Assembly: GCF_006335115.1 (NCBI RefSeq)
Contig: NZ_VDMJ01000035.1
Coordinates: forward strand, 1-62,973
Direction: 5' to 3'
Source: Streptomyces sp. NP160
Lineage (GTDB): Bacteria; Actinomycetota; Actinomycetes; Actinomycetales; Quadrisphaeraceae
DNA: 62,973 bases
The notes beneath the pieces are model-generated. The model searched no databases. It had not been told where the DNA came from and was given only the letters and a program-made list of their open reading frames with translations. Of the stretch, positions 1 to 62,973 are shown in pieces. Every line of letters begins with the position of its first letter. The stretch's first letter is position 1. Made by a program: the position numbers and the translations under genes.

Positions 1-332
1 ACCGCCTCCCGGGTGCTGGGCTCCTGGTGGGCCAGCCAGCAGCAGAAGGTGTAGATGGCGGCGTCGGTGGCCTCATCGGGACCGCAGATCGGGCGCAGGT
101 CCTCATCGAGGTGGTCATAGGCCGCCGCCAGCTCCTGCTCGCTGAAGGCAGCAGGGCCGGGCAGGCGCCCGGCGGCGGTGATGGCGTCGCGGGCGGGGCG
201 GTGGCGTTCGGGGCGCGGTCCGCGCAGCGGGTCGGGGGTGAGCACGCCGGGGACCCGGCGGCGACGGCGCCGCGGGGGCGGCGCGGGCGCGGGGGAGGGG
301 GTGCCTCCGGGGGTGCGCTCGCCGCTGCTCAC
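1..332 (-). CDS. Hypothetical protein, SOS-box-controlled, truncated by window edge
   Basis: The reading frame starts at a GTG (332-330) on the minus strand and runs off the window. The first ~30 residues are a disordered Pro/Arg-rich tail. After that comes a plausible folded stretch rich in acidic and alanine residues (AAYDHLDEDLRPIC, then YTFCCWLAHQEPSTRE). I do not recognise a family. A perfect CGAAC-N4-GTTCG SOS box lies 15 bp upstream of the start, so LexA control is likely and a damage-response role is inferred. It is transcribed in the same direction as lhr but from its own promoter. The C-terminus is not visible. Confidence 0.55.
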   Translation of the reverse strand, partial: MSSGERTPGGTPSPAPAPPPRRRRRRVPGVLTPDPLRGPRPERHRPARDAITAAGRLPGPAAFSEQELAAAYDHLDEDLRPICGPDEATDAAIYTFCCWLAHQEPSTREA

Positions 333-346
333 GGACGTGATCTTAC

Positions 347-360
347 CGAACATGCGTTCG
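347..360 (-). promoter_or_regulatory. LexA (SOS) box
   Basis: CGAAC-ATGC-GTTCG is a perfect match to the actinobacterial/mycobacterial LexA operator core. It lies between the lhr stop (404) and the start of the partial leftward gene (332), where it can only serve that gene. The flanking bases extend the dyad to ACCGAA/TTCGGT (345-362). A second box with the same core lies upstream of recA in this window. Confidence 0.75.
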
Positions 361-403
361 GTAGCGCAACCTCAGCAAGCCTCTGACCTGCACCTCAGCG
401 GCT

Positions 404-5287
<4,884 letters not shown>

Positions 5288-5323
5288 CTCTGGATCGTCG
5301 CACCGACCACCGACAACGGCTCC

Positions 5324-6064
5324 TCAGGCGAGCAGCGGTTCCAGCGCCCGGGCGCAGCTGCGGGCGGCGTCGAGGTGGTCCACGGGTGGCCGCTGCCGCG
5401 GCGCGGTGAGCAGGACGGCCCCGACCAGCGCCCCGTCCGCCCCGCGCACCGGCGCGGCCAGGCAGGCGACGTCGTCGTGGAGCTCGCCGGCCTGCGCCGC
5501 CCAGCCGCGCTCCGCCGTCTCGTCCAGCCGTGCCTGCAGCTGGTGCGGGCGCACCACCGTGTCCGCCGTCAGCCGCACGAGCCGCGACGGCGGGTGCACC
5601 TCGCGCCAGTCCGGCTGGTCGGCCAGCAGCAGCCGGCCCGCCGCCCCCGCGTGCAGGTGCCGCTCCAGGAGGGCCGGGTCTCGCAGGGGGAGCTCGGGGT
5701 CGACGTCGGCGCAGCGCAGCACCGTCGGCCCGAAGACCACGAGGTGCACGCCCACGCGCACCGAGCCCCGCAGCCGGGCCACCTCGTCGCGAGCCGCGCG
5801 GGAGAGGCGCGTCTCGGGCGCGCCGCCGGTCAGGGCGGCCGCCCTGCGGCCCAGCGCGAACCCCCGCAGGTCGGGCATCCGCACCAGGTACTCCTCGCCG
5901 ACCAGCAGGTTCAGCAGGCGGTACGTGGTGGCCGGCGGGAGGTGCGCGAGCTCACCCACCTCCTTGGCCGTCACCCCGGCGCCCGCGTGCGCCACCACCT
6001 CCAGCACCGCGAGCGCGTTCTGGACGGCACCGGGCTGGCGGCCGGTGAGCCCCCTGTCGGTCAC
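5324..6064 (-). CDS. IclR family transcriptional regulator
   Basis: The 246-residue protein has an N-terminal winged helix (about residues 10-70, AVLEVVAHAGAGVTAKEVGE then TYRLLNLLV) followed by a ligand-sensing IclR effector domain. IclR proteins are dimeric regulators of catabolic genes. It starts at GTG 6064 and overlaps the stop of the upstream permease gene by 4 bp, so the two form one transcript. Its likely target is this permease or the divergent permease-amine oxidase pair. The effector is unknown. Confidence 0.85.
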   Translation of the reverse strand: MTDRGLTGRQPGAVQNALAVLEVVAHAGAGVTAKEVGELAHLPPATTYRLLNLLVGEEYLVRMPDLRGFALGRRAAALTGGAPETRLSRAARDEVARLRGSVRVGVHLVVFGPTVLRCADVDPELPLRDPALLERHLHAGAAGRLLLADQPDWREVHPPSRLVRLTADTVVRPHQLQARLDETAERGWAAQAGELHDDVACLAAPVRGADGALVGAVLLTAPRQRPPVDHLDAARSCARALEPLLA

Positions 6065-7509
6065 GTCCCGGTCCGCAGCAGGCTGCGCCGGGTCGGCTCG
6101 TCGTAGACGCCGGCGCGTGCGAGCCGCTCGGGGTGGCGGCGGCGCAGCCAGACCAGGCGGACCAGGCCGGGCACCAGCAGGGCCGCGAAGACCAGCGCCA
6201 TCGACTGCCCACCCGCCCAGGGGCCGGCGACCGCCGCGCCCACCAGCAGCACCGCGCAGGAGGCGGAGGCGACCACACCGCCCACCAGCGCGGGCCGGGT
6301 GAGCTCGCCGATGCGGTGCAGCAGGGCCGGCGCGGCGGCGCTGACCAGCGCGTACGCCAGCAGCGAGCCGAACGCGGCCACGGTGACGGCCCCGCTGAGC
6401 ACGGCCCGCGGGGGCGCGCCGGTGAGCAGCACCACCACAGGGACGAGGACCACGGGCGGCAGCGCCGCCAGCAGGGCCCGCACCGGGGTCCCGGTGCGGT
6501 CGCGGGCCTCACCGAGGGCGGACGGGAGCACGCCCTCGCGGCCCATCGAGAACAGCACCCTCACCAGCGCCGTCACCGCGCCGCTCGTGCACGCGACGAA
6601 GGCGGCCGCGGCAGCGGCGTCGAGCAGGGACGGCAGGAGGCCGCCGGCCTCGGCCCGCACCAGCCCGTCCAGGGGCGCCCCCGAGAGCAGGACCGCGAGC
6701 GGGGCCTCCCGCAGCAGCACCACCTGCGCGGCCGCGCCCAGGAGCAGCACCACACCGCCGAGCGCGGGCGTCCACAGCACCGCCCGCGGCACGAAGAGCA
6801 GCGGACGCCGCGACTCCACCCCCAGCACGGAGGAGCTCTCGAAGCCCATGAAGGCGGTGACGGCCAGGAGCAGCGCCAGGGCAGCACCCCCGGCGGTGGG
6901 CACGGCGTCGACGAGCACGGCGCCGGCCGGCTCGGCGGCTCCGGCCCGCGGCCCGCCGCCCAGGAGCAGCACCCCCAGCAGCACCAGCACGAGGGTGAGG
7001 GAGACCGCCTCCAGCGCCAGCACCAGCCGGGCCGACAGCTGCACGCCCCGCGCGGCGACCAGTCCCACCCCCGCCCCCACGACGACGACGCCGAGCGCGA
7101 CCGCCGCGGGCTCGTCGGCCCACCCCAGCAGCGCCGCGGCGTACAGCGCAGCCCCCGTGCAGGAGGAGACCGCCAGCGCGGCGTAGGCGACCACCAGCGC
7201 CCACCCGCACACGACGCCGGTGACGGGGCCGAGGCCCCGGGCGCAGTAGCTGTAGACCCCGCCGACGGCGGCCATCCGGCGGGCGGCGTGGCGGACGCTC
7301 CAGGCGACGAGCACCACCAGCGCGCCCGCCGCGGCGAACGCGGGCACGGTCAGCACGCCGCCCGCCGCGGCGACCAGGGCGGGCACCGTGACCAGCGCCG
7401 CCGTGGGGGCGAGCACCGCGACCGACTGGGCCAGCACCTCGAGGAACCCCAGCCGCCGGCGCCGCAGGCCCTCCACGGGGGAGGTCGCGGCGAGGGCGGG
7501 TGCTGGCAC
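6061..7509 (-). CDS. APC superfamily amino acid/polyamine permease
   Basis: About 12 hydrophobic segments, with an N-terminal signature (LGFLEVLAQSVAVLAP) and a G-rich first helix, identify an amino acid-polyamine-organocation transporter in the cytoplasmic membrane. I place the start at GTG 7509, just ahead of the conserved region. An ATG at 7602 in the same frame would add a 31-residue Arg-rich extension that looks non-native. It overlaps the downstream iclR gene by 4 bp. The divergent neighbour is a second APC permease followed by an amine oxidase, which suggests amine or amino-acid uptake. Confidence 0.85.
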   Translation of the reverse strand: MPAPALAATSPVEGLRRRRLGFLEVLAQSVAVLAPTAALVTVPALVAAAGGVLTVPAFAAAGALVVLVAWSVRHAARRMAAVGGVYSYCARGLGPVTGVVCGWALVVAYAALAVSSCTGAALYAAALLGWADEPAAVALGVVVVGAGVGLVAARGVQLSARLVLALEAVSLTLVLVLLGVLLLGGGPRAGAAEPAGAVLVDAVPTAGGAALALLLAVTAFMGFESSSVLGVESRRPLLFVPRAVLWTPALGGVVLLLGAAAQVVLLREAPLAVLLSGAPLDGLVRAEAGGLLPSLLDAAAAAAFVACTSGAVTALVRVLFSMGREGVLPSALGEARDRTGTPVRALLAALPPVVLVPVVVLLTGAPPRAVLSGAVTVAAFGSLLAYALVSAAAPALLHRIGELTRPALVGGVVASASCAVLLVGAAVAGPWAGGQSMALVFAALLVPGLVRLVWLRRRHPERLARAGVYDEPTRRSLLRTGT

Positions 7510-7531
7510 CGGGTGAGGGTGGACCAGGCGT

Positions 7532-7547
7532 GTTGCGCCGGTGTTTC
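7532..7547. promoter_or_regulatory. Possible nitrogen-regulator (GlnR-like) half-site pair
   Basis: In the divergent promoter region, GTTGC-n6-GTTTC (minus strand GAAAC-n6-GCAAC) resembles part of the GlnR box pattern GTnAC-n6-GnAAC. A related element precedes the pyrimidine operon at 25489. This is weak evidence from pattern alone. Confidence 0.25.
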
Positions 7548-7646
7548 CCCGGACGAGAACGCGGGCCGGCCGTTCCCGCTCGCCGGTCTCCCGCCGACCC
7601 ACGACCGGAACGGCGGTGCAACGCGGGCGGCCCAGGGTTGCCGCCC

Positions 7647-9125
7647 ATGGCCACCACGTCCGCCCCGCCGAGCGGGGCCACCACCGCTCAACGCCCCGAA
7701 CGGCTGACCGGGCGCCTCGGCGTCGGGGCCGTCGTCTTCATGGTCGTCGCCGCCGCGGCGCCGCTGACCGTCGTCGCCGGGGCGGTGCCCATCGGCATCG
7801 CCAACGGCAACGGCGCCGCCTACCCGGCGATGTTCGCCGTCTCCGCCGTGGTGCTGGCGCTCTTCGCGGTCGGGTTCACCGCCATGACCCGCCACGTCCC
7901 GAACGCCGGCGCCTTCTACTCCTACATCGGTGTCGGGCTGGGCCGCGGCGCCGGGCTGGGCAGCGCCCTCGTCGCGCTCATCAGCTACGTCACCGTCCAG
8001 TGCGCCGTCTACGCCTACCTCGGCTACGCCACCGGCGAGCTCGTGGCCAGCTGGACGGGTGCGTCCCTGCCGTGGTGGGCGTGGGCGTGGGCGCTGGCCG
8101 GCGTCGCCGTGGCCGGCTGGCTCGGCTTCCGCCACATCGAGCTGTCCGGCCGCGTGCTCGGCGTGCTGCTGCTCGCGGAGATCGGCATCGTCCTGGCGCT
8201 CGACGCCGCCGTCGTCCTGCGCGGTGGGGCGGAGGGAGCAGGCCTCTCGACCGCGCTCGTCGAGCCCTCCCAGCTGCTCTCGGGCGCGCCCGGGCTGGGC
8301 CTGATGTTCGCCGTCGCCGGGTTCATCGGCTTCGAGGCCACCGCCGTCTTCCGCGACGAGGCCCGCGACCCCGACCGGACCATCCCGGTGGCCACCTACG
8401 TGGCGCTCGCGCTGATCGGCGTCTTCTACACGCTGTCGGCGTGGGCCGTGGTGTCGGCGTTCGGCGACGCCGAGGCCGTGCAGGTGGCCACCGCCGACCC
8501 CGGCTCCATGGTGGCGGTCGCCGCGCAGCGCTACCTCGGCACCGCCGCCTCCGACGTCCTGCAGGTGCTCCTGCTCACGAGCCTCTTCGCCGCGGTGCTG
8601 TCCTTCCACAACGTGCTCGCCCGGTACGCCTTCTCCCTGGCGAGGGCCCGGGTGCTGCCCGCCGCCGCCGGCGCCAGCCACGCCCGCCACGGCTCGCCCC
8701 ACGTCGCCTCGCTCGCCACGACCGCCGTCGGCGCCGCGGTGCTCGTCGTCTGCGCCCTGGCCGGCCTGGACCCGGTGATGGAGGTCTTCACCTGGCTCTC
8801 CGGCGTCGCCACCGTCGGGATCATCGCGCTGATGCTCCTGACCTGCATCGCCGTGCTCGTCTTCTTCCGCCGCGCCCGCGTCGACCGCCGCCCCTGGAAC
8901 ACCCTGGTCGCGCCCGCGCTGGGCCTGCTCGGCCTCGGCGGCGCGCTGGCCCTCGTCGTCGTCAACCTCCCGCTGCTCATGGGCGGGTCCGTGGCGCTCG
9001 GCGTCGGCACCGGGGTGCTGCTGCTGGTGGCGCTGGGGGCGGGCTGGGTGCTCGCCGCCGCACGACCGGCCGCCGCCGCCGAGCTGCTCCTCACCCCGCG
9101 CGCCGAGGGCGCGCCCCAGATCTGA
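7647..9125 (+). CDS. APC superfamily permease, probable amine transporter
   Basis: The 492-residue protein has about 12 transmembrane segments. It shows the first-helix signature VVAAAAPLTVVAGAVPIGIANG and the FIGFEATAVFRDEARDPDRT motif typical of APC permeases. It starts at ATG 7647, and its stop lies only 26 bp before the copper amine oxidase gene. The pair is therefore likely one operon that imports a primary amine and oxidises it. The C-terminal 70 residues are two further helices and a short cytoplasmic tail. Substrate is inferred from the neighbour only. Confidence 0.88.
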   Translation: MATTSAPPSGATTAQRPERLTGRLGVGAVVFMVVAAAAPLTVVAGAVPIGIANGNGAAYPAMFAVSAVVLALFAVGFTAMTRHVPNAGAFYSYIGVGLGRGAGLGSALVALISYVTVQCAVYAYLGYATGELVASWTGASLPWWAWAWALAGVAVAGWLGFRHIELSGRVLGVLLLAEIGIVLALDAAVVLRGGAEGAGLSTALVEPSQLLSGAPGLGLMFAVAGFIGFEATAVFRDEARDPDRTIPVATYVALALIGVFYTLSAWAVVSAFGDAEAVQVATADPGSMVAVAAQRYLGTAASDVLQVLLLTSLFAAVLSFHNVLARYAFSLARARVLPAAAGASHARHGSPHVASLATTAVGAAVLVVCALAGLDPVMEVFTWLSGVATVGIIALMLLTCIAVLVFFRRARVDRRPWNTLVAPALGLLGLGGALALVVVNLPLLMGGSVALGVGTGVLLLVALGAGWVLAAARPAAAAELLLTPRAEGAPQI

Positions 9126-9151
9126 CCGCCTGCGCGAAGGGAACCCCCGCC

Positions 9152-11110
9152 ATGACCATGCTCGACGAGCCCACGACCACCACTGCTGCCCACCCGCTGT
9201 CCCGGCTGTCGCCCGCCGAGATCACCGCCGCCGCCGACGCGGTCCGCGCCGCGGGGCTGGTCGGGCCGAGCACCGCGTTCGTCTACACCGGCCCCGACGA
9301 GCCCCACAAGGACGTCGTCCGCAGCTGGAAGCCCGGCGACGCCGTCCCGCGCTCCGTGCGCGTCATGCTGCTCGACCGGGCCACCGGCACCGGCACCGAC
9401 GCCCACGTCGACCTCGCCGCCGCCGGCGGGCCGGTGGTGACGGCCAGCACCGTCGTCGACGGGCTCGAGGGCCACATGCCGATCCTCGACGGCGAGTTCG
9501 AGGTCATCGAGGGCCTGCTCGCCGACGACGAGCGCTGGGCCGCCGCCCTCGCCAAGCGCGGCGTGGAGGTGGCCGACGTCCGCGCCGTGCCCCTGTCCGC
9601 GGGCTCGTACTTCCCCGAGGAGCACGGCCACCGGATCGTCCGCGTGCTCGGCTTCCACCAGGCCGACCCCGACGACCTGCCCTGGGCCCACCCGGTGGAC
9701 GGCGTGGTCGCCTACGTCGACATCACCACCGGCGAGGTCACCGCCGTCCACGACCTCGTGGACCTGGAGGTGCCGACCGAGCGCGGCGACCTGCTCTCCG
9801 GCGTCCACACCTCCCCGGCGCGCGACCTCAAGCCGCTGGAGATCACCCAGCCGGAGGGCCCGTCGTTCACGGTGGAGGACGACGTCGTGCGCTGGGCCGG
9901 CTGGGAGGCGCGGATCGGCTTCGACGCCCGCGAGGGCCTCGTGCTGCACCAGGTGGGCATCGACGGGCGCTCGGTGCTGCACCGCGCGTCGATCTCGGAG
10001 ATGGTCGTGCCCTACGCCGACCCCTCACCGGTGAGGTTCTGGCAGAACTACTTCGACACCGGCGAGTACCTGTTCGCCCGCTACACCAACAGCCTCGAGC
10101 TCGGCTGCGACTGCCTGGGCGACATCACCTACCTGGACGCCGTCATCGCCGCCGAGGACGGCACCCCGCGCACCATCCGCAACGCGATCTGCCTGCACGA
10201 GGAGGACTACGGCGTCGGCTGGAAGCACTCCGACATGTTCACCGGCGCCTCCGACACCCGCCGCTCGCGCCGCATGGTCATCAGCTTCTTCACCACCATC
10301 GGCAACTACGACTACGGCTTCTACTGGTACCTCTACACCGACGGCCGCATCGAGCTGGAGGCCAAGGCCACCGGCATCGTCTTCACCTCCGCCTACCGCG
10401 GCGAGGAGCACCCGTACGCCACGCAGATGGCCCCGGGGCTGGGCGCTCCGTTCCACCAGCACCTGTTCGCCGCGCGGCTCGACATGGCCGTGGACCAGCG
10501 CCCCGACGATCACGGCGGGTGGACCGGCAACACCGTGCTCGAGGTCGACGCCGCCCGCGTGCCGGTGGGGCCGGGCAACCCCTACGGCAACGCGTTCACG
10601 CGCGCGACCACCCCGCTGACCAGCGAGGGGGAGGCACAGCGGATGACGGATGCGACGGTGGGGCGGACCTGGGTGGTGACCAACCCGTCGGTGACCAACC
10701 GGCTCGGGGAGCCCGTCGGCTACGCCCTGTACCCCCAGGCCAGCCCTGCGCTGCTGGCCGACCCGGAGTCCGTGGTGGCCTCCCGCGCGGCGTTCTCCAC
10801 CAAGCACCTGTGGGTCACCCCGCACGACCCGGCGCAGCGGTACGCCGCCGGCGACCTCGTGAACCAGCACCCCGGCGGCGCCGGCCTGCCCGCGTACACG
10901 GCGGCGGACCGGTCCGTGGAGGACACCGACGTGGTGCTCTGGCACACCTTCGGCCTCACCCACTTCCCGCGCCCGGAGGACTGGCCGGTCATGCCCACCG
11001 ACTACACCGGCTTCCAGCTCAAGCCCCACGGGTTCTTCGACAGGAACCCGGCGCTGGGAGTGCCCGCGGTGCTGACCAGCGGGCGCTCCCACTGCTCCTC
11101 CGGGCGCTGA
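9152..11110 (+). CDS. Copper-containing primary amine oxidase
   Basis: The 652-residue quinoprotein oxidises primary amines (for example phenylethylamine or tyramine) to aldehyde, ammonia and hydrogen peroxide. The TPQ consensus Asn-Tyr-Asp appears as IGNYDYGFYW; its first Tyr becomes topaquinone. Copper ligands appear as HQHLF (His-X-His), with a further His near the C-terminus. The N-terminal N2/N3 domains (about residues 15-230) precede the large beta-sandwich catalytic domain, and the length matches bacterial soluble enzymes. No signal peptide is visible, so it should be cytoplasmic like Arthrobacter enzymes. The released ammonia fits the nitrogen-scavenging theme of the window. Confidence 0.95.
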   Translation: MTMLDEPTTTTAAHPLSRLSPAEITAAADAVRAAGLVGPSTAFVYTGPDEPHKDVVRSWKPGDAVPRSVRVMLLDRATGTGTDAHVDLAAAGGPVVTASTVVDGLEGHMPILDGEFEVIEGLLADDERWAAALAKRGVEVADVRAVPLSAGSYFPEEHGHRIVRVLGFHQADPDDLPWAHPVDGVVAYVDITTGEVTAVHDLVDLEVPTERGDLLSGVHTSPARDLKPLEITQPEGPSFTVEDDVVRWAGWEARIGFDAREGLVLHQVGIDGRSVLHRASISEMVVPYADPSPVRFWQNYFDTGEYLFARYTNSLELGCDCLGDITYLDAVIAAEDGTPRTIRNAICLHEEDYGVGWKHSDMFTGASDTRRSRRMVISFFTTIGNYDYGFYWYLYTDGRIELEAKATGIVFTSAYRGEEHPYATQMAPGLGAPFHQHLFAARLDMAVDQRPDDHGGWTGNTVLEVDAARVPVGPGNPYGNAFTRATTPLTSEGEAQRMTDATVGRTWVVTNPSVTNRLGEPVGYALYPQASPALLADPESVVASRAAFSTKHLWVTPHDPAQRYAAGDLVNQHPGGAGLPAYTAADRSVEDTDVVLWHTFGLTHFPRPEDWPVMPTDYTGFQLKPHGFFDRNPALGVPAVLTSGRSHCSSGR

Positions 11111-11121
11111 GGGAGGTGAGC

Positions 11122-11562
11122 GTGCGCGCCGTGGGCCTGGTCCTCGCGGTCGCCGCCGCGGTGGTCCACGGCGCGCTCGCGGTGGCGTCGCCGAGCGCGG
11201 TCGCGCTGGCGATGCTGCCGCTGGCGGCGGGGTGCCTGCTCTGCGCCCGGCACCTGGAGCGAGCCCTCTCGTGGGCGGGGTGCGCCGTGCTCGACGCGGC
11301 GATGCTCGGGCTCATGCTGCTCGACCACGTGGCGGCGGCCACCGGCCCGGTGGTGGGCGCGGGCCACCACGGCGGTCACGCCGTGTCGCTGCTGCCCGGC
11401 ACCACGGCGACGGTGGGCCGGGCGCACGGGCTCATGGCCGTGGCCGAGGCCCTGGTGGTCGCCCAGCTGGCCCTCGCCGTCGTCGTCCTCCTCGCCTCCC
11501 TCCTGCGGGCGGGGGGCGTCAGGCGGGCGGGGGCAGCAGGCCTCGCGACATCGCCACGGTGA
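11122..11562 (+). CDS. Small integral membrane protein, unknown function
   Basis: The 146-residue protein has four likely hydrophobic helices (VGLVLAVAAAVVHGALAVA; ALAMLPLAAGCLLC; an Ala/Leu helix; ALVVAQLALAVVVLLASLL) and a His-rich loop (GHHGGH) between helices 3 and 4. A GGGAGG ribosome site precedes GTG 11122, just after the amine oxidase stop, so it may be the last gene of that operon. The His loop could bind a metal such as copper for the oxidase, which is speculation. Its 3' end overlaps the convergent response regulator by 44 bp. Confidence 0.6.
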   Translation: MRAVGLVLAVAAAVVHGALAVASPSAVALAMLPLAAGCLLCARHLERALSWAGCAVLDAAMLGLMLLDHVAAATGPVVGAGHHGGHAVSLLPGTTATVGRAHGLMAVAEALVVAQLALAVVVLLASLLRAGGVRRAGAAGLATSPR

Positions 11563-12172
11563 CGGCGGCGGTCCGGTCGTCCACGCCGAGCTTGGTGAAG
11601 ACGCGCAGCAGGTGGCTCTTCACCGTCGCCTCGCCGATGAACAGCTCGGAGGCGATGGCGGGGTTGCTCAGGCCCCGCGCGACGCACGCCAGCACCTCCG
11701 TCTCGCGCGCCGTGAGGCGCTCGGTGGCGGGCTCGCGCATCCGCGTCAGCAGCCTGGCAGCCACCGGCGGGGCGAGCACGGTCTCCCCGCGGGCGGCACG
11801 GCGCACGGCGTCGGTCAGGGCGGCCCGGGGGGCGTCCTTGAGCAGGTAGCCGGTGGCGCCGGCCTCGACGGCGCGCAGGATGTCGGCGTCGGTGTCGTAG
11901 GTGGTGAGCACCAGGACGTGGGCGCCGGGGTGGGCGGCCTTGAGGCGCGCGGTGGCGGCCACGCCGTCCACGCCCGGCATCCGCAGGTCCATGAGGACGA
12001 CGTCGGGGCGGTGCTGCTCGTACGCGGCGAGCACGCCGGCGCCGTCGTCGACCTCCGCGGTGACCTGCAGGTCCGCCTCCGCGGACAGCAGCGCCACGAT
12101 GCCGGCGCGGACCACGGGGTGGTCGTCGACGACGACGAGGCGCAGCGGCTGCTGTCCGGCGGCGGCGGTCAT
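11519..12172 (-). CDS. NarL/LuxR-type response regulator
   Basis: The 217-residue protein has a receiver domain (about 10-125) with acidic pocket VVVDDHP, phospho-acceptor VLMDLRMPG and the TTYD and LLKDA motifs. A LuxR-type helix-turn-helix follows (about 150-215, LTARETEVLACVARGLSN and ATVKSHLLRVFTKLG). It starts at ATG 12172, overlapping the kinase gene by 4 bp. It is the last gene of an ABC exporter plus two-component operon and probably controls that operon in response to a membrane-active stress. Confidence 0.93.
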   Translation of the reverse strand: MTAAAGQQPLRLVVVDDHPVVRAGIVALLSAEADLQVTAEVDDGAGVLAAYEQHRPDVVLMDLRMPGVDGVAATARLKAAHPGAHVLVLTTYDTDADILRAVEAGATGYLLKDAPRAALTDAVRRAARGETVLAPPVAARLLTRMREPATERLTARETEVLACVARGLSNPAIASELFIGEATVKSHLLRVFTKLGVDDRTAAVTVAMSRGLLPPPA

Positions 12173-13347
12173 GCGGGCACCCTGACGCGCAGGACGCACC
12201 CGGCGCCACCGTCGGTGCGGTCGGCCAGTGCGGCGGACCCGCCGACCTGGGCCGCGCGGGCGGCCATCGCGGTCAGCCCGTAGCCGGTGCTCGTGCCGGC
12301 GGGGACCGCGGCCAGCCCGGTGCCGTCGTCGGTGACGGTCAGCTCGACGCCCTCGACGTCGACCGCCAGCGCCAGGACGACGCGAGTGGCACCGCCGTGG
12401 CGGCGGGCGTTGCCCAGGCCCTCCTGGGCCGCGCGCAGCAGCACCACCTCCGCCTCGCTGGTCAGCGGGGGGAGCGCAGCGGGCAGGTCGAGCTCCACCG
12501 CGGTGCCCTCGACGGCGGACGTGCGCGCCGCGAGGCGCTCCAGGGCGGCGAGCAGCCGGTCTGCCTCCTTGCCGGCGGCGAGGTCCGGCGGGGCGTGCGC
12601 CGCCACGATGGCCCGCGCCTCGGCGAGGTTGGCGCGGGCGGTGGACTCGATGAGGGCCAGGCGCTCTCGGGTGTCGCCGTCCTGGGCGGCCTGCGCCAGC
12701 GCCACGATGCTGAGGAACCCCTGGGCGAGGGTGTCGTGGATCTCCCCGGCCATCCGCTCGCGCTCGGCGAGCACCCCGCGGGCGTGCTCGGCGGACGCCA
12801 GCTCCGCGCGGGTGGCGGTCAGCTCGGCCACCAGCAGCGCCCGCGACTCGCTCTCGCGCACCAGCCCGGTGATCCACAGCCCCAGCACGATGGCGGCCGC
12901 CGCCTGGAGGAACGCCGTCGCCACCGCGTCCGGCACCGAGGCGGCCGCCCAGCCGTTCCCGGCCAGCTGCGCCAGTCCCAGGGCCGCCGGGGTGGCGATG
13001 ACGACGACGACGGCAGGCGTGCGGCTCGGCGTCATCGCCCACGCCTGCGGGAAGAAGACGAACAGGGGGGCGAGGGCCACGCCCGGGCCCAGGACCAGCG
13101 CGAGGACCACCAGGCAGGCCGTGGTGCCCGCGGTGTAGAGCGCGTAGCGGGCGAGCGAGCACCGTTCGCCGAGGAGGCGCGTGCCGACGACGAGGTACAG
13201 CGCCGCCGCTGCCGCCAGCGCGGCCACCCCGGTGAGCCGGGCGGCCAGCGGAGCGCTGCTGAGGGCGAGCACCGCCACCGCGGTGACGGCCAGCACGCCG
13301 TACCAGGCGGCGTGCCAGCCGACCCGGCTGCGCTCCCAGAAGTCCAT
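12169..13347 (-). CDS. HisKA_3 family sensor histidine kinase
   Basis: The 392-residue kinase has about five to six N-terminal membrane helices (residues 10-150). A HisKA_3 dimerisation box with phospho-acceptor His (GEIHDTLAQGF) and a HATPase domain with VTDDGTGL and GYGLTAMAARA follow. I place the start at ATG 13347, 8 bp downstream of the permease stop. A longer frame upstream lies inside the permease gene and is a shadow. Its partner is the adjacent response regulator. The absence of an extracytoplasmic sensor domain suggests intramembrane sensing, as in exporter-linked kinases. Confidence 0.92.
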   Translation of the reverse strand: MDFWERSRVGWHAAWYGVLAVTAVAVLALSSAPLAARLTGVAALAAAAALYLVVGTRLLGERCSLARYALYTAGTTACLVVLALVLGPGVALAPLFVFFPQAWAMTPSRTPAVVVVIATPAALGLAQLAGNGWAAASVPDAVATAFLQAAAAIVLGLWITGLVRESESRALLVAELTATRAELASAEHARGVLAERERMAGEIHDTLAQGFLSIVALAQAAQDGDTRERLALIESTARANLAEARAIVAAHAPPDLAAGKEADRLLAALERLAARTSAVEGTAVELDLPAALPPLTSEAEVVLLRAAQEGLGNARRHGGATRVVLALAVDVEGVELTVTDDGTGLAAVPAGTSTGYGLTAMAARAAQVGGSAALADRTDGGAGCVLRVRVPA

Positions 13348-13355
13348 GAGCTGCG

Positions 13356-14219
13356 TCAGCCGTCCCCGCGACGGCGCCAGCGGAAGGTGGTGCGGCACAG
13401 CACCAGGCCGACCACCGTCCAGCCCGCCAGGACGAGGGCGATGAGGCCCAGCTGCCAGGAGCCGGCGGGCTCTGCCGCCGCCATCGTGTCCGGCAGCAGC
13501 GCCGCGCGGAAGCCCTGCGCCATCCACTTCAGCGGGAACACGGCGGCGACGTCCTGCATCCACCCCGGCAGCTGGCTGTAGACGAAGAAGACCCCCGAGA
13601 TGAACTGCAGGACCAGCACGACCGGCGCGGTCACCGCGCTCGCCGACCGGCCGGTGCGGGGGATGCTCGAGTAGGCGATGCCGAGCAGGGTCCCAGCGGC
13701 CGCCCCGAGCACCGTCACCCACGCCAGCGTCAGCCACTGCTGCGGCCCGGCGGGCAGGTCGACGTCGAAGAGCAGGTGCGCTGCGGCCAGGAGCACCGCC
13801 ATCTGCACCGCCCCGGTGACGACGACGAGCCCCACCTTGCCGAGGAAGTACGCCGCCGGCGGCATGGGCGTGCCCTCCAGGCGCTTGAGCAGGCCGTCGT
13901 CGCGCTCCACCGCGATGGAGATGGCGAGGGACTGGAAGCTCACCAGCAGCACTCCGGAGGCCGCCATGCCGGCGGTGAAGTACTGCGTGAAGCTCACGCC
14001 GGGGGCGACGTCTCCGGAGAAGACGGACCCGAAGATGAACAGGAAGATGATCGGGAAGAAGACGTTGAAGATGAGCGCGTCCCAGGAGCGCGACAGCTCC
14101 TTGAGCTCCACCGCGGTCCGCGCCAGCGAGGTGCGCAGCAGGAACGCGGGGGAGCGGAAGGCCGACGGGTCGGCGGTGGGGCGGGTGCGCGCGGCGCGCG
14201 TCGTCGTCGTCGAGCTCAT
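13356..14219 (-). CDS. ABC-2 type exporter, permease subunit
   Basis: The 287-residue protein has six hydrophobic helices. It carries the ABC-2 signature of a large cytoplasmic N-terminal stretch followed by WDALIFNVFFPIIFLFIFGS. A conserved region (LLVSFQSLAISIAVERDDGLLKRLEGTPM) is typical of DrrB/NatB-like exporters. It overlaps the ATPase gene by 4 bp and precedes the sensor kinase. Together they likely export a drug or lipid. Confidence 0.9.
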   Translation of the reverse strand: MSSTTTTRAARTRPTADPSAFRSPAFLLRTSLARTAVELKELSRSWDALIFNVFFPIIFLFIFGSVFSGDVAPGVSFTQYFTAGMAASGVLLVSFQSLAISIAVERDDGLLKRLEGTPMPPAAYFLGKVGLVVVTGAVQMAVLLAAAHLLFDVDLPAGPQQWLTLAWVTVLGAAAGTLLGIAYSSIPRTGRSASAVTAPVVLVLQFISGVFFVYSQLPGWMQDVAAVFPLKWMAQGFRAALLPDTMAAAEPAGSWQLGLIALVLAGWTVVGLVLCRTTFRWRRRGDG

Positions 14220-15076
14220 CGGGTCGCCTCGCTGGTCGGGCTGAGCAGGGACAGGTACGCGTCTTCCAGGGTGGGCCGGTGGACGCTGAGGCCGTCGAGC
14301 TCGCCGACCTGGGCGTGCAGGCGCGCCACCAGCGCTGCCGGCTCGCGGGTCAGCTCGGTGCGCCAGGTCCCGCCGTGGCCGCGCCAGCGGACGGTGGCGG
14401 GGGCGGTGTCGCGCCCGCCCAGGGTGGCGGGCGTTCCGGTGGCGACGATGCGGCCGCCGTCGATGACGGCGAGCGCGTCGGCGAGCACCTCCACCTCGTC
14501 GAGGTAGTGGGTGGTCAGCAGGATCGTCGTGCCGTCGGCCGCGAGCAGCTGCACGAGCGCCCAGAACTCGCGGCGGGCCTCCGGGTCGAAGCCCGTGGTC
14601 GGCTCGTCCAGGAAGAGCAGCTCCGGGTCTCCGACGATCCCCAGGGCGACGTCGAGGCGCCGGCGCCGGCCGCCCGACAGCGCGCTCGCGCGGGTGCGGG
14701 CGTCGTCGGCGAGCCCGACCTGCTCGACGACCTCCTCCGGGCGCCGCGGGGAGGGGTAGAAGGTGGCGAACTGCCGCACCACCTCGGTGACCGTGAGGTC
14801 GGACAGGTCCTTGGTCGACTGCGCGACGATCCCGATCCGGCTGCGCCAGGCGGGCGTCGGGTGGCCGGGGTCGGCACCCAGCACGCTGACCTGGCCGGAC
14901 GTGCGGGCGCGGTAGCCCTCGAGCACCTCCACGGTGGTCGACTTGCCCGCCCCGTTGGGGCCGAGCAGCGCGAACACCTGCCCGGTCGGCACCTCGAAGG
15001 AGACCCCGTCGACGGCGCGCTTGGCGCCGTAGTGCTTGTGGAGCTCGGTGACCCGCACGGCCGGCTCATCGCTCAT
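14216..15076 (-). CDS. ABC exporter ATP-binding protein (DrrA/CcmA-like)
   Basis: The 286-residue protein has Walker A GPNGAGKST, Q-loop IVAQST, signature LSGGRRRRLDVA, Walker B LLFLDEPTTGFD and the switch His in TTHYLDE. The C-terminal ~60 residues are the extra domain of DrrA-type exporters. It starts at ATG 15076 and is the first gene of the exporter-two-component operon. A short dyad (CCTCCACCG/CGGTGGAGG, near 15136-15155) lies upstream and might be an operator. Confidence 0.92.
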   Translation of the reverse strand: MSDEPAVRVTELHKHYGAKRAVDGVSFEVPTGQVFALLGPNGAGKSTTVEVLEGYRARTSGQVSVLGADPGHPTPAWRSRIGIVAQSTKDLSDLTVTEVVRQFATFYPSPRRPEEVVEQVGLADDARTRASALSGGRRRRLDVALGIVGDPELLFLDEPTTGFDPEARREFWALVQLLAADGTTILLTTHYLDEVEVLADALAVIDGGRIVATGTPATLGGRDTAPATVRWRGHGGTWRTELTREPAALVARLHAQVGELDGLSVHRPTLEDAYLSLLSPTSEATR

Positions 15077-15166
15077 GGTGAGGAGCCTGCCCCCTGCGGG
15101 GCGTGGTGGGGCAGCGGCCGCCGGTGGGTCGTGCCCTCCACCGACCGGTGGAGGCCCCGCCGCTGC

Positions 15167-15246
15167 CCCCTTCCCGCACTCGCGCACCCCAGTGCTGCAT
15201 GACGGGGCGCCGAAGCAGCACTCGGGTGCGCGAGTGCGGGAAGGGG
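15167..15246. repeat. Long inverted repeat, 32-bp arms
   Basis: Arms 15167-15198 and 15215-15246 are complementary with one mismatch around a 16-base loop. It lies directly downstream of the leftward DUF3817 gene and upstream of the leftward exporter operon. It could be a strong intrinsic terminator hairpin without a T-tract, or a miniature repeat element. The right arm ends 6 bp before the DUF3817 stop. Confidence 0.85.
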
Positions 15247-15252
15247 ATGGGG

Positions 15253-15612
15253 TCAGACGAGGACGCGCTCGCGGGAGCGGCTGGGGGTGAGGCGGCCGGT
15301 GCGGGCGGCCCAGACCTCGAAGACGACGGTGAACAGCGGCGGGACGCTGCACACGAGCGCAGCGAGCCCGGTCAGCCAGTGCCAGCGCAGCACCCGCCAG
15401 GCGAGGACCGACAGGACGAGGTAGGCGACGAACGCGGCGCCGTGGAGCGGGCCGAACACCTTGACGCCCACCTCGGTGGTGTCCGCGGCCAGGTACTTGA
15501 AGTACATGCCGGTGAGGAGGCCGACCCACGTGAAGGCCTCGACGACGGCGACGGTGGTGAAGGCCCGCAGGACCAAGCGCTGGCGGTTCGTCAGGGCGTC
15601 GGTCGCAGGCAC
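15253..15612 (-). CDS. DUF3817 family membrane protein
   Basis: The 119-residue protein has three membrane helices: VEAFTWVGLLTGMYFKYL, the segment around GPLHGAAFVAYLVLSVLAW, and LTGLAALVCSVPPLFTVVFE. The motif HGxxF between helices is typical of the DUF3817 family of actinobacterial inner-membrane proteins, whose function is unknown. The single gene faces away from the rightward DUF3046 gene. The ATG at 15612 gives the usual family length. Confidence 0.85.
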   Translation of the reverse strand: MPATDALTNRQRLVLRAFTTVAVVEAFTWVGLLTGMYFKYLAADTTEVGVKVFGPLHGAAFVAYLVLSVLAWRVLRWHWLTGLAALVCSVPPLFTVVFEVWAARTGRLTPSRSRERVLV

Positions 15613-15702
15613 CTCCCGATCACACCACCCCGGAGGGGGGTGACGGGACGCGTGCCACGGCCCGCGTGGCGAGCCTCACCACGGCGAGGGGAGGATCGGG
15701 GG

Positions 15703-15936
15703 GTGCGCCACAGCGAGTTCTGGCAGCTGGCCGACGCGGTCTTCGGCCCGGAGTACGCCCGCTCCCTCGCCTCCGACATCGTGCTCAGCGACCTCGGGGG
15801 CCGCTCCCCGGTGCAGGCCCTCGACGACGGCGTCCCGCCGCGCGACGTCTGGGTGGCGCTGTGCGACGCGCAGGACGTCCCGGAGGACCGGCGCTGGCTC
15901 GACACCCGCGAGGCCAACCGCCGCCGGTCCCGGTGA
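15703..15936 (+). CDS. DUF3046 domain protein
   Basis: The 77-residue protein begins VRHSEFWQLADAVFG and continues with SLASDIVLSDLGGRSPVQAL, the pattern of the DUF3046 family found only in actinobacteria, often near recA. Function is unknown. It starts at GTG 15703 after a GGGGAGGATC-type ribosome site. Its stop overlaps the GTG of the next gene, so the two are translationally coupled. Confidence 0.88.
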   Translation: MRHSEFWQLADAVFGPEYARSLASDIVLSDLGGRSPVQALDDGVPPRDVWVALCDAQDVPEDRRWLDTREANRRRSR

Positions 15937-16463
15937 CCGCAGCGGTCCGGCGCCCGCTGGTCCTCACCGGGCCGCCGGCGGTCGGGAAGACGACGACGGG
16001 CCGGGCGCTCGCCGAGGCGAGGGACCGCGCGGCGTACGTCGACGTCGACGACCTGCGCCAGCTGGTCGTCTCCGGCGGCCAGCCGCCGTGGCGCGGCGCG
16101 GAGGGCGCTGCCCAGGCGCTGCTCGGTGCTTCGGGCGCGTGCGCGCTGGGCCGGGGGTTCGTGGAGGCGGGCTTCGACGTCGTCGTCGCTGACGTGCTCA
16201 CCCCGGCCACGGCCGCGGTCTACCGGGTGGGTCTGCCCGGCGCGCTGGTGGTCCACCTCGTGGTGGACCTCGTCGAGGCGCAGCGGCGCGCCGCCACGCG
16301 GCCGGTGTGCATCACCGAGGAGGAGTTCCTCGGGCTGCACGCCCGCGACCTCGCCGCGCCGCCGCCGGCCGACGTCGTCCTGGACGTCACCGGGCTCGAC
16401 GAGCCGGCGCAGCGGACTGCGGTCGAGGAGGTGTGGGTCAGGGCTTCGTCGCCTGCAGGGTGA
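15933..16463 (+). CDS. P-loop kinase-like protein (AAA/shikimate-kinase-like)
   Basis: The 176-residue protein opens with Walker A GPPAVGKTTTG, then YVDVDDLRQLV (a Walker-B-like or substrate Asp). It has a small-molecule kinase fold, and RRAATRP may form a lid. Such proteins phosphorylate nucleosides, antibiotics or sugars; the substrate cannot be read here. GTG 15933 overlaps the DUF3046 stop. The 3' end overlaps the convergent methyltransferase by 26 bp. Confidence 0.75.
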   Translation: MTAAVRRPLVLTGPPAVGKTTTGRALAEARDRAAYVDVDDLRQLVVSGGQPPWRGAEGAAQALLGASGACALGRGFVEAGFDVVVADVLTPATAAVYRVGLPGALVVHLVVDLVEAQRRAATRPVCITEEEFLGLHARDLAAPPPADVVLDVTGLDEPAQRTAVEEVWVRASSPAG

Positions 16464-17301
16464 AGCTCAGCGGCACCCGGTCGGCGGCCTCGCCGGGCAG
16501 CGCCCACTCCCCGGCACCGTCGGCAGAGGGCACCTCGACCATGTGCGCCATCGCCTGCCAGGGGATGCTGCGGTGCTCGGCCAGGCCGGTGACCTGCAGC
16601 CCGGCGTCCAGCACGGCCGTGACCAGCTCGCCGAGGCCGTGGTTCCACTCGGCGCTGCGGGTGTGGGTGAAGACGTGGTCGGTCTCGACGTAGGTGCCGG
16701 GCTCGTCCCACACCGTCGGCTCGGGCCGCTCGAAGTACGGGAAGGCCAGCACCAGCTCGCCGTCGGTGCGGTCCTGGTCGAGGGCGAGCAGCGCGGGGTG
16801 CCCGTCGCGCACCAGGAGCCGGCCGCCGGGGACCAGCAGGTCGGCCACCAGCCGGGCCCAGTCGGCGATGCGCGGCAGCCAGCACAGCGCGCCGATGCCC
16901 GTGTAGACCAGGTCGTAGCGGGCCGCGCCCACCGCGGCCAGCACCGCTTCGCCGTCGCTGACGTCGGCGCGGTGGTAGTCGATCTCAGCCCCGGCCCGGG
17001 AGGCGAGGGCGCTCGCGTGGTGCAGGGCGCCGGGGGAGAAGTCGACCCCGGTCATCCGCGCGCCGAGCCGGGCCAGGGAGAGCGTGTCGGTGCCGAGGTG
17101 GCACTGCAGGTGGACGCCGCGGGTTCCGCGGAGGTCCCCGAGCCGCGGCCGGTCGAAGGCCACGACGTCGGAGATCTTGTGCGGGTCCTCGACGTAGGCC
17201 TCCAGCACGTAGCCGGTGCCGGGGGCGGCGTGCGCGGCGGCGCGCTCGTCCCAGTTCGCGAGGTTCAGGTCCACCGCTGCGCGCTCGTCCACGCCGCTCA
17301 T
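16438..17301 (-). CDS. Class I SAM-dependent methyltransferase
   Basis: The 287-residue protein has motif I variant VHLQCHLGTDTLSLARLGA, then the acidic residue in MTGVDFSPGAL, motif II DLVYTGIGALCWLP and post-motif LVPGGRLLVRDGHP. The N-terminus (NLANWDERAAAHA) is typical of cytosolic small-molecule methyltransferases. The acceptor is unknown. It is co-transcribed with a short upstream membrane-protein gene (4-bp overlap at 17298-17301). Confidence 0.88.
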   Translation of the reverse strand: MSGVDERAAVDLNLANWDERAAAHAAPGTGYVLEAYVEDPHKISDVVAFDRPRLGDLRGTRGVHLQCHLGTDTLSLARLGARMTGVDFSPGALHHASALASRAGAEIDYHRADVSDGEAVLAAVGAARYDLVYTGIGALCWLPRIADWARLVADLLVPGGRLLVRDGHPALLALDQDRTDGELVLAFPYFERPEPTVWDEPGTYVETDHVFTHTRSAEWNHGLGELVTAVLDAGLQVTGLAEHRSIPWQAMAHMVEVPSADGAGEWALPGEAADRVPLSFTLQATKP

Positions 17302-17462
17302 CCTTCCCGGTAGGCCCGGGACGGCAGGTGCTCGGCGCTCCAGTCGGCGTGGGAGGCGGGAGGCGTGCGGCGCCCGTACCCGTCGCCGCGCACGGCGAGC
17401 AGGAGGACGGCGACGACGACGAGCACCGGGACGGTGGCGGCCAGGGCCACGAGGATCTCCAT
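17298..17462 (-). CDS. Small single-pass membrane protein
   Basis: The 54-residue protein has one N-terminal helix (MEILVALAATVPVLVVVAVL) and a basic, Pro-rich cytoplasmic tail. It starts at ATG 17462 and ends inside the start of the methyltransferase gene. A longer upstream frame crosses the glxA-like promoter and is unlikely. Function unknown. Confidence 0.6.
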   Translation of the reverse strand: MEILVALAATVPVLVVVAVLLLAVRGDGYGRRTPPASHADWSAEHLPSRAYREG

Positions 17463-17527
17463 GTCTCGATGTTGGCGCCCGTCGATGTTCGGCCACCAGT
17501 GGCAGAGATGCCATGCCTCATCGACTT

Positions 17528-17548
17528 CCTGCCACGTCCCGTGGCAGG
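17528..17548. promoter_or_regulatory. Operator-like palindrome upstream of GlxA-family regulator
   Basis: CCTGCCACG-tcc-CGTGGCAGG has 9-bp arms and ends 8 bp before the GTG start. A second, smaller dyad TGGCA-gaga-TGCCA lies at 17500-17513. Both contain TGGCA, the core bound by AdpA/GlxA-type AraC regulators, so autoregulation is plausible. Confidence 0.5.
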
Positions 17549-17556
17549 CTGGGCCC

Positions 17557-18516
17557 GTGCCGATCCACGACGTCGCCGTCCTCGTCCTGCCCGGGGTCGC
17601 CCCCTTCGAGCTGGGCATCGTCTGCGAGCTCTTCGGCCTCGACCGCAGCGACGACGGCCTGCCCGTCTACGAGTTCGCCCTGGTCACCGAGCACCCCGGA
17701 CCCGTGCGGACCAACCAGGGCTTCACCGTGGGCGTGGAGCACGGGCTCGAGCGCATCGCCTCCGCCGACCTCGTGGTCACCACCCCGGTGCCCCGGGGGA
17801 CGACGGCGAGCCCCGCCGTCGTCGCGGCGCTGCGCGCGGCGCACGAGCGCGGCGCGCAGTTCCTCGGCGCCTGCAGCGGCACCTACGTGCTGGCGGACGC
17901 CGGGCTGCTCGACGGGCGGCGCTGCACCACGCACTGGAAGTACGTCGACCACTTCGCCGCCCAGTTCCCGCAGGCGACGGTCGACTGCGACGTCCTCTAC
18001 GTCGAGGACGGACCCGTCATCTCCAGCGCCGGCTCCGCCGCCGCCATCGACGCCGGGCTGCACCTGCTGCGCCGCGAGCTGGGCGCTGCCGCCGTCGCGA
18101 AGATCGCCCGGCGCATGGTCGTGCCGCCCCACCGCGACGGCGGGCAGGCCCAGTACGTGCCCGCGGCCGTGCTGCCGCCGGAGGCGTGCTCCGACGACGA
18201 CCTCGCCGCCCTCCACGTGTGGGCCCTGGAGCACCTCGACGAGGACCTGTCGGTGGAGCGCCTCGCCGCGCACGCGCGGATGTCACCGCGCACCCTGGCG
18301 CGCCGCTTCACCGACGCCTCCGGCACCTCACCCGCGGCCTGGGTGGCGCGGATGCGCCTGCAGCGCGCGCAGGAGCTGCTCGAGACCACCGACCTTCCCG
18401 TCGACGAGGTCGCCGCGGCCGTCGGGTGGGGCTCCGGCGCGGTGCTGCGGCACCACTTCAGCCGCCTGGGGACGACCCCGCTGGCCTACCGCCGCACCTT
18501 CGCCGGAGCCCGCTGA
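17557..18516 (+). CDS. GlxA-family AraC regulator with DJ-1/PfpI domain
   Basis: The 319-residue protein has an N-terminal amidotransferase-like domain (about 1-190). It has a nucleophile-elbow Cys in FLGACSGTYVLADAGLL and keeps TTHWKYVDHF, typical of GlxA/AdpA regulators. Two AraC helix-turn-helix motifs follow (about 220-319, ERLAAHARMSPRTLARRF and VDEVAAAVGWGS). GTG 17557 gives the standard N-terminus IHDVAVLVLPGVAPFELG. TGGCA dyads upstream suggest self-regulation. The target is unknown; the convergent pyrimidine operon is only a neighbour. Confidence 0.9.
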   Translation: MPIHDVAVLVLPGVAPFELGIVCELFGLDRSDDGLPVYEFALVTEHPGPVRTNQGFTVGVEHGLERIASADLVVTTPVPRGTTASPAVVAALRAAHERGAQFLGACSGTYVLADAGLLDGRRCTTHWKYVDHFAAQFPQATVDCDVLYVEDGPVISSAGSAAAIDAGLHLLRRELGAAAVAKIARRMVVPPHRDGGQAQYVPAAVLPPEACSDDDLAALHVWALEHLDEDLSVERLAAHARMSPRTLARRFTDASGTSPAAWVARMRLQRAQELLETTDLPVDEVAAAVGWGSGAVLRHHFSRLGTTPLAYRRTFAGAR

Positions 18517-18522
18517 GCGTGC

Positions 18523-19689
18523 TCAGGCGCCGCCCTCGGTGAGGGTCACGGTGGTCGGCGCGAAGGACGAGCCGACCACGTCGACCCCCTCGCCCTCCAG
18601 CGCCTCCAGTGCTGCGCTGACGTGCTCGTCGGTGTACGCGTCGCTGTCGGGCTCCTTGGTGATGACCGTCGCCCCGTCGGCGTTCTTGGTCTGCAGCGCC
18701 ACCTGCACCGTCTGGTCCCACAGGGCCGTGTCGAAGGAGCCCACACCCGCCGACGGGCTGGGCCAGATCAGCTTGTTCACCTCGTTGACCTGCCACAGCT
18801 GGTGGCTGGCGCCGAGCGTGGAGCCTGCGGCCACCGTGATGTCACGGGCCTTCTCGGGGTTGTCGCGGGCGAAGACCCAGCCTTTGAGGGAGGCCTTGAC
18901 GAAGGCGGTGGTCTGGTCGGCGTAGGCGCTGTCGGACAGCTTCTCGGTGTTGGCCCAGATCGCGTCCTGCAGCATCGCGGTGCCCACCTCGTTCCAGTCC
19001 AGCGTGGTGAGGTCGCTGGGCTGGAACAGCTGTCCCGTGGCGGGGTTGACCGCTTCGAGCACCTGCGCGTACTCGTTGTAGGTCATGGCCTGGGCCGCGG
19101 CGATGTCGCCGGCGATGAAGGCGTTCATGTCGAACTGCTGCTGCACCAGCGTCACGTCCGTCGCGGGGTCCAGCCCGGCCTGCGTCATGGCGGCGAACAG
19201 CTCGAACTCGTTGCCGAAGCCCCAGTTGCCCACGGTCTTGCCGCGCAGGTCGGCGACGCTGGTGATGCCGGCCGAGGCGAAGGACACCTGCCGCGTGCCC
19301 GAGCGCTGGAAGACCTGGGCGACGTTGGTGATCCCCGCACCCTGCTCCCGGCTGGCCAGGGCCTTCGGCACCCACGCGATGGCGTAGTCGACCTGCCCCT
19401 GGGCCAGCACGGTCTGCGGGACGATGTCGGTGCCGCCGTCGACGATGGTCACGTCGAGGCCCTCGGCCTCGTAGTACCCCTGGTCGAGCGCGGCCAGGTA
19501 CCCGGCGAACTGCGCCTGCTTGAACCACTGCAGCTGCAGCTTCACCGGTGTCAGGCCCCCCGAGGAGGAGCCGGACCCGCTGGCGGCGGTGCCCGTCCCG
19601 GCGGTGTCCGCGGTGCCGCAGGAGGCGAGCGCGCCCGCTCCGGCGGCGGCGAGGGCGCCGGTGAGCAGGGAGCGTCGGGTGATGATCAT
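18523..19689 (-). CDS. NMT1/THI5-like ABC substrate-binding lipoprotein
   Basis: The 388-residue protein has a twin-arginine-like start (TRRSLLTG) and a lipobox GALASC near residue 24, so it is an anchored lipoprotein after export. The mature region has QLQWFKQAQFAGYLAALDQGY, the hallmark of NMT1/THI5 proteins that bind pyrimidines, thiamine precursors or riboflavin-like rings. It is the last gene of the pyrimidine operon, so the ligand is probably a pyrimidine or a dihydro/ureido intermediate. Confidence 0.9.
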   Translation of the reverse strand: MIITRRSLLTGALAAAGAGALASCGTADTAGTGTAASGSGSSSGGLTPVKLQLQWFKQAQFAGYLAALDQGYYEAEGLDVTIVDGGTDIVPQTVLAQGQVDYAIAWVPKALASREQGAGITNVAQVFQRSGTRQVSFASAGITSVADLRGKTVGNWGFGNEFELFAAMTQAGLDPATDVTLVQQQFDMNAFIAGDIAAAQAMTYNEYAQVLEAVNPATGQLFQPSDLTTLDWNEVGTAMLQDAIWANTEKLSDSAYADQTTAFVKASLKGWVFARDNPEKARDITVAAGSTLGASHQLWQVNEVNKLIWPSPSAGVGSFDTALWDQTVQVALQTKNADGATVITKEPDSDAYTDEHVSAALEALEGEGVDVVGSSFAPTTVTLTEGGA

Positions 19690-20447
19690 GTGGTCCTCCG
19701 GTTCCAGGGGGTGGTCAGGCGCTCGGCCGCCAGGGCGGCCGCGTAGAAGAGCAGGCCGAGGGCGCAGGCAGCGGCGACGTACGCCCACGCCCGCGGGTAG
19801 GCGCTGTTGGCCGCGGCGGAGGTGATCCGCGAGCCCAGCCCCGACTGCAGACCGCCGAAGTACTCGGCGACGACCGCGGCGATGACGGCGCCCGCCGCTG
19901 CCAGGCGCAGCCCGGTGAAGACGTGCGGCAGGGCCCCCGGCAGGGTCACCGTCCGCGTGGCGGCCCAGCCGCTGGCCGCGCACGCCCGCATGAGGTCGGC
20001 GTGCACGGGGGCCACGGCCTGCAGCCCGCGCAGGGCGTTGACGAACACCGGGACGAAGACGACGACGGTGACCACCAGCCGGCGCGGCAGCTCGCTGGTC
20101 GCCCCGAACATCGTCGCGAAGATCGGGGCCAGCGCCACGATCGGCAGCGCCGCCGCCACCGCCGCCAGCGGCACGAGGGAGCTGCGCAGCCAGCCCAGCC
20201 TCGCCGCGAGCGCCGCTGCGACCAGCGCCAGCACGGTCCCTGCCACCAGCCCCCACAGCGCGTTGGCGCCGGTGGCCAGCGCCGCGGACACCACCTGGGG
20301 GAGCACCGCCTGCAGCGCCTCGAGGATGGCCAGCGGACCGGGCAGCACGAAGGTCGCCACCCGTCCCACCGTGACCAGGACCTGCCAGGCGACCAGGACC
20401 ACGACGGCGACGACCACGGGCGCCGCCGGCGCCAGCAGGCGCCTCAC
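19686..20447 (-). CDS. ABC importer permease (SsuC/TauC family)
   Basis: The 253-residue protein has six helices and the EAA loop ACAASGWAATRTVTLPGALPHVFTGLRLA that contacts the ATPase. It starts at GTG 20447, overlapping the ATPase gene by 4 bp. The stop overlaps the substrate-binding protein gene by 4 bp. It forms the transmembrane dimer with the second permease (21217-22083). Confidence 0.9.
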   Translation of the reverse strand: MRRLLAPAAPVVVAVVVLVAWQVLVTVGRVATFVLPGPLAILEALQAVLPQVVSAALATGANALWGLVAGTVLALVAAALAARLGWLRSSLVPLAAVAAALPIVALAPIFATMFGATSELPRRLVVTVVVFVPVFVNALRGLQAVAPVHADLMRACAASGWAATRTVTLPGALPHVFTGLRLAAAGAVIAAVVAEYFGGLQSGLGSRITSAAANSAYPRAWAYVAAACALGLLFYAAALAAERLTTPWNRRTT

Positions 20448-21220
20448 CGGACCGCCGCGGGCGCGCGCAGCGCCTCGCGGACCACCGTGGTGGCCGCGAA
20501 GAACTCCGGTGACTCGCGCACGTCCGTAGGCGACCCGGTGGCCCGCAGCGGCAGGTCGACGTCGACGACGGCGGCGATCCGGCCCGGCCGCGGCGACATC
20601 ACCACCACCCGGTCGGACAGGTACGCCGCCTCCGAGACGGAGTGCGTGACCAGCAGCACCGTCGTCCCCTCGCGGGACCTGATGCTCAGGAGCTCGTCCT
20701 GCAGGCGCTCGCGGGTCATCTCGTCCAGCGCCCCGAAGGGCTCGTCCATGAGCAGCAGCGCCGGCCGGGGCGCCAGCGCCCGGGCGATGGCCACCCGCTG
20801 CTGCATGCCGCCGGACAGCTGGCTGGGTCGGCGACCGGCGACGTCGGCCAGGCCCACCACCTCGAGCAGCTCCTCCGCCCGGGCGCGGCGCTCGCGGGCG
20901 CCGACGCCGTGCAGCTCCAGCGGCAGCTCGACGTTGCGGACCACCGTGCGCCACTCGAGCAGGCCGGCCTGCTGGAAGGCGATGCCGTAGTCCTGCGCCT
21001 CACGAGCGGCGCGCGCGGTCTTGCCGGCCACGCTGACGGTTCCGGTCGTGGGGGTGAGCAGGTCGGCGACCAGGCGCAGCAGGGTCGACTTGCCGCAGCC
21101 GCTGGGGCCGATGAGCGTGACGAACTCGCCGGCGGCCACGGTGAGGGAGACGTCGTCGAGCGCCGTCGTCGTCCCGAACCGCTGGGTGACGCCGCTGACC
21201 TCGATCATGGACCCGCTCAT
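20444..21220 (-). CDS. ABC importer ATP-binding protein (SsuB/TauB family)
   Basis: The 258-residue protein has Walker A GPSGCGKST, signature LSGGMQQRVAIARAL, Walker B LLLMDEPFGALD and switch His VTHSVSEA. The start at ATG 21220 is preferred over 21208 because it makes the 4-bp overlap with the upstream permease stop that all genes of this operon share. It energises uptake through the two flanking permeases. Confidence 0.93.
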   Translation of the reverse strand: MSGSMIEVSGVTQRFGTTTALDDVSLTVAAGEFVTLIGPSGCGKSTLLRLVADLLTPTTGTVSVAGKTARAAREAQDYGIAFQQAGLLEWRTVVRNVELPLELHGVGARERRARAEELLEVVGLADVAGRRPSQLSGGMQQRVAIARALAPRPALLLMDEPFGALDEMTRERLQDELLSIRSREGTTVLLVTHSVSEAAYLSDRVVVMSPRPGRIAAVVDVDLPLRATGSPTDVRESPEFFAATTVVREALRAPAAVR

Positions 21221-22083
21221 GCCAGACGCCCCCGGCGCAGCACCGCGGCGTCGAGCACAGCGACCAACCCGGCCGCCACCAGACCCAGTGCCGCGGCGCC
21301 GAGCACCGCGGCGTAGACCCGGGCGGGGGAGGAGGTCGCCTGCTGGGCGTACTCGATGATCAGCCGGCCGATGCCGCCGCGGGTGCCGGTGGAGATCTCC
21401 GCGACGATCGCGCCGACCACCGCGCCGGCCGCGGCCAGCCGCAGCGAGGGCACCACGAAGGGCACCGAGGCGGGCAGGCGCAGGTGCACGAGCTCCTGAC
21501 GCCAGCTCGCGGCGCAGGAGGCGAACAGCTCCTGCTCGGTGGCACTGGCGGCGTGCAGGCCGCGAAGCAGCCCCACGGCGACCGGGGAGAAGGACAGGAA
21601 GGCGCTGATGACGACGACGGACGCCTCCGGCGACCACGCCCACGACCCGAGGCGCAGCACCCCGCCCCACCCGGCCACGAGCGGGGCCAGGGCGATGATC
21701 GGCACCGTCTGGCTCAGCACCACCCACGGCAGCAGCCCGGCCTCCAGCAGGCGCAGCCGCTGCATGAGCAGGGCCAGCACCGCCCCGACGAGCCCGCCGA
21801 GCAGCAGCCCCAGCAGCGCCAGGCGCAGCGAGGTGAGCGCACCGGAGAGGACGGCCGCACCCACGGACCGCGAGCCCGCCACGCCCGACACCTCGGGGGA
21901 GCCGAGGGTGGTGACCACGGTCCACAGGTGCGGCATCGCGCGGTCGTCGGTGCGGGGGAGCAGCCGGGTGGTGCCGATGGAGGCGCCGTTCGCCGGCCCG
22001 AGCGCCTTGTAGGTCTCCCACAGGACGGCCAGGACGACGAGCGCGGCCAGCACCGCCCCCGCTGAACGCACTGCTCGCGTCAC
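21217..22083 (-). CDS. ABC importer permease (SsuC/TauC family)
   Basis: The 288-residue protein has six helices and the EAA loop LFASCAASWRQELVHLRLPASVPFV. It overlaps the LLM oxidoreductase gene by 4 bp at its start and the ATPase gene by 4 bp at its end. Two different permease genes flanking one ATPase gene indicate a heterodimeric channel. Confidence 0.9.
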   Translation of the reverse strand: MTRAVRSAGAVLAALVVLAVLWETYKALGPANGASIGTTRLLPRTDDRAMPHLWTVVTTLGSPEVSGVAGSRSVGAAVLSGALTSLRLALLGLLLGGLVGAVLALLMQRLRLLEAGLLPWVVLSQTVPIIALAPLVAGWGGVLRLGSWAWSPEASVVVISAFLSFSPVAVGLLRGLHAASATEQELFASCAASWRQELVHLRLPASVPFVVPSLRLAAAGAVVGAIVAEISTGTRGGIGRLIIEYAQQATSSPARVYAAVLGAAALGLVAAGLVAVLDAAVLRRGRLA

Positions 22084-23114
22084 AGGGCGCCCGCTGAGGG
22101 GAGGACGTGGTTGCCGTAGGCGTCGACCACGGCGTCGGCGGCGTCGTGCTGGGCGTAGAGGGCGAACTGGTCGCAGCCCAGCTCGGCGAGCTCCGCGAGC
22201 CGCTCCAGCTGGGCGGCCGGCGACCCGAGCACGCAGAACCTGTCCACGACGTCGTCGGGCACGAAGGCGGCGTGGGTGTTGCCGGCGCGGCCGTGCTGGG
22301 CGTAGTCGTACCCCTGCCGGGCGGCGATGTAGTCGCTGAGCGCCTTCGGAACGCCCGCACCGTCACCGCCGTACTTGGCGACGATGTCCGCGACGTGGTT
22401 CCCGACCATCCCCCCGAACCAGCGGGTCTGCTCGCGGGCGTGCGCGAGCTGGGCGGCGGAGCCGTCGGTGACGTAGGCGGGGGCGGCCACGCAGAAGCGG
22501 ATGGAGCCGGGGTCGCGCCCGGCGGCCTCGGCGGCCTCCCGCACCTTGGCGATGGTCCACGCGGCGATGGCCGGGTCGGCCAGCTGGAGGATGAAGCCGT
22601 CGGCCACCTCCCCGGTGAGCTGCAGCGCCTTCGGCCCGTAGGCGGCCACCCAGACCTCCACCGGTGGGGTGCCCTCGGGGACCCACGGGAAGCTCACCGA
22701 CGTGGTGCCCTCGCCCTCACCGCGCGTGACGGCGCCGCCGCCGGTGAGGGTGCGGATGGTCTGCACCGACTCCCGCAGCCCGGCGAGCGTCACCGGCTGG
22801 CCCTTGAGCGTGCGGACGGCGGAGTCGCCGCGGCCGATGCCGCAGACCACCCGCGGCCCGTGCATCTCCGCCAGCGTCGCGAACGTGCTCGCGGTGACGG
22901 TCGAGTCGCGGGTGGCGGGGTTGGTGACCATCGGCCCGACGACGATCCGGTCGGTGGCCTCGAGCATCGTCGCCTGGATGACGTACGGCTCCTGCCACAG
23001 CACGTGGGAGTCGAAGGTCCACGCGTGGGAGAAGCCCGCCTGCTCGGCGCGGACCGTGGCGGCGACCACGGCGCGTGCGGGTGGGTCCGTCTGGTAGACG
23101 ACCCCTACATCCAT
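22080..23114 (-). CDS. LLM-class (F420/FMN-dependent) oxidoreductase
   Basis: The 344-residue TIM-barrel protein belongs to the luciferase-like superfamily (VGPMVTNPATRDSTVTASTFATL and VCGIGRGDSAVRTLKG). In actinobacteria this subgroup commonly uses F420. I start it at ATG 23114, where the conserved strand MDVGVVYQTD begins; an upstream Cys-rich extension looks spurious. It lies between dihydropyrimidinase and the importer genes, so it may act on a pyrimidine-derived intermediate. No standard reductive pyrimidine step needs it, so its reaction is unknown. Confidence 0.85.
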   Translation of the reverse strand: MDVGVVYQTDPPARAVVAATVRAEQAGFSHAWTFDSHVLWQEPYVIQATMLEATDRIVVGPMVTNPATRDSTVTASTFATLAEMHGPRVVCGIGRGDSAVRTLKGQPVTLAGLRESVQTIRTLTGGGAVTRGEGEGTTSVSFPWVPEGTPPVEVWVAAYGPKALQLTGEVADGFILQLADPAIAAWTIAKVREAAEAAGRDPGSIRFCVAAPAYVTDGSAAQLAHAREQTRWFGGMVGNHVADIVAKYGGDGAGVPKALSDYIAARQGYDYAQHGRAGNTHAAFVPDDVVDRFCVLGSPAAQLERLAELAELGCDQFALYAQHDAADAVVDAYGNHVLPSAGAL

Positions 23115-23139
23115 GACGCGTCCATCCCGCTGCTCCTCG

Positions 23140-24570
23140 TCATCGCAGGTAGCTCGACAGGCCGCGGCGCACGAAGCGGCCGTGGCCCGCACGGCCGGTC
23201 CACACGCCGTCGTCGAGCACCACCGAGCCGCGCGACAGCACCGTCTTCACGCCACCCGTCACGGCGAACCCCTCCCACGCGGAGTGGTCGAGGTTCATGT
23301 GGTGGGTGTCCTTGGACAGCACGTGCTGGCGCTGCGGGTCGTAGATCACGACGTCGGCGTCGGAGCCCGGGGCGATGACGCCCTTCTGCGGGTAGAGCCC
23401 GAACATCCGCGCCGGCGTGGTGGAGCAGGTCTCCACCCACCGCTCCAGGCTGATCTGCCCGGCGACGACGCCCTGGTGGACGAGGTCCATGCGGTGCTCC
23501 ACCGTGCCCATCCCGTTGGGGATCCTGCGGAAGTCGCCGCGGCCCAGCTCCTTCTGGTCCTTGAAGCAGAAGGGGCAGTGGTCGGTGGAGACGACGGCGA
23601 GGTCGTCGGTGCGCAGGCCCTTCCACAGGTCGGCGTGGTGGCCCTCGTGCTTGCTGCGCAGCGGCGGGGAGGCCACCCACTTGGCGCCCTCGAACGGGTC
23701 GCCGTCGGCGGAGACGGCGCCGAGCTGGTCCTCGAGGGTCAGGTAGAGGTACTGCGGGCAGGTCTCGGCGAAGACGTTGCGGCCGGCGTCGCGGGCGGCG
23801 GCGACGTGCCCGAGCGCCTGTGACGCCGAGAGGTGCACGAAGTACAGCGGCGTGCCGCCGGCCACCTCGGCCAGGGCGATGCAGCGGTGGGTGGCCTCGC
23901 CCTCGAGGACCGGCGGTCGGGTCAGCCCGTGCCACACCGGGGTGGTGTCGCCGCGGGCGGCGGCCTGGGCGGCGAGCACGTCGATGGCGATGCCGTTCTC
24001 GGCGTGCATCATGATCAGCGCGCCGTTGTCGCGTGCCTTCTGCATGGCGCGCAGCACCTGGCCGTCGTCGCTGTAGAAGACGCCGGGGTAGGCGGTGAAC
24101 AGCTTGAAGCTCGTGACGCCCTCGCTGGTGACCAGCCGGTCCATGGCCGCGAGCGCTGCGTCGTCGACCCCTCCCACGATCATGTGGAAGCCGTAGTCGA
24201 TGGCGGTCTTCCCCTCGGCCTTGGCGTGCCAGGCGGCGAGGCCCTCCTCGACGTCCTGCCCGGCGGTCTGCACGGCGAAGTCGACGATGGTCGTGGTGCC
24301 GCCCCAGGCGGCCGCGACGGTGCCGGTGGTGAAGTCGTCGGAGGCCTCGGTGCCGCCGAAGGGCAGGCGCATGTGGGTGTGGACGTCCACGCCGCCGGGC
24401 ACGACGTAGCAGCCGGTCGCGTCGATGCGCCTGGTGTCGGGCCCGACGACCGCGTCGGCGCCGCCGGGGACGTGCAGGCTGGCGATGACCTCACCGTCGA
24501 CCAGCACGTCCATGGGCGCGGCGCCGGTGGTGCTGACGACGGTGCCGCCGTGGACGAGGGTGAGCGTCAT
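23140..24570 (-). CDS. hydA: Dihydropyrimidinase (D-hydantoinase)
   Basis: The 476-residue amidohydrolase opens dihydrouracil/dihydrothymine to N-carbamoyl-beta-alanine. Metal ligands appear as VDVHTHMR (His-X-His), the Lys in TSFKLFTAYPG that is carbamylated, the His in MMHAENG, the His in FVHLSAS and the Asp in VSTDHCPF. Length and motif order match the family throughout. Its start overlaps the ureidopropionase gene by 4 bp. It is the second step of reductive pyrimidine catabolism. Dihydropyrimidine dehydrogenase, the first step, is not in this window. Confidence 0.95.
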   Translation of the reverse strand: MTLTLVHGGTVVSTTGAAPMDVLVDGEVIASLHVPGGADAVVGPDTRRIDATGCYVVPGGVDVHTHMRLPFGGTEASDDFTTGTVAAAWGGTTTIVDFAVQTAGQDVEEGLAAWHAKAEGKTAIDYGFHMIVGGVDDAALAAMDRLVTSEGVTSFKLFTAYPGVFYSDDGQVLRAMQKARDNGALIMMHAENGIAIDVLAAQAAARGDTTPVWHGLTRPPVLEGEATHRCIALAEVAGGTPLYFVHLSASQALGHVAAARDAGRNVFAETCPQYLYLTLEDQLGAVSADGDPFEGAKWVASPPLRSKHEGHHADLWKGLRTDDLAVVSTDHCPFCFKDQKELGRGDFRRIPNGMGTVEHRMDLVHQGVVAGQISLERWVETCSTTPARMFGLYPQKGVIAPGSDADVVIYDPQRQHVLSKDTHHMNLDHSAWEGFAVTGGVKTVLSRGSVVLDDGVWTGRAGHGRFVRRGLSSYLR

Positions 24571-25406
24571 GGCGTGACCAGCGGGCCGTAGGAGTCGGGG
24601 CGGCGGTCCCGGTAGAACGCCCACCGGTCGCGGACGGCGGTGAGCAGGTCCATGTCGAGGTCGCGGACCACGAGCTCGGCCTCGTGGGCGGAGGCGTACT
24701 CGCCGACCGGCTTGCCCTCGGGGTCGGCGAAGTAGCTGGTGCCGTAGAAGTCGTCGTCGCCGAGGTCCTCGACGCCCACCCGGTTGATGGCGCCGACGTA
24801 GTACTCGTTGGCCACGGCCGCGGCGGACTGCTCCAGCTTCCACAGGTAGTTGGACAGGCCGCGGCTGGTGGCGGAGGGGTTGAAGACGATCTCGGCGCCG
24901 TTCAGGCCCAGCGCGCGCCAGCCCTCGGGGAAGTGGCGGTCGTAGCAGATGTAGACGCCCACCCTGCCGACGGCGGTGTCGAAGACGGGGTACCCCAGGT
25001 TGCCCGGGCGGAAGTAGAACTTCTCCCAGAACCCCTTGACCTGTGGGATGTGGTTCTTGCGGTACTTGCCGAGGTAGGTGCCGTCGGCGTCGATGACGGC
25101 GGCGGTGTTGTAGAGGACGCCGGGCTGCTCCTGCTCGTACACGGGCAGGACGACGACGATGGAGTGCTCGCGGGCCAGCGCCTGGAACCGCTCCACCGTC
25201 GGACCGGGGACGGACTCGGCGTAGGCGTAGTACTGCGGGTCCTGCACCTGGCAGAAGTACGGGCCGTAGAAGAGCTCCTGGAAGCAGATCACCTGCGCGC
25301 CCTGGCCCGCGGCCTGGACGAGGTAGTCCTCGTGGGCCTTGATCATCGACTCCTTGTCGCCGGTCCAGGTGGTCTGGACCAGGGCGGCGCGGACGGTGCG
25401 CGGCAT
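24567..25406 (-). CDS. Nitrilase-family beta-ureidopropionase
   Basis: The 279-residue carbon-nitrogen hydrolase has a catalytic triad visible as Glu in CFQELFYGP, Lys in KYRKNHIPQ and Cys in YICYDRHFPEG. N-carbamoyl-beta-alanine amidohydrolases share this KNHIPQ and FNPSAT pattern. It releases beta-alanine, CO2 and ammonia, completing pyrimidine breakdown with the next gene's product. It is the first gene of the leftward operon, and its ATG at 25406 is followed by the canonical strand VRAALVQTTW. A GlnR-like site lies about 85 bp upstream. Confidence 0.92.
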   Translation of the reverse strand: MPRTVRAALVQTTWTGDKESMIKAHEDYLVQAAGQGAQVICFQELFYGPYFCQVQDPQYYAYAESVPGPTVERFQALAREHSIVVVLPVYEQEQPGVLYNTAAVIDADGTYLGKYRKNHIPQVKGFWEKFYFRPGNLGYPVFDTAVGRVGVYICYDRHFPEGWRALGLNGAEIVFNPSATSRGLSNYLWKLEQSAAAVANEYYVGAINRVGVEDLGDDDFYGTSYFADPEGKPVGEYASAHEAELVVRDLDMDLLTAVRDRWAFYRDRRPDSYGPLVTP

Positions 25407-25488
25407 GCGGCCTCCGGTGGTGCGTGGGGTGCTGCGGAACGGGAGGAGGCATGGGTACGCACCGGATGCGTCAGCGGCGTTGCGCCGC

Positions 25489-25504
25489 GTTTCGCCCCTG
25501 TGAC
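25489..25504 (-). promoter_or_regulatory. Candidate GlnR box for the pyrimidine operon
   Basis: On the minus strand GTCAC-n6-GAAAC matches the GlnR half-box GTnAC-n6-GnAAC exactly. It lies 83-98 bp upstream of the ureidopropionase start, in the 176-bp divergent region. GTTGC at 25479-25483 could be part of a second, imperfect half. Nitrogen control would fit an ammonia-releasing pathway. Confidence 0.35.
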
Positions 25505-25582
25505 GGATGGTCGCGGGGCGCGGCGCCGGTGTTTCTCGTCGAACCCGCCGCGCGCGGCACGCCCAGCGGTCACGATGGGTGG

Positions 25583-25981
25583 GTGACCCAGCTACCCACC
25601 GTGGCGCGGCCCGCGCTGGTGCCGGCGCAGCGGTCGCGGCCTCAGGCCGAGGAGCTGGCTCCGCTGCTGCGCGAGCGCCCGCGCCGGCGCGAGCGGCGCT
25701 CGGGCGGTGCGCTCGGCGTCGGCGCCCTGGTGGTGGCCCTGGTGGTGGCGCTGGTGGTGGCGCTGGGCCTGGCCGCCTACCTGTGGGTGGTCGGCGACGC
25801 CTGGCAGCAGCGCGCGGAGACCGGCGACGCGGAGCGCGCTGCGCTGGTGGGCACGTCGGAGCAGCTGCAGCAGCGGGTCGACGCGCTGCAGGCTGACCTC
25901 GCCGCCTCCGACGCTCGCGTGGAGCAGCTGGCCGCCGAGAAGGCCCGGGCGACGGACCTGCGCGAAGCGGCGGACCGCTGA
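25583..25981 (+). CDS. Single-pass membrane protein with coiled coil
   Basis: The 132-residue protein has a basic N-terminal cytoplasmic segment (about 1-40), one strong helix (ALVVALVVALVVALGLAAYL, ~45-65) and an outer coiled coil (QLQQRVDALQADLAASDARV, ~85-125). Function unknown. Its stop overlaps the start region of the secreted protease gene, suggesting the two are made together. Confidence 0.7.
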   Translation: MTQLPTVARPALVPAQRSRPQAEELAPLLRERPRRRERRSGGALGVGALVVALVVALVVALGLAAYLWVVGDAWQQRAETGDAERAALVGTSEQLQQRVDALQADLAASDARVEQLAAEKARATDLREAADR

Positions 25982-26706
25982 GGCGCAGCGCCGTCGGTGG
26001 GGCCGTCGTCGTCCTGCTCGGTGTGCTGGGGACGGCGGCGTGCGGGGCGGTGCCGCCGCTGCCGCCGGTGGACGCGGTGGCGGCCGACCCGGCGGGGGCA
26101 GCGGCCGGCGCCGTCGCGAGCGCCGAGGCCGCTGACGTGCTGCGGACCGCGGTGCGCGCGTCGGTGCGCGTGCGGACGGTCGGCTGCACGAGCGTGAGGA
26201 CGGGCTCGGGGTTCGCCGTGGACGCGCACACCCTGGTCACCAACGCCCACGTGGTGGCGGGCGCGGAGCAGCTGCAGGTGGACACGTGGGACGGGCACCA
26301 GCTGGCGGTGACCGGGTCGGTGACGGCCACCGTGGCCGACCTCGCCGTGGTGAGGACCCGCGAGGAGCTGCCGGCCAGCGTGCCGCTGGCGGGCGCCGAC
26401 CCCAGCGGCGGCGAGGCCGTCACGGTGGTCGGGTACCCGCACGGCGAGGCGCTCGCCCGGGCCACCGGCACGGTGACCGGTCCCGCCGAGGACCCGCTGC
26501 AGGCCGCGGCGGCCGCGGTGCTGCAGCTGGAGGCGCCGGTGGCGCCGGGCAGCTCGGGGTCGGCGGTGGTGGACGGCAGCGGGTCGGTGGTCGGCGTCGT
26601 CTACGCGGGTGCGACCACGGGTGAGGACGCCTACGCGGTGCCGGTCAGCACGCTGCGGGCCGCGCTGGCGGCGCGGGGACCGCTGGACGCCTCAGCCCGC
26701 TGCTGA
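25978..26706 (+). CDS. Secreted trypsin-like serine protease, probable lipoprotein
   Basis: The catalytic triad is visible: His in VTNAHVVAGA, Asp in ATVADLAVV and Ser in APGSSGSAV. This is the HtrA/trypsin arrangement, without a PDZ domain. The N-terminus RRSAVGGAVVVLLGVLGTAAC is a signal peptide with a lipobox-like Cys. No ATG, GTG or TTG precedes it in frame. The only candidate is CTG 25978, overlapping the previous stop as CTGA. GTG 26023 would cut the signal peptide in half. The start is therefore unusual or uncertain; the protease domain is not. Confidence 0.8.
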   Translation: MRRSAVGGAVVVLLGVLGTAACGAVPPLPPVDAVAADPAGAAAGAVASAEAADVLRTAVRASVRVRTVGCTSVRTGSGFAVDAHTLVTNAHVVAGAEQLQVDTWDGHQLAVTGSVTATVADLAVVRTREELPASVPLAGADPSGGEAVTVVGYPHGEALARATGTVTGPAEDPLQAAAAAVLQLEAPVAPGSSGSAVVDGSGSVVGVVYAGATTGEDAYAVPVSTLRAALAARGPLDASARC

Positions 26707-27660
26707 CGCCGCCGAGGCTCCGGCTCGGCGGTCGCTGCGGACGACGACGACGCCCGCGAGCACCACCGCCCCTCCGACCAGCTGGACGGTGCTCAGGTGC
26801 TGGCCCAGGAGCACCCACGCCCACGCGGCGGCGAAGAGCACCTCGGTGAGTGCCACGAACGACGCCGGTGCCGCGGACAGCCGCCGCGCGGCGGCGATGC
26901 CGGTGCTGTAGGCGAACGCGGTGGCGATGGCCACCATGCCGAGCACCACCGACCACCACGGGACGGCCGAGCCGGCGAGGGTGGCGTCAGCCGTGCTGAA
27001 CCCCATCGGCAGCAGCCCGACGAGCGCGGCGGCGCCCAGCAGCGCTGCGCCGACGAGCATGCCCACCCAGGAGAGGGCGAGGGCGGGGACGCCGCCCCCG
27101 TCGTGCGCGGCGAGCACGAAGTACACGGCCAGGCAGACACCGGCGACGCCCGCCCACACCAGGCCGCTGCCTCCGGTGAAGCCGTCGCCGCCCACGCCGA
27201 GCACCAGGGAGAGGCCGGCGAGGGCGCCCAGGCCGCCGAGGGCGGTGCGCAGGCGGGGGCGCTGGCCGCCGAACGCCCAGGCCCAGGCGACCACCAGCAG
27301 GACGCCGGAGTACTCGATGAGCAGGGCCGTCGAGACCGGCACCGTCTCGACGGCGGCGAAGAACCCCAGCTGGCAGCCGGCCATGCCGAAGACGCCGAAG
27401 GGGAGGGCCCGCCAGCGGGCCCTCCGCAGCAGGTGCCAGCGGCCGCGGAGCTGGGCGAGGGCGAGGGGTGCGAGGACCAGGGACGCGCCGAGCATGCGCA
27501 CGATGACCGCGGAGCCGGGCGTCCACCCGGCGGCGAGCAGCGCGTTGGCGAAGATGCCGGACGTGCCGAACGCGGCGGCGGAGGCGAGAGCGAAGAGCAG
27601 CCCGCTCTGGGCCGGCAGGGTGGACGATGCCGGGACGGCGGCCACCGGTGCTGCTGTCAT
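26692..27660 (-). CDS. EamA/DMT superfamily transporter
   Basis: The 322-residue protein has ten membrane helices in two EamA repeats (for example the segment SAAAFGTSGIFANALLAAGWTPGSAVI and the second-repeat segment VALTEVLFAAAWAWVLLG). This family exports amino acids or metabolites. It is divergent from the CGNR regulator gene with a 67-bp gap, so that regulator is its likely controller. The 3' end overlaps the protease gene by 15 bp. Confidence 0.88.
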   Translation of the reverse strand: MTAAPVAAVPASSTLPAQSGLLFALASAAAFGTSGIFANALLAAGWTPGSAVIVRMLGASLVLAPLALAQLRGRWHLLRRARWRALPFGVFGMAGCQLGFFAAVETVPVSTALLIEYSGVLLVVAWAWAFGGQRPRLRTALGGLGALAGLSLVLGVGGDGFTGGSGLVWAGVAGVCLAVYFVLAAHDGGGVPALALSWVGMLVGAALLGAAALVGLLPMGFSTADATLAGSAVPWWSVVLGMVAIATAFAYSTGIAAARRLSAAPASFVALTEVLFAAAWAWVLLGQHLSTVQLVGGAVVLAGVVVVRSDRRAGASAASAAG

Positions 27661-27727
27661 GAGTCAAACCCCTCTACGCTTGTGACGCCGGGGCCGACGC
27701 TAGTGGTGCGCCGTGAAAGGAGTCAAG

Positions 27728-28282
27728 ATGCTTTTCGCTCATGACACCGAGCGCGAGCTCACCGCGCTCGTCGCCATGGTCAACACGCTCGGCCCCGTCT
27801 CCGGCGAGGAGGGCCTGCCCGACGTCGCGGCGCTGGACGCCTTCTGCGAGGAGCACCGCTGGAGCGGCCGGCGCGACCACGACCTCGCCGAGCTCGAGGC
27901 CGTCAGGTCGCTGCGCCCGCGGCTGCTCGCGCTGTGGGACCTCGCCCTGGCCGGGGAGGAGGAGCGCTTCGTCGACCTCGTCAACACCCTGCTGTCCGAG
28001 GGGCGCGCCCTGCCCCAGCTGGTCCGCCACGACGGCTGGGACTGGCACCTGCACGCCACGCCCGACGACGCCCCGCTGGACCGCCGCATGGCCGTGGAGG
28101 CCGGCATGGCGATGGTCGAGGTGGTGCGCCGCGGCGAGCTCGGCCGGCTGCAGCGCTGCGCCGGCGAGGACTGCTCCGACGTCTTCGTCGACCTGTCCAA
28201 GAACCGCTCCCGCCGCTTCTGCGACGGCTCGTGCGGCAACCGCGCCGCCGTCGCCGCCTACCGGGCCAGGATGCGGGCGTGA
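27728..28282 (+). CDS. CGNR zinc-finger (ABATE domain) regulator
   Basis: The 184-residue protein has a C-terminal zinc finger: Cys residues in RLQRCAGEDCSDVF, then SRRFCDGSCGNRAAV, which contains the eponymous CGNR. The N-terminal ABATE domain (1-~130) probably binds ligand. The start at ATG 27728 has a good AAGGAG six bases upstream. It is divergent from the EamA exporter and coupled to the downstream peptidase (28279). Confidence 0.9.
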   Translation: MLFAHDTERELTALVAMVNTLGPVSGEEGLPDVAALDAFCEEHRWSGRRDHDLAELEAVRSLRPRLLALWDLALAGEEERFVDLVNTLLSEGRALPQLVRHDGWDWHLHATPDDAPLDRRMAVEAGMAMVEVVRRGELGRLQRCAGEDCSDVFVDLSKNRSRRFCDGSCGNRAAVAAYRARMRA

Positions 28283-29634
28283 GCGGCGCCGTCGTCGACC
28301 CGGTCCACGCGCTCCAGGAGGCGGTGCGCGCCAGGACGACGGCGGGGGAGCGGGCCGCCTTCGCGGCGCTGCACGAGTCGCTGGCCACGAGCTTCCCGCG
28401 CGTGTTCGCGCAGCTGGAGCGGGTGGCGGTGCCCGGGGCGCCGTGGGCGCTGCTGCTGCACTGGTCTGGAGCCGGGGGCGCCGCGGGCCAGGCGGCGCCG
28501 CTCGTGCTCATGGCCCACCAGGACGTCGTGCCCGCCGGGGCGGAGGGGGCCTGGACGCACCCGCCCTTCGCCGGGGTGCTCGCACCGTCGGCCGAGGGTG
28601 AGTCCGTCTGGGGCCGAGGCACCCTCGACGACAAGGGCCCGCTGGTCGTGGTGCTCGCCGCGGTCGAGGCCCTCCTGGCCGAGGGCTTCGTGCCTGCGCG
28701 CGACGTGTGGCTCTCCTCCGGGTCCGACGAGGAGACCGGTGGCGCCTCGGCGGTCGCCGCCGTCGAGGTGCTGCGCGAGCGCGGCGTCCGCCCGTGGGCG
28801 GTGCTCGACGAGGGAGGCGCCGTCGCCGGGGGAGCGCTGCCGGGCGTGAGGGCACCGCTGGCCGTGGTGGGGGTGACCGAGAAGGGCAGCACGGTGCTGC
28901 GGCTCGTGGCCCGCGGGCGGGGCGGGCACGCCTCGACGCCCGCCCGCGGTGGCCCGGTGGCGCGGCTGGCCCGGGCGGTGGTCGCGCTGGAGCGCGCCGA
29001 GCGGCGCGCGGTGCTCGGGCCCGTCGAGCTGCCCGCGGCGACGCGGGAGCTGCTCCGCCGGGTGCTGCCGCAGCCGCTGGGCGCCCTGGCGGCCCGGTTC
29101 CCGGTGGCGGTGGGCCGCCTGCTCGTCCTCGCCGGGCCGGAGAGCGCCGCCATGGTCCGCACCACCCTCGCCTTCACCGCGATGCGCGGCTCCGACGCCG
29201 TCAACGCCGTCCCCGACGAGGCCTGGGTCGGCGTCAACGCCCGCATCATGAGCGGGGACTCCGTCGGTGCGGTGGTGGAGAGGGTGCGCCGGGTCGTGGC
29301 GGGCTGCGGCGTGGACGTGGAGGTCGTCGAGCCCGGCGAGCCCAGCCCCACCTCGCCCTTCTCGACGGGCCAGGACGACGACGAGGCCTTCGCGCTGCTC
29401 GAGCGGTGCACGGCCGAGGTCTACCCGGACGCGGTGAGCTCGCCCTACGTCGTCATGGCGGCCACCGACTCCCGGGCGTTCACCGCGGTGAGCGAGCGCG
29501 TCTACCGGTTCACCCCGCTGCGCATGAGCCGGGCGCAGCGGGCGTCGATCCACGGCGTGGACGAGCACGTCGCCGCCGCCGACCTCCACGACGGGGTGGC
29601 GTGGACCACGGCGCTGCTGCGCGGCCTGCCGTGA
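28279..29634 (+). CDS. M20/M28-type metallopeptidase (dipeptidase/amidohydrolase)
   Basis: The 451-residue protein has metal site 1 in LMAHQDVVPAG (His, Asp), then WGRGTLDDKGP (bridging Asp), the catalytic Glu-Glu in SDEETGG and Asp in VMAATDSRAF. The lid domain is about 200-320. Such enzymes hydrolyse dipeptides or N-acyl amino acids. GTG 28279 overlaps the CGNR stop, giving a coupled pair with the regulator. Confidence 0.9.
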   Translation: MSGAVVDPVHALQEAVRARTTAGERAAFAALHESLATSFPRVFAQLERVAVPGAPWALLLHWSGAGGAAGQAAPLVLMAHQDVVPAGAEGAWTHPPFAGVLAPSAEGESVWGRGTLDDKGPLVVVLAAVEALLAEGFVPARDVWLSSGSDEETGGASAVAAVEVLRERGVRPWAVLDEGGAVAGGALPGVRAPLAVVGVTEKGSTVLRLVARGRGGHASTPARGGPVARLARAVVALERAERRAVLGPVELPAATRELLRRVLPQPLGALAARFPVAVGRLLVLAGPESAAMVRTTLAFTAMRGSDAVNAVPDEAWVGVNARIMSGDSVGAVVERVRRVVAGCGVDVEVVEPGEPSPTSPFSTGQDDDEAFALLERCTAEVYPDAVSSPYVVMAATDSRAFTAVSERVYRFTPLRMSRAQRASIHGVDEHVAAADLHDGVAWTTALLRGLP

Positions 29635-29646
29635 GCGCGTCGATGT

Positions 29647-29660
29647 CGAACGCCCGTTCG
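29647..29660 (+). promoter_or_regulatory. LexA (SOS) box of recA
   Basis: CGAAC-GCCC-GTTCG is a perfect actinobacterial SOS box located 165-178 bp upstream of the recA start, matching the position of the damage-inducible recA promoter in related genera. Confidence 0.8.
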
Positions 29661-29824
29661 GTCCGCGGGAGTAGGGTGGGCCCTGTGATCGCAGCGGAGG
29701 GCCGTCCGTCCACAGGGCGCGGCCTCGCGGCGACGGACTGTCGGTGGTGGCGCCTAGCGTCGTCCCCGAACGCACCGCAGCAGCGCCCGGCCGGTCCGGG
29801 TGCCCGTCGACAGGGGTGATCCTC

Positions 29825-30882
<1,058 letters not shown>

Positions 30883-30886
<4 letters not shown>

Positions 30887-31395
30887 GCACGCGTCAGGGC
30901 GGCGGCGGCGATCCCGTCGCCGTCGCCCGGGACGTGGTGCTCCGCCAGCTCACCGCTGCTCCCCGGAGCCGGGCGCAGCTGGAGCAGAAGCTGGCCGAGA
31001 AGGGCGTCCCGGAGGAGGCCGCCGGGCAGGTGCTCGACAGGTTCACCGAGGTGGGCCTCGTCGACGACGCCGCGTACGCCGAGGTCCTCGTCAGGTCCCA
31101 GCGCCTCACCCGGGGCCTGGGCCGGCGAGGCCTCGCGCACGAGCTGCGCGCCAAGGGCGTCGACGACGCCACCGCGGCAGCAGCGCTGGAGCAGGTCGAC
31201 GACGAGGCCGAGGAGGCCTCGGCGCGGGGGCTCGTCGAGCGGCGGCTGCGGTCGATGAGCTCGCTGGCCCCCGAGGTCCAGACCCGGCGCCTCGCCGGGA
31301 TGCTGGCCCGCAAGGGGTACCCGCAGGGCCTGGTGATGAGGGTGGTGCGCGAGGCCGTGCGCTCGGAGTCGGAGCAGCTCGAGCAGGAGGACTGA
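30883..31395 (+). CDS. recX: Regulatory protein RecX
   Basis: RecX caps and destabilises RecA filaments. Three-helix repeats typical of the family are visible ([52 protein letters not shown]). The conserved segment before them ([14 protein letters not shown]) extends upstream of the first GTG (30931). No ATG, GTG or TTG precedes it; CTG 30883, overlapping the recA stop as CTGA, would give 170 residues. I give that coordinate, with 30931 as the conservative alternative (154 residues). Confidence 0.85.
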
Positions 31396-31398
31396 GCG

Positions 31399-32004
31399 GT
31401 GGACGTGGTCGTCGGCGCCGACGGGGTGCCCCGTTGCTCGTGGGGCGCCTCCACGCCGGACTACGCGGCGTACCACGACACCGAGTGGGGCTTCCCGGTC
31501 CGCGACGACCGGCGCCTCTTCGAGAAGGTCTGCCTGGAGGGCTTCCAGTCCGGTCTGAGCTGGCTGACCATCCTGCGCAAGCGCGAGGCGTTCCGCGCCG
31601 CCTTCGCGGGCTTCGACCACGAGGTGGTCGCCGAGTTCGACGAGCAGGACGTCCAGCGGCTCCTCGGTGACGCCGGCATCGTGAGGCACCGCGGGAAGAT
31701 CGAGGCGGCGGTCAACAACGCGGCGCGGGCCCGGGAGCTGGTGGCCGAGCACGGCAGCATCGCCGCCTACGTCTGGAGCTGGGAGCCGTCGGATGGCGGA
31801 GGGCGTTCCTTCGAGGTGCGCGCCACGTCACCCGAGTCGACGGCGATGAGCAAGGACCTCAAGAAGCGCGGCTGGCGGTTCGTCGGGCCCACCACCGCCT
31901 ACGCGTTCCACCAGGCGATGGGCCTGGTCAACGACCACGCACCGGGCTGCGCGGCGCGCGAGGAGGTCGACCTCGCACGCCGCGCCTTCGTCAGACCCTC
32001 GTGA
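31399..32004 (+). CDS. tag: DNA-3-methyladenine glycosylase I
   Basis: The 201-residue helix-hairpin-helix glycosylase removes 3-methyladenine. The zinc-site Cys/His and family motif appear as RCSWGASTPDYAAYHDTEWG, with catalytic region GFQSGLSWLTILRKREAFR and C-terminal YAFHQAMGLVNDHAPGC carrying the remaining His/Cys ligands. GTG 31399 follows the recX stop by 3 bp, so recA-recX-tag can form one damage-response transcript. Confidence 0.93.
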   Translation: MDVVVGADGVPRCSWGASTPDYAAYHDTEWGFPVRDDRRLFEKVCLEGFQSGLSWLTILRKREAFRAAFAGFDHEVVAEFDEQDVQRLLGDAGIVRHRGKIEAAVNNAARARELVAEHGSIAAYVWSWEPSDGGGRSFEVRATSPESTAMSKDLKKRGWRFVGPTTAYAFHQAMGLVNDHAPGCAAREEVDLARRAFVRPS

Positions 32005-32107
32005 CGGCCTCCTCGGCGGGCGCGACGCGCTCCGCCGTCCTGCGCGACCGCGAGAGCCGCCGCTCCGTCCACACGGCGAGGCGGTCGAGGACCACGCACA
32101 GCAGGAT
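31991..32107 (-). pseudogene. Relic of a GluD-like amino-acid ABC permease (C-terminal end only)
   Basis: A 38-codon open stretch (ILLCVVLDRLAVWTERRL, then a basic tail) matches the last helix and tail of the glutamate-transporter permease GluD, and ends in TGA at 31993-31991. An in-frame TAG lies immediately upstream (32110-32108), and nothing resembling the rest of the gene remains. In other actinobacteria (for example Streptomyces) gluABCD lies near recX with gluD facing it, which fits this orientation. I infer loss of the operon. Confidence 0.5.
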
Positions 32108-32144
32108 CTAGACCACCGCGTGACCGAGCCGTGACCTGCCCGGG

Positions 32145-32951
32145 TCAGCGACGCGGCGTCCGCGCCGACCCGGGCAGCCCGAAGCGCGTCACCACGCCGG
32201 AGGAGAAGAGCACGGAGTCCGGCTCGCGCCCGGCGAGGTCGGCGAGACCCAGGTCGGCCAGGAGCGAGTCCTCGAAGGCCTCCACGGACGCCGTGCGCAG
32301 CGGCCACGCGCCGTGCTCGTTGGGGACGTACCAGGTGCGGCCGACGTGCCGCTGGTGCAGGCCCCAGCGAGCGGTCAGGAAGCGCGGGAGCCCGTCGTCG
32401 TCGTGGGCGTCGGAGGGGGAGAGCTGCGGGCCGAGCGACAGCTCGAGCCGCTGGTGCACCCCCGAGCGGCGTCCCCGGCCCCGCAGCGCGTAGGCGACGC
32501 GCTGCTCGCCGCCGTCGGTCCTGCGCCCGAACGCCATGGACGACCACCGGTAGGGCAGTCCGAACGCCGCCCGCGCGCCGGCGACCACCACCAGCCGCGA
32601 GCACTCCAGGGTGACGAAGACGATGCCGCGGCGGCCGGTGTCGTCGACCGAGTACAGGCGCACGTTGGTCTCGAGGAACGTGCCCGCCCACGGCACCGCG
32701 GGCCCGACCTCCCGCGGCCCGAGGCCGGCGCCGACCATGCGGAACGGCACGAGCGCCACGTAGGTCGCGCCGGGCGAGGACGGGTGGGTGTCGGGGCGCA
32801 CGCCCGGTGGCATGAGGTGCGCGACGCGCTCCGGCGGCACCGCCCAGTGGAGGAAGGCGGCGTCCCGCCAGGCCTGCTCCATCATCACCGGGCCGTGCAG
32901 GGCGGGGGCGTCGGCGACCGCCTCGGTCGGAGGCGTCGGGGTGCTGCTCAC
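32145..32951 (-). CDS. DUF2071 (YqjF-like) protein
   Basis: The 268-residue protein has the DUF2071 layout: MMEQAWRDAAFLHWAVPPERVAHLMPPGVRPD, then TYVALVPFRMVGAGL and a beta-rich body resembling acetoacetate decarboxylase. Function is unknown. It is divergent from miaB; the ATG at 32951 leaves only 19 bp to the miaB GTG, so the miaB -10 element lies between the two starts. Confidence 0.85.
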   Translation of the reverse strand: MSSTPTPPTEAVADAPALHGPVMMEQAWRDAAFLHWAVPPERVAHLMPPGVRPDTHPSSPGATYVALVPFRMVGAGLGPREVGPAVPWAGTFLETNVRLYSVDDTGRRGIVFVTLECSRLVVVAGARAAFGLPYRWSSMAFGRRTDGGEQRVAYALRGRGRRSGVHQRLELSLGPQLSPSDAHDDDGLPRFLTARWGLHQRHVGRTWYVPNEHGAWPLRTASVEAFEDSLLADLGLADLAGREPDSVLFSSGVVTRFGLPGSARTPRR

Positions 32952-32958
32952 AGCGACC

Positions 32959-32964
32959 TATCCT
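32959..32964 (+). promoter_or_regulatory. -10 element of the original miaB promoter
   Basis: TATCCT sits exactly six bases before the GTG at 32971 and no Shine-Dalgarno sequence is present. Transcription would begin at or next to the start codon, giving a leaderless mRNA, a common arrangement in actinobacteria. The prophage end repeats this geometry at 51390. Confidence 0.55.
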
Positions 32965-33012
32965 CGACGGGTGGTCCTGCTTCAGCCTGCCGAGCGCACG
33001 TACGCCGTCCGC

Positions 33013-33055
33013 ACCTACGGGTGCCAGATGAACGCGCACGACTCCGAGCGCCTGG
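33013..33055 (+). repeat. attL core (43-bp direct repeat)
   Basis: Identical to 51435-51477. It lies within miaB codons for [14 protein letters not shown], so crossover occurs inside a conserved protein-coding segment that includes an iron-sulfur Cys. The left flank is host miaB and the right flank is phage. Confidence 0.95.
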
Positions 33056-33075
33056 ATCGTGTGTTTTCCTCCTGT

Positions 33076-33090
33076 GGATCGTACCGATCC
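33076..33090. promoter_or_regulatory. Palindrome just inside attL
   Basis: GGATCG-tac-CGATCC is a perfect dyad 21 bp inside the phage from the core, nested in a looser GTGTT/AACAC pair (33061-33065, 33092-33096). In the circular phage it would lie close to int, so it could bind the recombination factor or regulate int. No experiment supports either role here. Confidence 0.4.
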
Positions 33091-33128
33091 TAACACAAGG
33101 TATTGACTGCCGGATTTAGCCGCGTGTG

Positions 33129-33410
33129 TTAGTTATTTGGAATGTGGCATGTGTATTCGTTAGTTAGAGTGAGCCCCCGTCTGGTGACAGTGATCCAACC
33201 TTGAGCCTCTAGGACACTTTTTGCCCTATGAACGGCTAGGTTCTTCACTCCTACTGCATTACCTAGTTCTTCGATGCTGGGTGCATTGTTTCCGGTGATG
33301 TAGAAGCGTCTTGCAAGGGCCACACCTAGCATTCTTTGTGTAGGTGTGAGGTCTGTGTTCTCTAATGCGTGTGTGTAGTGGAAGTATGATTCTTCTCTTG
33401 TGGATAACAT
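33129..33410 (-). CDS. Winged-helix DNA-binding protein, candidate phage repressor
   Basis: The 93-residue protein has a predicted winged helix-turn-helix: TPTQRMLGVALARRF, APSIEELGNAVGVKNLAVHRAKSVLEAQGWI, then wing residues VTRRGLTL. An AAGGAG lies five bases before the ATG at 33410. It is the only leftward gene at the left end and faces the divergent early region. That is where an immunity repressor or Cro-like control protein usually lies. The family is not certain; an excisionase is the main alternative. Confidence 0.75.
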   Translation of the reverse strand: MLSTREESYFHYTHALENTDLTPTQRMLGVALARRFYITGNNAPSIEELGNAVGVKNLAVHRAKSVLEAQGWITVTRRGLTLTNEYTCHIPNN

Positions 33411-33521
33411 AATAACTCCTTAAGTGTGATGTACACATAATAATACTACGGGTATCATTAACATTAGAAGTCCCCCCGGTTCGTGGGAAAGCATAGCCGG
33501 GGAGGATTTCGCAAGTTTGGT

Positions 33522-33529
33522 GCTATACT
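33522..33529 (+). promoter_or_regulatory. Extended -10 promoter just upstream of a terminator
   Basis: TGCTATACT at 33521-33529 is an extended -10 (TGn plus TATACT). Predicted initiation near 33536 is only about three bases before the terminator stem at 33539, so the transcript would be a hairpin of roughly 45 nt. The downstream promoter at 33594-33622 shares the sequence TATACTTAGT. Confidence 0.5.
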
Positions 33530-33538
33530 TAGTACCAG

Positions 33539-33580
33539 CCCCCACGGGTAACTTTTGGGCTAGGGACCGTGGGGGTTTTT
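33539..33580 (+). terminator. Strong intrinsic terminator
   Basis: Stem CCCCCACGG (33539-33547) pairs with CCGTGGGGG (33567-33575), followed by five T residues. The 19-base loop is long. It would stop rightward transcription from the promoter at 33521 and insulate the repressor side from the early promoter. Confidence 0.85.
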
Positions 33581-33593
33581 CATGCCTAATTAG

Positions 33594-33622
33594 TTGACAC
33601 CTAAAATCGGTGCTCGTATACT
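33594..33622 (+). promoter_or_regulatory. Rightward sigma-70-type promoter
   Basis: TTGACA (33594-33599) and TATACT (33617-33622) are separated by 17 bp, a near-perfect consensus that is rare in this GC-rich host. It points into the gene-free structured region and the early genes at 34330. It is the best candidate for the main early promoter. Confidence 0.75.
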
Positions 33623-33688
33623 TAGTGTCATAGCAAGACCACTGTTTCACTGAAATAATGTGACCCTAGCCCAATGGATGACAAACGG

Positions 33689-33812
33689 TGTTGAAGTATT
33701 CCGGCCCCTGAACCGGTCAACAACAGGGTGGGTTCAAGTCCAGACTTGAGTGATGCCAATGTCTCACTCATTTAAGTGGTCTTCTTACCCTTCTTCTAAC
33801 ACGGACTTGAAC
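33689..33812 (+). ncRNA. Possible structured phage RNA
   Basis: Downstream of the consensus promoter, several complementary segments overlap. These are TGTTGA...TCAACA enclosing CCGG-8 nt-CCGG; TCAAGTC-ca-GACTTGA (33733 onward); TGAGTGA...TCACTCA; and a perfect 10-bp pair GTTCAAGTCC (33732-33741) with GGACTTGAAC (33803-33812). The last two compete for the same bases. This resembles a regulatory RNA more than a gene; no known family is recognised and it is not a tRNA. Confidence 0.35.
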
Positions 33813-33990
33813 GTTACTGACAGACAATGACGTACTGATCAGCCAGCCAGTAGTTAGACGGGTCACATCAATAAATCCCATGCACTAACTTGAACAACAT
33901 TAGAAGAATCAACACACCAAAGTGTTGGCACCAGAGTGTAAGCGCGTGTGATAACGAGGCACTTACAGCGGCATTGGTCTACTCAGTTAC

Positions 33991-34054
33991 GAGAGGATAC
34001 TGATACATGGTTTTGATCCCGCGTTTTTCGCGGTTTCTTTCTATGTATCCTCTC
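33991..34054 (+). other. Long hairpin with nested stem
   Basis: Outer arms GAGAGGATAC (33991-34000) and GTATCCTCTC (34045-34054) are perfectly complementary. Inside, CCGCG-TTTTT-CGCGG (34019-34033) forms a second stem followed by a T-rich run. It may terminate or process the long early leader, or be a protein-binding cruciform. Confidence 0.6.
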
Positions 34055-34095
34055 TAGGCACGCTGGGGGGGGATTGAATTATGCCTAAAATCAAA

Positions 34096-34182
34096 TACTC
34101 TCTCTTACTCTCTTAAAACATTACCTCTTACTCTCTCTTAAATTCTCTCTCACTCTCTTCTCACACACACTCTCACTTCATC
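34096..34182 (+). repeat. Pyrimidine-rich CTCT/TACTCTCT tract
   Basis: About 87 bases are almost purely C, T and scattered A on this strand, with repeated units TACTCTCT and CTCTCTTA and no G at all. The strong strand asymmetry and lack of coding potential suggest an easily unwound or protein-bound site, such as a replication origin. This is inference only. Confidence 0.6.
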
Positions 34183-34329
34183 AAATTGGTTGCTTCGCAA
34201 CCCTAGTTGGGGTGTATTGAATAATAGGTTGCAATAGTGGTTGGTGTAAGAATTAATGGACAACTGTGCCTAAATACCTTCCTGGAATAGTCGCTTAGAA
34301 TACTAAGTAGACGGTTATAGGGGGTGTAA

Positions 34330-34656
34330 ATGAGAGTGGAGCCAGCAGTATTAGCAGTACTAGGTACGGTGTTCGGCGGGGTAGGACTTAAAATAATCGA
34401 ACACTGGTTAGGTAAGAAGAAAGCAAAGACAGACCTAGCATCAGAACTAAGGGATGAACTAAGAGAGGACATGAAAGACCTTAGACAGCAGTTGAAAGAG
34501 GAGCGGGAACGTTCGGAACTGTGGGAAGAACGGTATTGGGAACTGAAGACAGGACAGTTGCTCATTAATGAGAAGGTTAGAACAATTGGAGAGGTATCAG
34601 AAGCGGTACACCCCGATGCGGGTCTAAGAGAAAGGTTGCAAGAGTTACCAGACTAA
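34330..34656 (+). CDS. Small membrane protein with coiled coil (holin-like candidate)
   Basis: The 108-residue protein has one N-terminal hydrophobic helix (AVLAVLGTVFGGVGLKIIEHWL) and then a long charged coiled coil (about 35-75, ELRDELREDMKDLRQQLKEE). A GGGGGTG ribosome site precedes ATG 34330. It is the first gene after the control region. The topology would suit a holin or membrane anchor, but no holin family is recognised. Confidence 0.7.
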   Translation: MRVEPAVLAVLGTVFGGVGLKIIEHWLGKKKAKTDLASELRDELREDMKDLRQQLKEERERSELWEERYWELKTGQLLINEKVRTIGEVSEAVHPDAGLRERLQELPD

Positions 34657-34666
34657 GGGAGGCAGC

Positions 34667-34906
34667 ATGTGCGTAGGTCATGGGGGAGGGTCATACACCG
34701 TCCGAGAGTACGTAACTCATGGAGAGTGGATGACGTTCAAGAGTGAAGAGGACTACTTGCTGTGGAGAGAGGTAGAGGACATGAAGCAGAACATGCCACC
34801 AGAGGCCCTAGAAGGCCGCTCAGAGGCTCAACTAAAAAGGTTGGCACCCTCCTTCCCAAAGTTTATTAAACGGTGCCCTGTGTGGCGTACAGCAATACCA
34901 ACGTAA
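34667..34906 (+). CDS. Hypothetical phage protein
   Basis: The 79-residue protein starts at ATG 34667 with a good GGGAGG five bases upstream, 10 bp after the previous stop. It is hydrophilic, with an acidic middle (EEDYLLWREVEDM) and a basic C-terminus (FIKRCPVWRTA). No domain is recognised. Confidence 0.65.
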   Translation: MCVGHGGGSYTVREYVTHGEWMTFKSEEDYLLWREVEDMKQNMPPEALEGRSEAQLKRLAPSFPKFIKRCPVWRTAIPT

Positions 34907-34940
34907 CGAAGGCGGTTGTTTGTGATAGAAGAAGAAAGGG

Positions 34941-34946
34941 TATACA
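34941..34946 (+). promoter_or_regulatory. Possible -10 element (TATACA)
   Basis: TATACACTAAGTCGTAGCAAAG here resembles the initiation region of the early promoter at 33617 (TATACTTAGTGTCATAGCAAG). The -35 is poor (TTGTGA at 15 bp or TTGTTT at 19 bp). A terminator follows about 55 bases later. Confidence 0.3.
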
Positions 34947-35000
34947 CTAAGTCGTAGCAAAGAAAGTATCAGTCATTGCTCCGTATTACACCGCCGATCA

Positions 35001-35029
35001 AGGGCCAGGCTAGCCACCTGGTCCTTTTT
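35001..35029 (+). terminator. Intrinsic terminator
   Basis: AGGGCCAGG (35001-35009) pairs with CCTGGTCCT (35017-35025; one G-T pair) and is followed by TTTTT. It lies between the 79-residue protein gene and the 35-residue zinc-ribbon-like gene, so it may act as an attenuator inside the early operon. Confidence 0.75.
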
Positions 35030-35048
35030 CTATTAGAGAGGATCACAC

Positions 35049-35156
35049 ATGTTGATAGACAGACACATCGAAGAGCACTTCTGCACACAGTGCCAGCGCC
35101 TCACAGACCGGACCCACAATCACGAAACAACATGGACTGGTTTCGTTCGCTGGTAA
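35049..35156 (+). CDS. Very small CxxC protein
   Basis: The 35-residue protein runs MLIDRHIEEHFCTQCQRLTD and then a His-rich end. His8 or His10, Cys12, Cys15 and the later His residues could bind one zinc. A GAGAGG ribosome site precedes ATG 35049. It was chosen over a longer 67-codon frame in another phase, which starts inside the terminator region without a ribosome site. Function unknown. Confidence 0.55.
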   Translation: MLIDRHIEEHFCTQCQRLTDRTHNHETTWTGFVRW

Positions 35157-35248
35157 AAATTATGCTTTTTAACAAGTGATGCTTCATAATGAACTCATCA
35201 AGGGGATGCTTGGCGGTGGACCCTTGAAATTTATTACGGAGCGTTACC

Positions 35249-35791
35249 ATGATAATTTCAATGAACAAGGAAGAACTAGCATTAGCAGCACTCATCGGAA
35301 CCAAGAGAACAGAAGAAAACAAGAACGGGCATCACATCGCAGAGTACAGACAGCAAGCATTCAACCTCTCAACAGAACAGGCCAACAGGCTAGGGGTACT
35401 GGCAGAAATGGCGGTACTTAAATGGTTAGGTGCCCCCTACAATGACAGAGACGTATGGATTGATTTCGTTCCACGCAGTGAGTACAGCAAGTTAAAAGGT
35501 AGACCAGACATACAGTGGCAAGGCATGGACATTGAGGTCCGCCGGGCGAACAAAGAAGTATCGCCCATCCCACTACGTAAGAAGGATCAGGGTTACATCG
35601 TCGTTCAGCCCTTCATCCCCTACGAACAACACTCTGAAACCGGCTTAATCCGCGTCGGCAGAGAAGTTCAATTGTTGGGGTGGGCACGATGGGATGACGA
35701 AACAACAAAACCGTGGTGGTCCAACGGTAGCAGCATGGTGGCCCTTGAGAAAAGACCCATGAATAGTTTCTTTGTTGGGGAGGCAGCATGA
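35249..35791 (+). CDS. PD-(D/E)XK nuclease-like phage protein
   Basis: The 180-residue protein has Glu53 in LAEMAVLKWLG, Asp87 in GRPDIQW and Glu96-Val-Arg98 in MDIEVRRA. They follow the core order of PD-(D/E)XK nucleases (Glu on helix 1, Asp on strand 2, E-x-K on strand 3), but with Arg in place of the catalytic Lys. It could be a recombination or restriction-type nuclease, or a catalytically altered binder. An ACGGAG precedes ATG 35249. The stop overlaps the next gene (ATGA). Confidence 0.65.
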   Translation: MIISMNKEELALAALIGTKRTEENKNGHHIAEYRQQAFNLSTEQANRLGVLAEMAVLKWLGAPYNDRDVWIDFVPRSEYSKLKGRPDIQWQGMDIEVRRANKEVSPIPLRKKDQGYIVVQPFIPYEQHSETGLIRVGREVQLLGWARWDDETTKPWWSNGSSMVALEKRPMNSFFVGEAA

Positions 35792-35877
35792 TTGAAGTAT
35801 TGGTCTTCCTGGCGGTGTTCATGAACCTAGTGTTTGCATGGATGCTCATCAAACAAATCAAACAAGACAGACGATAA
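35788..35877 (+). CDS. Tiny single-helix membrane protein
   Basis: The 29-residue protein (MIEVLVFLAVFMNLVFAWML, then basic KQIKQDRR) has one membrane helix and a positive C-terminus. ATG 35788 overlaps the previous stop and has GGGGAGG upstream. In a genome without a recognisable endolysin it is a lysis-protein candidate, by inference only. Confidence 0.6.
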   Translation: MIEVLVFLAVFMNLVFAWMLIKQIKQDRR

Positions 35878-35950
35878 TTTGCATTAGAAAGTGATAGTGC
35901 CATAATAGAACCATTAAGAGGGAAACCTTTGAACATTAGGAGGAAGCAAC

Positions 35951-36112
35951 GTGGTAGTGATTGGAGCATACGCGCTAGGCATGGTGATTGTCGGTGCGGG
36001 AGCAGTAGTAGGCAGCAAGGCTAAGGAAGCGTACAACAATTACACATGGCGTAAGGACACAGAAGCATTCCACGCTTACTGTGAGACACAGAAGCAGAAG
36101 GCCGCTCTATGA
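35951..36112 (+). CDS. Small membrane protein
   Basis: The 53-residue protein starts at GTG 35951 after a strong AGGAGG. One Gly-rich helix (VVVIGAYALGMVIVGAGAVV) precedes a charged tail with Tyr/Trp residues. The stop overlaps the next gene as ATGA. Function unknown; holin-like or virion-associated roles are possible. Confidence 0.6.
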   Translation: MVVIGAYALGMVIVGAGAVVGSKAKEAYNNYTWRKDTEAFHAYCETQKQKAAL

Positions 36113-36354
36113 GCGGCTTTCCTGGTGCAGCAGACGCTGTACGTCAATACATTGAAAAGAATCAGAAAGTCATACAGGGAGCCGCAGCGCGCAATGAGAA
36201 AGAGCGCAGAGAGTGGCTTAAGCAACAAGAGCAAACTGCTACTATTGACATTAAGAGTTGGCTGTTAGCCATAGAACTCGAACAACTAAGAAAGCAAGAA
36301 TCATTAGAAGCAGCCCTACAGGCTGCAAAGAACCACCGATACAAGAAAGCCTGA
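36109..36354 (+). CDS. Coiled-coil hypothetical protein
   Basis: The 81-residue, mostly helical and highly charged protein (NEKERREWLKQQEQ; LEQLRKQESLEAALQAAK) overlaps the small membrane protein gene by 4 bp. No membrane segment or recognised domain is present. Position just ahead of tail-fibre genes suggests a virion or assembly role. Confidence 0.65.
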   Translation: MSGFPGAADAVRQYIEKNQKVIQGAAARNEKERREWLKQQEQTATIDIKSWLLAIELEQLRKQESLEAALQAAKNHRYKKA

Positions 36355-36389
36355 CAGGCCACGAAGGGGGCCGGGGTTAAGGAAGAGAA

Positions 36390-36719
36390 ATGCCAGCACA
36401 AAGAAAAGACTTAGTACACGACGCAGGGACCAATTTCAACCTTGCAGTTCAATACCTAGACAACCTAGGTAATCCAGTAGACCTCACAACATTTACAGCA
36501 GTGCTCTCAGTTCTGGAAAGAGGAAGCGGACAGGTTCGTCTTACTTCCACCAGAGCGCCGGGCGTTGACGGATGGATCACCTTCAACATTCCACCTACAT
36601 CAAACGTCACATGGCCTCTAGGCAAGAGCGCATACACACTAGAAATCAAGGACGCACTACTCAACACCACTCGCTTGCTCTTCGGTGAATTAAACGTCAG
36701 AAGCGGGTACTCAGTATGA
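36390..36719 (+). CDS. Small tail/fibre-associated beta protein
   Basis: The 109-residue, beta-rich protein (DAGTNFNLAVQYLDNLGNPVD; VDGWITFNIPP; YTLEIKD) resembles the Ig-like N-terminal module of phage baseplate upper proteins. GGAAGAG precedes ATG 36390. It overlaps the fibre gene by 4 bp, so it probably links or chaperones the fibre. Confidence 0.6.
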   Translation: MPAQRKDLVHDAGTNFNLAVQYLDNLGNPVDLTTFTAVLSVLERGSGQVRLTSTRAPGVDGWITFNIPPTSNVTWPLGKSAYTLEIKDALLNTTRLLFGELNVRSGYSV

Positions 36720-39247
36720 GCGACTACACACTAGTATTCCAAGACAACAGACCCATAGTTAACATCACATCAACAGGGCCACAAGGCGTTCAAGGAATCC
36801 CAGGGCCAGCCGGTCCGGCGGGAACAAAGGGCGAAAGCGCTCTCTCATACAACGTCACATCAACAAACACCGTAGGCAATGGATCAGGGGTAGTCAGAAC
36901 ACTCTTCGTAGGTCCAAGCGCTTACTCAGTGGGTGACTATGTACGTCTAACATCAACAGCAGCGTCAAACCGCTACATGACAGGAACAGTCACTGACAAC
37001 GATGGAACAGCACTATCCATCGACATTGACTATGCAACAGGTGGAGCCTCAAGCACCTACAGCCTCAGCCCTACCGGCCGTCAAGGGCTCAAGGGTGATC
37101 CCGGTGACAGTGTTGGCCTACCCGGACCAAAGGGTGACCAGGGGGAGCCAGGACCAGTTGGTCCACAAGGCCCTACAGGCAACACAGGAGCCACTGGACC
37201 CAAGGGAGACACCGGAGACACTGGACCACAGGGTCTGACAGGTGAGCGCGGCCTACAGGGGCTTCCAGGCACACCAGGCGAGCAGGGGCCAGCAGGCGCT
37301 AAGGGAGACACAGGCGCTACAGGTGCTCAGGGACCGAAAGGTGACACAGGCTCACAAGGGCCAAAGGGTGACCAGGGCATCAAGGGGGACACCGGAACAG
37401 CCGGTGCCAAGGGTGACACAGGTGATACCGGTCCAGCAGGGCCAGGCGTAGCAGCCGGGGGGACGACAAATCAGTTCCTCATCAAGTCATCCTCAACAAA
37501 CTATGCGACAACATGGTCAAGCAAACTCAATGCCGTTTACACAGGTACAGCATCAGGTGACCACACCATCGCTGCAATACAGAACGCCACAGCCGGGGAC
37601 AACATCAGTGCCCTTAATGTGTCATCAATCAACGAACAGTTCTCATCCATGCAAGTCACCGGTAGAGAAATCGACACAGGAACCATCAAGGTCAGTCACG
37701 TCAAGCCAGCATCAGGTACCAGTGACGCTAATGCAGCAGCATTGAGCATCGACCTCAAGGGAACAGGCACAGCAGCACAAGGAATTGTCATCGATGCCAC
37801 AGAAGGCGGTACTACAGGTGACTTACTCAAACTGAGAAACAACGGTGCCTTCCTCGTAACCGTCAAGTCTGATGGAAAAATGGGTATTGGTACAGGGCTC
37901 AACACACCGGGTGGAAAGTTAGAAGTACGTCAAACAGACGACTCATTGCCAGGTGTCGTGATTCAAGCCAACAGCACAACAAGTGCTGACCTGTTGCAGT
38001 TCAAGAACAACTCAGGAGCATTGAGAACAAACATCAACCGCACAGGTGACCTAGTTGTTCGTGGACAGGCTTACCTACAGAACCTCCAAGTAGTCGGTAC
38101 CTCAACTGACTTTGGAGGCGGTAACGGTGTCATTGGTCTTAAGAATGCCAACACAGTGCCTACAACAAATCCAACCGGGGGAGTGATCGTCTACTCCGAT
38201 GCCGGTGTACTGAAATACCGTCAACCTGACGGAACAGTCATCGATGTAGGTTCTAACACAGCCGCTGCGCTCAATTACAACGCCACATCATCATCGAGCG
38301 TGACTATCGGTACAGGCTCAAAAACGTTCACCGTAGCATCCGGTTTGGCTTTTGCTGCGGGAAACTACGTAAGAGTGCAATCAACAGCCAATGCCACTAC
38401 CTACATGGCAGGAAACGTTACGTCCTACTCAGGTACATCGTTGGTCATCAACGTTGTTGAGACAAGTGGAACAGGAACGCTAGGTAGTTGGACCATCGGC
38501 CTCACCGGGGCCAAGGGTGCTGCCGGGTCAACGGGCAGTGCTGGAACAGTACTCACATCAACATCGTCAACATCGAATGCCATTGGTACAGGATCAAAGA
38601 CATTCACCACTGCTGCCGCAATGACAGGAGCAACGGTAGGTCAATGGGTTCTCATTACTAACACGGGAACACCTGCCAACTTCATGAGAGGGCAAGTAAC
38701 CGCTCTGTCAGGTACCTCGATCACCATCAACGTGACTGAGGCTGGTGGTTCGGGCACCTTCACAGCATGGACTCTCTCAGTCACAGGTATGACGGGTGCT
38801 CAAGGTGTCCAAGGACCGGCGGGTACAGGAAGTGATTACGCAAACACCTTTGTAGACGTCAATAGAGTAACGACAACTGCTTTCCCCAACAATGGGTTTG
38901 CTGTGCTACCTCTCAACAATGAGGTATCAGACGTTGGCAACAACTATGACGCGACAACGTACCTCTACACAGTGCCAACTTCGGGACTGTACATGTGCCT
39001 TGGTGACTTCCGCCTCAGGGATGACGAAGGAACTACAGGGGCGTCTGTAGGCATCGGCATCCACACTGCCGCAGAGGATGGACCTCACTTCAAATGGACA
39101 ATCATCCCTGCCAGCCAACGTCGTTACATCGACTACAGACGCATGGCGCGCTTCAACGCGGGGGATCAATTGAGGCTGTTCGTCTACTACGGGGATGCTG
39201 CTTGCACATTAGAGAGAGCAAGTATGCAAATCGTGAGACTGTCATGA
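36716..39247 (+). CDS. Collagen-like tail fibre
   Basis: The 843-residue protein has Gly-X-Y triplets at about 20-40, a long run at 121-243 and short runs near 594-612 and 692-706. A beta-rich module of about 80 residues (motifs such as VGDYVRLTST, ITINVTE) occurs three times, at about 41-120, 517-600 and 613-690, each time leading into collagen-like sequence. Residues 250-510 form another beta-rich region (GKLEVRQTDDS). The C-terminal ~130 residues look like a C1q/TNF-type knob (TVPTSGLYMCLGDFRL) for receptor binding. Confidence 0.85.
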   Translation: MSDYTLVFQDNRPIVNITSTGPQGVQGIPGPAGPAGTKGESALSYNVTSTNTVGNGSGVVRTLFVGPSAYSVGDYVRLTSTAASNRYMTGTVTDNDGTALSIDIDYATGGASSTYSLSPTGRQGLKGDPGDSVGLPGPKGDQGEPGPVGPQGPTGNTGATGPKGDTGDTGPQGLTGERGLQGLPGTPGEQGPAGAKGDTGATGAQGPKGDTGSQGPKGDQGIKGDTGTAGAKGDTGDTGPAGPGVAAGGTTNQFLIKSSSTNYATTWSSKLNAVYTGTASGDHTIAAIQNATAGDNISALNVSSINEQFSSMQVTGREIDTGTIKVSHVKPASGTSDANAAALSIDLKGTGTAAQGIVIDATEGGTTGDLLKLRNNGAFLVTVKSDGKMGIGTGLNTPGGKLEVRQTDDSLPGVVIQANSTTSADLLQFKNNSGALRTNINRTGDLVVRGQAYLQNLQVVGTSTDFGGGNGVIGLKNANTVPTTNPTGGVIVYSDAGVLKYRQPDGTVIDVGSNTAAALNYNATSSSSVTIGTGSKTFTVASGLAFAAGNYVRVQSTANATTYMAGNVTSYSGTSLVINVVETSGTGTLGSWTIGLTGAKGAAGSTGSAGTVLTSTSSTSNAIGTGSKTFTTAAAMTGATVGQWVLITNTGTPANFMRGQVTALSGTSITINVTEAGGSGTFTAWTLSVTGMTGAQGVQGPAGTGSDYANTFVDVNRVTTTAFPNNGFAVLPLNNEVSDVGNNYDATTYLYTVPTSGLYMCLGDFRLRDDEGTTGASVGIGIHTAAEDGPHFKWTIIPASQRRYIDYRRMARFNAGDQLRLFVYYGDAACTLERASMQIVRLS

Positions 39248-39336
39248 GACTGGCGGGGGTACGTATAGCAATACACCTACTACGTCTAATACAGAAAGCA
39301 CTGGGGGGTACCTCTAGAAAGAGGGGTGCCCCATGA
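39244..39336 (+). CDS. Very small basic protein between fibre and HNH genes
   Basis: The 30-residue frame has an amphipathic basic helix (VRIAIHLLRLIQKAL) and a Lys/Arg end. Its ATG overlaps the fibre stop and its stop overlaps the HNH ATG, the tight ATGA pattern of translated phage genes. It may simply couple translation. Confidence 0.45.
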   Translation: MRLAGVRIAIHLLRLIQKALGGTSRKRGAP

Positions 39337-39605
39337 GCAACCAAAGCAGGCGGGGTAAAGAGTGGGTAGCCCTAGCACAGTCCATTAAGGATAGGGATGG
39401 TAATACATGTCAATACAACTTCGGTGGTTGCACATACGACAAAGACCTAACAGTCGATCACATCACAGCACTAGACAATGGCGGTACTGATGATGAGTGG
39501 AACCTCATCACCGCTTGTCGTACATGTAATGGCCGTAAGAGTAATCATGTATTGATACGTAAGAACTGGTATGACACAAAGTGGTTCCCAAACGGCATAC
39601 ACTGA
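39333..39605 (+). CDS. HNH endonuclease
   Basis: The 90-residue HNH nuclease has Cys pairs in TCQYNFGGC and ACRTCNG (zinc), the catalytic His in LTVDHITALDNGG and Asn in DEWNLITACRTCN. Free-standing HNH proteins next to terminase genes stimulate DNA packaging and cos cleavage in HK97-type phages. Here it precedes the 81-bp repeats and the terminase genes, a natural place for a packaging nuclease. Confidence 0.9.
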   Translation: MSNQSRRGKEWVALAQSIKDRDGNTCQYNFGGCTYDKDLTVDHITALDNGGTDDEWNLITACRTCNGRKSNHVLIRKNWYDTKWFPNGIH

Positions 39606-39616
39606 CCAGAAGTAAT

Positions 39617-39788
39617 CCCGCCTCAACTCTCAAACTAATTTCGATCACATCGCAACATTCGGATCGAAAGTCATTCCTTTGAGAAAGACCTGCACACCCC
39701 GCCTCAACTCTCAAACTAATTTCGATCACATCGCAACATTCGGATCGAAAGTCATTCCTTTGAGAAAGACCTGCACACCCCGCCTCAA
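39617..39788 (+). repeat. Tandem 81-bp dyad repeats upstream of terminase
   Basis: Two copies that appear identical by eye (39617-39697, 39698-39778) and the first 10 bases of a third (39779-39788). Each copy contains nested inverted repeats: TCTCAAA/TTTGAGA outside and TTTCGATC/GATCGAAA inside. The position between the HNH and terminase genes suggests a packaging (cos/pac) recognition site. No gene spans it. Confidence 0.85.
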
Positions 39789-39843
39789 TGACCCTTTTAG
39801 GGTTACAATAAATACAAACATTTGAAAGGATTTTGATGGAAAA

Positions 39844-40092
39844 GTGGTTGGACCTTACGAAAAGAGCGTAAAACGCTTCCTAAAGACAGCAACATGGTTG
39901 ACTGACGCTGATGACCCGATGGTTATCCACCTCAAGACCATTGCTCAGAGCCTCGATAAGCAATTAGAGCAAGACGGAGCGGTTCAAAGCGCTCTAGCCA
40001 ATACGTTTGGCGTTACATGGGGCCGGTTGAAGGCTCCAAAGGCAACTAAGGACGACGTTGCAGAAGAGGACGATGACCTTCTCTTCTCATGA
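39844..40092 (+). CDS. terS: Terminase small subunit
   Basis: The 82-residue protein begins GPYEKSVKRFLKTATWL, a start typical of small actinophage terminase subunits, and has an acidic C-terminal tail (EEDDDLL). Its stop overlaps the large-subunit ATG. The only in-frame start is GTG 39844, 13 bases after AAAGGA. An out-of-frame ATG at 39836 has the better spacing but stops after 11 codons, so the true start is uncertain. A weak -10 (TACAAT, 39804) precedes it. Confidence 0.7.
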   Translation: MVGPYEKSVKRFLKTATWLTDADDPMVIHLKTIAQSLDKQLEQDGAVQSALANTFGVTWGRLKAPKATKDDVAEEDDDLLFS

Positions 40093-41546
40093 ACGTATGG
40101 ACACCTACACGCTTTACACCTTCTCTAACTGGTACTGAGGATTTCGTCACTGATGGTGACCGCCTCATTCGCATTGTTGAAAAGTACTGGAAAGAAGAAG
40201 AGGTTGAAGGCAAGTTCCACTTAGACGATTGGCAGAAGTGGCTCATTCGTCATGTGTTGGAGCGTTACCCCGATGACTGGCCGGTAGAGGAACTGAGGGG
40301 ACGCCTACGTTTCCGTCAAGTCATCATCAGCATGGGTAGACAAAACGGTAAGAGCGTTCTAGGTGCCATTTTCGGTGTGTATGGATTGTTGTTCCACGAA
40401 TACTCACCAAGAGTCGTATCCCTGGCCTACAGCGTTGAGACAGCCAAGGTTATTTACAACAGGGTTGGTTTCACCCTTAATAACGTCAAGCAGTTCAAGA
40501 GCAAGGTCAAGGTCACCAAGACTAGTGGCATTAGCCGTGTTGACGGTCCCGGTAAGTACATCGTCAAGCCTGCCAGTGATAAGGCGATTCAAGGATTCCC
40601 TATCACCATGTGCCTGTACGACGAGGTACACATCACTCCCGTCAAACTGTGGTCTGCTGCTATGGAAGGCACTAAGACCAAGAAAGACGGCATCATCATT
40701 GGCATCACTACAGCCGGTGATGACAACTCAGAACTGTTGAAGAAGCACTACGAGACGTTGAACGACGCTCTGCTCAAGCCTGATGACCCTGACCTACAAA
40801 GGTTCGGTGGCTTCGTCTGGGAGGCCCCGGAGGGTTCGTCTCTAGAGGACGACGACGCCATCAGAGCAGCCAACCCCGCTGTGGCGTCAGGACGTACCCC
40901 TGTGAGCCTCATCAAGACCCTTGCGAGGGACTACCCAGAGGTTGACCGTCAGCGCTACGTCCTCAACCGCTTCGTGGCGTCAGTCAACTCCTGGCTACCC
41001 ATGAACCTGTGGCATGGCTGTGTCGGCGGGGGAGTGGACAGAAACCTAGGTGGTCCCTACGTCTATGCCATTGATGCCAGCGCCAACATGGAGTACGCGA
41101 CCATCAGTGTTAGTCAAAAGAAGGGCGACAAGGTAAATACAAGCATCATTGCGTGCTTCGTTAAGCCTACCCACGAGCAACTGTTAAAGCGCTGCTTAGA
41201 ATTAAGAAGGTACGGTTCCTGCACCTTCGTCGTAGACGGTTACACCCTCAGACGATTAGGTGAAGCACTCAAAGAGCGCGGTATGAAGGCTTACATTTTG
41301 TCTCCAAGTGAGTTCGCACAAGCATGTATCACTGCTTACCGCCTAATCAGTAGAGGACAGTTGAACACCCGCAATGAGGACATCCTCAAGCAACAGGTAC
41401 CACGCGGGGTAAGAAAGAACGTTGGGGATGCCTGGCGTATCAGTAGAGCGGACTCATCAAGTGAAATTGATGCTCTCATAGCAACGGTTATGTCGGTCCA
41501 TGTAGCCGAAATTCAAAAGGGAGAGGACATTCAACTATTCGTTTGA
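40089..41546 (+). CDS. terL: Terminase large subunit
   Basis: The 485-residue packaging motor and nuclease has a Walker A-like GRQNGKS (83-89), Walker B CLYDE (175-179) followed by VHITP, and coupling motif GITTAGDD. The nuclease domain has acidic residues in YAIDASANMEYA and FVVDGYTLRRL and near the end SSEIDALIA. It cuts and pumps phage DNA into proheads. It is co-translated with the small subunit. Confidence 0.93.
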   Translation: MNVWTPTRFTPSLTGTEDFVTDGDRLIRIVEKYWKEEEVEGKFHLDDWQKWLIRHVLERYPDDWPVEELRGRLRFRQVIISMGRQNGKSVLGAIFGVYGLLFHEYSPRVVSLAYSVETAKVIYNRVGFTLNNVKQFKSKVKVTKTSGISRVDGPGKYIVKPASDKAIQGFPITMCLYDEVHITPVKLWSAAMEGTKTKKDGIIIGITTAGDDNSELLKKHYETLNDALLKPDDPDLQRFGGFVWEAPEGSSLEDDDAIRAANPAVASGRTPVSLIKTLARDYPEVDRQRYVLNRFVASVNSWLPMNLWHGCVGGGVDRNLGGPYVYAIDASANMEYATISVSQKKGDKVNTSIIACFVKPTHEQLLKRCLELRRYGSCTFVVDGYTLRRLGEALKERGMKAYILSPSEFAQACITAYRLISRGQLNTRNEDILKQQVPRGVRKNVGDAWRISRADSSSEIDALIATVMSVHVAEIQKGEDIQLFV

Positions 41547-41570
41547 CATAAAGAATAGTTATGTTACATT
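41543..41570 (+). promoter_or_regulatory. Promoter for leaderless portal mRNA
   Basis: TTGACA (41543-41548) overlaps the terminase stop. After 16 bp comes TACATT (41565-41570), and seven bases later the ATG of the portal (41578). There is no Shine-Dalgarno sequence, unlike nearly all other phage genes here, so transcription probably starts at the ATG. Confidence 0.5.
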
Positions 41571-41577
41571 AAACAAA

Positions 41578-42807
41578 ATGGCTAATGACGAAAGAAGTTT
41601 CTGGAAGAAATCCTTAGACTGGATCAACGGAGAAGACTGGAACACCAGCAGCGTCCGTTCTCAGGGCTCTGTGGGATCAGCAGGGGGAGACTCACCCCTT
41701 CCTGGCGTAGTACCGCCACCAGTCCCAGCAAGCCAAGACGTGTCTGTAGAGACAGCACTGTCTATGAGTGCGGTTTACCGTTCGGTAGACATTCTTTGCA
41801 CATCAGTCAGTCAACTAGAACTAGGTGTATGGCGCGGTATCAGTGAACTGAAGAACGTTCCTGCCGTTGTTGCTAGACCTGACGTAAACCTTTCATTGTC
41901 ATCCTTCCTCAAGCGTACGGTGATGAGCCTTGCCGGTAACGGTAACGCTTATTGGAGACTGCTCAAAGACGACGCAGGCGCACCAGTACAGAACATTGAG
42001 GTTCTTAATCCTTCCTCAATCGTCATCGGTTACGAAGACGGTAAGAAGGTCTACCACTACAGCGGCTACACAAAGCCTGTCACCTTCCAAGCATGGGAAA
42101 TCAAACACCTCAAGTTAATGGAGGTGTTCGGTAGTGACTATGGGCTAGGCCCCATCCAAGCGGTACGTGTTGAACTACGCGGCGCTCTAGAAATGCGTAA
42201 GTACGCAGACAACTGGTTCACAGAAGGCTCAATTCCAACCGGTGTATTAGCCGCTAAGGATTACATCGACGGAGAGCAAGCCGACGAGTATCGCAAGCGT
42301 TGGGAAGCGAACCAGGCAAAGCGCGGGGTTGCGGTACTAGGAAATGGGATGACATACAGCCCCATCCTTCTATCCCCAGCAGACGCACAGTTCCTAGAGA
42401 ACCAAGCATTCACTATCACACAAATCGCAAGACTCTTTGGTATTCCTGCTAATTACCTACTTGCTGAAATCAACGGTAATGCCATGACGTATCAAAACAT
42501 GGAGCAAGTAGACACAGCATTCTTGAAGTACACACTAACTGCCTACCTCAGAGAAATTGAGGAAGCATTTACTGACGTACTACCAAGAGGCCAAAGAGCG
42601 CGGTTCAAAGTACAGGGCTTCTTACGTGCAGACGACAGAACACGCGCTGACGTACATGAGAAGTACAAAAACATGGGTGTCCTAACCACTGAGGAAATTC
42701 GTATCAGTGAGGGTTGGGGACCAATGCCTGACGAACTAAAAAACATGAAGCCGACTCCTGCACCTGGGATGCCGGTACAGGAGGAATCAACAGAAGACAA
42801 TGGCTGA
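41578..42807 (+). CDS. Portal protein (HK97 family)
   Basis: The 409-residue protein has the HK97-portal core: VETALSMSAVYRSVDILCTSVSQLE near the start, then HLKLMEVFGSDYGLGPIQAV and an internal segment around TQIARLFGIPANYL. Twelve copies form the vertex ring through which DNA enters. It starts at ATG 41578 without ribosome site, probably on a leaderless transcript. It overlaps the protease-capsid gene by 8 bp. Confidence 0.93.
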   Translation: MANDERSFWKKSLDWINGEDWNTSSVRSQGSVGSAGGDSPLPGVVPPPVPASQDVSVETALSMSAVYRSVDILCTSVSQLELGVWRGISELKNVPAVVARPDVNLSLSSFLKRTVMSLAGNGNAYWRLLKDDAGAPVQNIEVLNPSSIVIGYEDGKKVYHYSGYTKPVTFQAWEIKHLKLMEVFGSDYGLGPIQAVRVELRGALEMRKYADNWFTEGSIPTGVLAAKDYIDGEQADEYRKRWEANQAKRGVAVLGNGMTYSPILLSPADAQFLENQAFTITQIARLFGIPANYLLAEINGNAMTYQNMEQVDTAFLKYTLTAYLREIEEAFTDVLPRGQRARFKVQGFLRADDRTRADVHEKYKNMGVLTTEEIRISEGWGPMPDELKNMKPTPAPGMPVQEESTEDNG

Positions 42808-44356
42808 CAGAGCAATCGACTTTGAAATTAGGTCAGCAGAAGAAGTAGAAGACCAATACGTCGTTACCGGTCTTGCTGTTCCGTTTAATCAGACAGTCAA
42901 CATTGGTAGTTACAAGGAACGCTTTGAGCGTGGGGCTTTCTCGGACACAGAAGCCGGTGACCCACTCTTCTACAATCACGAATACGTCAATGCGGATAAG
43001 ACACTCAACAGAAGTGCTACTCCCATTGGAACCATCACAGAGGTTGAAGAAACTGATGATGGTCTATTCATCCGTGCCTTGATTAGCAAGACAGACAAAG
43101 GTAGAGAAGTCTACCAATTGCTTAAAGACAAGGTACTCAAGAGTTTCTCAGCAGGGTTTGAATCACTCAAACACAGAACTGACCCTGATGGGGTAATAGT
43201 CAGAACAAAGGCACGTTTACTTGAGGTATCCGTTGTTCCACGTCCTGCCTATAGCAATGCAGCCGTCGCTGAAGTACGTGCTGAAACTAATAATAAATCG
43301 GAGGAAACAACTATGTCTGACACAGACACAATCGCTTCGGAAGTTGCTGAATTAAGAGAAGGCTTCAGCGACCTTGAGCGTAAATTCGCAGTACTAGGAT
43401 CAAACAACAAGCCAGAAGTAAGCGGTTCACACTTCCGCTCTGGTGGAGAATTCCTTAAGGCTCTTGCTAGTGGAGAAGAGTCAGCAAAGGCAGAGTTCCG
43501 CGCCTACACAGGTGCTACTACTGCTGACGCTAATGCAGGTTCAGGAACTACATGGGTCAACAGAGCACTCAAGGTAGTTGAAGAGAATCGTGACGTTCTT
43601 AACCTTTGGAACAAGAGCCCACTTCCTGCAACTGGTAACACCATTGAATACCCTGTATTCGTTGGTCACACTGGTGACGTTGCTCTACAAGCAACAGAAG
43701 GCGCAGACCTTGCGTACATCGAAGTTGAAGTTGGTACACAAACCGCTTCCGTCAAGACTTACGGTGGATACTCAAGCCTCAGCCGTCAGGCCATTGAGCG
43801 TTCTGACGTTGCCTACCTAGACACCGTTCTACAGGTACAGGCTCAGTCTTACGCGAAGGCCACTAACGGTGCTGTACGTGCCGCTCTAGCCGCTGCTACA
43901 GGACAGACAGCCACTCTTGCCAATGACAACGCACAGGGCTGGCTACGCATGATTCTCGCTGCTCGTAGAGCAATCAAGACAGGTGGAAACAGCACAGCGG
44001 CTTTCGTTCTTGTTTCTGCTGACGTGTATGACCGTCTTTTCACTTTGGTAGACGCTGGTGGTCGCCCACTGTTCTCTATCAATGGTGACGGTTCTAACAC
44101 TGTTGGTTCTGCGTCTCTTGCAACTGTCACAGGTTCTATCGCTGGTCTTCCTGTTGTCATCGATGACGTTGCTGCAAGCGGTACTTGTGTCATCGCCGGT
44201 ACTGACGCAATCACTGTTTTCGAACAACCAGGCGCACCAGTTCGCCTAAGCGATGAAAACGTTATTAACCTAACCAAAGACTTCTCCCTTTACGGATACC
44301 TTGCTGTAGGTGTTTCTAACCCATCAGCAATCGTAAAGGCAGACGTAACACTCTGA
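42800..44356 (+). CDS. Fused HK97 prohead protease and major capsid protein
   Basis: One 518-residue frame. Residues 1-~160 form an HK97 prohead protease: GLAVPFNQTV, catalytic His60 in FYNHEY, Ser117 in KSFSAGF, Glu142 in LEVSVVPRPAYS. Residues ~172-518 form an HK97-fold capsid protein, beginning with a coiled-coil delta domain (VAELREGFSDLERKFAV) that would be cleaved off. Most phages encode these separately. The fusion would build protease into the prohead in fixed linkage. Confidence 0.9.
   Translation: MADRAIDFEIRSAEEVEDQYVVTGLAVPFNQTVNIGSYKERFERGAFSDTEAGDPLFYNHEYVNADKTLNRSATPIGTITEVEETDDGLFIRALISKTDKGREVYQLLKDKVLKSFSAGFESLKHRTDPDGVIVRTKARLLEVSVVPRPAYSNAAVAEVRAETNNKSEETTMSDTDTIASEVAELREGFSDLERKFAVLGSNNKPEVSGSHFRSGGEFLKALASGEESAKAEFRAYTGATTADANAGSGTTWVNRALKVVEENRDVLNLWNKSPLPATGNTIEYPVFVGHTGDVALQATEGADLAYIEVEVGTQTASVKTYGGYSSLSRQAIERSDVAYLDTVLQVQAQSYAKATNGAVRAALAAATGQTATLANDNAQGWLRMILAARRAIKTGGNSTAAFVLVSADVYDRLFTLVDAGGRPLFSINGDGSNTVGSASLATVTGSIAGLPVVIDDVAASGTCVIAGTDAITVFEQPGAPVRLSDENVINLTKDFSLYGYLAVGVSNPSAIVKADVTL
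43313..44356 (+). CDS. Major capsid protein from internal in-frame start
   Basis: An ATG at codon 172 of the fused frame (MSDTDTIASEVAEL) is preceded by GGAGG eight bases upstream, a better site than many gene starts here. It would make a 347-residue capsid protein without protease, in the same frame. Nested starts of this type let a phage make many capsid copies and few protease-linked ones, as lambda does with C/Nu3. I list it separately because it is probably the abundant product. Confidence 0.7.
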   Translation: MSDTDTIASEVAELREGFSDLERKFAVLGSNNKPEVSGSHFRSGGEFLKALASGEESAKAEFRAYTGATTADANAGSGTTWVNRALKVVEENRDVLNLWNKSPLPATGNTIEYPVFVGHTGDVALQATEGADLAYIEVEVGTQTASVKTYGGYSSLSRQAIERSDVAYLDTVLQVQAQSYAKATNGAVRAALAAATGQTATLANDNAQGWLRMILAARRAIKTGGNSTAAFVLVSADVYDRLFTLVDAGGRPLFSINGDGSNTVGSASLATVTGSIAGLPVVIDDVAASGTCVIAGTDAITVFEQPGAPVRLSDENVINLTKDFSLYGYLAVGVSNPSAIVKADVTL

Positions 44357-44370
44357 GGTAGGTAACTGAC

Positions 44371-44682
44371 ATGGAATGGACCGACCTAAAAAACTACATG
44401 GGCGTTGACTCAGAAGACCATGATGACCTTATTGAAAGTGCATGGGATGACGCTCTTGTCATGCTTGAACTAGCAACAGCAAGAGCGTTCCGCCCTGTGC
44501 CTCAGAACATCATGGACAGGATGACATTAGAAGTTGGCAATGAGTTGTTCAACCGCCGCAGTGCTCCTAGTGGCAACAGCCAGTTCGTAGCCTTTGAGGG
44601 TGGGTCCATTCCCGTCAGGGGTCCACGCGACCCACTCACACAGGTACGTCCGATCCTTGCTATGTACGTGGTGCCTTTCTGA
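44371..44682 (+). CDS. Head-tail connector (adaptor)
   Basis: The 103-residue, mainly helical protein follows the capsid gene (MEWTDLKNYMG; ESAWDDALVMLELATARAF). This is the gp6-like adaptor pattern that sits below the portal. It starts at ATG 44371 after GAGG. The next gene follows its stop by one base. Confidence 0.75.
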   Translation: MEWTDLKNYMGVDSEDHDDLIESAWDDALVMLELATARAFRPVPQNIMDRMTLEVGNELFNRRSAPSGNSQFVAFEGGSIPVRGPRDPLTQVRPILAMYVVPF

Positions 44683-44683
44683 C

Positions 44684-45061
44684 ATGGCTGCCACAACCAC
44701 AGCAAGAAAAGAGGTCGCTGAAACCCTGCAAAACGCGGGGTTGTCAGTGAAGTACTCAGTACCCGATCAGGTACACCCTCCGGTAGTCGTCTTAGTCAGT
44801 GTTGACCCACAACTAAGCAAGGTGCCGGGGTATGACGCAACAGCATTCACCTATTCATTAGAAGTGCTGTGCATCGCAGGTAACTTAACAGCCTCTAACT
44901 TAGACAAGTTAGAGGACATGGTTGAGACAGTCCTTTATGAACTAGGGGACTGGAACATTGATGGTGTTAGCGCTCCGACCCTGCAAACTCAAGGGTCAAA
45001 TACGTTCCTAACAGCAACAGTAAGCATCAGTACAACAATACACATTGGAGGAAATGAATAA
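44684..45061 (+). CDS. Tail terminator-like protein
   Basis: The 125-residue alpha/beta protein has KEVAETLQNAGLSVKYSVPDQVHPPVVVLVSV, typical of tail terminator or tail-completion proteins, and ends just before the tail tube gene. ATG 44684 was chosen because an upstream extension overlaps the connector gene. The stop overlaps the tube-protein ATG by one base. Confidence 0.7.
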   Translation: MAATTTARKEVAETLQNAGLSVKYSVPDQVHPPVVVLVSVDPQLSKVPGYDATAFTYSLEVLCIAGNLTASNLDKLEDMVETVLYELGDWNIDGVSAPTLQTQGSNTFLTATVSISTTIHIGGNE

Positions 45062-45477
45062 TGCCTAACGCAAGAATTAAGGGTAAGGCCCTTGTATTCA
45101 AATTGGCGAACACTGACTACTCACAGGACTTAACAACTCTGACTCTTGAATCAGAAGAAGCAGACGCAGACGTAACTACTTTTGCTGACGCTGCTGCTGG
45201 TGGAGCAACAGACTGGTACTTCCGTGGTGAGGCTGTTCAGTCAACAGACGCCGCTACTTCGTCTCTGCACACCTACCTTTGGGCCAATGCGGGAGCAACC
45301 AACATCGCTTTCGTCTACGGACCTCACGGTAATGCAACACCAACAGTCACCAAGCCTCACTACACAGGCACAGTGTCTCTTGGACGTAAGCCAAGCATCG
45401 GTGGAGACGCAGACACAACTTGGACCTACGAAATCGAAATCAAGTTAGACGCAGAACCAACAAAGGTTACTGCCTGA
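45061..45477 (+). CDS. Major tail tube protein
   Basis: The 138-residue, beta-rich protein has ARIKGKALVFKLANTDYSQDL, the strand TLESEEADADVTTF and YTGTVSLGRKPSIGG, and ends TWTYEIEIKLDAEPT. This resembles short actinophage tail tube proteins. GGAGG precedes ATG 45061. Position between terminator-like and gp10-like proteins agrees with siphovirus order. Confidence 0.8.
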   Translation: MPNARIKGKALVFKLANTDYSQDLTTLTLESEEADADVTTFADAAAGGATDWYFRGEAVQSTDAATSSLHTYLWANAGATNIAFVYGPHGNATPTVTKPHYTGTVSLGRKPSIGGDADTTWTYEIEIKLDAEPTKVTA

Positions 45478-45478
45478 C

Positions 45479-45850
45479 ATGCCTACCGGGTTAGAGGTCA
45501 AAGGTCTTAAGGAAACCATCAAGAGCCTAGAGAAGTTTGGTGTTGAAGTCTCTGACTTGAAATCATCATTCAAGAAAATAGGTGGCATGGTTGCCGATGA
45601 GGCCAAGGTTCTAGCCCCTAAGAAGTCAGGTGCTTTGGCTGCAACTATCAAACCAAGCAACACAAAGAACAAAAGCATCGTAAGGGCAGGGGGGAGGCTC
45701 CCATACGCGGGAGTTATCCACTATGGAGGTTACAACAACATTGAGCCTCACCCCTTCCTTACGGATGCATTAGGTAATAAGCAAGGTGACCTAGCAGACA
45801 CCTTAGAGGCTGAGTTGCAAAGACTCATTCAGACGCTAGGACTTAATTAA
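45479..45850 (+). CDS. HK97 gp10-like neck protein
   Basis: The 123-residue protein shows the family pattern: KGLKETIKSLEKFG, ADEAKVLAPKKSGALAATI, a basic segment, YAGVIHYGGYNNIEPHPFLTDAL. Such proteins lie at the head-tail joint. The order (after the tube gene rather than before) is slightly unusual for HK97-type modules. Confidence 0.85.
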   Translation: MPTGLEVKGLKETIKSLEKFGVEVSDLKSSFKKIGGMVADEAKVLAPKKSGALAATIKPSNTKNKSIVRAGGRLPYAGVIHYGGYNNIEPHPFLTDALGNKQGDLADTLEAELQRLIQTLGLN

Positions 45851-45874
45851 CTAAGACTCTGGGAGGGGTTAAGC

Positions 45875-46165
45875 ATGAACAAAATGGAGAAGTTTTCTAA
45901 GTCACTCAAACTATCCGAGTGGAACGCAATTGAAAGAAAGACTGGTATCGGCATGTCCGAGGTAGGACAGGCGGGTAGCCCAGAAGCGGAGTTCACAGCC
46001 GCATTGGTATGGATTGGTCAAAAGCGTCTAGGCAAGACCTACTCATTCGATGACGCATGTGACCTGACTCTTGATGAAGCCGGTGCTCTTCTAACTGAAA
46101 CGTTAGACGCATTGAACTACACCGACGACACAGAGGACGCAGACCCAAAAGCGAGCAAGCAGTAG
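45875..46165 (+). CDS. Tail assembly chaperone, short form (G)
   Basis: The 96-residue helical, acidic protein (SLKLSEWNAIERKTGIGMSE; SFDDACDLTLDEAGALL) lies immediately before the tape measure, where gpG-like chaperones are found. It ends at TAG 46163. A slippery site near its end produces the longer GT form. Confidence 0.8.
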   Translation: MNKMEKFSKSLKLSEWNAIERKTGIGMSEVGQAGSPEAEFTAALVWIGQKRLGKTYSFDDACDLTLDEAGALLTETLDALNYTDDTEDADPKASKQ

Positions 46166-46299
46166 AAGAGCAGTACATCAGAGAACGGTGGAAGTTCTGT
46201 TTCGCAACAGGACGACCACTAGAGGAATACGACAACTTGACCGTACTGGAACACAACATAGGAGTGCAGGTATGGAAAGAAATGAACAAGAAAAAGTAA
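45875..46299 (+). CDS. Tail assembly chaperone, -1 frameshift product (GT)
   Basis: The canonical heptamer C_CCA_AAA at 46144-46150 allows a -1 slip at codon 92. Reading continues for 49 codons (from SEQAVEEQYIRERWKF to VWKEMNKKK) to TAA 46297-46299, giving 141 residues. The T part has no start of its own. The conserved siphovirus strategy and position just ahead of the tape measure support it. Coordinates span both frames. Confidence 0.85.
46144..46150 (+). promoter_or_regulatory. Programmed -1 frameshift site
   Basis: CCCAAAA in zero frame as C_CCA_AAA fits X_XXY_YYZ exactly and lies five codons before the zero-frame stop. Slipping places ribosomes in the frame that ends 16 bp before the tape measure start. 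Confidence 0.85.
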
Positions 46300-46314
46300 G
46301 GGAGGCAAGGTTGG

Positions 46315-48177
46315 TTGGCAAATACAATTTCAGTGAACGTTGTAGCAGACGTTCAGAACATAAGACGTGGCATTGATGATGTAAACACTCAACTGAGTGG
46401 TTTCTCTACTGCTGCAAGCAAAGTAGGAGACACACTCAAGGGCGCTCTTGCCGGTGGTATCGCATTAGCAGCCGGTGGGGGAGTAGCAACATTCTTCAAG
46501 GATGCTGTAACAGGTGCATCAGACCTTAATGAGACAGTCGCTAAGACACAACAAATCCTAGGCACTGATGGTGCTAATGCTGTTATGCAGTTCGCTGAGA
46601 CAGCAGCCACATCACTAGGTCAAAGCAAGCAACAAGCCCTTGATGCCTCAGCCACCTTCGCTACTTTCGGTAAGGCAGCAGGACTGGCCGGGACAGACCT
46701 AGCAGCATTCGCTACACAGAACACTCAGTTAGCAACCGACCTTGCTTCCTTCAACAACACCACACCAGAACAAGCCATTGAGGCTCTAGGTGCTGCTTTC
46801 CGTGGTGAGGCGGAGCCTATGCGTCAGTACGGTGTCCTCCTTGATGACGCCACATTAAGACAAGAAGCAATGGCCCTAGGTCTGATCAGGACCACTAAGG
46901 AAGCATTAACACCACAGCAGAAGGTGCTAGCGGCTCAGTCAGCCATCCTCAAGCAGACCAGTGACGCTCAGGGAGACTTTGAGCGCACCAGTGGGGGACT
47001 AGCCAACCAACAGAGAATCCTCGCTGCTGAGTGGGAGAACACCAAGACAGCACTAGGCCAGGGCTTGCTACCGGCCTTGACGGGGTTCGTGTCGTTCCTC
47101 AACAGCAGCGGCCTACCGGCTATCAAGTCGTTCGGTTCGTTCCTGGCTGACAACAAGACTCCGATCCTGGCGTTCGGCGCAGCCGTGGGAGCACTGACTC
47201 TCATCATGGCCGCACACAGCGCTGTAATGGCCGTACAGGCTGCCGGAGGCATGTTGGCGTGGCTGAGGGCCACCACCCTCGCTAGAACCGCTGTAGCGGC
47301 CTACACAGCCGTCCAGTGGCTCTTGAACGCTGCTATGGCTGCCAACCCCATTGGTCTGGTGGTTGTGGCAATCGCGGCGCTAGTTGCAGCGTTCGTTCTG
47401 GCGTACAGAAACAGTGAGACTTTCCGTAACATCGTCAACGGTGTATGGAACTGGTTGAAGAGCGCTACATCAGCAACCTTCAATGCTGTAAAGAACTTCA
47501 TCGTTTCTGCATGGACTTCCATCGTCTCAGTCACTATGAGTGTCTTTAATTCGATCAAGTCGTTCATCGCTAGCGCTATCGTCAACGTTCTCACAACTGT
47601 GGCGAGAGTCATCGAAATCAAGAACCGCTTCCAAGACGCCTTCCAGCAGGCAAATGCAATCATCGTCAGCAAAATCGCACAAATCATCGGTGTTGTCCGT
47701 GAAATCCCAGGAAGAATCGTCTCAGCAATGGGTGACCTAGGTGGACGCTTGCGTTCAGCCGGTGGTCAATTGATCCAAGGATTCATCGGAGGTATCCAAG
47801 ACAAAGTAGGTGCAGCCGTATCAGCAGTGAAGAACGCTGTAGGAAACGTTGTCTCAGGTGCTAAGTCTGCTCTTGGTATTCGTTCACCTTCCAGAGTCTT
47901 TAAGACCATCGGTAAGTACACCGTTCAAGGTCTAGAGCAAGGGCTCAATCAGGTTGGTGGATTGAGAAAGGCTGCCGCCAACATGGCTAATGTTGTCAGT
48001 GGTGGCTTTGAGCCTAAGTTGTCATTGTCTGGTGCAGGCTTTGATGGGTCAGGCTCTATGCGTGGGGGTAACACCTACAACCTCTCATTTGAGGGAGTTG
48101 TCGCCGGTGACCCTATGGAGTACGCCCGCTTCACCAGAGGCGCATTAGAAGAGTTTGAGAGAGCAAACGGTCGATGA
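46315..48177 (+). CDS. Tape measure protein
   Basis: The 620-residue protein sets tail length. The N-terminus (VNVVADVQNIRRGIDDVNTQL) and Gly/Ala-rich helices (GALAGGIALAAGGGVATFF) begin it. Two hydrophobic segments lie at about 280-365 (LTLIMAAHSAVMAVQAAGG and GLVVVAIAALVAAFVL). The C-terminal SPSRVFKTIGKYTVQGLEQG is typical. TTG 46315 is nine bases after GGGAGG. The short length predicts a short tail. Stop overlaps the next ATG. Confidence 0.92.
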   Translation: MANTISVNVVADVQNIRRGIDDVNTQLSGFSTAASKVGDTLKGALAGGIALAAGGGVATFFKDAVTGASDLNETVAKTQQILGTDGANAVMQFAETAATSLGQSKQQALDASATFATFGKAAGLAGTDLAAFATQNTQLATDLASFNNTTPEQAIEALGAAFRGEAEPMRQYGVLLDDATLRQEAMALGLIRTTKEALTPQQKVLAAQSAILKQTSDAQGDFERTSGGLANQQRILAAEWENTKTALGQGLLPALTGFVSFLNSSGLPAIKSFGSFLADNKTPILAFGAAVGALTLIMAAHSAVMAVQAAGGMLAWLRATTLARTAVAAYTAVQWLLNAAMAANPIGLVVVAIAALVAAFVLAYRNSETFRNIVNGVWNWLKSATSATFNAVKNFIVSAWTSIVSVTMSVFNSIKSFIASAIVNVLTTVARVIEIKNRFQDAFQQANAIIVSKIAQIIGVVREIPGRIVSAMGDLGGRLRSAGGQLIQGFIGGIQDKVGAAVSAVKNAVGNVVSGAKSALGIRSPSRVFKTIGKYTVQGLEQGLNQVGGLRKAAANMANVVSGGFEPKLSLSGAGFDGSGSMRGGNTYNLSFEGVVAGDPMEYARFTRGALEEFERANGR

Positions 48178-49358
48178 TTACAACAAACCAACTGAAAATC
48201 CAGGTGTCCCTAGTCGATACCGCCTACTTCGTTCTAGGTGAGTCTCGACTAGGACAGGGAAGACTTGGTAATTATGAGTCAGGTACTAACAAGTATTTCG
48301 TCCTAGGTCAGTCACGCCTTAATCAAGGCATCCTGTCGCCTAGTGGTGGCTATGACGCCAACAGCCAATGGGTAGACCTAGCAAGTGATGCCACAAGCCT
48401 TAATGCACACAGAGGCGCAAAGCGTGGTAATCAGCCGGGTGAAGAGTTAGAAGTAGGAACAATGGCGGTATCACTTATTGGTCCTAACTATGACCCCGCT
48501 ATCAACAACTACATTCACCGTGGAGTACCTATCAGAGTGCTCTTGCAAAACAGTGTGGTCTTCGTGGGCAACATTTGGACTGCTCAGTCGTCATACGATT
48601 GGAGCGGTAGACCAAGAGTAACCATTAATGCTGTGGACGTAGTGAACAAGTTGAGCCAAACCCGTAAGAGTAACTTGTTACAACAAGGTTTTGGTCCACG
48701 AGTCGATGACTTGCTTGCTTCTCTAGGTATTCAATACGCCGTGACAGGAAGCGCAAAGCAATTAGGAGACTACGCCAAAGAGGACAGCGTTCTTAATCAC
48801 TTACAGCGAGCATTGAACACTGACGGTGGCTACATGTTCGTCAACCGTGCCGGTAATTTACAGGTACGCGGGGGCAACTTTGATACGACAAAGACATTGC
48901 CAGTGTCCCTTGACCTCACAGACGGATCATTCTTAATGCCGTTAGAAGTGGGGTATGACTCTCAAGCCCTCTTCAACAGCATCATTTTCAAGAACACCAT
49001 TGGGTCCACAGAAACAACCATTGGTCCGTACCAGAACGGAGCAAGCATCGGACGTAATGGATTAGCAGAAGCAGACGTGGAGACAAACTTCCGTTTCACT
49101 GCTGATGCACAAGCGGCGGCACAAGCAATGGCTGATAAGTACGCTATCGCCTTACCAGAGGTTAAGTCGGTAAGCATTGACTGCACGAAGCAACTGAGCA
49201 AAGCACTGATCGACCTGTATCAAGTTATCAGGATCAGTTACTACAACCAGTCATTCTCTCTTGTTGGTGAGTACCAAATCATCAGCATCGACCACAAGGT
49301 CACACCTCAGAAGTGGAGAACAACACTCCAACTCATACCTTACATAAGGGGAAACTAA
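48174..49358 (+). CDS. Minor tail/tail-tip protein
   Basis: The 394-residue protein follows the tape measure. Its middle part (RGVPIRVLLQNSVVFVGNIW; RPRVTINAVDVVNKLSQ) resembles distal tail proteins with a hub-like fold, and it ends EWIS-free in a beta strand region (YQIISIDHKVTPQKWRTTL) like baseplate hub proteins. An N-terminal repeat appears twice: YFVLGESRLGQG and YFVLGQSRLNQG. It is probably the tail tip adaptor. Confidence 0.75.
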   Translation: MITTNQLKIQVSLVDTAYFVLGESRLGQGRLGNYESGTNKYFVLGQSRLNQGILSPSGGYDANSQWVDLASDATSLNAHRGAKRGNQPGEELEVGTMAVSLIGPNYDPAINNYIHRGVPIRVLLQNSVVFVGNIWTAQSSYDWSGRPRVTINAVDVVNKLSQTRKSNLLQQGFGPRVDDLLASLGIQYAVTGSAKQLGDYAKEDSVLNHLQRALNTDGGYMFVNRAGNLQVRGGNFDTTKTLPVSLDLTDGSFLMPLEVGYDSQALFNSIIFKNTIGSTETTIGPYQNGASIGRNGLAEADVETNFRFTADAQAAAQAMADKYAIALPEVKSVSIDCTKQLSKALIDLYQVIRISYYNQSFSLVGEYQIISIDHKVTPQKWRTTLQLIPYIRGN

Positions 49359-49370
49359 GGAGAAACAACT

Positions 49371-49973
49371 ATGGCAATAATTAGAAAGACCTTCGCTGAC
49401 AACTCAATCCTGACAGCCAGTGACGTGAACACCTACCTTATGAATCAGGCAGTTGTTGTGTTCACCTCTTCTGAGTCAGAACTCAATTCACTACCCGCTG
49501 AAACCAAGGTAGCGTGGTACAACGGCAACCTGTATGGCCGTAACTCGGCAGGAAACTGGGCAGTCATTGGATTTGATCCTTTTGATGCCAACGTTCCACG
49601 AGGAGGAGTTTCAGCCGGTGCTTCCAATGGTCTAGCACCCGGTACCTACACCGTAGGTAACTTCTCATCCTCTGGACTCAATGGTGGCTTGTCTGCGACC
49701 TCAGACAGAATCACTGTCCCTGTTGCTGGTATTTACACCGTCCAGGGTCTGTGCACCATGCAGTCAGGATCAGCACACACATCGTTCGTCAGCATTGCAG
49801 GATCAGCATTCCTTGACGGCACACAGCAAGCATCACCTGCCGGTGGAACTGTTCGTAACTTGGTGACTGGTTCTCTTGCGCTTGCAGCAGGTGCCTACTT
49901 GCAAATGGTTGTGAACAACAATGCGACTCACAACTTCGTCAGCGCCAGCATGACAGTTCGCCGCATTGCATAA
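49371..49973 (+). CDS. Tail-tip fibre or receptor-binding protein
   Basis: The 200-residue protein has an N-terminal tail-binding part (FADNSILTASDVNTYLMNQAVV) and a C-terminal C1q-like beta domain (ITVPVAGIYTVQGLC). The same fold type ends the collagen-like fibre. GGAGAAACAACT precedes ATG 49371. It is the last structural gene. Confidence 0.75.
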   Translation: MAIIRKTFADNSILTASDVNTYLMNQAVVVFTSSESELNSLPAETKVAWYNGNLYGRNSAGNWAVIGFDPFDANVPRGGVSAGASNGLAPGTYTVGNFSSSGLNGGLSATSDRITVPVAGIYTVQGLCTMQSGSAHTSFVSIAGSAFLDGTQQASPAGGTVRNLVTGSLALAAGAYLQMVVNNNATHNFVSASMTVRRIA

Positions 49974-50013
49974 AGACTTGACGCATTAAGCGTTGAGGAA
50001 GAGAGGTGCCTTT

Positions 50014-50079
50014 GTGATTGCATGGTTTGTTCTATGCTTTTTAACGGGTGTCCTCATCGGTTGGTCCTACACAGACTAA
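50014..50079 (+). CDS. Tiny membrane peptide
   Basis: The 21-residue frame (VIAWFVLCFLTGVLIGWSYT) is a single hydrophobic helix with GTG start and a purine-rich ribosome site (GAGGAAGAGAGG). It lies at the end of the late operon, just before the terminator. It is a possible lysis or membrane peptide; the small size keeps confidence low. Confidence 0.4.
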   Translation: MIAWFVLCFLTGVLIGWSYTD

Positions 50080-50106
50080 CCTTGCTACACCCCTCCTAAT
50101 AAACAG

Positions 50107-50137
50107 CAAGCCCCCTAGCGTTTTGCTAGGGGGCTTG
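50107..50137. terminator. Bidirectional intrinsic terminator
   Basis: CAAGCCCCCTAGC (50107-50119) and GCTAGGGGGCTTG (50125-50137) form a perfect 13-bp stem with a GTTTT loop. It separates the rightward late operon from the convergent lsr2 gene and can serve both. Confidence 0.92.
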
Positions 50138-50148
50138 TCTGTACTAAG

Positions 50149-50520
50149 TCAGTGGGCAGCGTCGTAAGCGTCCACGATTTCGGCCTTGATGCGCCCACGG
50201 TCACCCACGGTGTAGCCGTTGGCGTTGGCCCACTCCCTGATGGAGTTCAGACGCTCCTTGTCGGCGCTAGGACGGCCCGTGGTGCGACGGGGACCAGACA
50301 CAGAGCGCGGGGGAGCGGGAGCGTCCTCAACCTCCGTAGCGACGTTCACGAAGCGCTTGAGGGCATCCTCCAACTTCCCGTAGTTCTCAGTGGTGAGGTC
50401 CACGGTGTAGCGCTTCTGGTTGTTGGACGGGCCGTAGGAGAAGTGCCACGTAAGAACGGGGTTCTCCTCGGTGCCCTCTTCGTTGGTCAGGTCATCAGTG
50501 AGAACGATGCGACGAGCCAT
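50149..50520 (-). CDS. lsr2: Lsr2 family nucleoid protein, phage-encoded
   Basis: The 123-residue protein has an N-terminal dimerisation domain (MARRIVLTDDLTNEEGTEEN; YTVDLTTENYGKLEDAL) and a C-terminal AT-hook-like DNA-binding domain (IREWANANGYTVGDRGRI). Lsr2 silences AT-rich foreign DNA in actinobacteria, as H-NS does in enterobacteria. AAGGAG is nine bases before ATG 50520. The frame continues upstream without stop to ATG 50613, adding 31 residues with Cys-rich CRYFPCTCPCH. Both forms may be made. It is downstream of int on the same strand. Confidence 0.92.
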   Translation of the reverse strand: MARRIVLTDDLTNEEGTEENPVLTWHFSYGPSNNQKRYTVDLTTENYGKLEDALKRFVNVATEVEDAPAPPRSVSGPRRTTGRPSADKERLNSIREWANANGYTVGDRGRIKAEIVDAYDAAH

Positions 50521-50616
50521 AACAGGATGCTCCTTATGACAGGGACAGGTACAGGGAAAGTATCGGCACGAACGGTGTGACTCTTCAATACACCATCCTG
50601 ACTTGCCGCTCATACA

Positions 50617-51378
50617 CTAACGCTCAAACAAGTCTTTGACAACATCGTCAATGTCATTCTTGGAGACTTGTGCGTAGAAGTTAAGGGTGGTCTTCAAGTC
50701 ACTGTGCCTCATTTGCCTTCTAGCAATTTCAGGGTTGATGCGCCGGTTCACCATCATAGTTGCATACCAATGCCTCAACATGTGCGGGGAGAGGTGGATA
50801 CCTGTCTTCACACCATACCGCCTGAAAGACTCTCTAATTTGACCACTCGTGACAGTGCGCTCTTCCATCACTTTAATACGGTCTGCTAGCCAATTAGGAA
50901 TGATGACTTCACCGGTTGTCTTTGCTTGAGTAAGAGTGCCATTGTCATACCGCTGTGCGGACACCTTGAGCACATTACCCTTCACGTCTTTACGAGTGAT
51001 AGCACATGCCTCACCACTTCTTAACCCTGCATACATCATCATCAATCCATACAGTTCATAAGGGCACAGAGCAAGAGTGAAACGTAGTGTCTCTTCTGAG
51101 GGAAGGTCATAGACTCTAGCCGTAGCCTTTGGAATGCGAAACTGCTTAATCCAGTCAATGTCAGAGAACAATGACCTTAGAGCAATGATGTGCTTCCTTC
51201 TAGAATTAGGATTGGTCACAGACAGCAGAGTTCGGTGTAGTAACTGTGGTGTGAAATCATTCATGGACACGTCTTCAAGCCCTAGGTACTTGATAGTCTC
51301 TAGGTAGGACTCAACGGTTGACTGCCGCAGTAGCCGCGAATTGAGAACGGCTGTGGCATAAGAGAGAACGGTGTCCAC
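50617..51378 (-). CDS. int: Tyrosine recombinase (integrase)
   Basis: The 253-residue protein has catalytic residues Arg120 (YAGLRSGEA), His199-X-X-Arg202 ([11 protein letters not shown]), His225 (MRHSDLKTT) and Tyr235 (LNFYAQV). The N-terminal SAM-like core-binding domain is about 1-80; an arm-binding domain is minimal or absent. GTG 51378 follows GGAGGAATC and is preferred to an upstream start lying in the att region. It lies 24 bp from the miaB GTG, divergently. It catalyses recombination at the 43-bp core. Confidence 0.95.
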
Positions 51379-51389
51379 GATTCCTCCGG

Positions 51390-51395
51390 TATGCT
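51390..51395 (+). promoter_or_regulatory. Phage-supplied -10 element for miaB
   Basis: TATGCT lies six bases before GTG 51402, the same spacing as the host TATCCT-N6-GTG at 32959-32973, and again there is no Shine-Dalgarno. No clear -35 is seen, which is common for actinobacterial promoters. This would drive leaderless miaB mRNA in the lysogen. Confidence 0.5.
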
Positions 51396-51401
51396 GTGCG
51401 G

Positions 51402-52952
51402 GTGGAGGAAAACCCACGCACCTATAGCGTGAAGACCTACGGGTGCCAGATGAACGCGCACGACTCCGAGCGCCTGGCCGGGCTGCTCGAGGACGCCGGG
51501 TACTCCCGCGCCGACGACGAGGCGGGGCGCTCGGGCGAGGCCGACGTCGTCGTCCTCAACACCTGCGCGGTGCGGGAGAACGCCGACAACCGGCTCTACG
51601 GCAACCTCGGGCACCTCGCCAGCGTCAAGGCGCGCCGGCCCGGCATGCAGATCGCCGTCGGCGGGTGCCTGGCCCAGAAGGACCGCGACGTGATCCTGGC
51701 GAAGGCGCCGTGGGTGGACGTCGTCTTCGGCACCCACAACACCCACGCCCTGCCCGCGCTGCTGGAGCGCTCCCGCGTGCAGGCGGAGGCGCAGGTGGAG
51801 GTGCTGGAGGAGCTGGAGGTCTTCCCCTCCACGCTGCCGCAGGCCCGTGAGTCCGCCGCCAGCGCGTGGGTGTCCATCAGCGTGGGGTGCAACAACACCT
51901 GCACGTTCTGCATCGTGCCGGCGCTGCGCGGCAAGGAGAAGGACCGCCGCCCCGGCGACGTGCTCGCCGAGGTGGAGGCGCTGGTGGCCGACGGCGTGGT
52001 CGAGGTGACGCTGCTCGGGCAGAACGTCAACTCCTACGGCACCGGCCTCGGCGGCTTCGGCGAGGGGCTCGAGCGGGGGCGCGGCAACAGCGCGTTCGCC
52101 GACCTGCTCCGGGCGGTCGGCCGGGTCGACGGCATCGAGCGGGTGCGCTTCACCAGCCCCCACCCGGCGATGTTCACCGACGACGTCATCACCGCCATGG
52201 CCGAGACGCCGACCGTGATGCCCCAGCTGCACATGCCGCTGCAGTCCGGGTCGGACCGGGTGCTGCGCGCGATGCGCCGCTCCTACCGGTCGGAGAGGTT
52301 CCTCGGGATCCTTGATCGCGTGCGGGCGCAGATCCCCGACGCGGCCATCAGCACCGACGTCATCGTCGGCTTCCCCGGGGAGACCGAGGAGGACTTCGCC
52401 GAGACGCTGCGGGTGGTCGAGGCGAGCCGCTTCGCCAGCGCGTTCACGTTCCAGTACTCCCAGCGGCCCGGCACGCCGGCCGCCACGATGCCCGACCAGC
52501 TGCCCAAGGCCGTGGTGCAGGAGCGCTACGAGCGGCTCATCGCCCTCCAGGAGCGGATCTCGGAGTCCGAGGCGGCGCTCCAGGTGGGCCGTGAGGTCGA
52601 GGTGCTCGTCGCCGAGGCGAAGGGCAAGAAGGACGGCGCCAGCCAGCGCGTCTCGGGCCGCGCCCGGGACAACCGGCTCGTGCACGTGGGCCTGCCCGAC
52701 GGGCTCGCCGAGGCGGACCGGCCCCGTCCCGGTGACGCGGTGACCGTCCGGGTCACGCAGTCGGCGCCGCACCACCTCGTCGCCGACGTGCCGGCGGGGA
52801 CGCCGCTGGCCGTGAGGCGCACGCGCGGCGGTGACGCGTACGACCGCCGCCAGCTCGCCTCCTGCGGCGTGCCCGCCCAGGGCAGCGGCGCCAGCACCGG
52901 TGGCCGCACGGTGGGGCTGGGCCTGCCCACCCTCCGCGTTCCCGTCGCCTGA
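51402..52952 (+). CDS. miaB: tRNA methylthiotransferase MiaB with phage-derived 5' end
   Basis: The 516-residue radical-SAM enzyme adds methylthio to i6A37 of tRNAs. Cluster 1 ligands are Cys15, Cys55 and Cys89 (YGCQMN, NTCAVRE, GGCLAQK). The radical-SAM cluster is Cys163, Cys167 and Cys170. A C-terminal TRAM domain follows. Codons before 51435 are phage DNA ([11 protein letters not shown]) replacing host VVLLQPAERTYAVR. The frame remains open across attR, so the enzyme is restored with a chimeric N-terminus. An upstream GTG at 51396 is an alternative start. Confidence 0.93.
51435..51477 (+). repeat. attR core (43-bp direct repeat)
   Basis: Identical to attL at 33013-33055. Phage DNA lies to the left and host miaB to the right. 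Protein-level similarity to the host N-terminus continues upstream of the DNA identity (RTYSVK versus RTYAVR), so the phage carries a diverged miaB start, not only the core. Confidence 0.95.
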
Positions 52953-52977
52953 CCCCGCTCCTCCTCCGCCGCGACGA

Positions 52978-53967
52978 TCAAGGACGTCGCGTGCGGGAAG
53001 CGAGCTCGACGTCCCTGACCGTCGAGGGGGAGGGGGCGGTCGGCGCCACGGCGCGACCCCGGGACCGGGAGGCACCGAGCAGCACCCCGCCCACGACCAC
53101 GGCGCCGAGCGCCACCTCGCGCCACGGCGTCGCCTCGCCCAGCAGCACGTGCGCGGCGAGCATGCCCACCACCGGCACGAGCATCGAGAACGGCGCCACC
53201 GAGCTGGAGGGGTGGCGGGCCATGAGCGCCGACCACACCACCTGGCCGACCAGCGTGGCGACGAGCACCGTGAACGCCAGCCCGGCGACGGCGAGCAGCC
53301 CGGTCGGCGAGCCGAGCCCCGTGAAGGCGTCGCCGGTCCGCGACGGCCCCTCGAGGACCAGCGACGCCAGCGCCAGCGGCAGCGGCGGCACCACCGAGAC
53401 CCACAGCACCAGCCGCAGCGACTCCGTGGCCGACGGCGGCTGCCCGAGCGCCACCCGGTCCCGCCAGGCCAGCCGGGAGCCGAGGTTGCCGAACGCCCAC
53501 CCCAGCCCGCCGAGCAGGGTGAGCAGCACGGGCAGCAGGGTCGCCGCCCCTCCGAGCTCGGCCCGGGAGGCGGCGATGCCGCCCAGCCCCGCCACCGCGA
53601 CGACGACGCCCGCCACCTGCCGGCCGGACAGGCGCTCGCGCAGCAGCACCCCGGCCAGCACCACGGTGAAGGGCGCCGACGACTGCAGCACGAGCGAGGC
53701 GAGCCCGGCCGGCATCCCGACCGCCATGGCCGTGTAGAGGAAGACGAACTGCGCCACCCCGAAGCCCGCGCCGTAGGCGAGCAGCCACCGAACGGGCACG
53801 CCGCGGGGGCGCGGCACGAAGAGCACCACCGGCACCGCGATGACGGCGAAGCGGAGGGCGGCGCACGCCAGCGGCGGGAACTGCTCCAGCGAGAGGTGGA
53901 TGGCCACGAAGTTGAGGCCCCACGTCACGGCGACGAGCAGGGCGAGGAGGCGGGCGGAGAGCGGCAC
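52978..53967 (-). CDS. EamA/DMT superfamily transporter
   Basis: The 329-residue protein has ten helices in two EamA repeats (LVAVTWGLNFVAIHLSLEQFP; SLVLQSSAPFTVVLAGVLLRE; ARHPSSSVAPFSMLVPVVGM). GTG 53967 directly precedes the first helix. A LysR gene diverges 72 bp away, the usual arrangement for regulated exporters (as with ArgP-ArgO type pairs). Substrate unknown. Confidence 0.9.
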   Translation of the reverse strand: MPLSARLLALLVAVTWGLNFVAIHLSLEQFPPLACAALRFAVIAVPVVLFVPRPRGVPVRWLLAYGAGFGVAQFVFLYTAMAVGMPAGLASLVLQSSAPFTVVLAGVLLRERLSGRQVAGVVVAVAGLGGIAASRAELGGAATLLPVLLTLLGGLGWAFGNLGSRLAWRDRVALGQPPSATESLRLVLWVSVVPPLPLALASLVLEGPSRTGDAFTGLGSPTGLLAVAGLAFTVLVATLVGQVVWSALMARHPSSSVAPFSMLVPVVGMLAAHVLLGEATPWREVALGAVVVGGVLLGASRSRGRAVAPTAPSPSTVRDVELASRTRRP

Positions 53968-54039
53968 CCGTCCACCGTGGCGGTGACACCACTGTGAAGT
54001 CCATCGACATCTGGCACACCGGGCGTGCAGTCTGACTGC

Positions 54040-54984
54040 ATGGACGTGCGGGCGCTGGAAGCGCTGAGGGCGGTGAGGTCGCAGGGCGGCGTGACGCGTG
54101 CCGCGGCCGTCCTCCACCTCACCCCGTCAGCGGTCTCGCAGCACCTGGCCTCGCTGACCCGGCAGGCGGGCGTGCCGCTCACCGAGCGCGCGGGCCGGGG
54201 CCTGCGGCTCACCGCGGCGGGCCTGGCGCTCGCCGGGGCCGCCGACGACGTGGCGGTGGCCCTCGAGCGGGCCCGGACCGCCGTGCGCGACGCGCAGGAG
54301 GCCTCCACCGGCTCCGTGAGCGTCTCGGCGTTCTCCTCCGGTGCCGAGCTGCTGCTGCCCGGCCTGCTCACGCGGCTGGCCGGCAGCGGCGTGGAGGTGG
54401 AGTGCACCGACGAGGACGTGCCGCTGGACGACTTCGCGCCGCTGACCGACCGGATCGACGTGGTGATCGCACACCGGCCCGAGGGGGAGCGCGCCTGGGT
54501 GGGCAGCCCCGGCGTGCGCGTGGTGCCGCTGCTGCGCGAGCCCCTCGACGTCGCCGTCCCCGTGGGCGACCCGCTGGTGGCCGTCGCGGCGGAGCACGGG
54601 GGAGTGCGTCCCGCCGACCTGGCCGGCCAGCGCTGGATCGCCGTCAAGGAGGGCTTCCCCGTGGCGGAGGTGCTGCGGACCGTCAGGGGAGCGGGACCCG
54701 AGGGCGGGCAGCCGTCGCGCGTGGTCTCGCGCATCAACGACTTCCACGTGGTGCTGGAGCTGGTGGCGGCCCGCCACGGCGCCTCCCTGCTGCCGCGCTA
54801 CACCTGCGGGCGCCACCCCGGCGTCCGGCTGCTCCCGCTGCTGGGGGTGCGCGCCGGACGGCAGGTGGACGCGCTGGTGCGCGCCGACACCGCCGAGCGC
54901 CCCGTGGTGCGCCGCGTGCTCACCGAGCTGACGGCGCTGGCGGCCGAGCTGGCCGGTGGGGCTGGCGGCGCTGGCGGCGCCTGA
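54040..54984 (+). CDS. LysR family transcriptional regulator
   Basis: The 314-residue protein has an N-terminal winged helix (MDVRALEALRAVRSQGGVTRAAAVLHLTPS; AVSQHLASLTRQAGVPL), then a LysR substrate-binding domain (TGSVSVSAFSSGAELLLPGL). ATG 54040 gives the standard length. The divergent EamA gene is the expected target. The 3' end has a Gly/Ala low-complexity tail that overlaps the convergent permease gene. Confidence 0.9.
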   Translation: MDVRALEALRAVRSQGGVTRAAAVLHLTPSAVSQHLASLTRQAGVPLTERAGRGLRLTAAGLALAGAADDVAVALERARTAVRDAQEASTGSVSVSAFSSGAELLLPGLLTRLAGSGVEVECTDEDVPLDDFAPLTDRIDVVIAHRPEGERAWVGSPGVRVVPLLREPLDVAVPVGDPLVAVAAEHGGVRPADLAGQRWIAVKEGFPVAEVLRTVRGAGPEGGQPSRVVSRINDFHVVLELVAARHGASLLPRYTCGRHPGVRLLPLLGVRAGRQVDALVRADTAERPVVRRVLTELTALAAELAGGAGGAGGA

Positions 54985-56287
54985 GCGAGGTCGAGAGCAC
55001 GCCCAGCAGCACCCCCACGGCCAGGAGCACACCGCCCCGCAGCCACACCCCGGCCTCCACCTGGGTGGCGAGCAGCACGCACGACGCGATGCCCAGCACC
55101 GGCAGGACCGTGGGCGTGGTGAAGTGGTCGTCCTCGCGCTCGCCCGGCCCCTCCCGCCGCAGCACGAGCACGGCGGCGTTCACCGCGGTGAAGACGACCA
55201 GCAGCAGCAGCACCAGCGTGGCGGCGAGGTCGGCCACGGTGCCGGTGAGCGCCAGCAGCAGCGAGGCCGCCGTGGTGACGACGATGGCGACCCACGGGGT
55301 GCGCCGGTTCGGGAGGACCCGCGCGAGGGCGGCGGGCAGCGCGCCGTCACGGGCCAAGCCGTAGGCGAGCCGCGAGCTCATGATCCCCGTGAGGAGCGCC
55401 CCGTTGGCGACCGCCACCAGCGCGATCGCGGCGAAGACCACCAGCGGCACGACGCCCGCCTCGCGCACCACCTCCAGCAGCGGCCCGGACGAGCCGGCGA
55501 GCACGTCGGTGGGGACCACGAGGCTCGCCACCACCCCCACGGCCAGGTAGACCAGCCCGGCCACCGCGAGCGCGCCGAACAGGGCGCGCGGGTAGGAGCG
55601 CCGCGGGTCGCGCACCTCCTCGGCCACGTTGACCGACGTCTCGAACCCCACGAAGGAGTAGAAGGCCAGCACCGTGCCGGCGAGGACCGCGGCGGCCGGG
55701 CCGTGCTCGGCGGTCCCCAGCGCGGTCAGCCGCGCGGCGTCGCCGCCGTCGCGCAGGAGCACCACCACCCCGAGGACGACGACCAGCACGAGCCCGCCCA
55801 CCTCGACGCACGTCATGACGACGTTGGCGCGCAGGGAGTCGCGGATGCCGCGGGCGTTCAGGGCCGCCAGGGCCAGCAGGAAGACGACGGCGACGAGCCA
55901 CACCGGCAGGTCCACGAAGGCGGCGAGGTAGTCGCCGCCGAACGCCAGGGCCAGCGCCCCCACCGACACCACGCCGGAGGCGAGCATGCAGAAGCCCACG
56001 ACGAAGCCGACCAGCGGGCCGAACGCGCGGGTGGTGTACACGGCGGCACCCCCGGCGCGGGGGTGCTTGGTGGCCAGCTCGGCGTACGAGGAGGCGGTGA
56101 GCAGCGCCAGGCAGAGCGCCACGACGAGCGGCACCCACACCGCACCCCCGGCGGCCCCGGCGACCTCGCCGACCAGCACGTACACGCCTGCGCCGAGCAC
56201 GTCGCCCAGGATGAACAGGAACAGCAGCGGCCCGGTGACGGTGCGCCGCAGCTGGCTGTCGTTCGCGGACGTCGCTCGGCTGGACAT
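54920..56287 (-). CDS. APC superfamily amino acid permease
   Basis: The 455-residue protein has 12 hydrophobic helices. The start region GPLLFLFILGDVLGAGVYVLVGEV and the FVGFETSVNVAEEVRDPRRSYPRAL motif are typical of CAT/APC permeases. It is a single gene with its ATG at 56287. The 3' end overlaps the LysR gene by 65 bp on the opposite strand. It likely imports cationic or neutral amino acids. Confidence 0.9.
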   Translation of the reverse strand: MSSRATSANDSQLRRTVTGPLLFLFILGDVLGAGVYVLVGEVAGAAGGAVWVPLVVALCLALLTASSYAELATKHPRAGGAAVYTTRAFGPLVGFVVGFCMLASGVVSVGALALAFGGDYLAAFVDLPVWLVAVVFLLALAALNARGIRDSLRANVVMTCVEVGGLVLVVVLGVVVLLRDGGDAARLTALGTAEHGPAAAVLAGTVLAFYSFVGFETSVNVAEEVRDPRRSYPRALFGALAVAGLVYLAVGVVASLVVPTDVLAGSSGPLLEVVREAGVVPLVVFAAIALVAVANGALLTGIMSSRLAYGLARDGALPAALARVLPNRRTPWVAIVVTTAASLLLALTGTVADLAATLVLLLLVVFTAVNAAVLVLRREGPGEREDDHFTTPTVLPVLGIASCVLLATQVEAGVWLRGGVLLAVGVLLGVLSTSLRRRQRRQPHRPARPPAPSAR

Positions 56288-56302
56288 GCGTCCAGCCTCG
56301 GG

Positions 56303-58624
56303 TCAGGCCCGAGTGATCGCCCCCCGGGAGCGCTGGTGGAGCCAGCTGGTCAGCTCGGAGGCCGGCAGCGGGCGGCTGTGCCAGTACCCCTGGGTGACGT
56401 CGCAGCCGATGGCCGTGATGGCCTGGAGCGTGGCGTCGTCCTCCACGCCCTCGGCCACCAGGCGCATGCCGAGGTCGTGGGCGAGGTCGATGGTGGCGCG
56501 CACGATGGTGGCCGTCCGCTGGTCCTCCAGGAGGCGGCGCGTGAACGCCCGGTCCAGCTTCAGCTCGCGCGCGGGCAGGTGGTTCAGGTGGGCCAGGGAG
56601 GAGTAGCCGGTGCCGTAGTCGTCGATGGACAGCTCGATCCCGCGCTCCACCAGCTGCGCCGCGACCTCCAGGCCGTGGGCGGCGTCGCTGACCAGGCCGG
56701 TCTCGGTCACCTCCAGCACCAGCGCTTCCGCGGGCACCAGGCGGGAGTCGAGCACGTCGTCGACGACGTCGAGCAGGCGCGGCCAGTCCAGGCAGCTCGC
56801 CGACAGGTTCACCGCCACCCGCAGGTCGTGGCCCTGCGCGCGCCACGCCGCGGCCTCGGCCACCGCCTGGCGCAGCACCCGCTCGGTGAGCTCGGGCAGC
56901 AGCCCGTGCTCCTCGGCCAGGTCGATGAAGGCGACGGGCTGCAGGAGCCCCAGCTCGGGGTGCTCCCAGCGCACCAGCGCCTCCACGCCGCTGACGGTGC
57001 CGTCGGCGTCGAGCTGCGGCTGGTAGTGCGCCACGACGCGTCCCGCCGTCGTCTGCGACGCCGGGGCGCCGAGCAGCGCGCGCAGGTCGTCCAGGAGTCG
57101 CTCGCGGTGCCGCGCGCCGGCGTCGAGGGCCTCGTCGAACCGCTCCAGGCCCCCGCCGGAGCGCTTGGCCTGCTGCATCGCGACGTCAGCGCGCCGGAGC
57201 ACCTCCTCCGCGGAGTGCCCCGGCTCGCGGGTCGCGAGGCCGGCGCTCGCCGCGACGCGCACCAGGCGGTCCCCCACGACGACCGGGAGGGTCACGGCGG
57301 CCAGCGCCCGTCCGGCGGTCTCCGCCGCGCGGGGGGCGTCGGCGCCCAGGAGCAGCAGGGCGAACTCGTCGGCCCCCAGGCGCGCCACCACCCGCGGGCC
57401 GCTGCTGGCGCGGCGGAGCCGGTCGGCCACCACCCGCAGCACCTCGTCGCCCACGGCCTGGCCGCAGCGGTCGTTCACCTCCTTGAAGCCGTCGAGGTCG
57501 AGCAGCAGCAGCGCCCCCCCGCCGGGGTGGTCGAGGGCCTCGCGCAGGCCCCGGCGGCTCTGCAGGCCGGTCAGCGGGTCGGTGACCGCCAGCCGGCGCT
57601 CGTCCACGAGCTGGGCCACCTCACCGGTCAGGACCGTCATCCGGACGCCGCCGAGCAGGAGCACCCCCACGGCCAGGAGCCAGGCCGAGTCCGGCAGCGC
57701 CGGGAGCCAGGCCACGTGGTCGACGGCGAGGAGCACGCAGGCGGTGGAGAGCACGGTCGCCATGACCACGCGGACGCCGCGCAGGGGCGGCGCGACGTCG
57801 GCGCGCGGCCCGGGCGGGCTGAGCGCCGCCACGGCGAAGAGGCCGACGGCGACCATGCGCCCGGCCCCCACCACGCCCAGCGCCAGCGGGGAGGCGGACA
57901 GGCCGCCGGTGAGGAGCAGCAGGCCGGTCACCTCGGCGAGCAGGAAGGTGGTGGCCGCGGCGCCGAGCAGCTCCAGGCGCGCGTCCCGGCTGCGCCCGCG
58001 GACCGCGACGGCCGACCAGGCCATGAGCGCCATGGTCACGACGAGGGCGAGCCGGCCCACGAGCGCCAGCCCACCGACCGCCCCGATGCCGTTCGCCGCC
58101 AGCCAGGGGCCGAGCGCGAAGGCCACCACCGCGGAGACCACGCAGCCCCCGAGCAGCAGGTCCAGCCACCCACCCCGGGGGATGCCGTGGGTGGTGGACA
58201 GCACCAGGGCGTGCAGCCCCACCAGCACGAGCACGTGGCCGGCCAGGACGGTCAGCGCGAGCCACGGCAGGCGCGCGTAGGCGTCAGCCGGCAGCACCGG
58301 GCCGCCCGTGCCGAGCTGCGCCGCCGCTGCTGTGCGCAGCACCACCGCCAGGACCAGGCCGGCGGAGACCACCAGCCACGGCATCCGGCCGTCCTGGCGG
58401 CGCACCAGCGCCAGCACGGCGAGCGCCAGCACCGCCACGCCGGTGGGCAGCAGCGACAGGGCGCCCGCCCAGGCGGACGTCCACGGCGCCGCCGCCAGCG
58501 CCGCGTAGGCGACGACGGCGCCCGCGGTGGCCGCGCAGACCACCGTGCGCGCCGCCACCCGCCGCTGCCGGAGGAGCACCGTCGCTCCCCGACCGGCCCC
58601 TCGCCCAGCACCCCGAACGCTCAC
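56303..58624 (-). CDS. Membrane GGDEF-EAL domain protein (c-di-GMP turnover)
   Basis: The 773-residue protein has about 8-9 N-terminal helices (residues ~20-320), a diguanylate cyclase domain whose signature reads GADEF (ARLGADEFALLL) instead of GGDEF, and an EAL phosphodiesterase domain with EALVRW, NLSASCLDW, DDYGTGYSSLAHL and LKLDRAF. The EAL motifs are complete, so phosphodiesterase activity is likely; cyclase activity is doubtful. GTG 58624 gives the start just before the first helix; an upstream ATG would add a basic extension. Confidence 0.9.
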   Translation of the reverse strand: MSVRGAGRGAGRGATVLLRQRRVAARTVVCAATAGAVVAYAALAAAPWTSAWAGALSLLPTGVAVLALAVLALVRRQDGRMPWLVVSAGLVLAVVLRTAAAAQLGTGGPVLPADAYARLPWLALTVLAGHVLVLVGLHALVLSTTHGIPRGGWLDLLLGGCVVSAVVAFALGPWLAANGIGAVGGLALVGRLALVVTMALMAWSAVAVRGRSRDARLELLGAAATTFLLAEVTGLLLLTGGLSASPLALGVVGAGRMVAVGLFAVAALSPPGPRADVAPPLRGVRVVMATVLSTACVLLAVDHVAWLPALPDSAWLLAVGVLLLGGVRMTVLTGEVAQLVDERRLAVTDPLTGLQSRRGLREALDHPGGGALLLLDLDGFKEVNDRCGQAVGDEVLRVVADRLRRASSGPRVVARLGADEFALLLLGADAPRAAETAGRALAAVTLPVVVGDRLVRVAASAGLATREPGHSAEEVLRRADVAMQQAKRSGGGLERFDEALDAGARHRERLLDDLRALLGAPASQTTAGRVVAHYQPQLDADGTVSGVEALVRWEHPELGLLQPVAFIDLAEEHGLLPELTERVLRQAVAEAAAWRAQGHDLRVAVNLSASCLDWPRLLDVVDDVLDSRLVPAEALVLEVTETGLVSDAAHGLEVAAQLVERGIELSIDDYGTGYSSLAHLNHLPARELKLDRAFTRRLLEDQRTATIVRATIDLAHDLGMRLVAEGVEDDATLQAITAIGCDVTQGYWHSRPLPASELTSWLHQRSRGAITRA

Positions 58625-58770
58625 GGGACTCCCGTCCTCGGCGGCCCACGGGCCACCGCGTCGCATCTCGACCCCTGCACGGGCCCATCGACAGGCTGTT
58701 GATCTTCCTTGAGCGGCGATCGGCCGGTCGGGCACCCGCGGGCCGCCCGGGTCGCCTACCGTGCCGGGCG

Positions 58771-59634
58771 ATGGACCTCCACGGCGTCACCGCCCTCGAA
58801 CCCGCCGGGCGCGTGCTCGACGGCGCTGTCCCGCCGCTGGCGGGCGACGTCTGGCTCGCCGGCGGGACCTGGCTGTTCTCCGAGCCGCAGCCGGGAGCCC
58901 GCCGACTGCTCGACCTCGGCGGTCTCGGCTGGGAGCCGGTGGTCCTCGACGACGACGGCGACCTGCGCGTGGCCGCCACCTGCACGGTGCAGCAGCTCAC
59001 CGCGTGGACCGGGGCCCCGCCGCTGGTCGCGCAGTGCGCCGACGCCTTCCTGGCCGGGTGGAAGGTGCAGGGGGTGGCCACCGTCGGGGGCAACCTCGTC
59101 ACCGCCCTGCCCGCGGCCCCGATGGTCTCGCTGCTCGCCGCCCTGGACGGCGTCGCCGAGCTGTGGACGCCGCCCGCGGCGCCAGGGGCGGAGCCGGCCC
59201 GGCGCCACCTGCCCGTCGCCGAGCTCGTCACCGGGGACCGCACCACGGCGCTGGCACCGGGAGAGCTGGTCCGCGAGGTCGTCGTCCCCCGCGCCCACCT
59301 GGCGGCCCGGACCGCGTTCCGCAGGGCGACCCTCACGCCGCTGGGACGCTCCGCCAGCCTCGTGGTGGGCCGCCTCGACGCCCCCGAGCACGGCGGGCAG
59401 CTGGTGGTGACCGTGACCGCGGCGACCCGGGCGCCGCTGCAGCTGCGCTGGCCCTCCCCGTCGTCGCTGGCGGAGCAGGGCGGACCGGACGCGGCGGCGG
59501 CCGCGGTCGACGCCGCGGTCGACGGCTCCCAGCCGCGGCGGACCTGGCACGACGACGTGCACGGCCACCCCGCGTGGCGGCGCGCGATGGCGCTGGCGCA
59601 GGTCCGCGAGGTCGTGCGGGAGCTGCTGGCGTGA
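58771..59634 (+). CDS. Xanthine dehydrogenase-type FAD-binding subunit
   Basis: The 287-residue protein has FAD-binding motifs ATVGGNLVTALPAAP and LAGGTWLF, matching the CoxM/XdhB family. It passes electrons from the Fe-S/Mo subunit to NAD or another acceptor. Stop overlaps the fused subunit start (GTGA). The start at ATG 58771 follows about 146 bp of divergent intergenic DNA shared with the GGDEF-EAL gene. Confidence 0.88.
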   Translation: MDLHGVTALEPAGRVLDGAVPPLAGDVWLAGGTWLFSEPQPGARRLLDLGGLGWEPVVLDDDGDLRVAATCTVQQLTAWTGAPPLVAQCADAFLAGWKVQGVATVGGNLVTALPAAPMVSLLAALDGVAELWTPPAAPGAEPARRHLPVAELVTGDRTTALAPGELVREVVVPRAHLAARTAFRRATLTPLGRSASLVVGRLDAPEHGGQLVVTVTAATRAPLQLRWPSPSSLAEQGGPDAAAAAVDAAVDGSQPRRTWHDDVHGHPAWRRAMALAQVREVVRELLA

Positions 59635-62435
59635 GCGCGGTGGTCAACGGCCGCAGCGACGAGCGCGAGCCCCGTCCCGGGCAGTGCCTGCGCACCTGGC
59701 TGCGCGAGGGGGGCTGGAGCGGGGTCAAGAAGGGCTGCGACGCCGGCGACTGCGGCGCGTGCACCGTCCACGTGGACGGGCGCGCCGTGCACTCGTGCCT
59801 GTACCCCGCGGTGCGCGCGCAGGGCCGCGAGGTGACGACGGTCGAGGGGCTGCGCCACCCCTGCCAGCAGGCCTTCCTCGACGCGCAGGGCTTCCAGTGC
59901 GGCTTCTGCACCGCCGGGATGCTCATGACCACCGCCGCCCTGGAGCCCCACCAGCACGACGACCTCGAGCGCGCCTTCAAGGGCAACCTGTGCCGCTGCA
60001 CCGGCTACCGCTCCATCCGCGACGCGGTCGCCGGCCGGACCACCGTGGAGCGCGCCCCCGCTGCCGGCGCCGCCGTCGGGACCAGCACGCCCGCACCGGC
60101 CGGCCCCGCCGTCGTCACCGGCGCCGCCCGCTTCACCCTCGACGAGCCACCGCCGCCGGGCCTGCTGCACCTCGCGGTGCTGCGCTCGCCGCACGCCCAC
60201 GCCCGGGTGCTCGGCGTCGACGCCGCGCCCGCGCTCGCGGTGCCCGGCGTCGTGCGCGTCATCACCGCCGACGACGTCGACGGCGACGGCGCCGTCGTGC
60301 GCCCCGTCCTGCACTCCTCCGCGCGCCACCACCGCTCCAGCGACGACCCCGACGACACCCTCGTGCTCGACCGGGTGCTCCGGTTCGCCGGGCAGCGCGT
60401 GGCCGCCGTGGTGGCCGAGACGGTGGCGGCGGCCGAGGCGGGGGTCGCGGCGCTGGCCGGCGGCGTGGAGTACGAGGTGCTGCCGGCCGTCTTCGACCCC
60501 GAGGAGGCGATGCACCCCGCGCGCACCGGGGCGCCGGTGCTCCACGGCGACAAGGACCCGGCGCTGACGCGCGTCGCCCGCCCGGCCGACAACGTGGTGG
60601 CCGAGGTGCACGGGCACCTGGGCGACGTCGAGGCCGGCTTCGCGGCCGCCGCGGCCGCCGGGGGCGCCGTGGTGGAGGGCACCTGGCGCAGCCAGCGCCT
60701 CGCGCACGCGGCGCTGGAGACCCACGCCGCCCGCGGGTGGCTCGAGGGCTCGCTGGAGGGGGGTGGCCGGCTCGTCGTCCGCTCCTCCACGCAGACGCCG
60801 TTCCTCACGCGGGACGCGCTCGCGGTGGTGCTGGGCCTGCCCCGCGAGCAGGTCCGCGTGGTCGCCGGGCGGGTGGGCGGCGGCTTCGGCGGGAAGCAGG
60901 AGATGCTCACCGAGGACCTCGTCGGCCTGGCCGTGCTGCTCACCGGCCGCCCCGTGCAGTGGGAGCTGACGCGCGCCGAGCAGTTCTCCGCCACCACCAC
61001 GCGGCACCCCATGGCCGTGACCGCGCAGCTGGGGGCGCTGCCCGACGGCACGCTCACCGCGATGTCGGTGCGCGTGGTGTCGAACACGGGCGCGTACGGC
61101 AACCACGCCCCGGGCGTCCTCTTCCACGGGTGCGGGGAGTCCCTCGGGGTGTACCGCTGCGCCAACAAGCGCGTGGACGGGTGGGCGGTCTACACCAACA
61201 CCGTCCCGTCCGGGGCCTTCCGGGGGTACGGCCTGTCGCAGCTGGTCTTCGCGGTCGAGTCCGCGATGGACGAGCTGGCCCGCGCGCTCGGGATCGACCC
61301 CTACGACCTGCGGCGCCGCAACGCCGTCGTGCCCGGCGACCCCATGACCTCCACCACGGACGAGGACGACGACGTCGTCTACGGCAGCTACGGCCTCGAC
61401 CAGCTGCTCGACCGCGTCCAGGCGCACGTCGCCGCCCAGCGCGCGGCCGTGCGGGCGCAGGCGCCGGACGGGTGGCCGGTGGGGGAGGGCATGGCCATCT
61501 CCATGATCGACACGGTGCCGCCGCGCGGCCACCACGCCGACGCCGCGGTCGCGCTGGTCCTCGACGACGACGGCGTCGCGACCTACGAGGTCCGCGTGGG
61601 CACGGCCGAGTTCGGCAACGGCACCACCACCGTGCACGCCCAGCTCGCCGCCACCGCGCTGTGGACGACGCCGGACCGGGTCCGGGTCCGCCAGTCCGAC
61701 ACCGACGTCGTCCCCCACGACACCGGCGCCTTCGGGTCCACCGGCACCGTGGTGGCCGGCCGCGCCGTGCACGCCGCGGCCGGTGAGCTCGGGCGCCTGC
61801 TCGTCGCCCGCGCGGCGGCCGGGGCGGGCGCGCCGCCGGAGGCGTGCCGGCTTGACGGCGACGTCGTCGTCGTCGCCGGAGCCCGCGTGCCGCTGGCCGA
61901 CCTGGCGGCCCAGGCGGCGGGGGAGGGCACCGAGCTGGTGGGGACCGGGCAGTGGTCCGGGACCCCGCGGTCGGTGGCGTTCGACGTCCAGGCGTTCACC
62001 GTCGCCTGCGACCCCGCCACCGGCGAGGTGCGGATCCTCGCGTCGGTGCACGGCGCCGACGCCGGTGTGGTGGTCAACCCCGAGCAGTGCCGGGGCCAGG
62101 TGGAGGGCGGCGTCGCCCAGGCCATCGGCGCGGCGCTGTACGAGGAGGTGCGCCTCGACGACGGCCCCGGCGGGTCGGGGGCCGTGAGCAACCCCGCCTT
62201 CCGGACCTACCACCTGCCCACCTGGGCGGACGTCCCGACGACGGAGGTGCTCTTCGCGGACACCTCCGACACCGTCGGGCCGGTGGGCGCCAAGTCGATG
62301 AGCGAGAGCCCGTACAACCCGGTCGCGCCGGCGCTGGCCAACGCGGTGCGCGACGCCACGGGGGTGAGGTTCCACCGGCTGCCGATGGCGCGCGACGCGG
62401 TCTGGCTGGCCTGGCGATCGGAGGAGACGGCATGA
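59631..62435 (+). CDS. Xanthine dehydrogenase, fused 2Fe-2S and molybdenum subunit
   Basis: The 934-residue protein begins with a 2Fe-2S domain (GCDAGDCGACTVHVDG with plant-type ligands, then QCGFCTAGM and LCRCTGYRSI for the second cluster; residues ~1-145). A short Ala/Pro linker joins it to the large molybdopterin subunit (~155-934) with VGGGFGGKQE, GAFRGYGLSQ and EVRVGTAEFGNGTT. In many bacteria these are separate proteins. With the FAD subunit it oxidises hypoxanthine/xanthine. Confidence 0.9.
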   Translation: MSAVVNGRSDEREPRPGQCLRTWLREGGWSGVKKGCDAGDCGACTVHVDGRAVHSCLYPAVRAQGREVTTVEGLRHPCQQAFLDAQGFQCGFCTAGMLMTTAALEPHQHDDLERAFKGNLCRCTGYRSIRDAVAGRTTVERAPAAGAAVGTSTPAPAGPAVVTGAARFTLDEPPPPGLLHLAVLRSPHAHARVLGVDAAPALAVPGVVRVITADDVDGDGAVVRPVLHSSARHHRSSDDPDDTLVLDRVLRFAGQRVAAVVAETVAAAEAGVAALAGGVEYEVLPAVFDPEEAMHPARTGAPVLHGDKDPALTRVARPADNVVAEVHGHLGDVEAGFAAAAAAGGAVVEGTWRSQRLAHAALETHAARGWLEGSLEGGGRLVVRSSTQTPFLTRDALAVVLGLPREQVRVVAGRVGGGFGGKQEMLTEDLVGLAVLLTGRPVQWELTRAEQFSATTTRHPMAVTAQLGALPDGTLTAMSVRVVSNTGAYGNHAPGVLFHGCGESLGVYRCANKRVDGWAVYTNTVPSGAFRGYGLSQLVFAVESAMDELARALGIDPYDLRRRNAVVPGDPMTSTTDEDDDVVYGSYGLDQLLDRVQAHVAAQRAAVRAQAPDGWPVGEGMAISMIDTVPPRGHHADAAVALVLDDDGVATYEVRVGTAEFGNGTTTVHAQLAATALWTTPDRVRVRQSDTDVVPHDTGAFGSTGTVVAGRAVHAAAGELGRLLVARAAAGAGAPPEACRLDGDVVVVAGARVPLADLAAQAAGEGTELVGTGQWSGTPRSVAFDVQAFTVACDPATGEVRILASVHGADAGVVVNPEQCRGQVEGGVAQAIGAALYEEVRLDDGPGGSGAVSNPAFRTYHLPTWADVPTTEVLFADTSDTVGPVGAKSMSESPYNPVAPALANAVRDATGVRFHRLPMARDAVWLAWRSEETA

Positions 62436-62932
62436 GCTCGCTGGAGCTGGAGTGGCTGGGACGGGCGATCGACCTGGCCCGCGAGAACGTCGACGGCGGG
62501 GGCGGGCCGTTCGGCGCCGTGGTCGTCCGGGTCGCCGAGGACGGCGGCGGCGAGGTCATCGCCACCGGGACCAACCTCGTCACGCCGACGCTGGACCCCA
62601 CCGCGCACGCCGAGGTGGTGGCCATCCGCAACGCCTGCGCCGCCGTCGGCGACTTCCGCCTGCCCGGGTGCGTGCTGGTGTCCTCGTGCGAGCCGTGCCC
62701 GCTGTGCCTGGCGGCCTCGCTGTGGGCGCGCGTCGACGGTGTCGTGTACGCCGCCGACCGCGACGACGCCGCGCTCGCGGGCTTCGACGACCGCGCCTTC
62801 TACGAGCTGTTCGCCGCGCCGCGGGAGCGCTGGCCCGAGATGGGGTCCATCAGCGTGGCGCACCTCGCCCACGACGACCGGCTGGCCCCGTTCACGGCGT
62901 GGGGCGCCCGCGCCGACCGCGTCGACTACTGA
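62432..62932 (+). CDS. guaD: Guanine deaminase (cytidine-deaminase fold)
   Basis: The 166-residue protein has the zinc site HAEVVAIRNA (His, catalytic Glu) and SSCEPCPLCLAASLW (two Cys). GGGPFGAVVVR is the standard lead-in. The C-terminal region and purine-dehydrogenase context favour guanine deaminase over TadA. It converts guanine to xanthine, the substrate of the preceding enzyme. ATG 62432 overlaps the previous stop by 4 bp. About 41 bp of non-coding DNA follow to the window end. Confidence 0.88.
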   Translation: MSSLELEWLGRAIDLARENVDGGGGPFGAVVVRVAEDGGGEVIATGTNLVTPTLDPTAHAEVVAIRNACAAVGDFRLPGCVLVSSCEPCPLCLAASLWARVDGVVYAADRDDAALAGFDDRAFYELFAAPRERWPEMGSISVAHLAHDDRLAPFTAWGARADRVDY

Positions 62933-62973
62933 ACCCGCCTGCGGACCTGGCGGTGCTCGGATCAGTCCCCGCC

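Follow-up and report, generated by a model that had tools for sequence, protein, structure and literature searches.

In the 62,973 bp of Streptomyces sp. NP160 DNA analyzed here (contig NZ_VDMJ01000035.1; the window), a prophage occupies the 5' coding end of miaB. Very probably this phage carries a gene-start cassette that rebuilds miaB upon integration into its conserved coding stretch, and such gene-start repair presumably is why these lysogens are tolerated. Positions of the features are collected in Table 1.

Table 1 Features of the prophage and of the two miaB ends (window positions)
Feature	Positions	Strand	Remarks	Basis
Host miaB -10-like hexamer TATCCT	32959..32964	+	lies 6 nt 5' of GTG 32971; native layout, leaderless in type	
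Truncated host miaB 5' end	32971..33093	+	enters prophage; 40 residues, then stop (stop ends 33093)	
attL core copy	33013..33055	+	43 bp; codons for 14 miaB residues	sequence
Int-binding-like site GAGGAAAACACACG (minus-strand reading)	33058..33071	-	11/14 to GATGAACCCACACG; shuffle 95% value 9; binding inferred	
Prophage unit	33013..51434		18,422 bp, measured core to core; genes for packaging, head and tail identified by PHROGs	
Tyrosine integrase	50617..51378	-	likely GTG start 51378, CGGAGG 51383-51388; 5' to 5' with rebuilt miaB	
Phage-supplied -10-like hexamer TATGCT	51390..51395	+	6 nt before GTG 51402	
Phage-supplied start codon and first 11 miaB codons	51402..51434	+	GTG + 10 residues	
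Int-binding-like site GAGGAAAACCCACG	51405..51418	+	10/14; shuffle 95% value 9; within phage-supplied coding sequence; binding inferred	
attR core copy	51435..51477	+	43 bp	sequence
Rebuilt miaB	51402..52952	+	516 aa when started at GTG 51402; closest relatives of solved structure MiaB 7mjz/7mjv	

Exactly two copies of the core are present in the window, both on the same strand. The attB consists of 43 bp of host miaB from codon 15 on, i.e. within the 5' coding end, and left of the attL core host codons 1-14 remain, starting at GTG 32971 (MVLLQPAERTYAVR). The host flanks joined in silico give a single unbroken miaB frame, so that the empty site is coherent. GC content is 0.498 within the prophage versus 0.752 and 0.767 in the flanks. 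The exact end duplication, the low-GC insert and the adjoining tyrosine integrase together argue that the insertion is not due to chance. The prophage inside the 5' end of miaB, with a 43-bp att core, that was proposed in a preliminary description is thus confirmed by an exact duplication and a coherent empty site. A PHROGs scan of 10 of the prophage ORFs identified terminase, portal, head, tail and Lsr2-like genes and one weak replication-initiation match (E 3e-4); the element seems to be a temperate actinobacteriophage or a phage satellite. A search with the rebuilt MiaB among 58 relatives (57 matched) revealed a second fragment like that at 32992 only in the window's genome, among the matches listed.

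Right of the attR core the miaB frame is open to 52952, with Pfam domains UPF0004 and Radical_SAM. The phage-supplied part contains two in-frame GTGs, 51396 and 51402, of which 51402 is the likelier start because 51396 directly follows the -10-like TATGCT. A GTG plus 11 residues had been described before; the in-frame phage start stands, while the number of residues becomes 10, one V fewer. Alignment of the rebuilt MiaB with 7mjz starts at residue 8, and the phage-supplied N-terminal residues probably form a beta strand.

The search for this junction in other actinobacterial genomes and phages, reached via an integrase alignment with L069 and Mulchroom, yielded 17 further phage 5' ends, in viral records and in named genomes (Nocardioides, Nocardia, Rhodococcus, Antrihabitans, Streptomyces). 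All 18 ends, which are mutually related and include the near-copies L108 and L109, are open, have an in-frame start codon and, ahead of the core, encode R-[TS]-[YF]-x-[VI]. Seven of them come from attP-like viral records in which the core is not followed by a complete miaB, and the miaB-like N-terminus ascribed earlier to the phage is present in all seven. Both ends are visible in six lysogens (the window and five genomes, one split over two contigs), with the frame rebuilt in every case. For L114, L115 and S. turgidiscabies a single core copy was found in the genome, so that the host end is unseen. The Antrihabitans element is down to ~2.5 kb, with a partial integrase match, and has retained the rebuilt start. 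Eleven ends are of type A; here the integrase match starts within ~110 nt of the core or the miaB match, indicating that the intervening sequence is phage. Two architectures occur among the phage ends, the co-directional one being found in Nocardia, Rhodococcus, Antrihabitans and others. The observation is confirmed as real, and the data support a phage-supplied miaB start as a family trait, present in several families.

Viral records L065, L071 and L072 are not of this type, since miaB lies at the contig edge with phage genes 3' of it. Sequences resembling miaB also occur in records L066, L068 and L073-L075. A search with the MiaB beginning returned 14 phage records. The top matches, at 74%, fall in unannotated contigs from human feces, H15 among them, and may represent either additional cases or DNA of bacterial origin.

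In leaderless TANNNT genes the transcript starts at most 5 bp from the start codon, with TANNNT centred 7-12 bp upstream, and no conserved -35 element is reported for M. tuberculosis (PMC3898074), which is why a -35 element was not demanded here. At the motif level, this motif and spacing were found at both the host and the phage start in the window, where host TATCCT-N6-GTG is replaced by phage TATGCT-N6-GTG. The host version is present in all five same-genus relatives. Of 29 native miaB loci in relatives (L005-L033, out of 57 matched relatives; a set without shuffle control), 28 have an in-frame start preceded by TANNNT at a distance of 5-10 nt. The same layout was found in 7/7 host 5' ends versus 0.44 expected, and in 14/18 phage 5' ends versus 2.23 expected from shuffles, a count that allowed several starts per end and used a motif window fixed after the first cases were seen. 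Its value of 5e-11 is uncorrected, the ends being related and chosen by integrase and core searches. Among the matches, that of L112 is weak (shuffle rate 0.435), and those of S. turgidiscabies and L132 rely on starts 32 and 18 codons upstream. Spacing between -10 element and start is equal in host and phage in the window (6) and in N. flavescens (9); in Nocardiaceae it is 5 in the phage versus 6 in the hosts (7 in R. wratislaviensis). Native miaB therefore looks leaderless, and TATGCT may well drive leaderless transcription of the rebuilt gene. The replacement promoter claimed earlier can be kept as a motif that copies the host layout, bearing in mind that four phage ends (L110, L113, L069, S. 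prunicolor) lack TANNNT at that distance. The further claim that miaB comes under phage transcription was overstated. In the window, this putative promoter and int point in opposite directions. The 1600 nt of phage DNA that follow the core contain a single same-strand ORF of at least 50 aa, which begins ~1.3 kb away, so the site looks dedicated and not part of a phage operon.

It could be argued that the insertion acts as a switch: while the prophage is integrated, miaB would be off or strongly reduced, and excision would bring it back. A parallel is SpyCI, which from its place in the mutL 5' end reportedly blocks mutL transcription and which excises with growth. The int and miaB starts of the window lie 24 bp apart and face away from each other, so that interference between them is possible. 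However, the phage provides a -10/start layout and an in-frame N-terminus. Furthermore, omega of the window miaB versus five same-genus relatives (0.10-0.14) matches that of the relatives, which lack the prophage, among themselves (0.09-0.16), a comparison that says little if the insertion is recent; a sixth relative from another genus, L010, gave 0.29-0.38 with every partner. Silencing is partly compatible with gene-start repair, so that the odds of the two are not exclusive, and it is considered unlikely. Under repair, MiaB would be made and active in the lysogen. A miaB gene of one Streptomyces is reported, by the title of the work, to 'influence' morphogenesis and moenomycin biosynthesis. 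This suggests, without showing it, that miaB is dispensable, and the statement in the preliminary description that integration is only tolerable with such a repair went too far.

The codons supplied by the phage show coding selection, since every end is open with a start and keeps the protein pattern while synonymous codons vary. Across the 18 ends, R at codon -8 is encoded by five codons (CGC, CGT, CGA, AGA, AGG), T/S at codon -7 by five and V/I at -4 by four. Comparison of seven distinct phage segments showed 12, 6 and 52 differences at codon positions 1, 2 and 3 for the R, T/S, Y and V codons (84 codon comparisons), and 38, 36 and 84 for all six codons (126 comparisons). Alternatively, the phage end might be a fossil miaB start, recombined from an earlier host and kept as an integrase DNA site without coding selection. 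The core is host-like DNA, and the codons for the N-terminus share bases with an Int-binding-like site in the window, in the five Nocardiaceae-type ends and in both Streptomyces ends. Yet the DNA upstream of the core has diverged while the protein pattern was kept, 52 of the 70 R, T/S, Y and V differences fall at third positions, arginine is drawn from both codon boxes and no end is closed or lacks a start, which leaves a fossil rather improbable. As described earlier, then, the phage has its own diverged miaB beginning, in frame in 18/18 ends. A fortuitous start, in which an open frame readily offers GTG or ATG (12/18 ends have more than one in frame) and repair is chance, is very improbable, being contradicted by R[TS][YF]x[VI] throughout and by the excess of TANNNT over the shuffles. 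An assembly chimera, to be considered since the window's genome is in 186 contigs, is contradicted by the same junction type in five other both-ends genomes and in separate viral records and can practically be dismissed.

The window integrase contains the Phage_integrase domain PF00589 (E 1.7e-13) and is thus a tyrosine recombinase. Its two Int-binding-like sites, at 33058 and 51405, are mutually inverted. As sole query it gave no confirmed relative in the genome and viral contig collections, and a search of 396 genomes of the order returned, beyond the window's own, weak matches only (best 5.4e-9, 33% identity). Similarly, the L113 integrase is without close relative in 50,697 phage records, as all 204 matches are below 60% identity (best Mulchroom, 34.2%). 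Mulchroom was dropped as a miaB phage because an exact match to the miaB core pattern was not found in it, nor was one seen beside its int. In a tree of 27 integrases the window groups with the Streptomyces miaB phages (92/84, not starred) and the rest lie in another part; a long-branch warning applies, to L069 above all, and the tree does not settle whether miaB targeting had one or two origins.

In the proposed mechanism of gene-start repair, the tyrosine integrase would take the conserved TYGCQMN coding stretch of miaB as attB, and integration would sever the gene from its host promoter, its start codon and its initial codons. In their place the attP flank would put a TANNNT -10 element, followed at 5-10 nt by a start codon, and codons for R-[TS]-Y-x-V. 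Since the native gene seems to be leaderless, rebuilding a working start may take no more than a few dozen bases, and the native layout shared by 14 of the 18 ends suggests that the phage carries such a compact cassette. Part of its bases also seem to serve as integrase site.

It is tentatively suggested, at less than even confidence, that the leaderless start is a portable part in actinophages, used for at least two target genes and, in the co-directional architecture, for a promoter swap. Without a leader, ~25-60 bp could hold promoter, start codon, N-terminal residues and integrase site, and the same integrase family may target both miaB and a gamma-glutamylcyclotransferase-like gene (TANGCT-N7-GTG). 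In the co-directional circle a miaB-like start would stand directly ahead of int; in the lysogen, the host promoter and the cut-off beginning of miaB would precede int, with miaB driven from the phage promoter. If true, Int expression in such a lysogen would track host control of a tRNA-modification gene.

With many comparable phages, these ends show how a temperate element can hit some of the most conserved codons in a host enzyme while the gene survives, and such repair may come cheap where the start is leaderless. The attP codons, under coding selection, head just a short ORF in the phage, so selection acting in the lysogen becomes readable from phage sequence. In type B lysogens a possible int/miaB promoter exchange becomes directly testable. 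A changed miaB promoter might show visible effects, since miaB of one Streptomyces is reportedly (by title) tied to development and antibiotic formation.

The literature searched, with most subscription journals outside its scope, named no prophage in the miaB 5' end. What looks new is the leaderless-type native miaB start together with the same layout in most phage ends. MulchRoom-type satellites resemble the window prophage in that the genome is small and low in GC and carries head genes of its own, a related integrase (35%) and an Lsr2-like gene near int; they are defined by helper dependence and the absence of key replication genes of their own (PMC10690885). In tRNA-dependent lysogeny the phage likewise supplies what integration destroys, but there the loss is complemented by a separate complete tRNA gene, and the junction itself restores no functional gene (PMC10865867). 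SpyCI also sits in a host gene 5' end; a mutator phenotype is normal for it. One strain has regained expression from a promoter within the int of the element, a rescue described as coming from a cryptic promoter after element decay (PMC3430984). Burkholderia phage JC1 uses the 5' end of a methylthiotransferase gene as well (rimO, a MiaB relative), where an ATG of the phage, located 15 bp ahead of attP, maintains the reading frame, with 6 of the first 10 residues altered. It differs in its predicted serine recombinase and 18-bp overlap, is a single phage, and the account of its attachment site contains no promoter analysis (PMC9144972). Prophages and islands with dusA-specific integrases, like the miaB phages, insert in a tRNA-modification gene at its 5' end and put their own sequence in place of that end; for dusA, putative -10/-35 sites before and after integration and a replacement beta strand are described (PMC4482086, Farrugia et al. 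2015). That system has another target gene, and its promoters are described as -10/-35, not leaderless (PMC4482086). The marks of such 5'-end replacement, an attB in the 5' coding end and a start and N-terminus supplied in frame, are found in the miaB phages, and the miaB case extends this known but little-studied phage habit of replacing target-gene 5' ends.

The prophage of the window measures 18,422 bp and is flanked by two exact 43-bp copies of a miaB segment, the core. Ahead of the left copy, the host's own promoter region and the first 14 codons, from GTG 32971 on, are retained; the truncated frame runs out in phage DNA after 40 residues in total. The remainder of miaB stands at the right copy, with a frame open to 52952 and UPF0004 and Radical_SAM domains. 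Phage DNA immediately left of the right core supplies GTG 51402 and codons for 10 residues in frame, which confirms the preliminary description of a prophage in the 5' end of miaB with a rebuilt start. The integrase gene (int), adjoined by an Lsr2-like gene, starts 24 bp from this rebuilt start in a 5' to 5' arrangement. The GC content is 0.498 within the prophage versus 0.752 and 0.767 in the flanks. The 10 prophage ORFs scanned gave matches to terminase, portal, head, connector, tail and Lsr2-like families, only a weak match to a replication-initiation family, and no separate lysis gene; this 18.4-kb element (33013-51434) is reminiscent of MulchRoom-type satellites. A predicted 843-aa protein (36716-39247) with collagen-like Gly-x-y stretches is perhaps a tail fibre. 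Omega of the window miaB against five same-genus relatives was 0.10-0.14, among those relatives 0.09-0.16, and with L010, from a different genus, 0.29-0.38 against all partners. These values are compatible with a working gene, although a recent insertion would leave them with little weight.

Coordinates of the core copies, int, candidate integrase sites and possible second target
Feature	Record	Position	Strand	Remark
Left 43-bp core copy	window	33013-33055		exact match to right copy
Right 43-bp core copy	window	51435-51477		exact match to left copy
Integrase	window	50617-51378	minus	PF00589
Int-binding-like sites	window	51405-51418 and 33058-33071		mutually inverted; sequence match, putative binding
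gamma-Glutamylcyclotransferase-like gene, 5' end	L104	18868-19323		related int faces away; TAGGCT-N7-GTG
gamma-Glutamylcyclotransferase-like gene, 5' end	L119 (Rhodococcus wratislaviensis)	9946-9488		related int faces away; TATGCT-N7-GTG

With the window integrase as sole query, no confirmed relative was found in two collections (genome contigs and viral contigs). A search of the viral contigs with the miaB core revealed L067/L069, a related small phage that carries the core, has a divergent integrase (32% identical) and shows MQRSFEII before TYGCQMN. Searches with integrase alignments yielded 21 viral loci, and alignment A2 yielded 13 loci in named records, nine of them relevant here (L114-L122), as well as 35 viral loci with some repeats. 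Pattern-based scans, which are no census, gave at least 18 phage-side miaB 5' ends: the window, seven viral records (L069, L108, its near-copy L109, L110, L112, L113, L132), three Nocardioides loci (L114, L115, L117), Nocardia amikacinitolerans (L173), Antrihabitans (L172), Rhodococcus sp. 1168 (L163), Streptomyces turgidiscabies (L168), S. prunicolor (L175) and two IMG/VR records (L171, L070), presumably from isolates, judged by their record numbers. In the seven viral records no more than about 20 codons follow the core before the frame stops, and these ends are accordingly attP-like rather than host junctions. Record L107, which holds a miaB-type integrase, carries a second one (17485-18234) grouped with Mulchroom in the integrase tree. 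Unannotated human-fecal phage contigs (H15-H20) also have miaB-like beginnings, the best match being 74% identical.

Both prophage ends were visible in six genomes, and the miaB frame is restored in all six. The identity block spans 43 bp in the window, 42 bp in Nocardia, 58 bp in Antrihabitans, 60 bp in Rhodococcus 1168 (ends on different contigs), 46 bp in S. prunicolor and 43 bp in N. flavescens, while just upstream host and phage share 24, 17, 18, 11, 18 and 17 of 60 ungapped positions, respectively. The N. flavescens block contains the ATG, and the phage therefore replaces only the promoter region there. The six blocks have the T-[YFH]-G-C-Q-M codons in common, and among these is the one for the conserved motif's first cysteine, a residue with a cluster role. 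A single core copy per genome was found in L114, L115 and S. turgidiscabies. The Antrihabitans element (L161/L172) has shrunk to a core-to-core distance of about 2.5 kb and gives a partial match to the integrase; the rebuilt miaB start is still present.

All 18 phage-side ends have an open frame with a start codon. The residues before the core are R (18/18, via five codons from both boxes), T/S (18/18), Y (17, F in one), a variable residue and V (17, I in one). Seven distinct segments were compared: the window and the viral records other than the near-copy L109. At positions 1, 2 and 3 their codons for R, T/S, Y and V differ 12, 6 and 52 times (84 comparisons); including the two variable codons raises this to 38, 36 and 84 times (126 comparisons). 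In some lysogens the identity block reaches these codons and makes phage and host origin indistinguishable, a problem that these seven segments do not have. At the sequence level the codon pattern shows coding selection on the phage-supplied codons. That the phage carries its own diverged miaB beginning, as proposed earlier, is supported by the start and R-T/S-Y/F-x-V/I in every end, 7/7 attP-like records included.

The sequence TATCCT-N6-GTG precedes miaB in 5/5 same-genus relatives, and a scan permitting 4-11 nt spacing found the -10-like hexamer TANNNT 5-10 nt ahead of an in-frame start in 28 of 29 relatives of the order (raw count without shuffle control), L030 being the exception. Host or native ends in lysogen-bearing genomes, including the intact miaB of R. 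wratislaviensis, have the hexamer in 7/7 cases versus 0.44 expected. For the phage-side ends the score is 14/18 versus 2.23 expected from dinucleotide shuffles; the tail probability of 5e-11 comes from counting related ends as independent and permitting several starts for each end, and the motif was picked once the first cases had been seen. L110, L113, L069 and S. prunicolor have no TANNNT at that distance, the L112 match is weak (shuffle rate 0.435), and those of S. turgidiscabies and L132 rely on starts 32 and 18 codons upstream. Between hexamer and start, phage and host have the same spacing in the window (6 in each) and in N. flavescens (9 in each); in Nocardiaceae the spacing differs (phage 5 versus host 6-7). 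According to Cortes et al. (PMC3898074), 73% of primary starts in M. tuberculosis are preceded by TANNNT, no -35 is conserved, and 22% of expressed genes have leaderless transcripts; the layout is read as a leaderless start on the basis of this pattern.

Two architectures were distinguished. In type A (n=11: window, L069, L108, L109, L112, L114, L115, L117, L132 and both Streptomyces) int is directed away from the rebuilt start, the integrase match beginning at most about 110 nt from it. Over the 1600 nt that follow the core, the longest ORF was on the opposite strand in 5/5 cases examined (159 aa versus 82 on the same strand in L069, 317 versus 112 in L108, 272 versus 85 in L112, 346 versus 185 in L132, 120 versus 96 in the window). 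Thus miaB is the sole evident client of the promoter-like site, least clearly in L132. The core of the preliminary interpretation is supported; its statements that insertion is only tolerable with such a repair and that miaB comes under phage transcription were too strong, the latter in view of this lack of another client. Promoter function of the phage end and MiaB activity in the lysogen are both putative. In type B (n=7: L110, L113, Nocardia, Rhodococcus 1168, Antrihabitans and, by gene order, L070 and L135/L171) int lies on the other arm in the same direction as miaB, and at the junctions seen it starts some tens of bases after the stop of the truncated frame; integration would swap the int and miaB promoters. 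Neither type is a single clade in the integrase tree (4 and 2 label changes). By eye, L113 and L118 (type B) have an inverted repeat between core and int, just before or around the int ribosome-binding site, which could control int.

A 14-mer like GATGAACCCACACG, derived from L108 and thus not an independent motif, occurs upstream of the core in 18/18 ends with 10-14 of 14 positions matched (shuffle 95% value 9). Downstream, the inverted 14-mer scores above its shuffle value in 10 of 13 ends examined and level with it in Nocardia; L132 and S. prunicolor score lower than theirs. These sites are presumably bound by the integrase. The distance from the end of the left site to the GGN codon is 22, 33-34, 43 or 55 nt, values that rise by about one helical turn at a time. 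In the five Nocardiaceae-type ends, both Streptomyces and the window, this site falls within the coding sequence that the phage supplies, where one stretch of bases may have a double role, for integrase and for MiaB.

A second target with the same design is possible. In L104 and L119, with one end visible in each, the gamma-glutamylcyclotransferase-like gene beside int starts with TANGCT-N7-GTG and may have had its 5' end replaced.

The miaB site, leaderless layout, integrase-site overlap and swap architecture were not found in searches of one open-access library. The principle of 5'-end replacement is already known, since dusA islands substitute their own sequence for the 5' end, promoter-like sites and a replacement strand included, and in Polaromonas the MiaB-like rimO is named as target (PMC4482086); phage JC1 preserves the rimO frame through a phage ATG (PMC9144972); and SpyCI in mutL usually causes a mutator phenotype, with a rescuing promoter in one strain (PMC3430984). 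To this known principle miaB adds a further target, with a leaderless-type layout.
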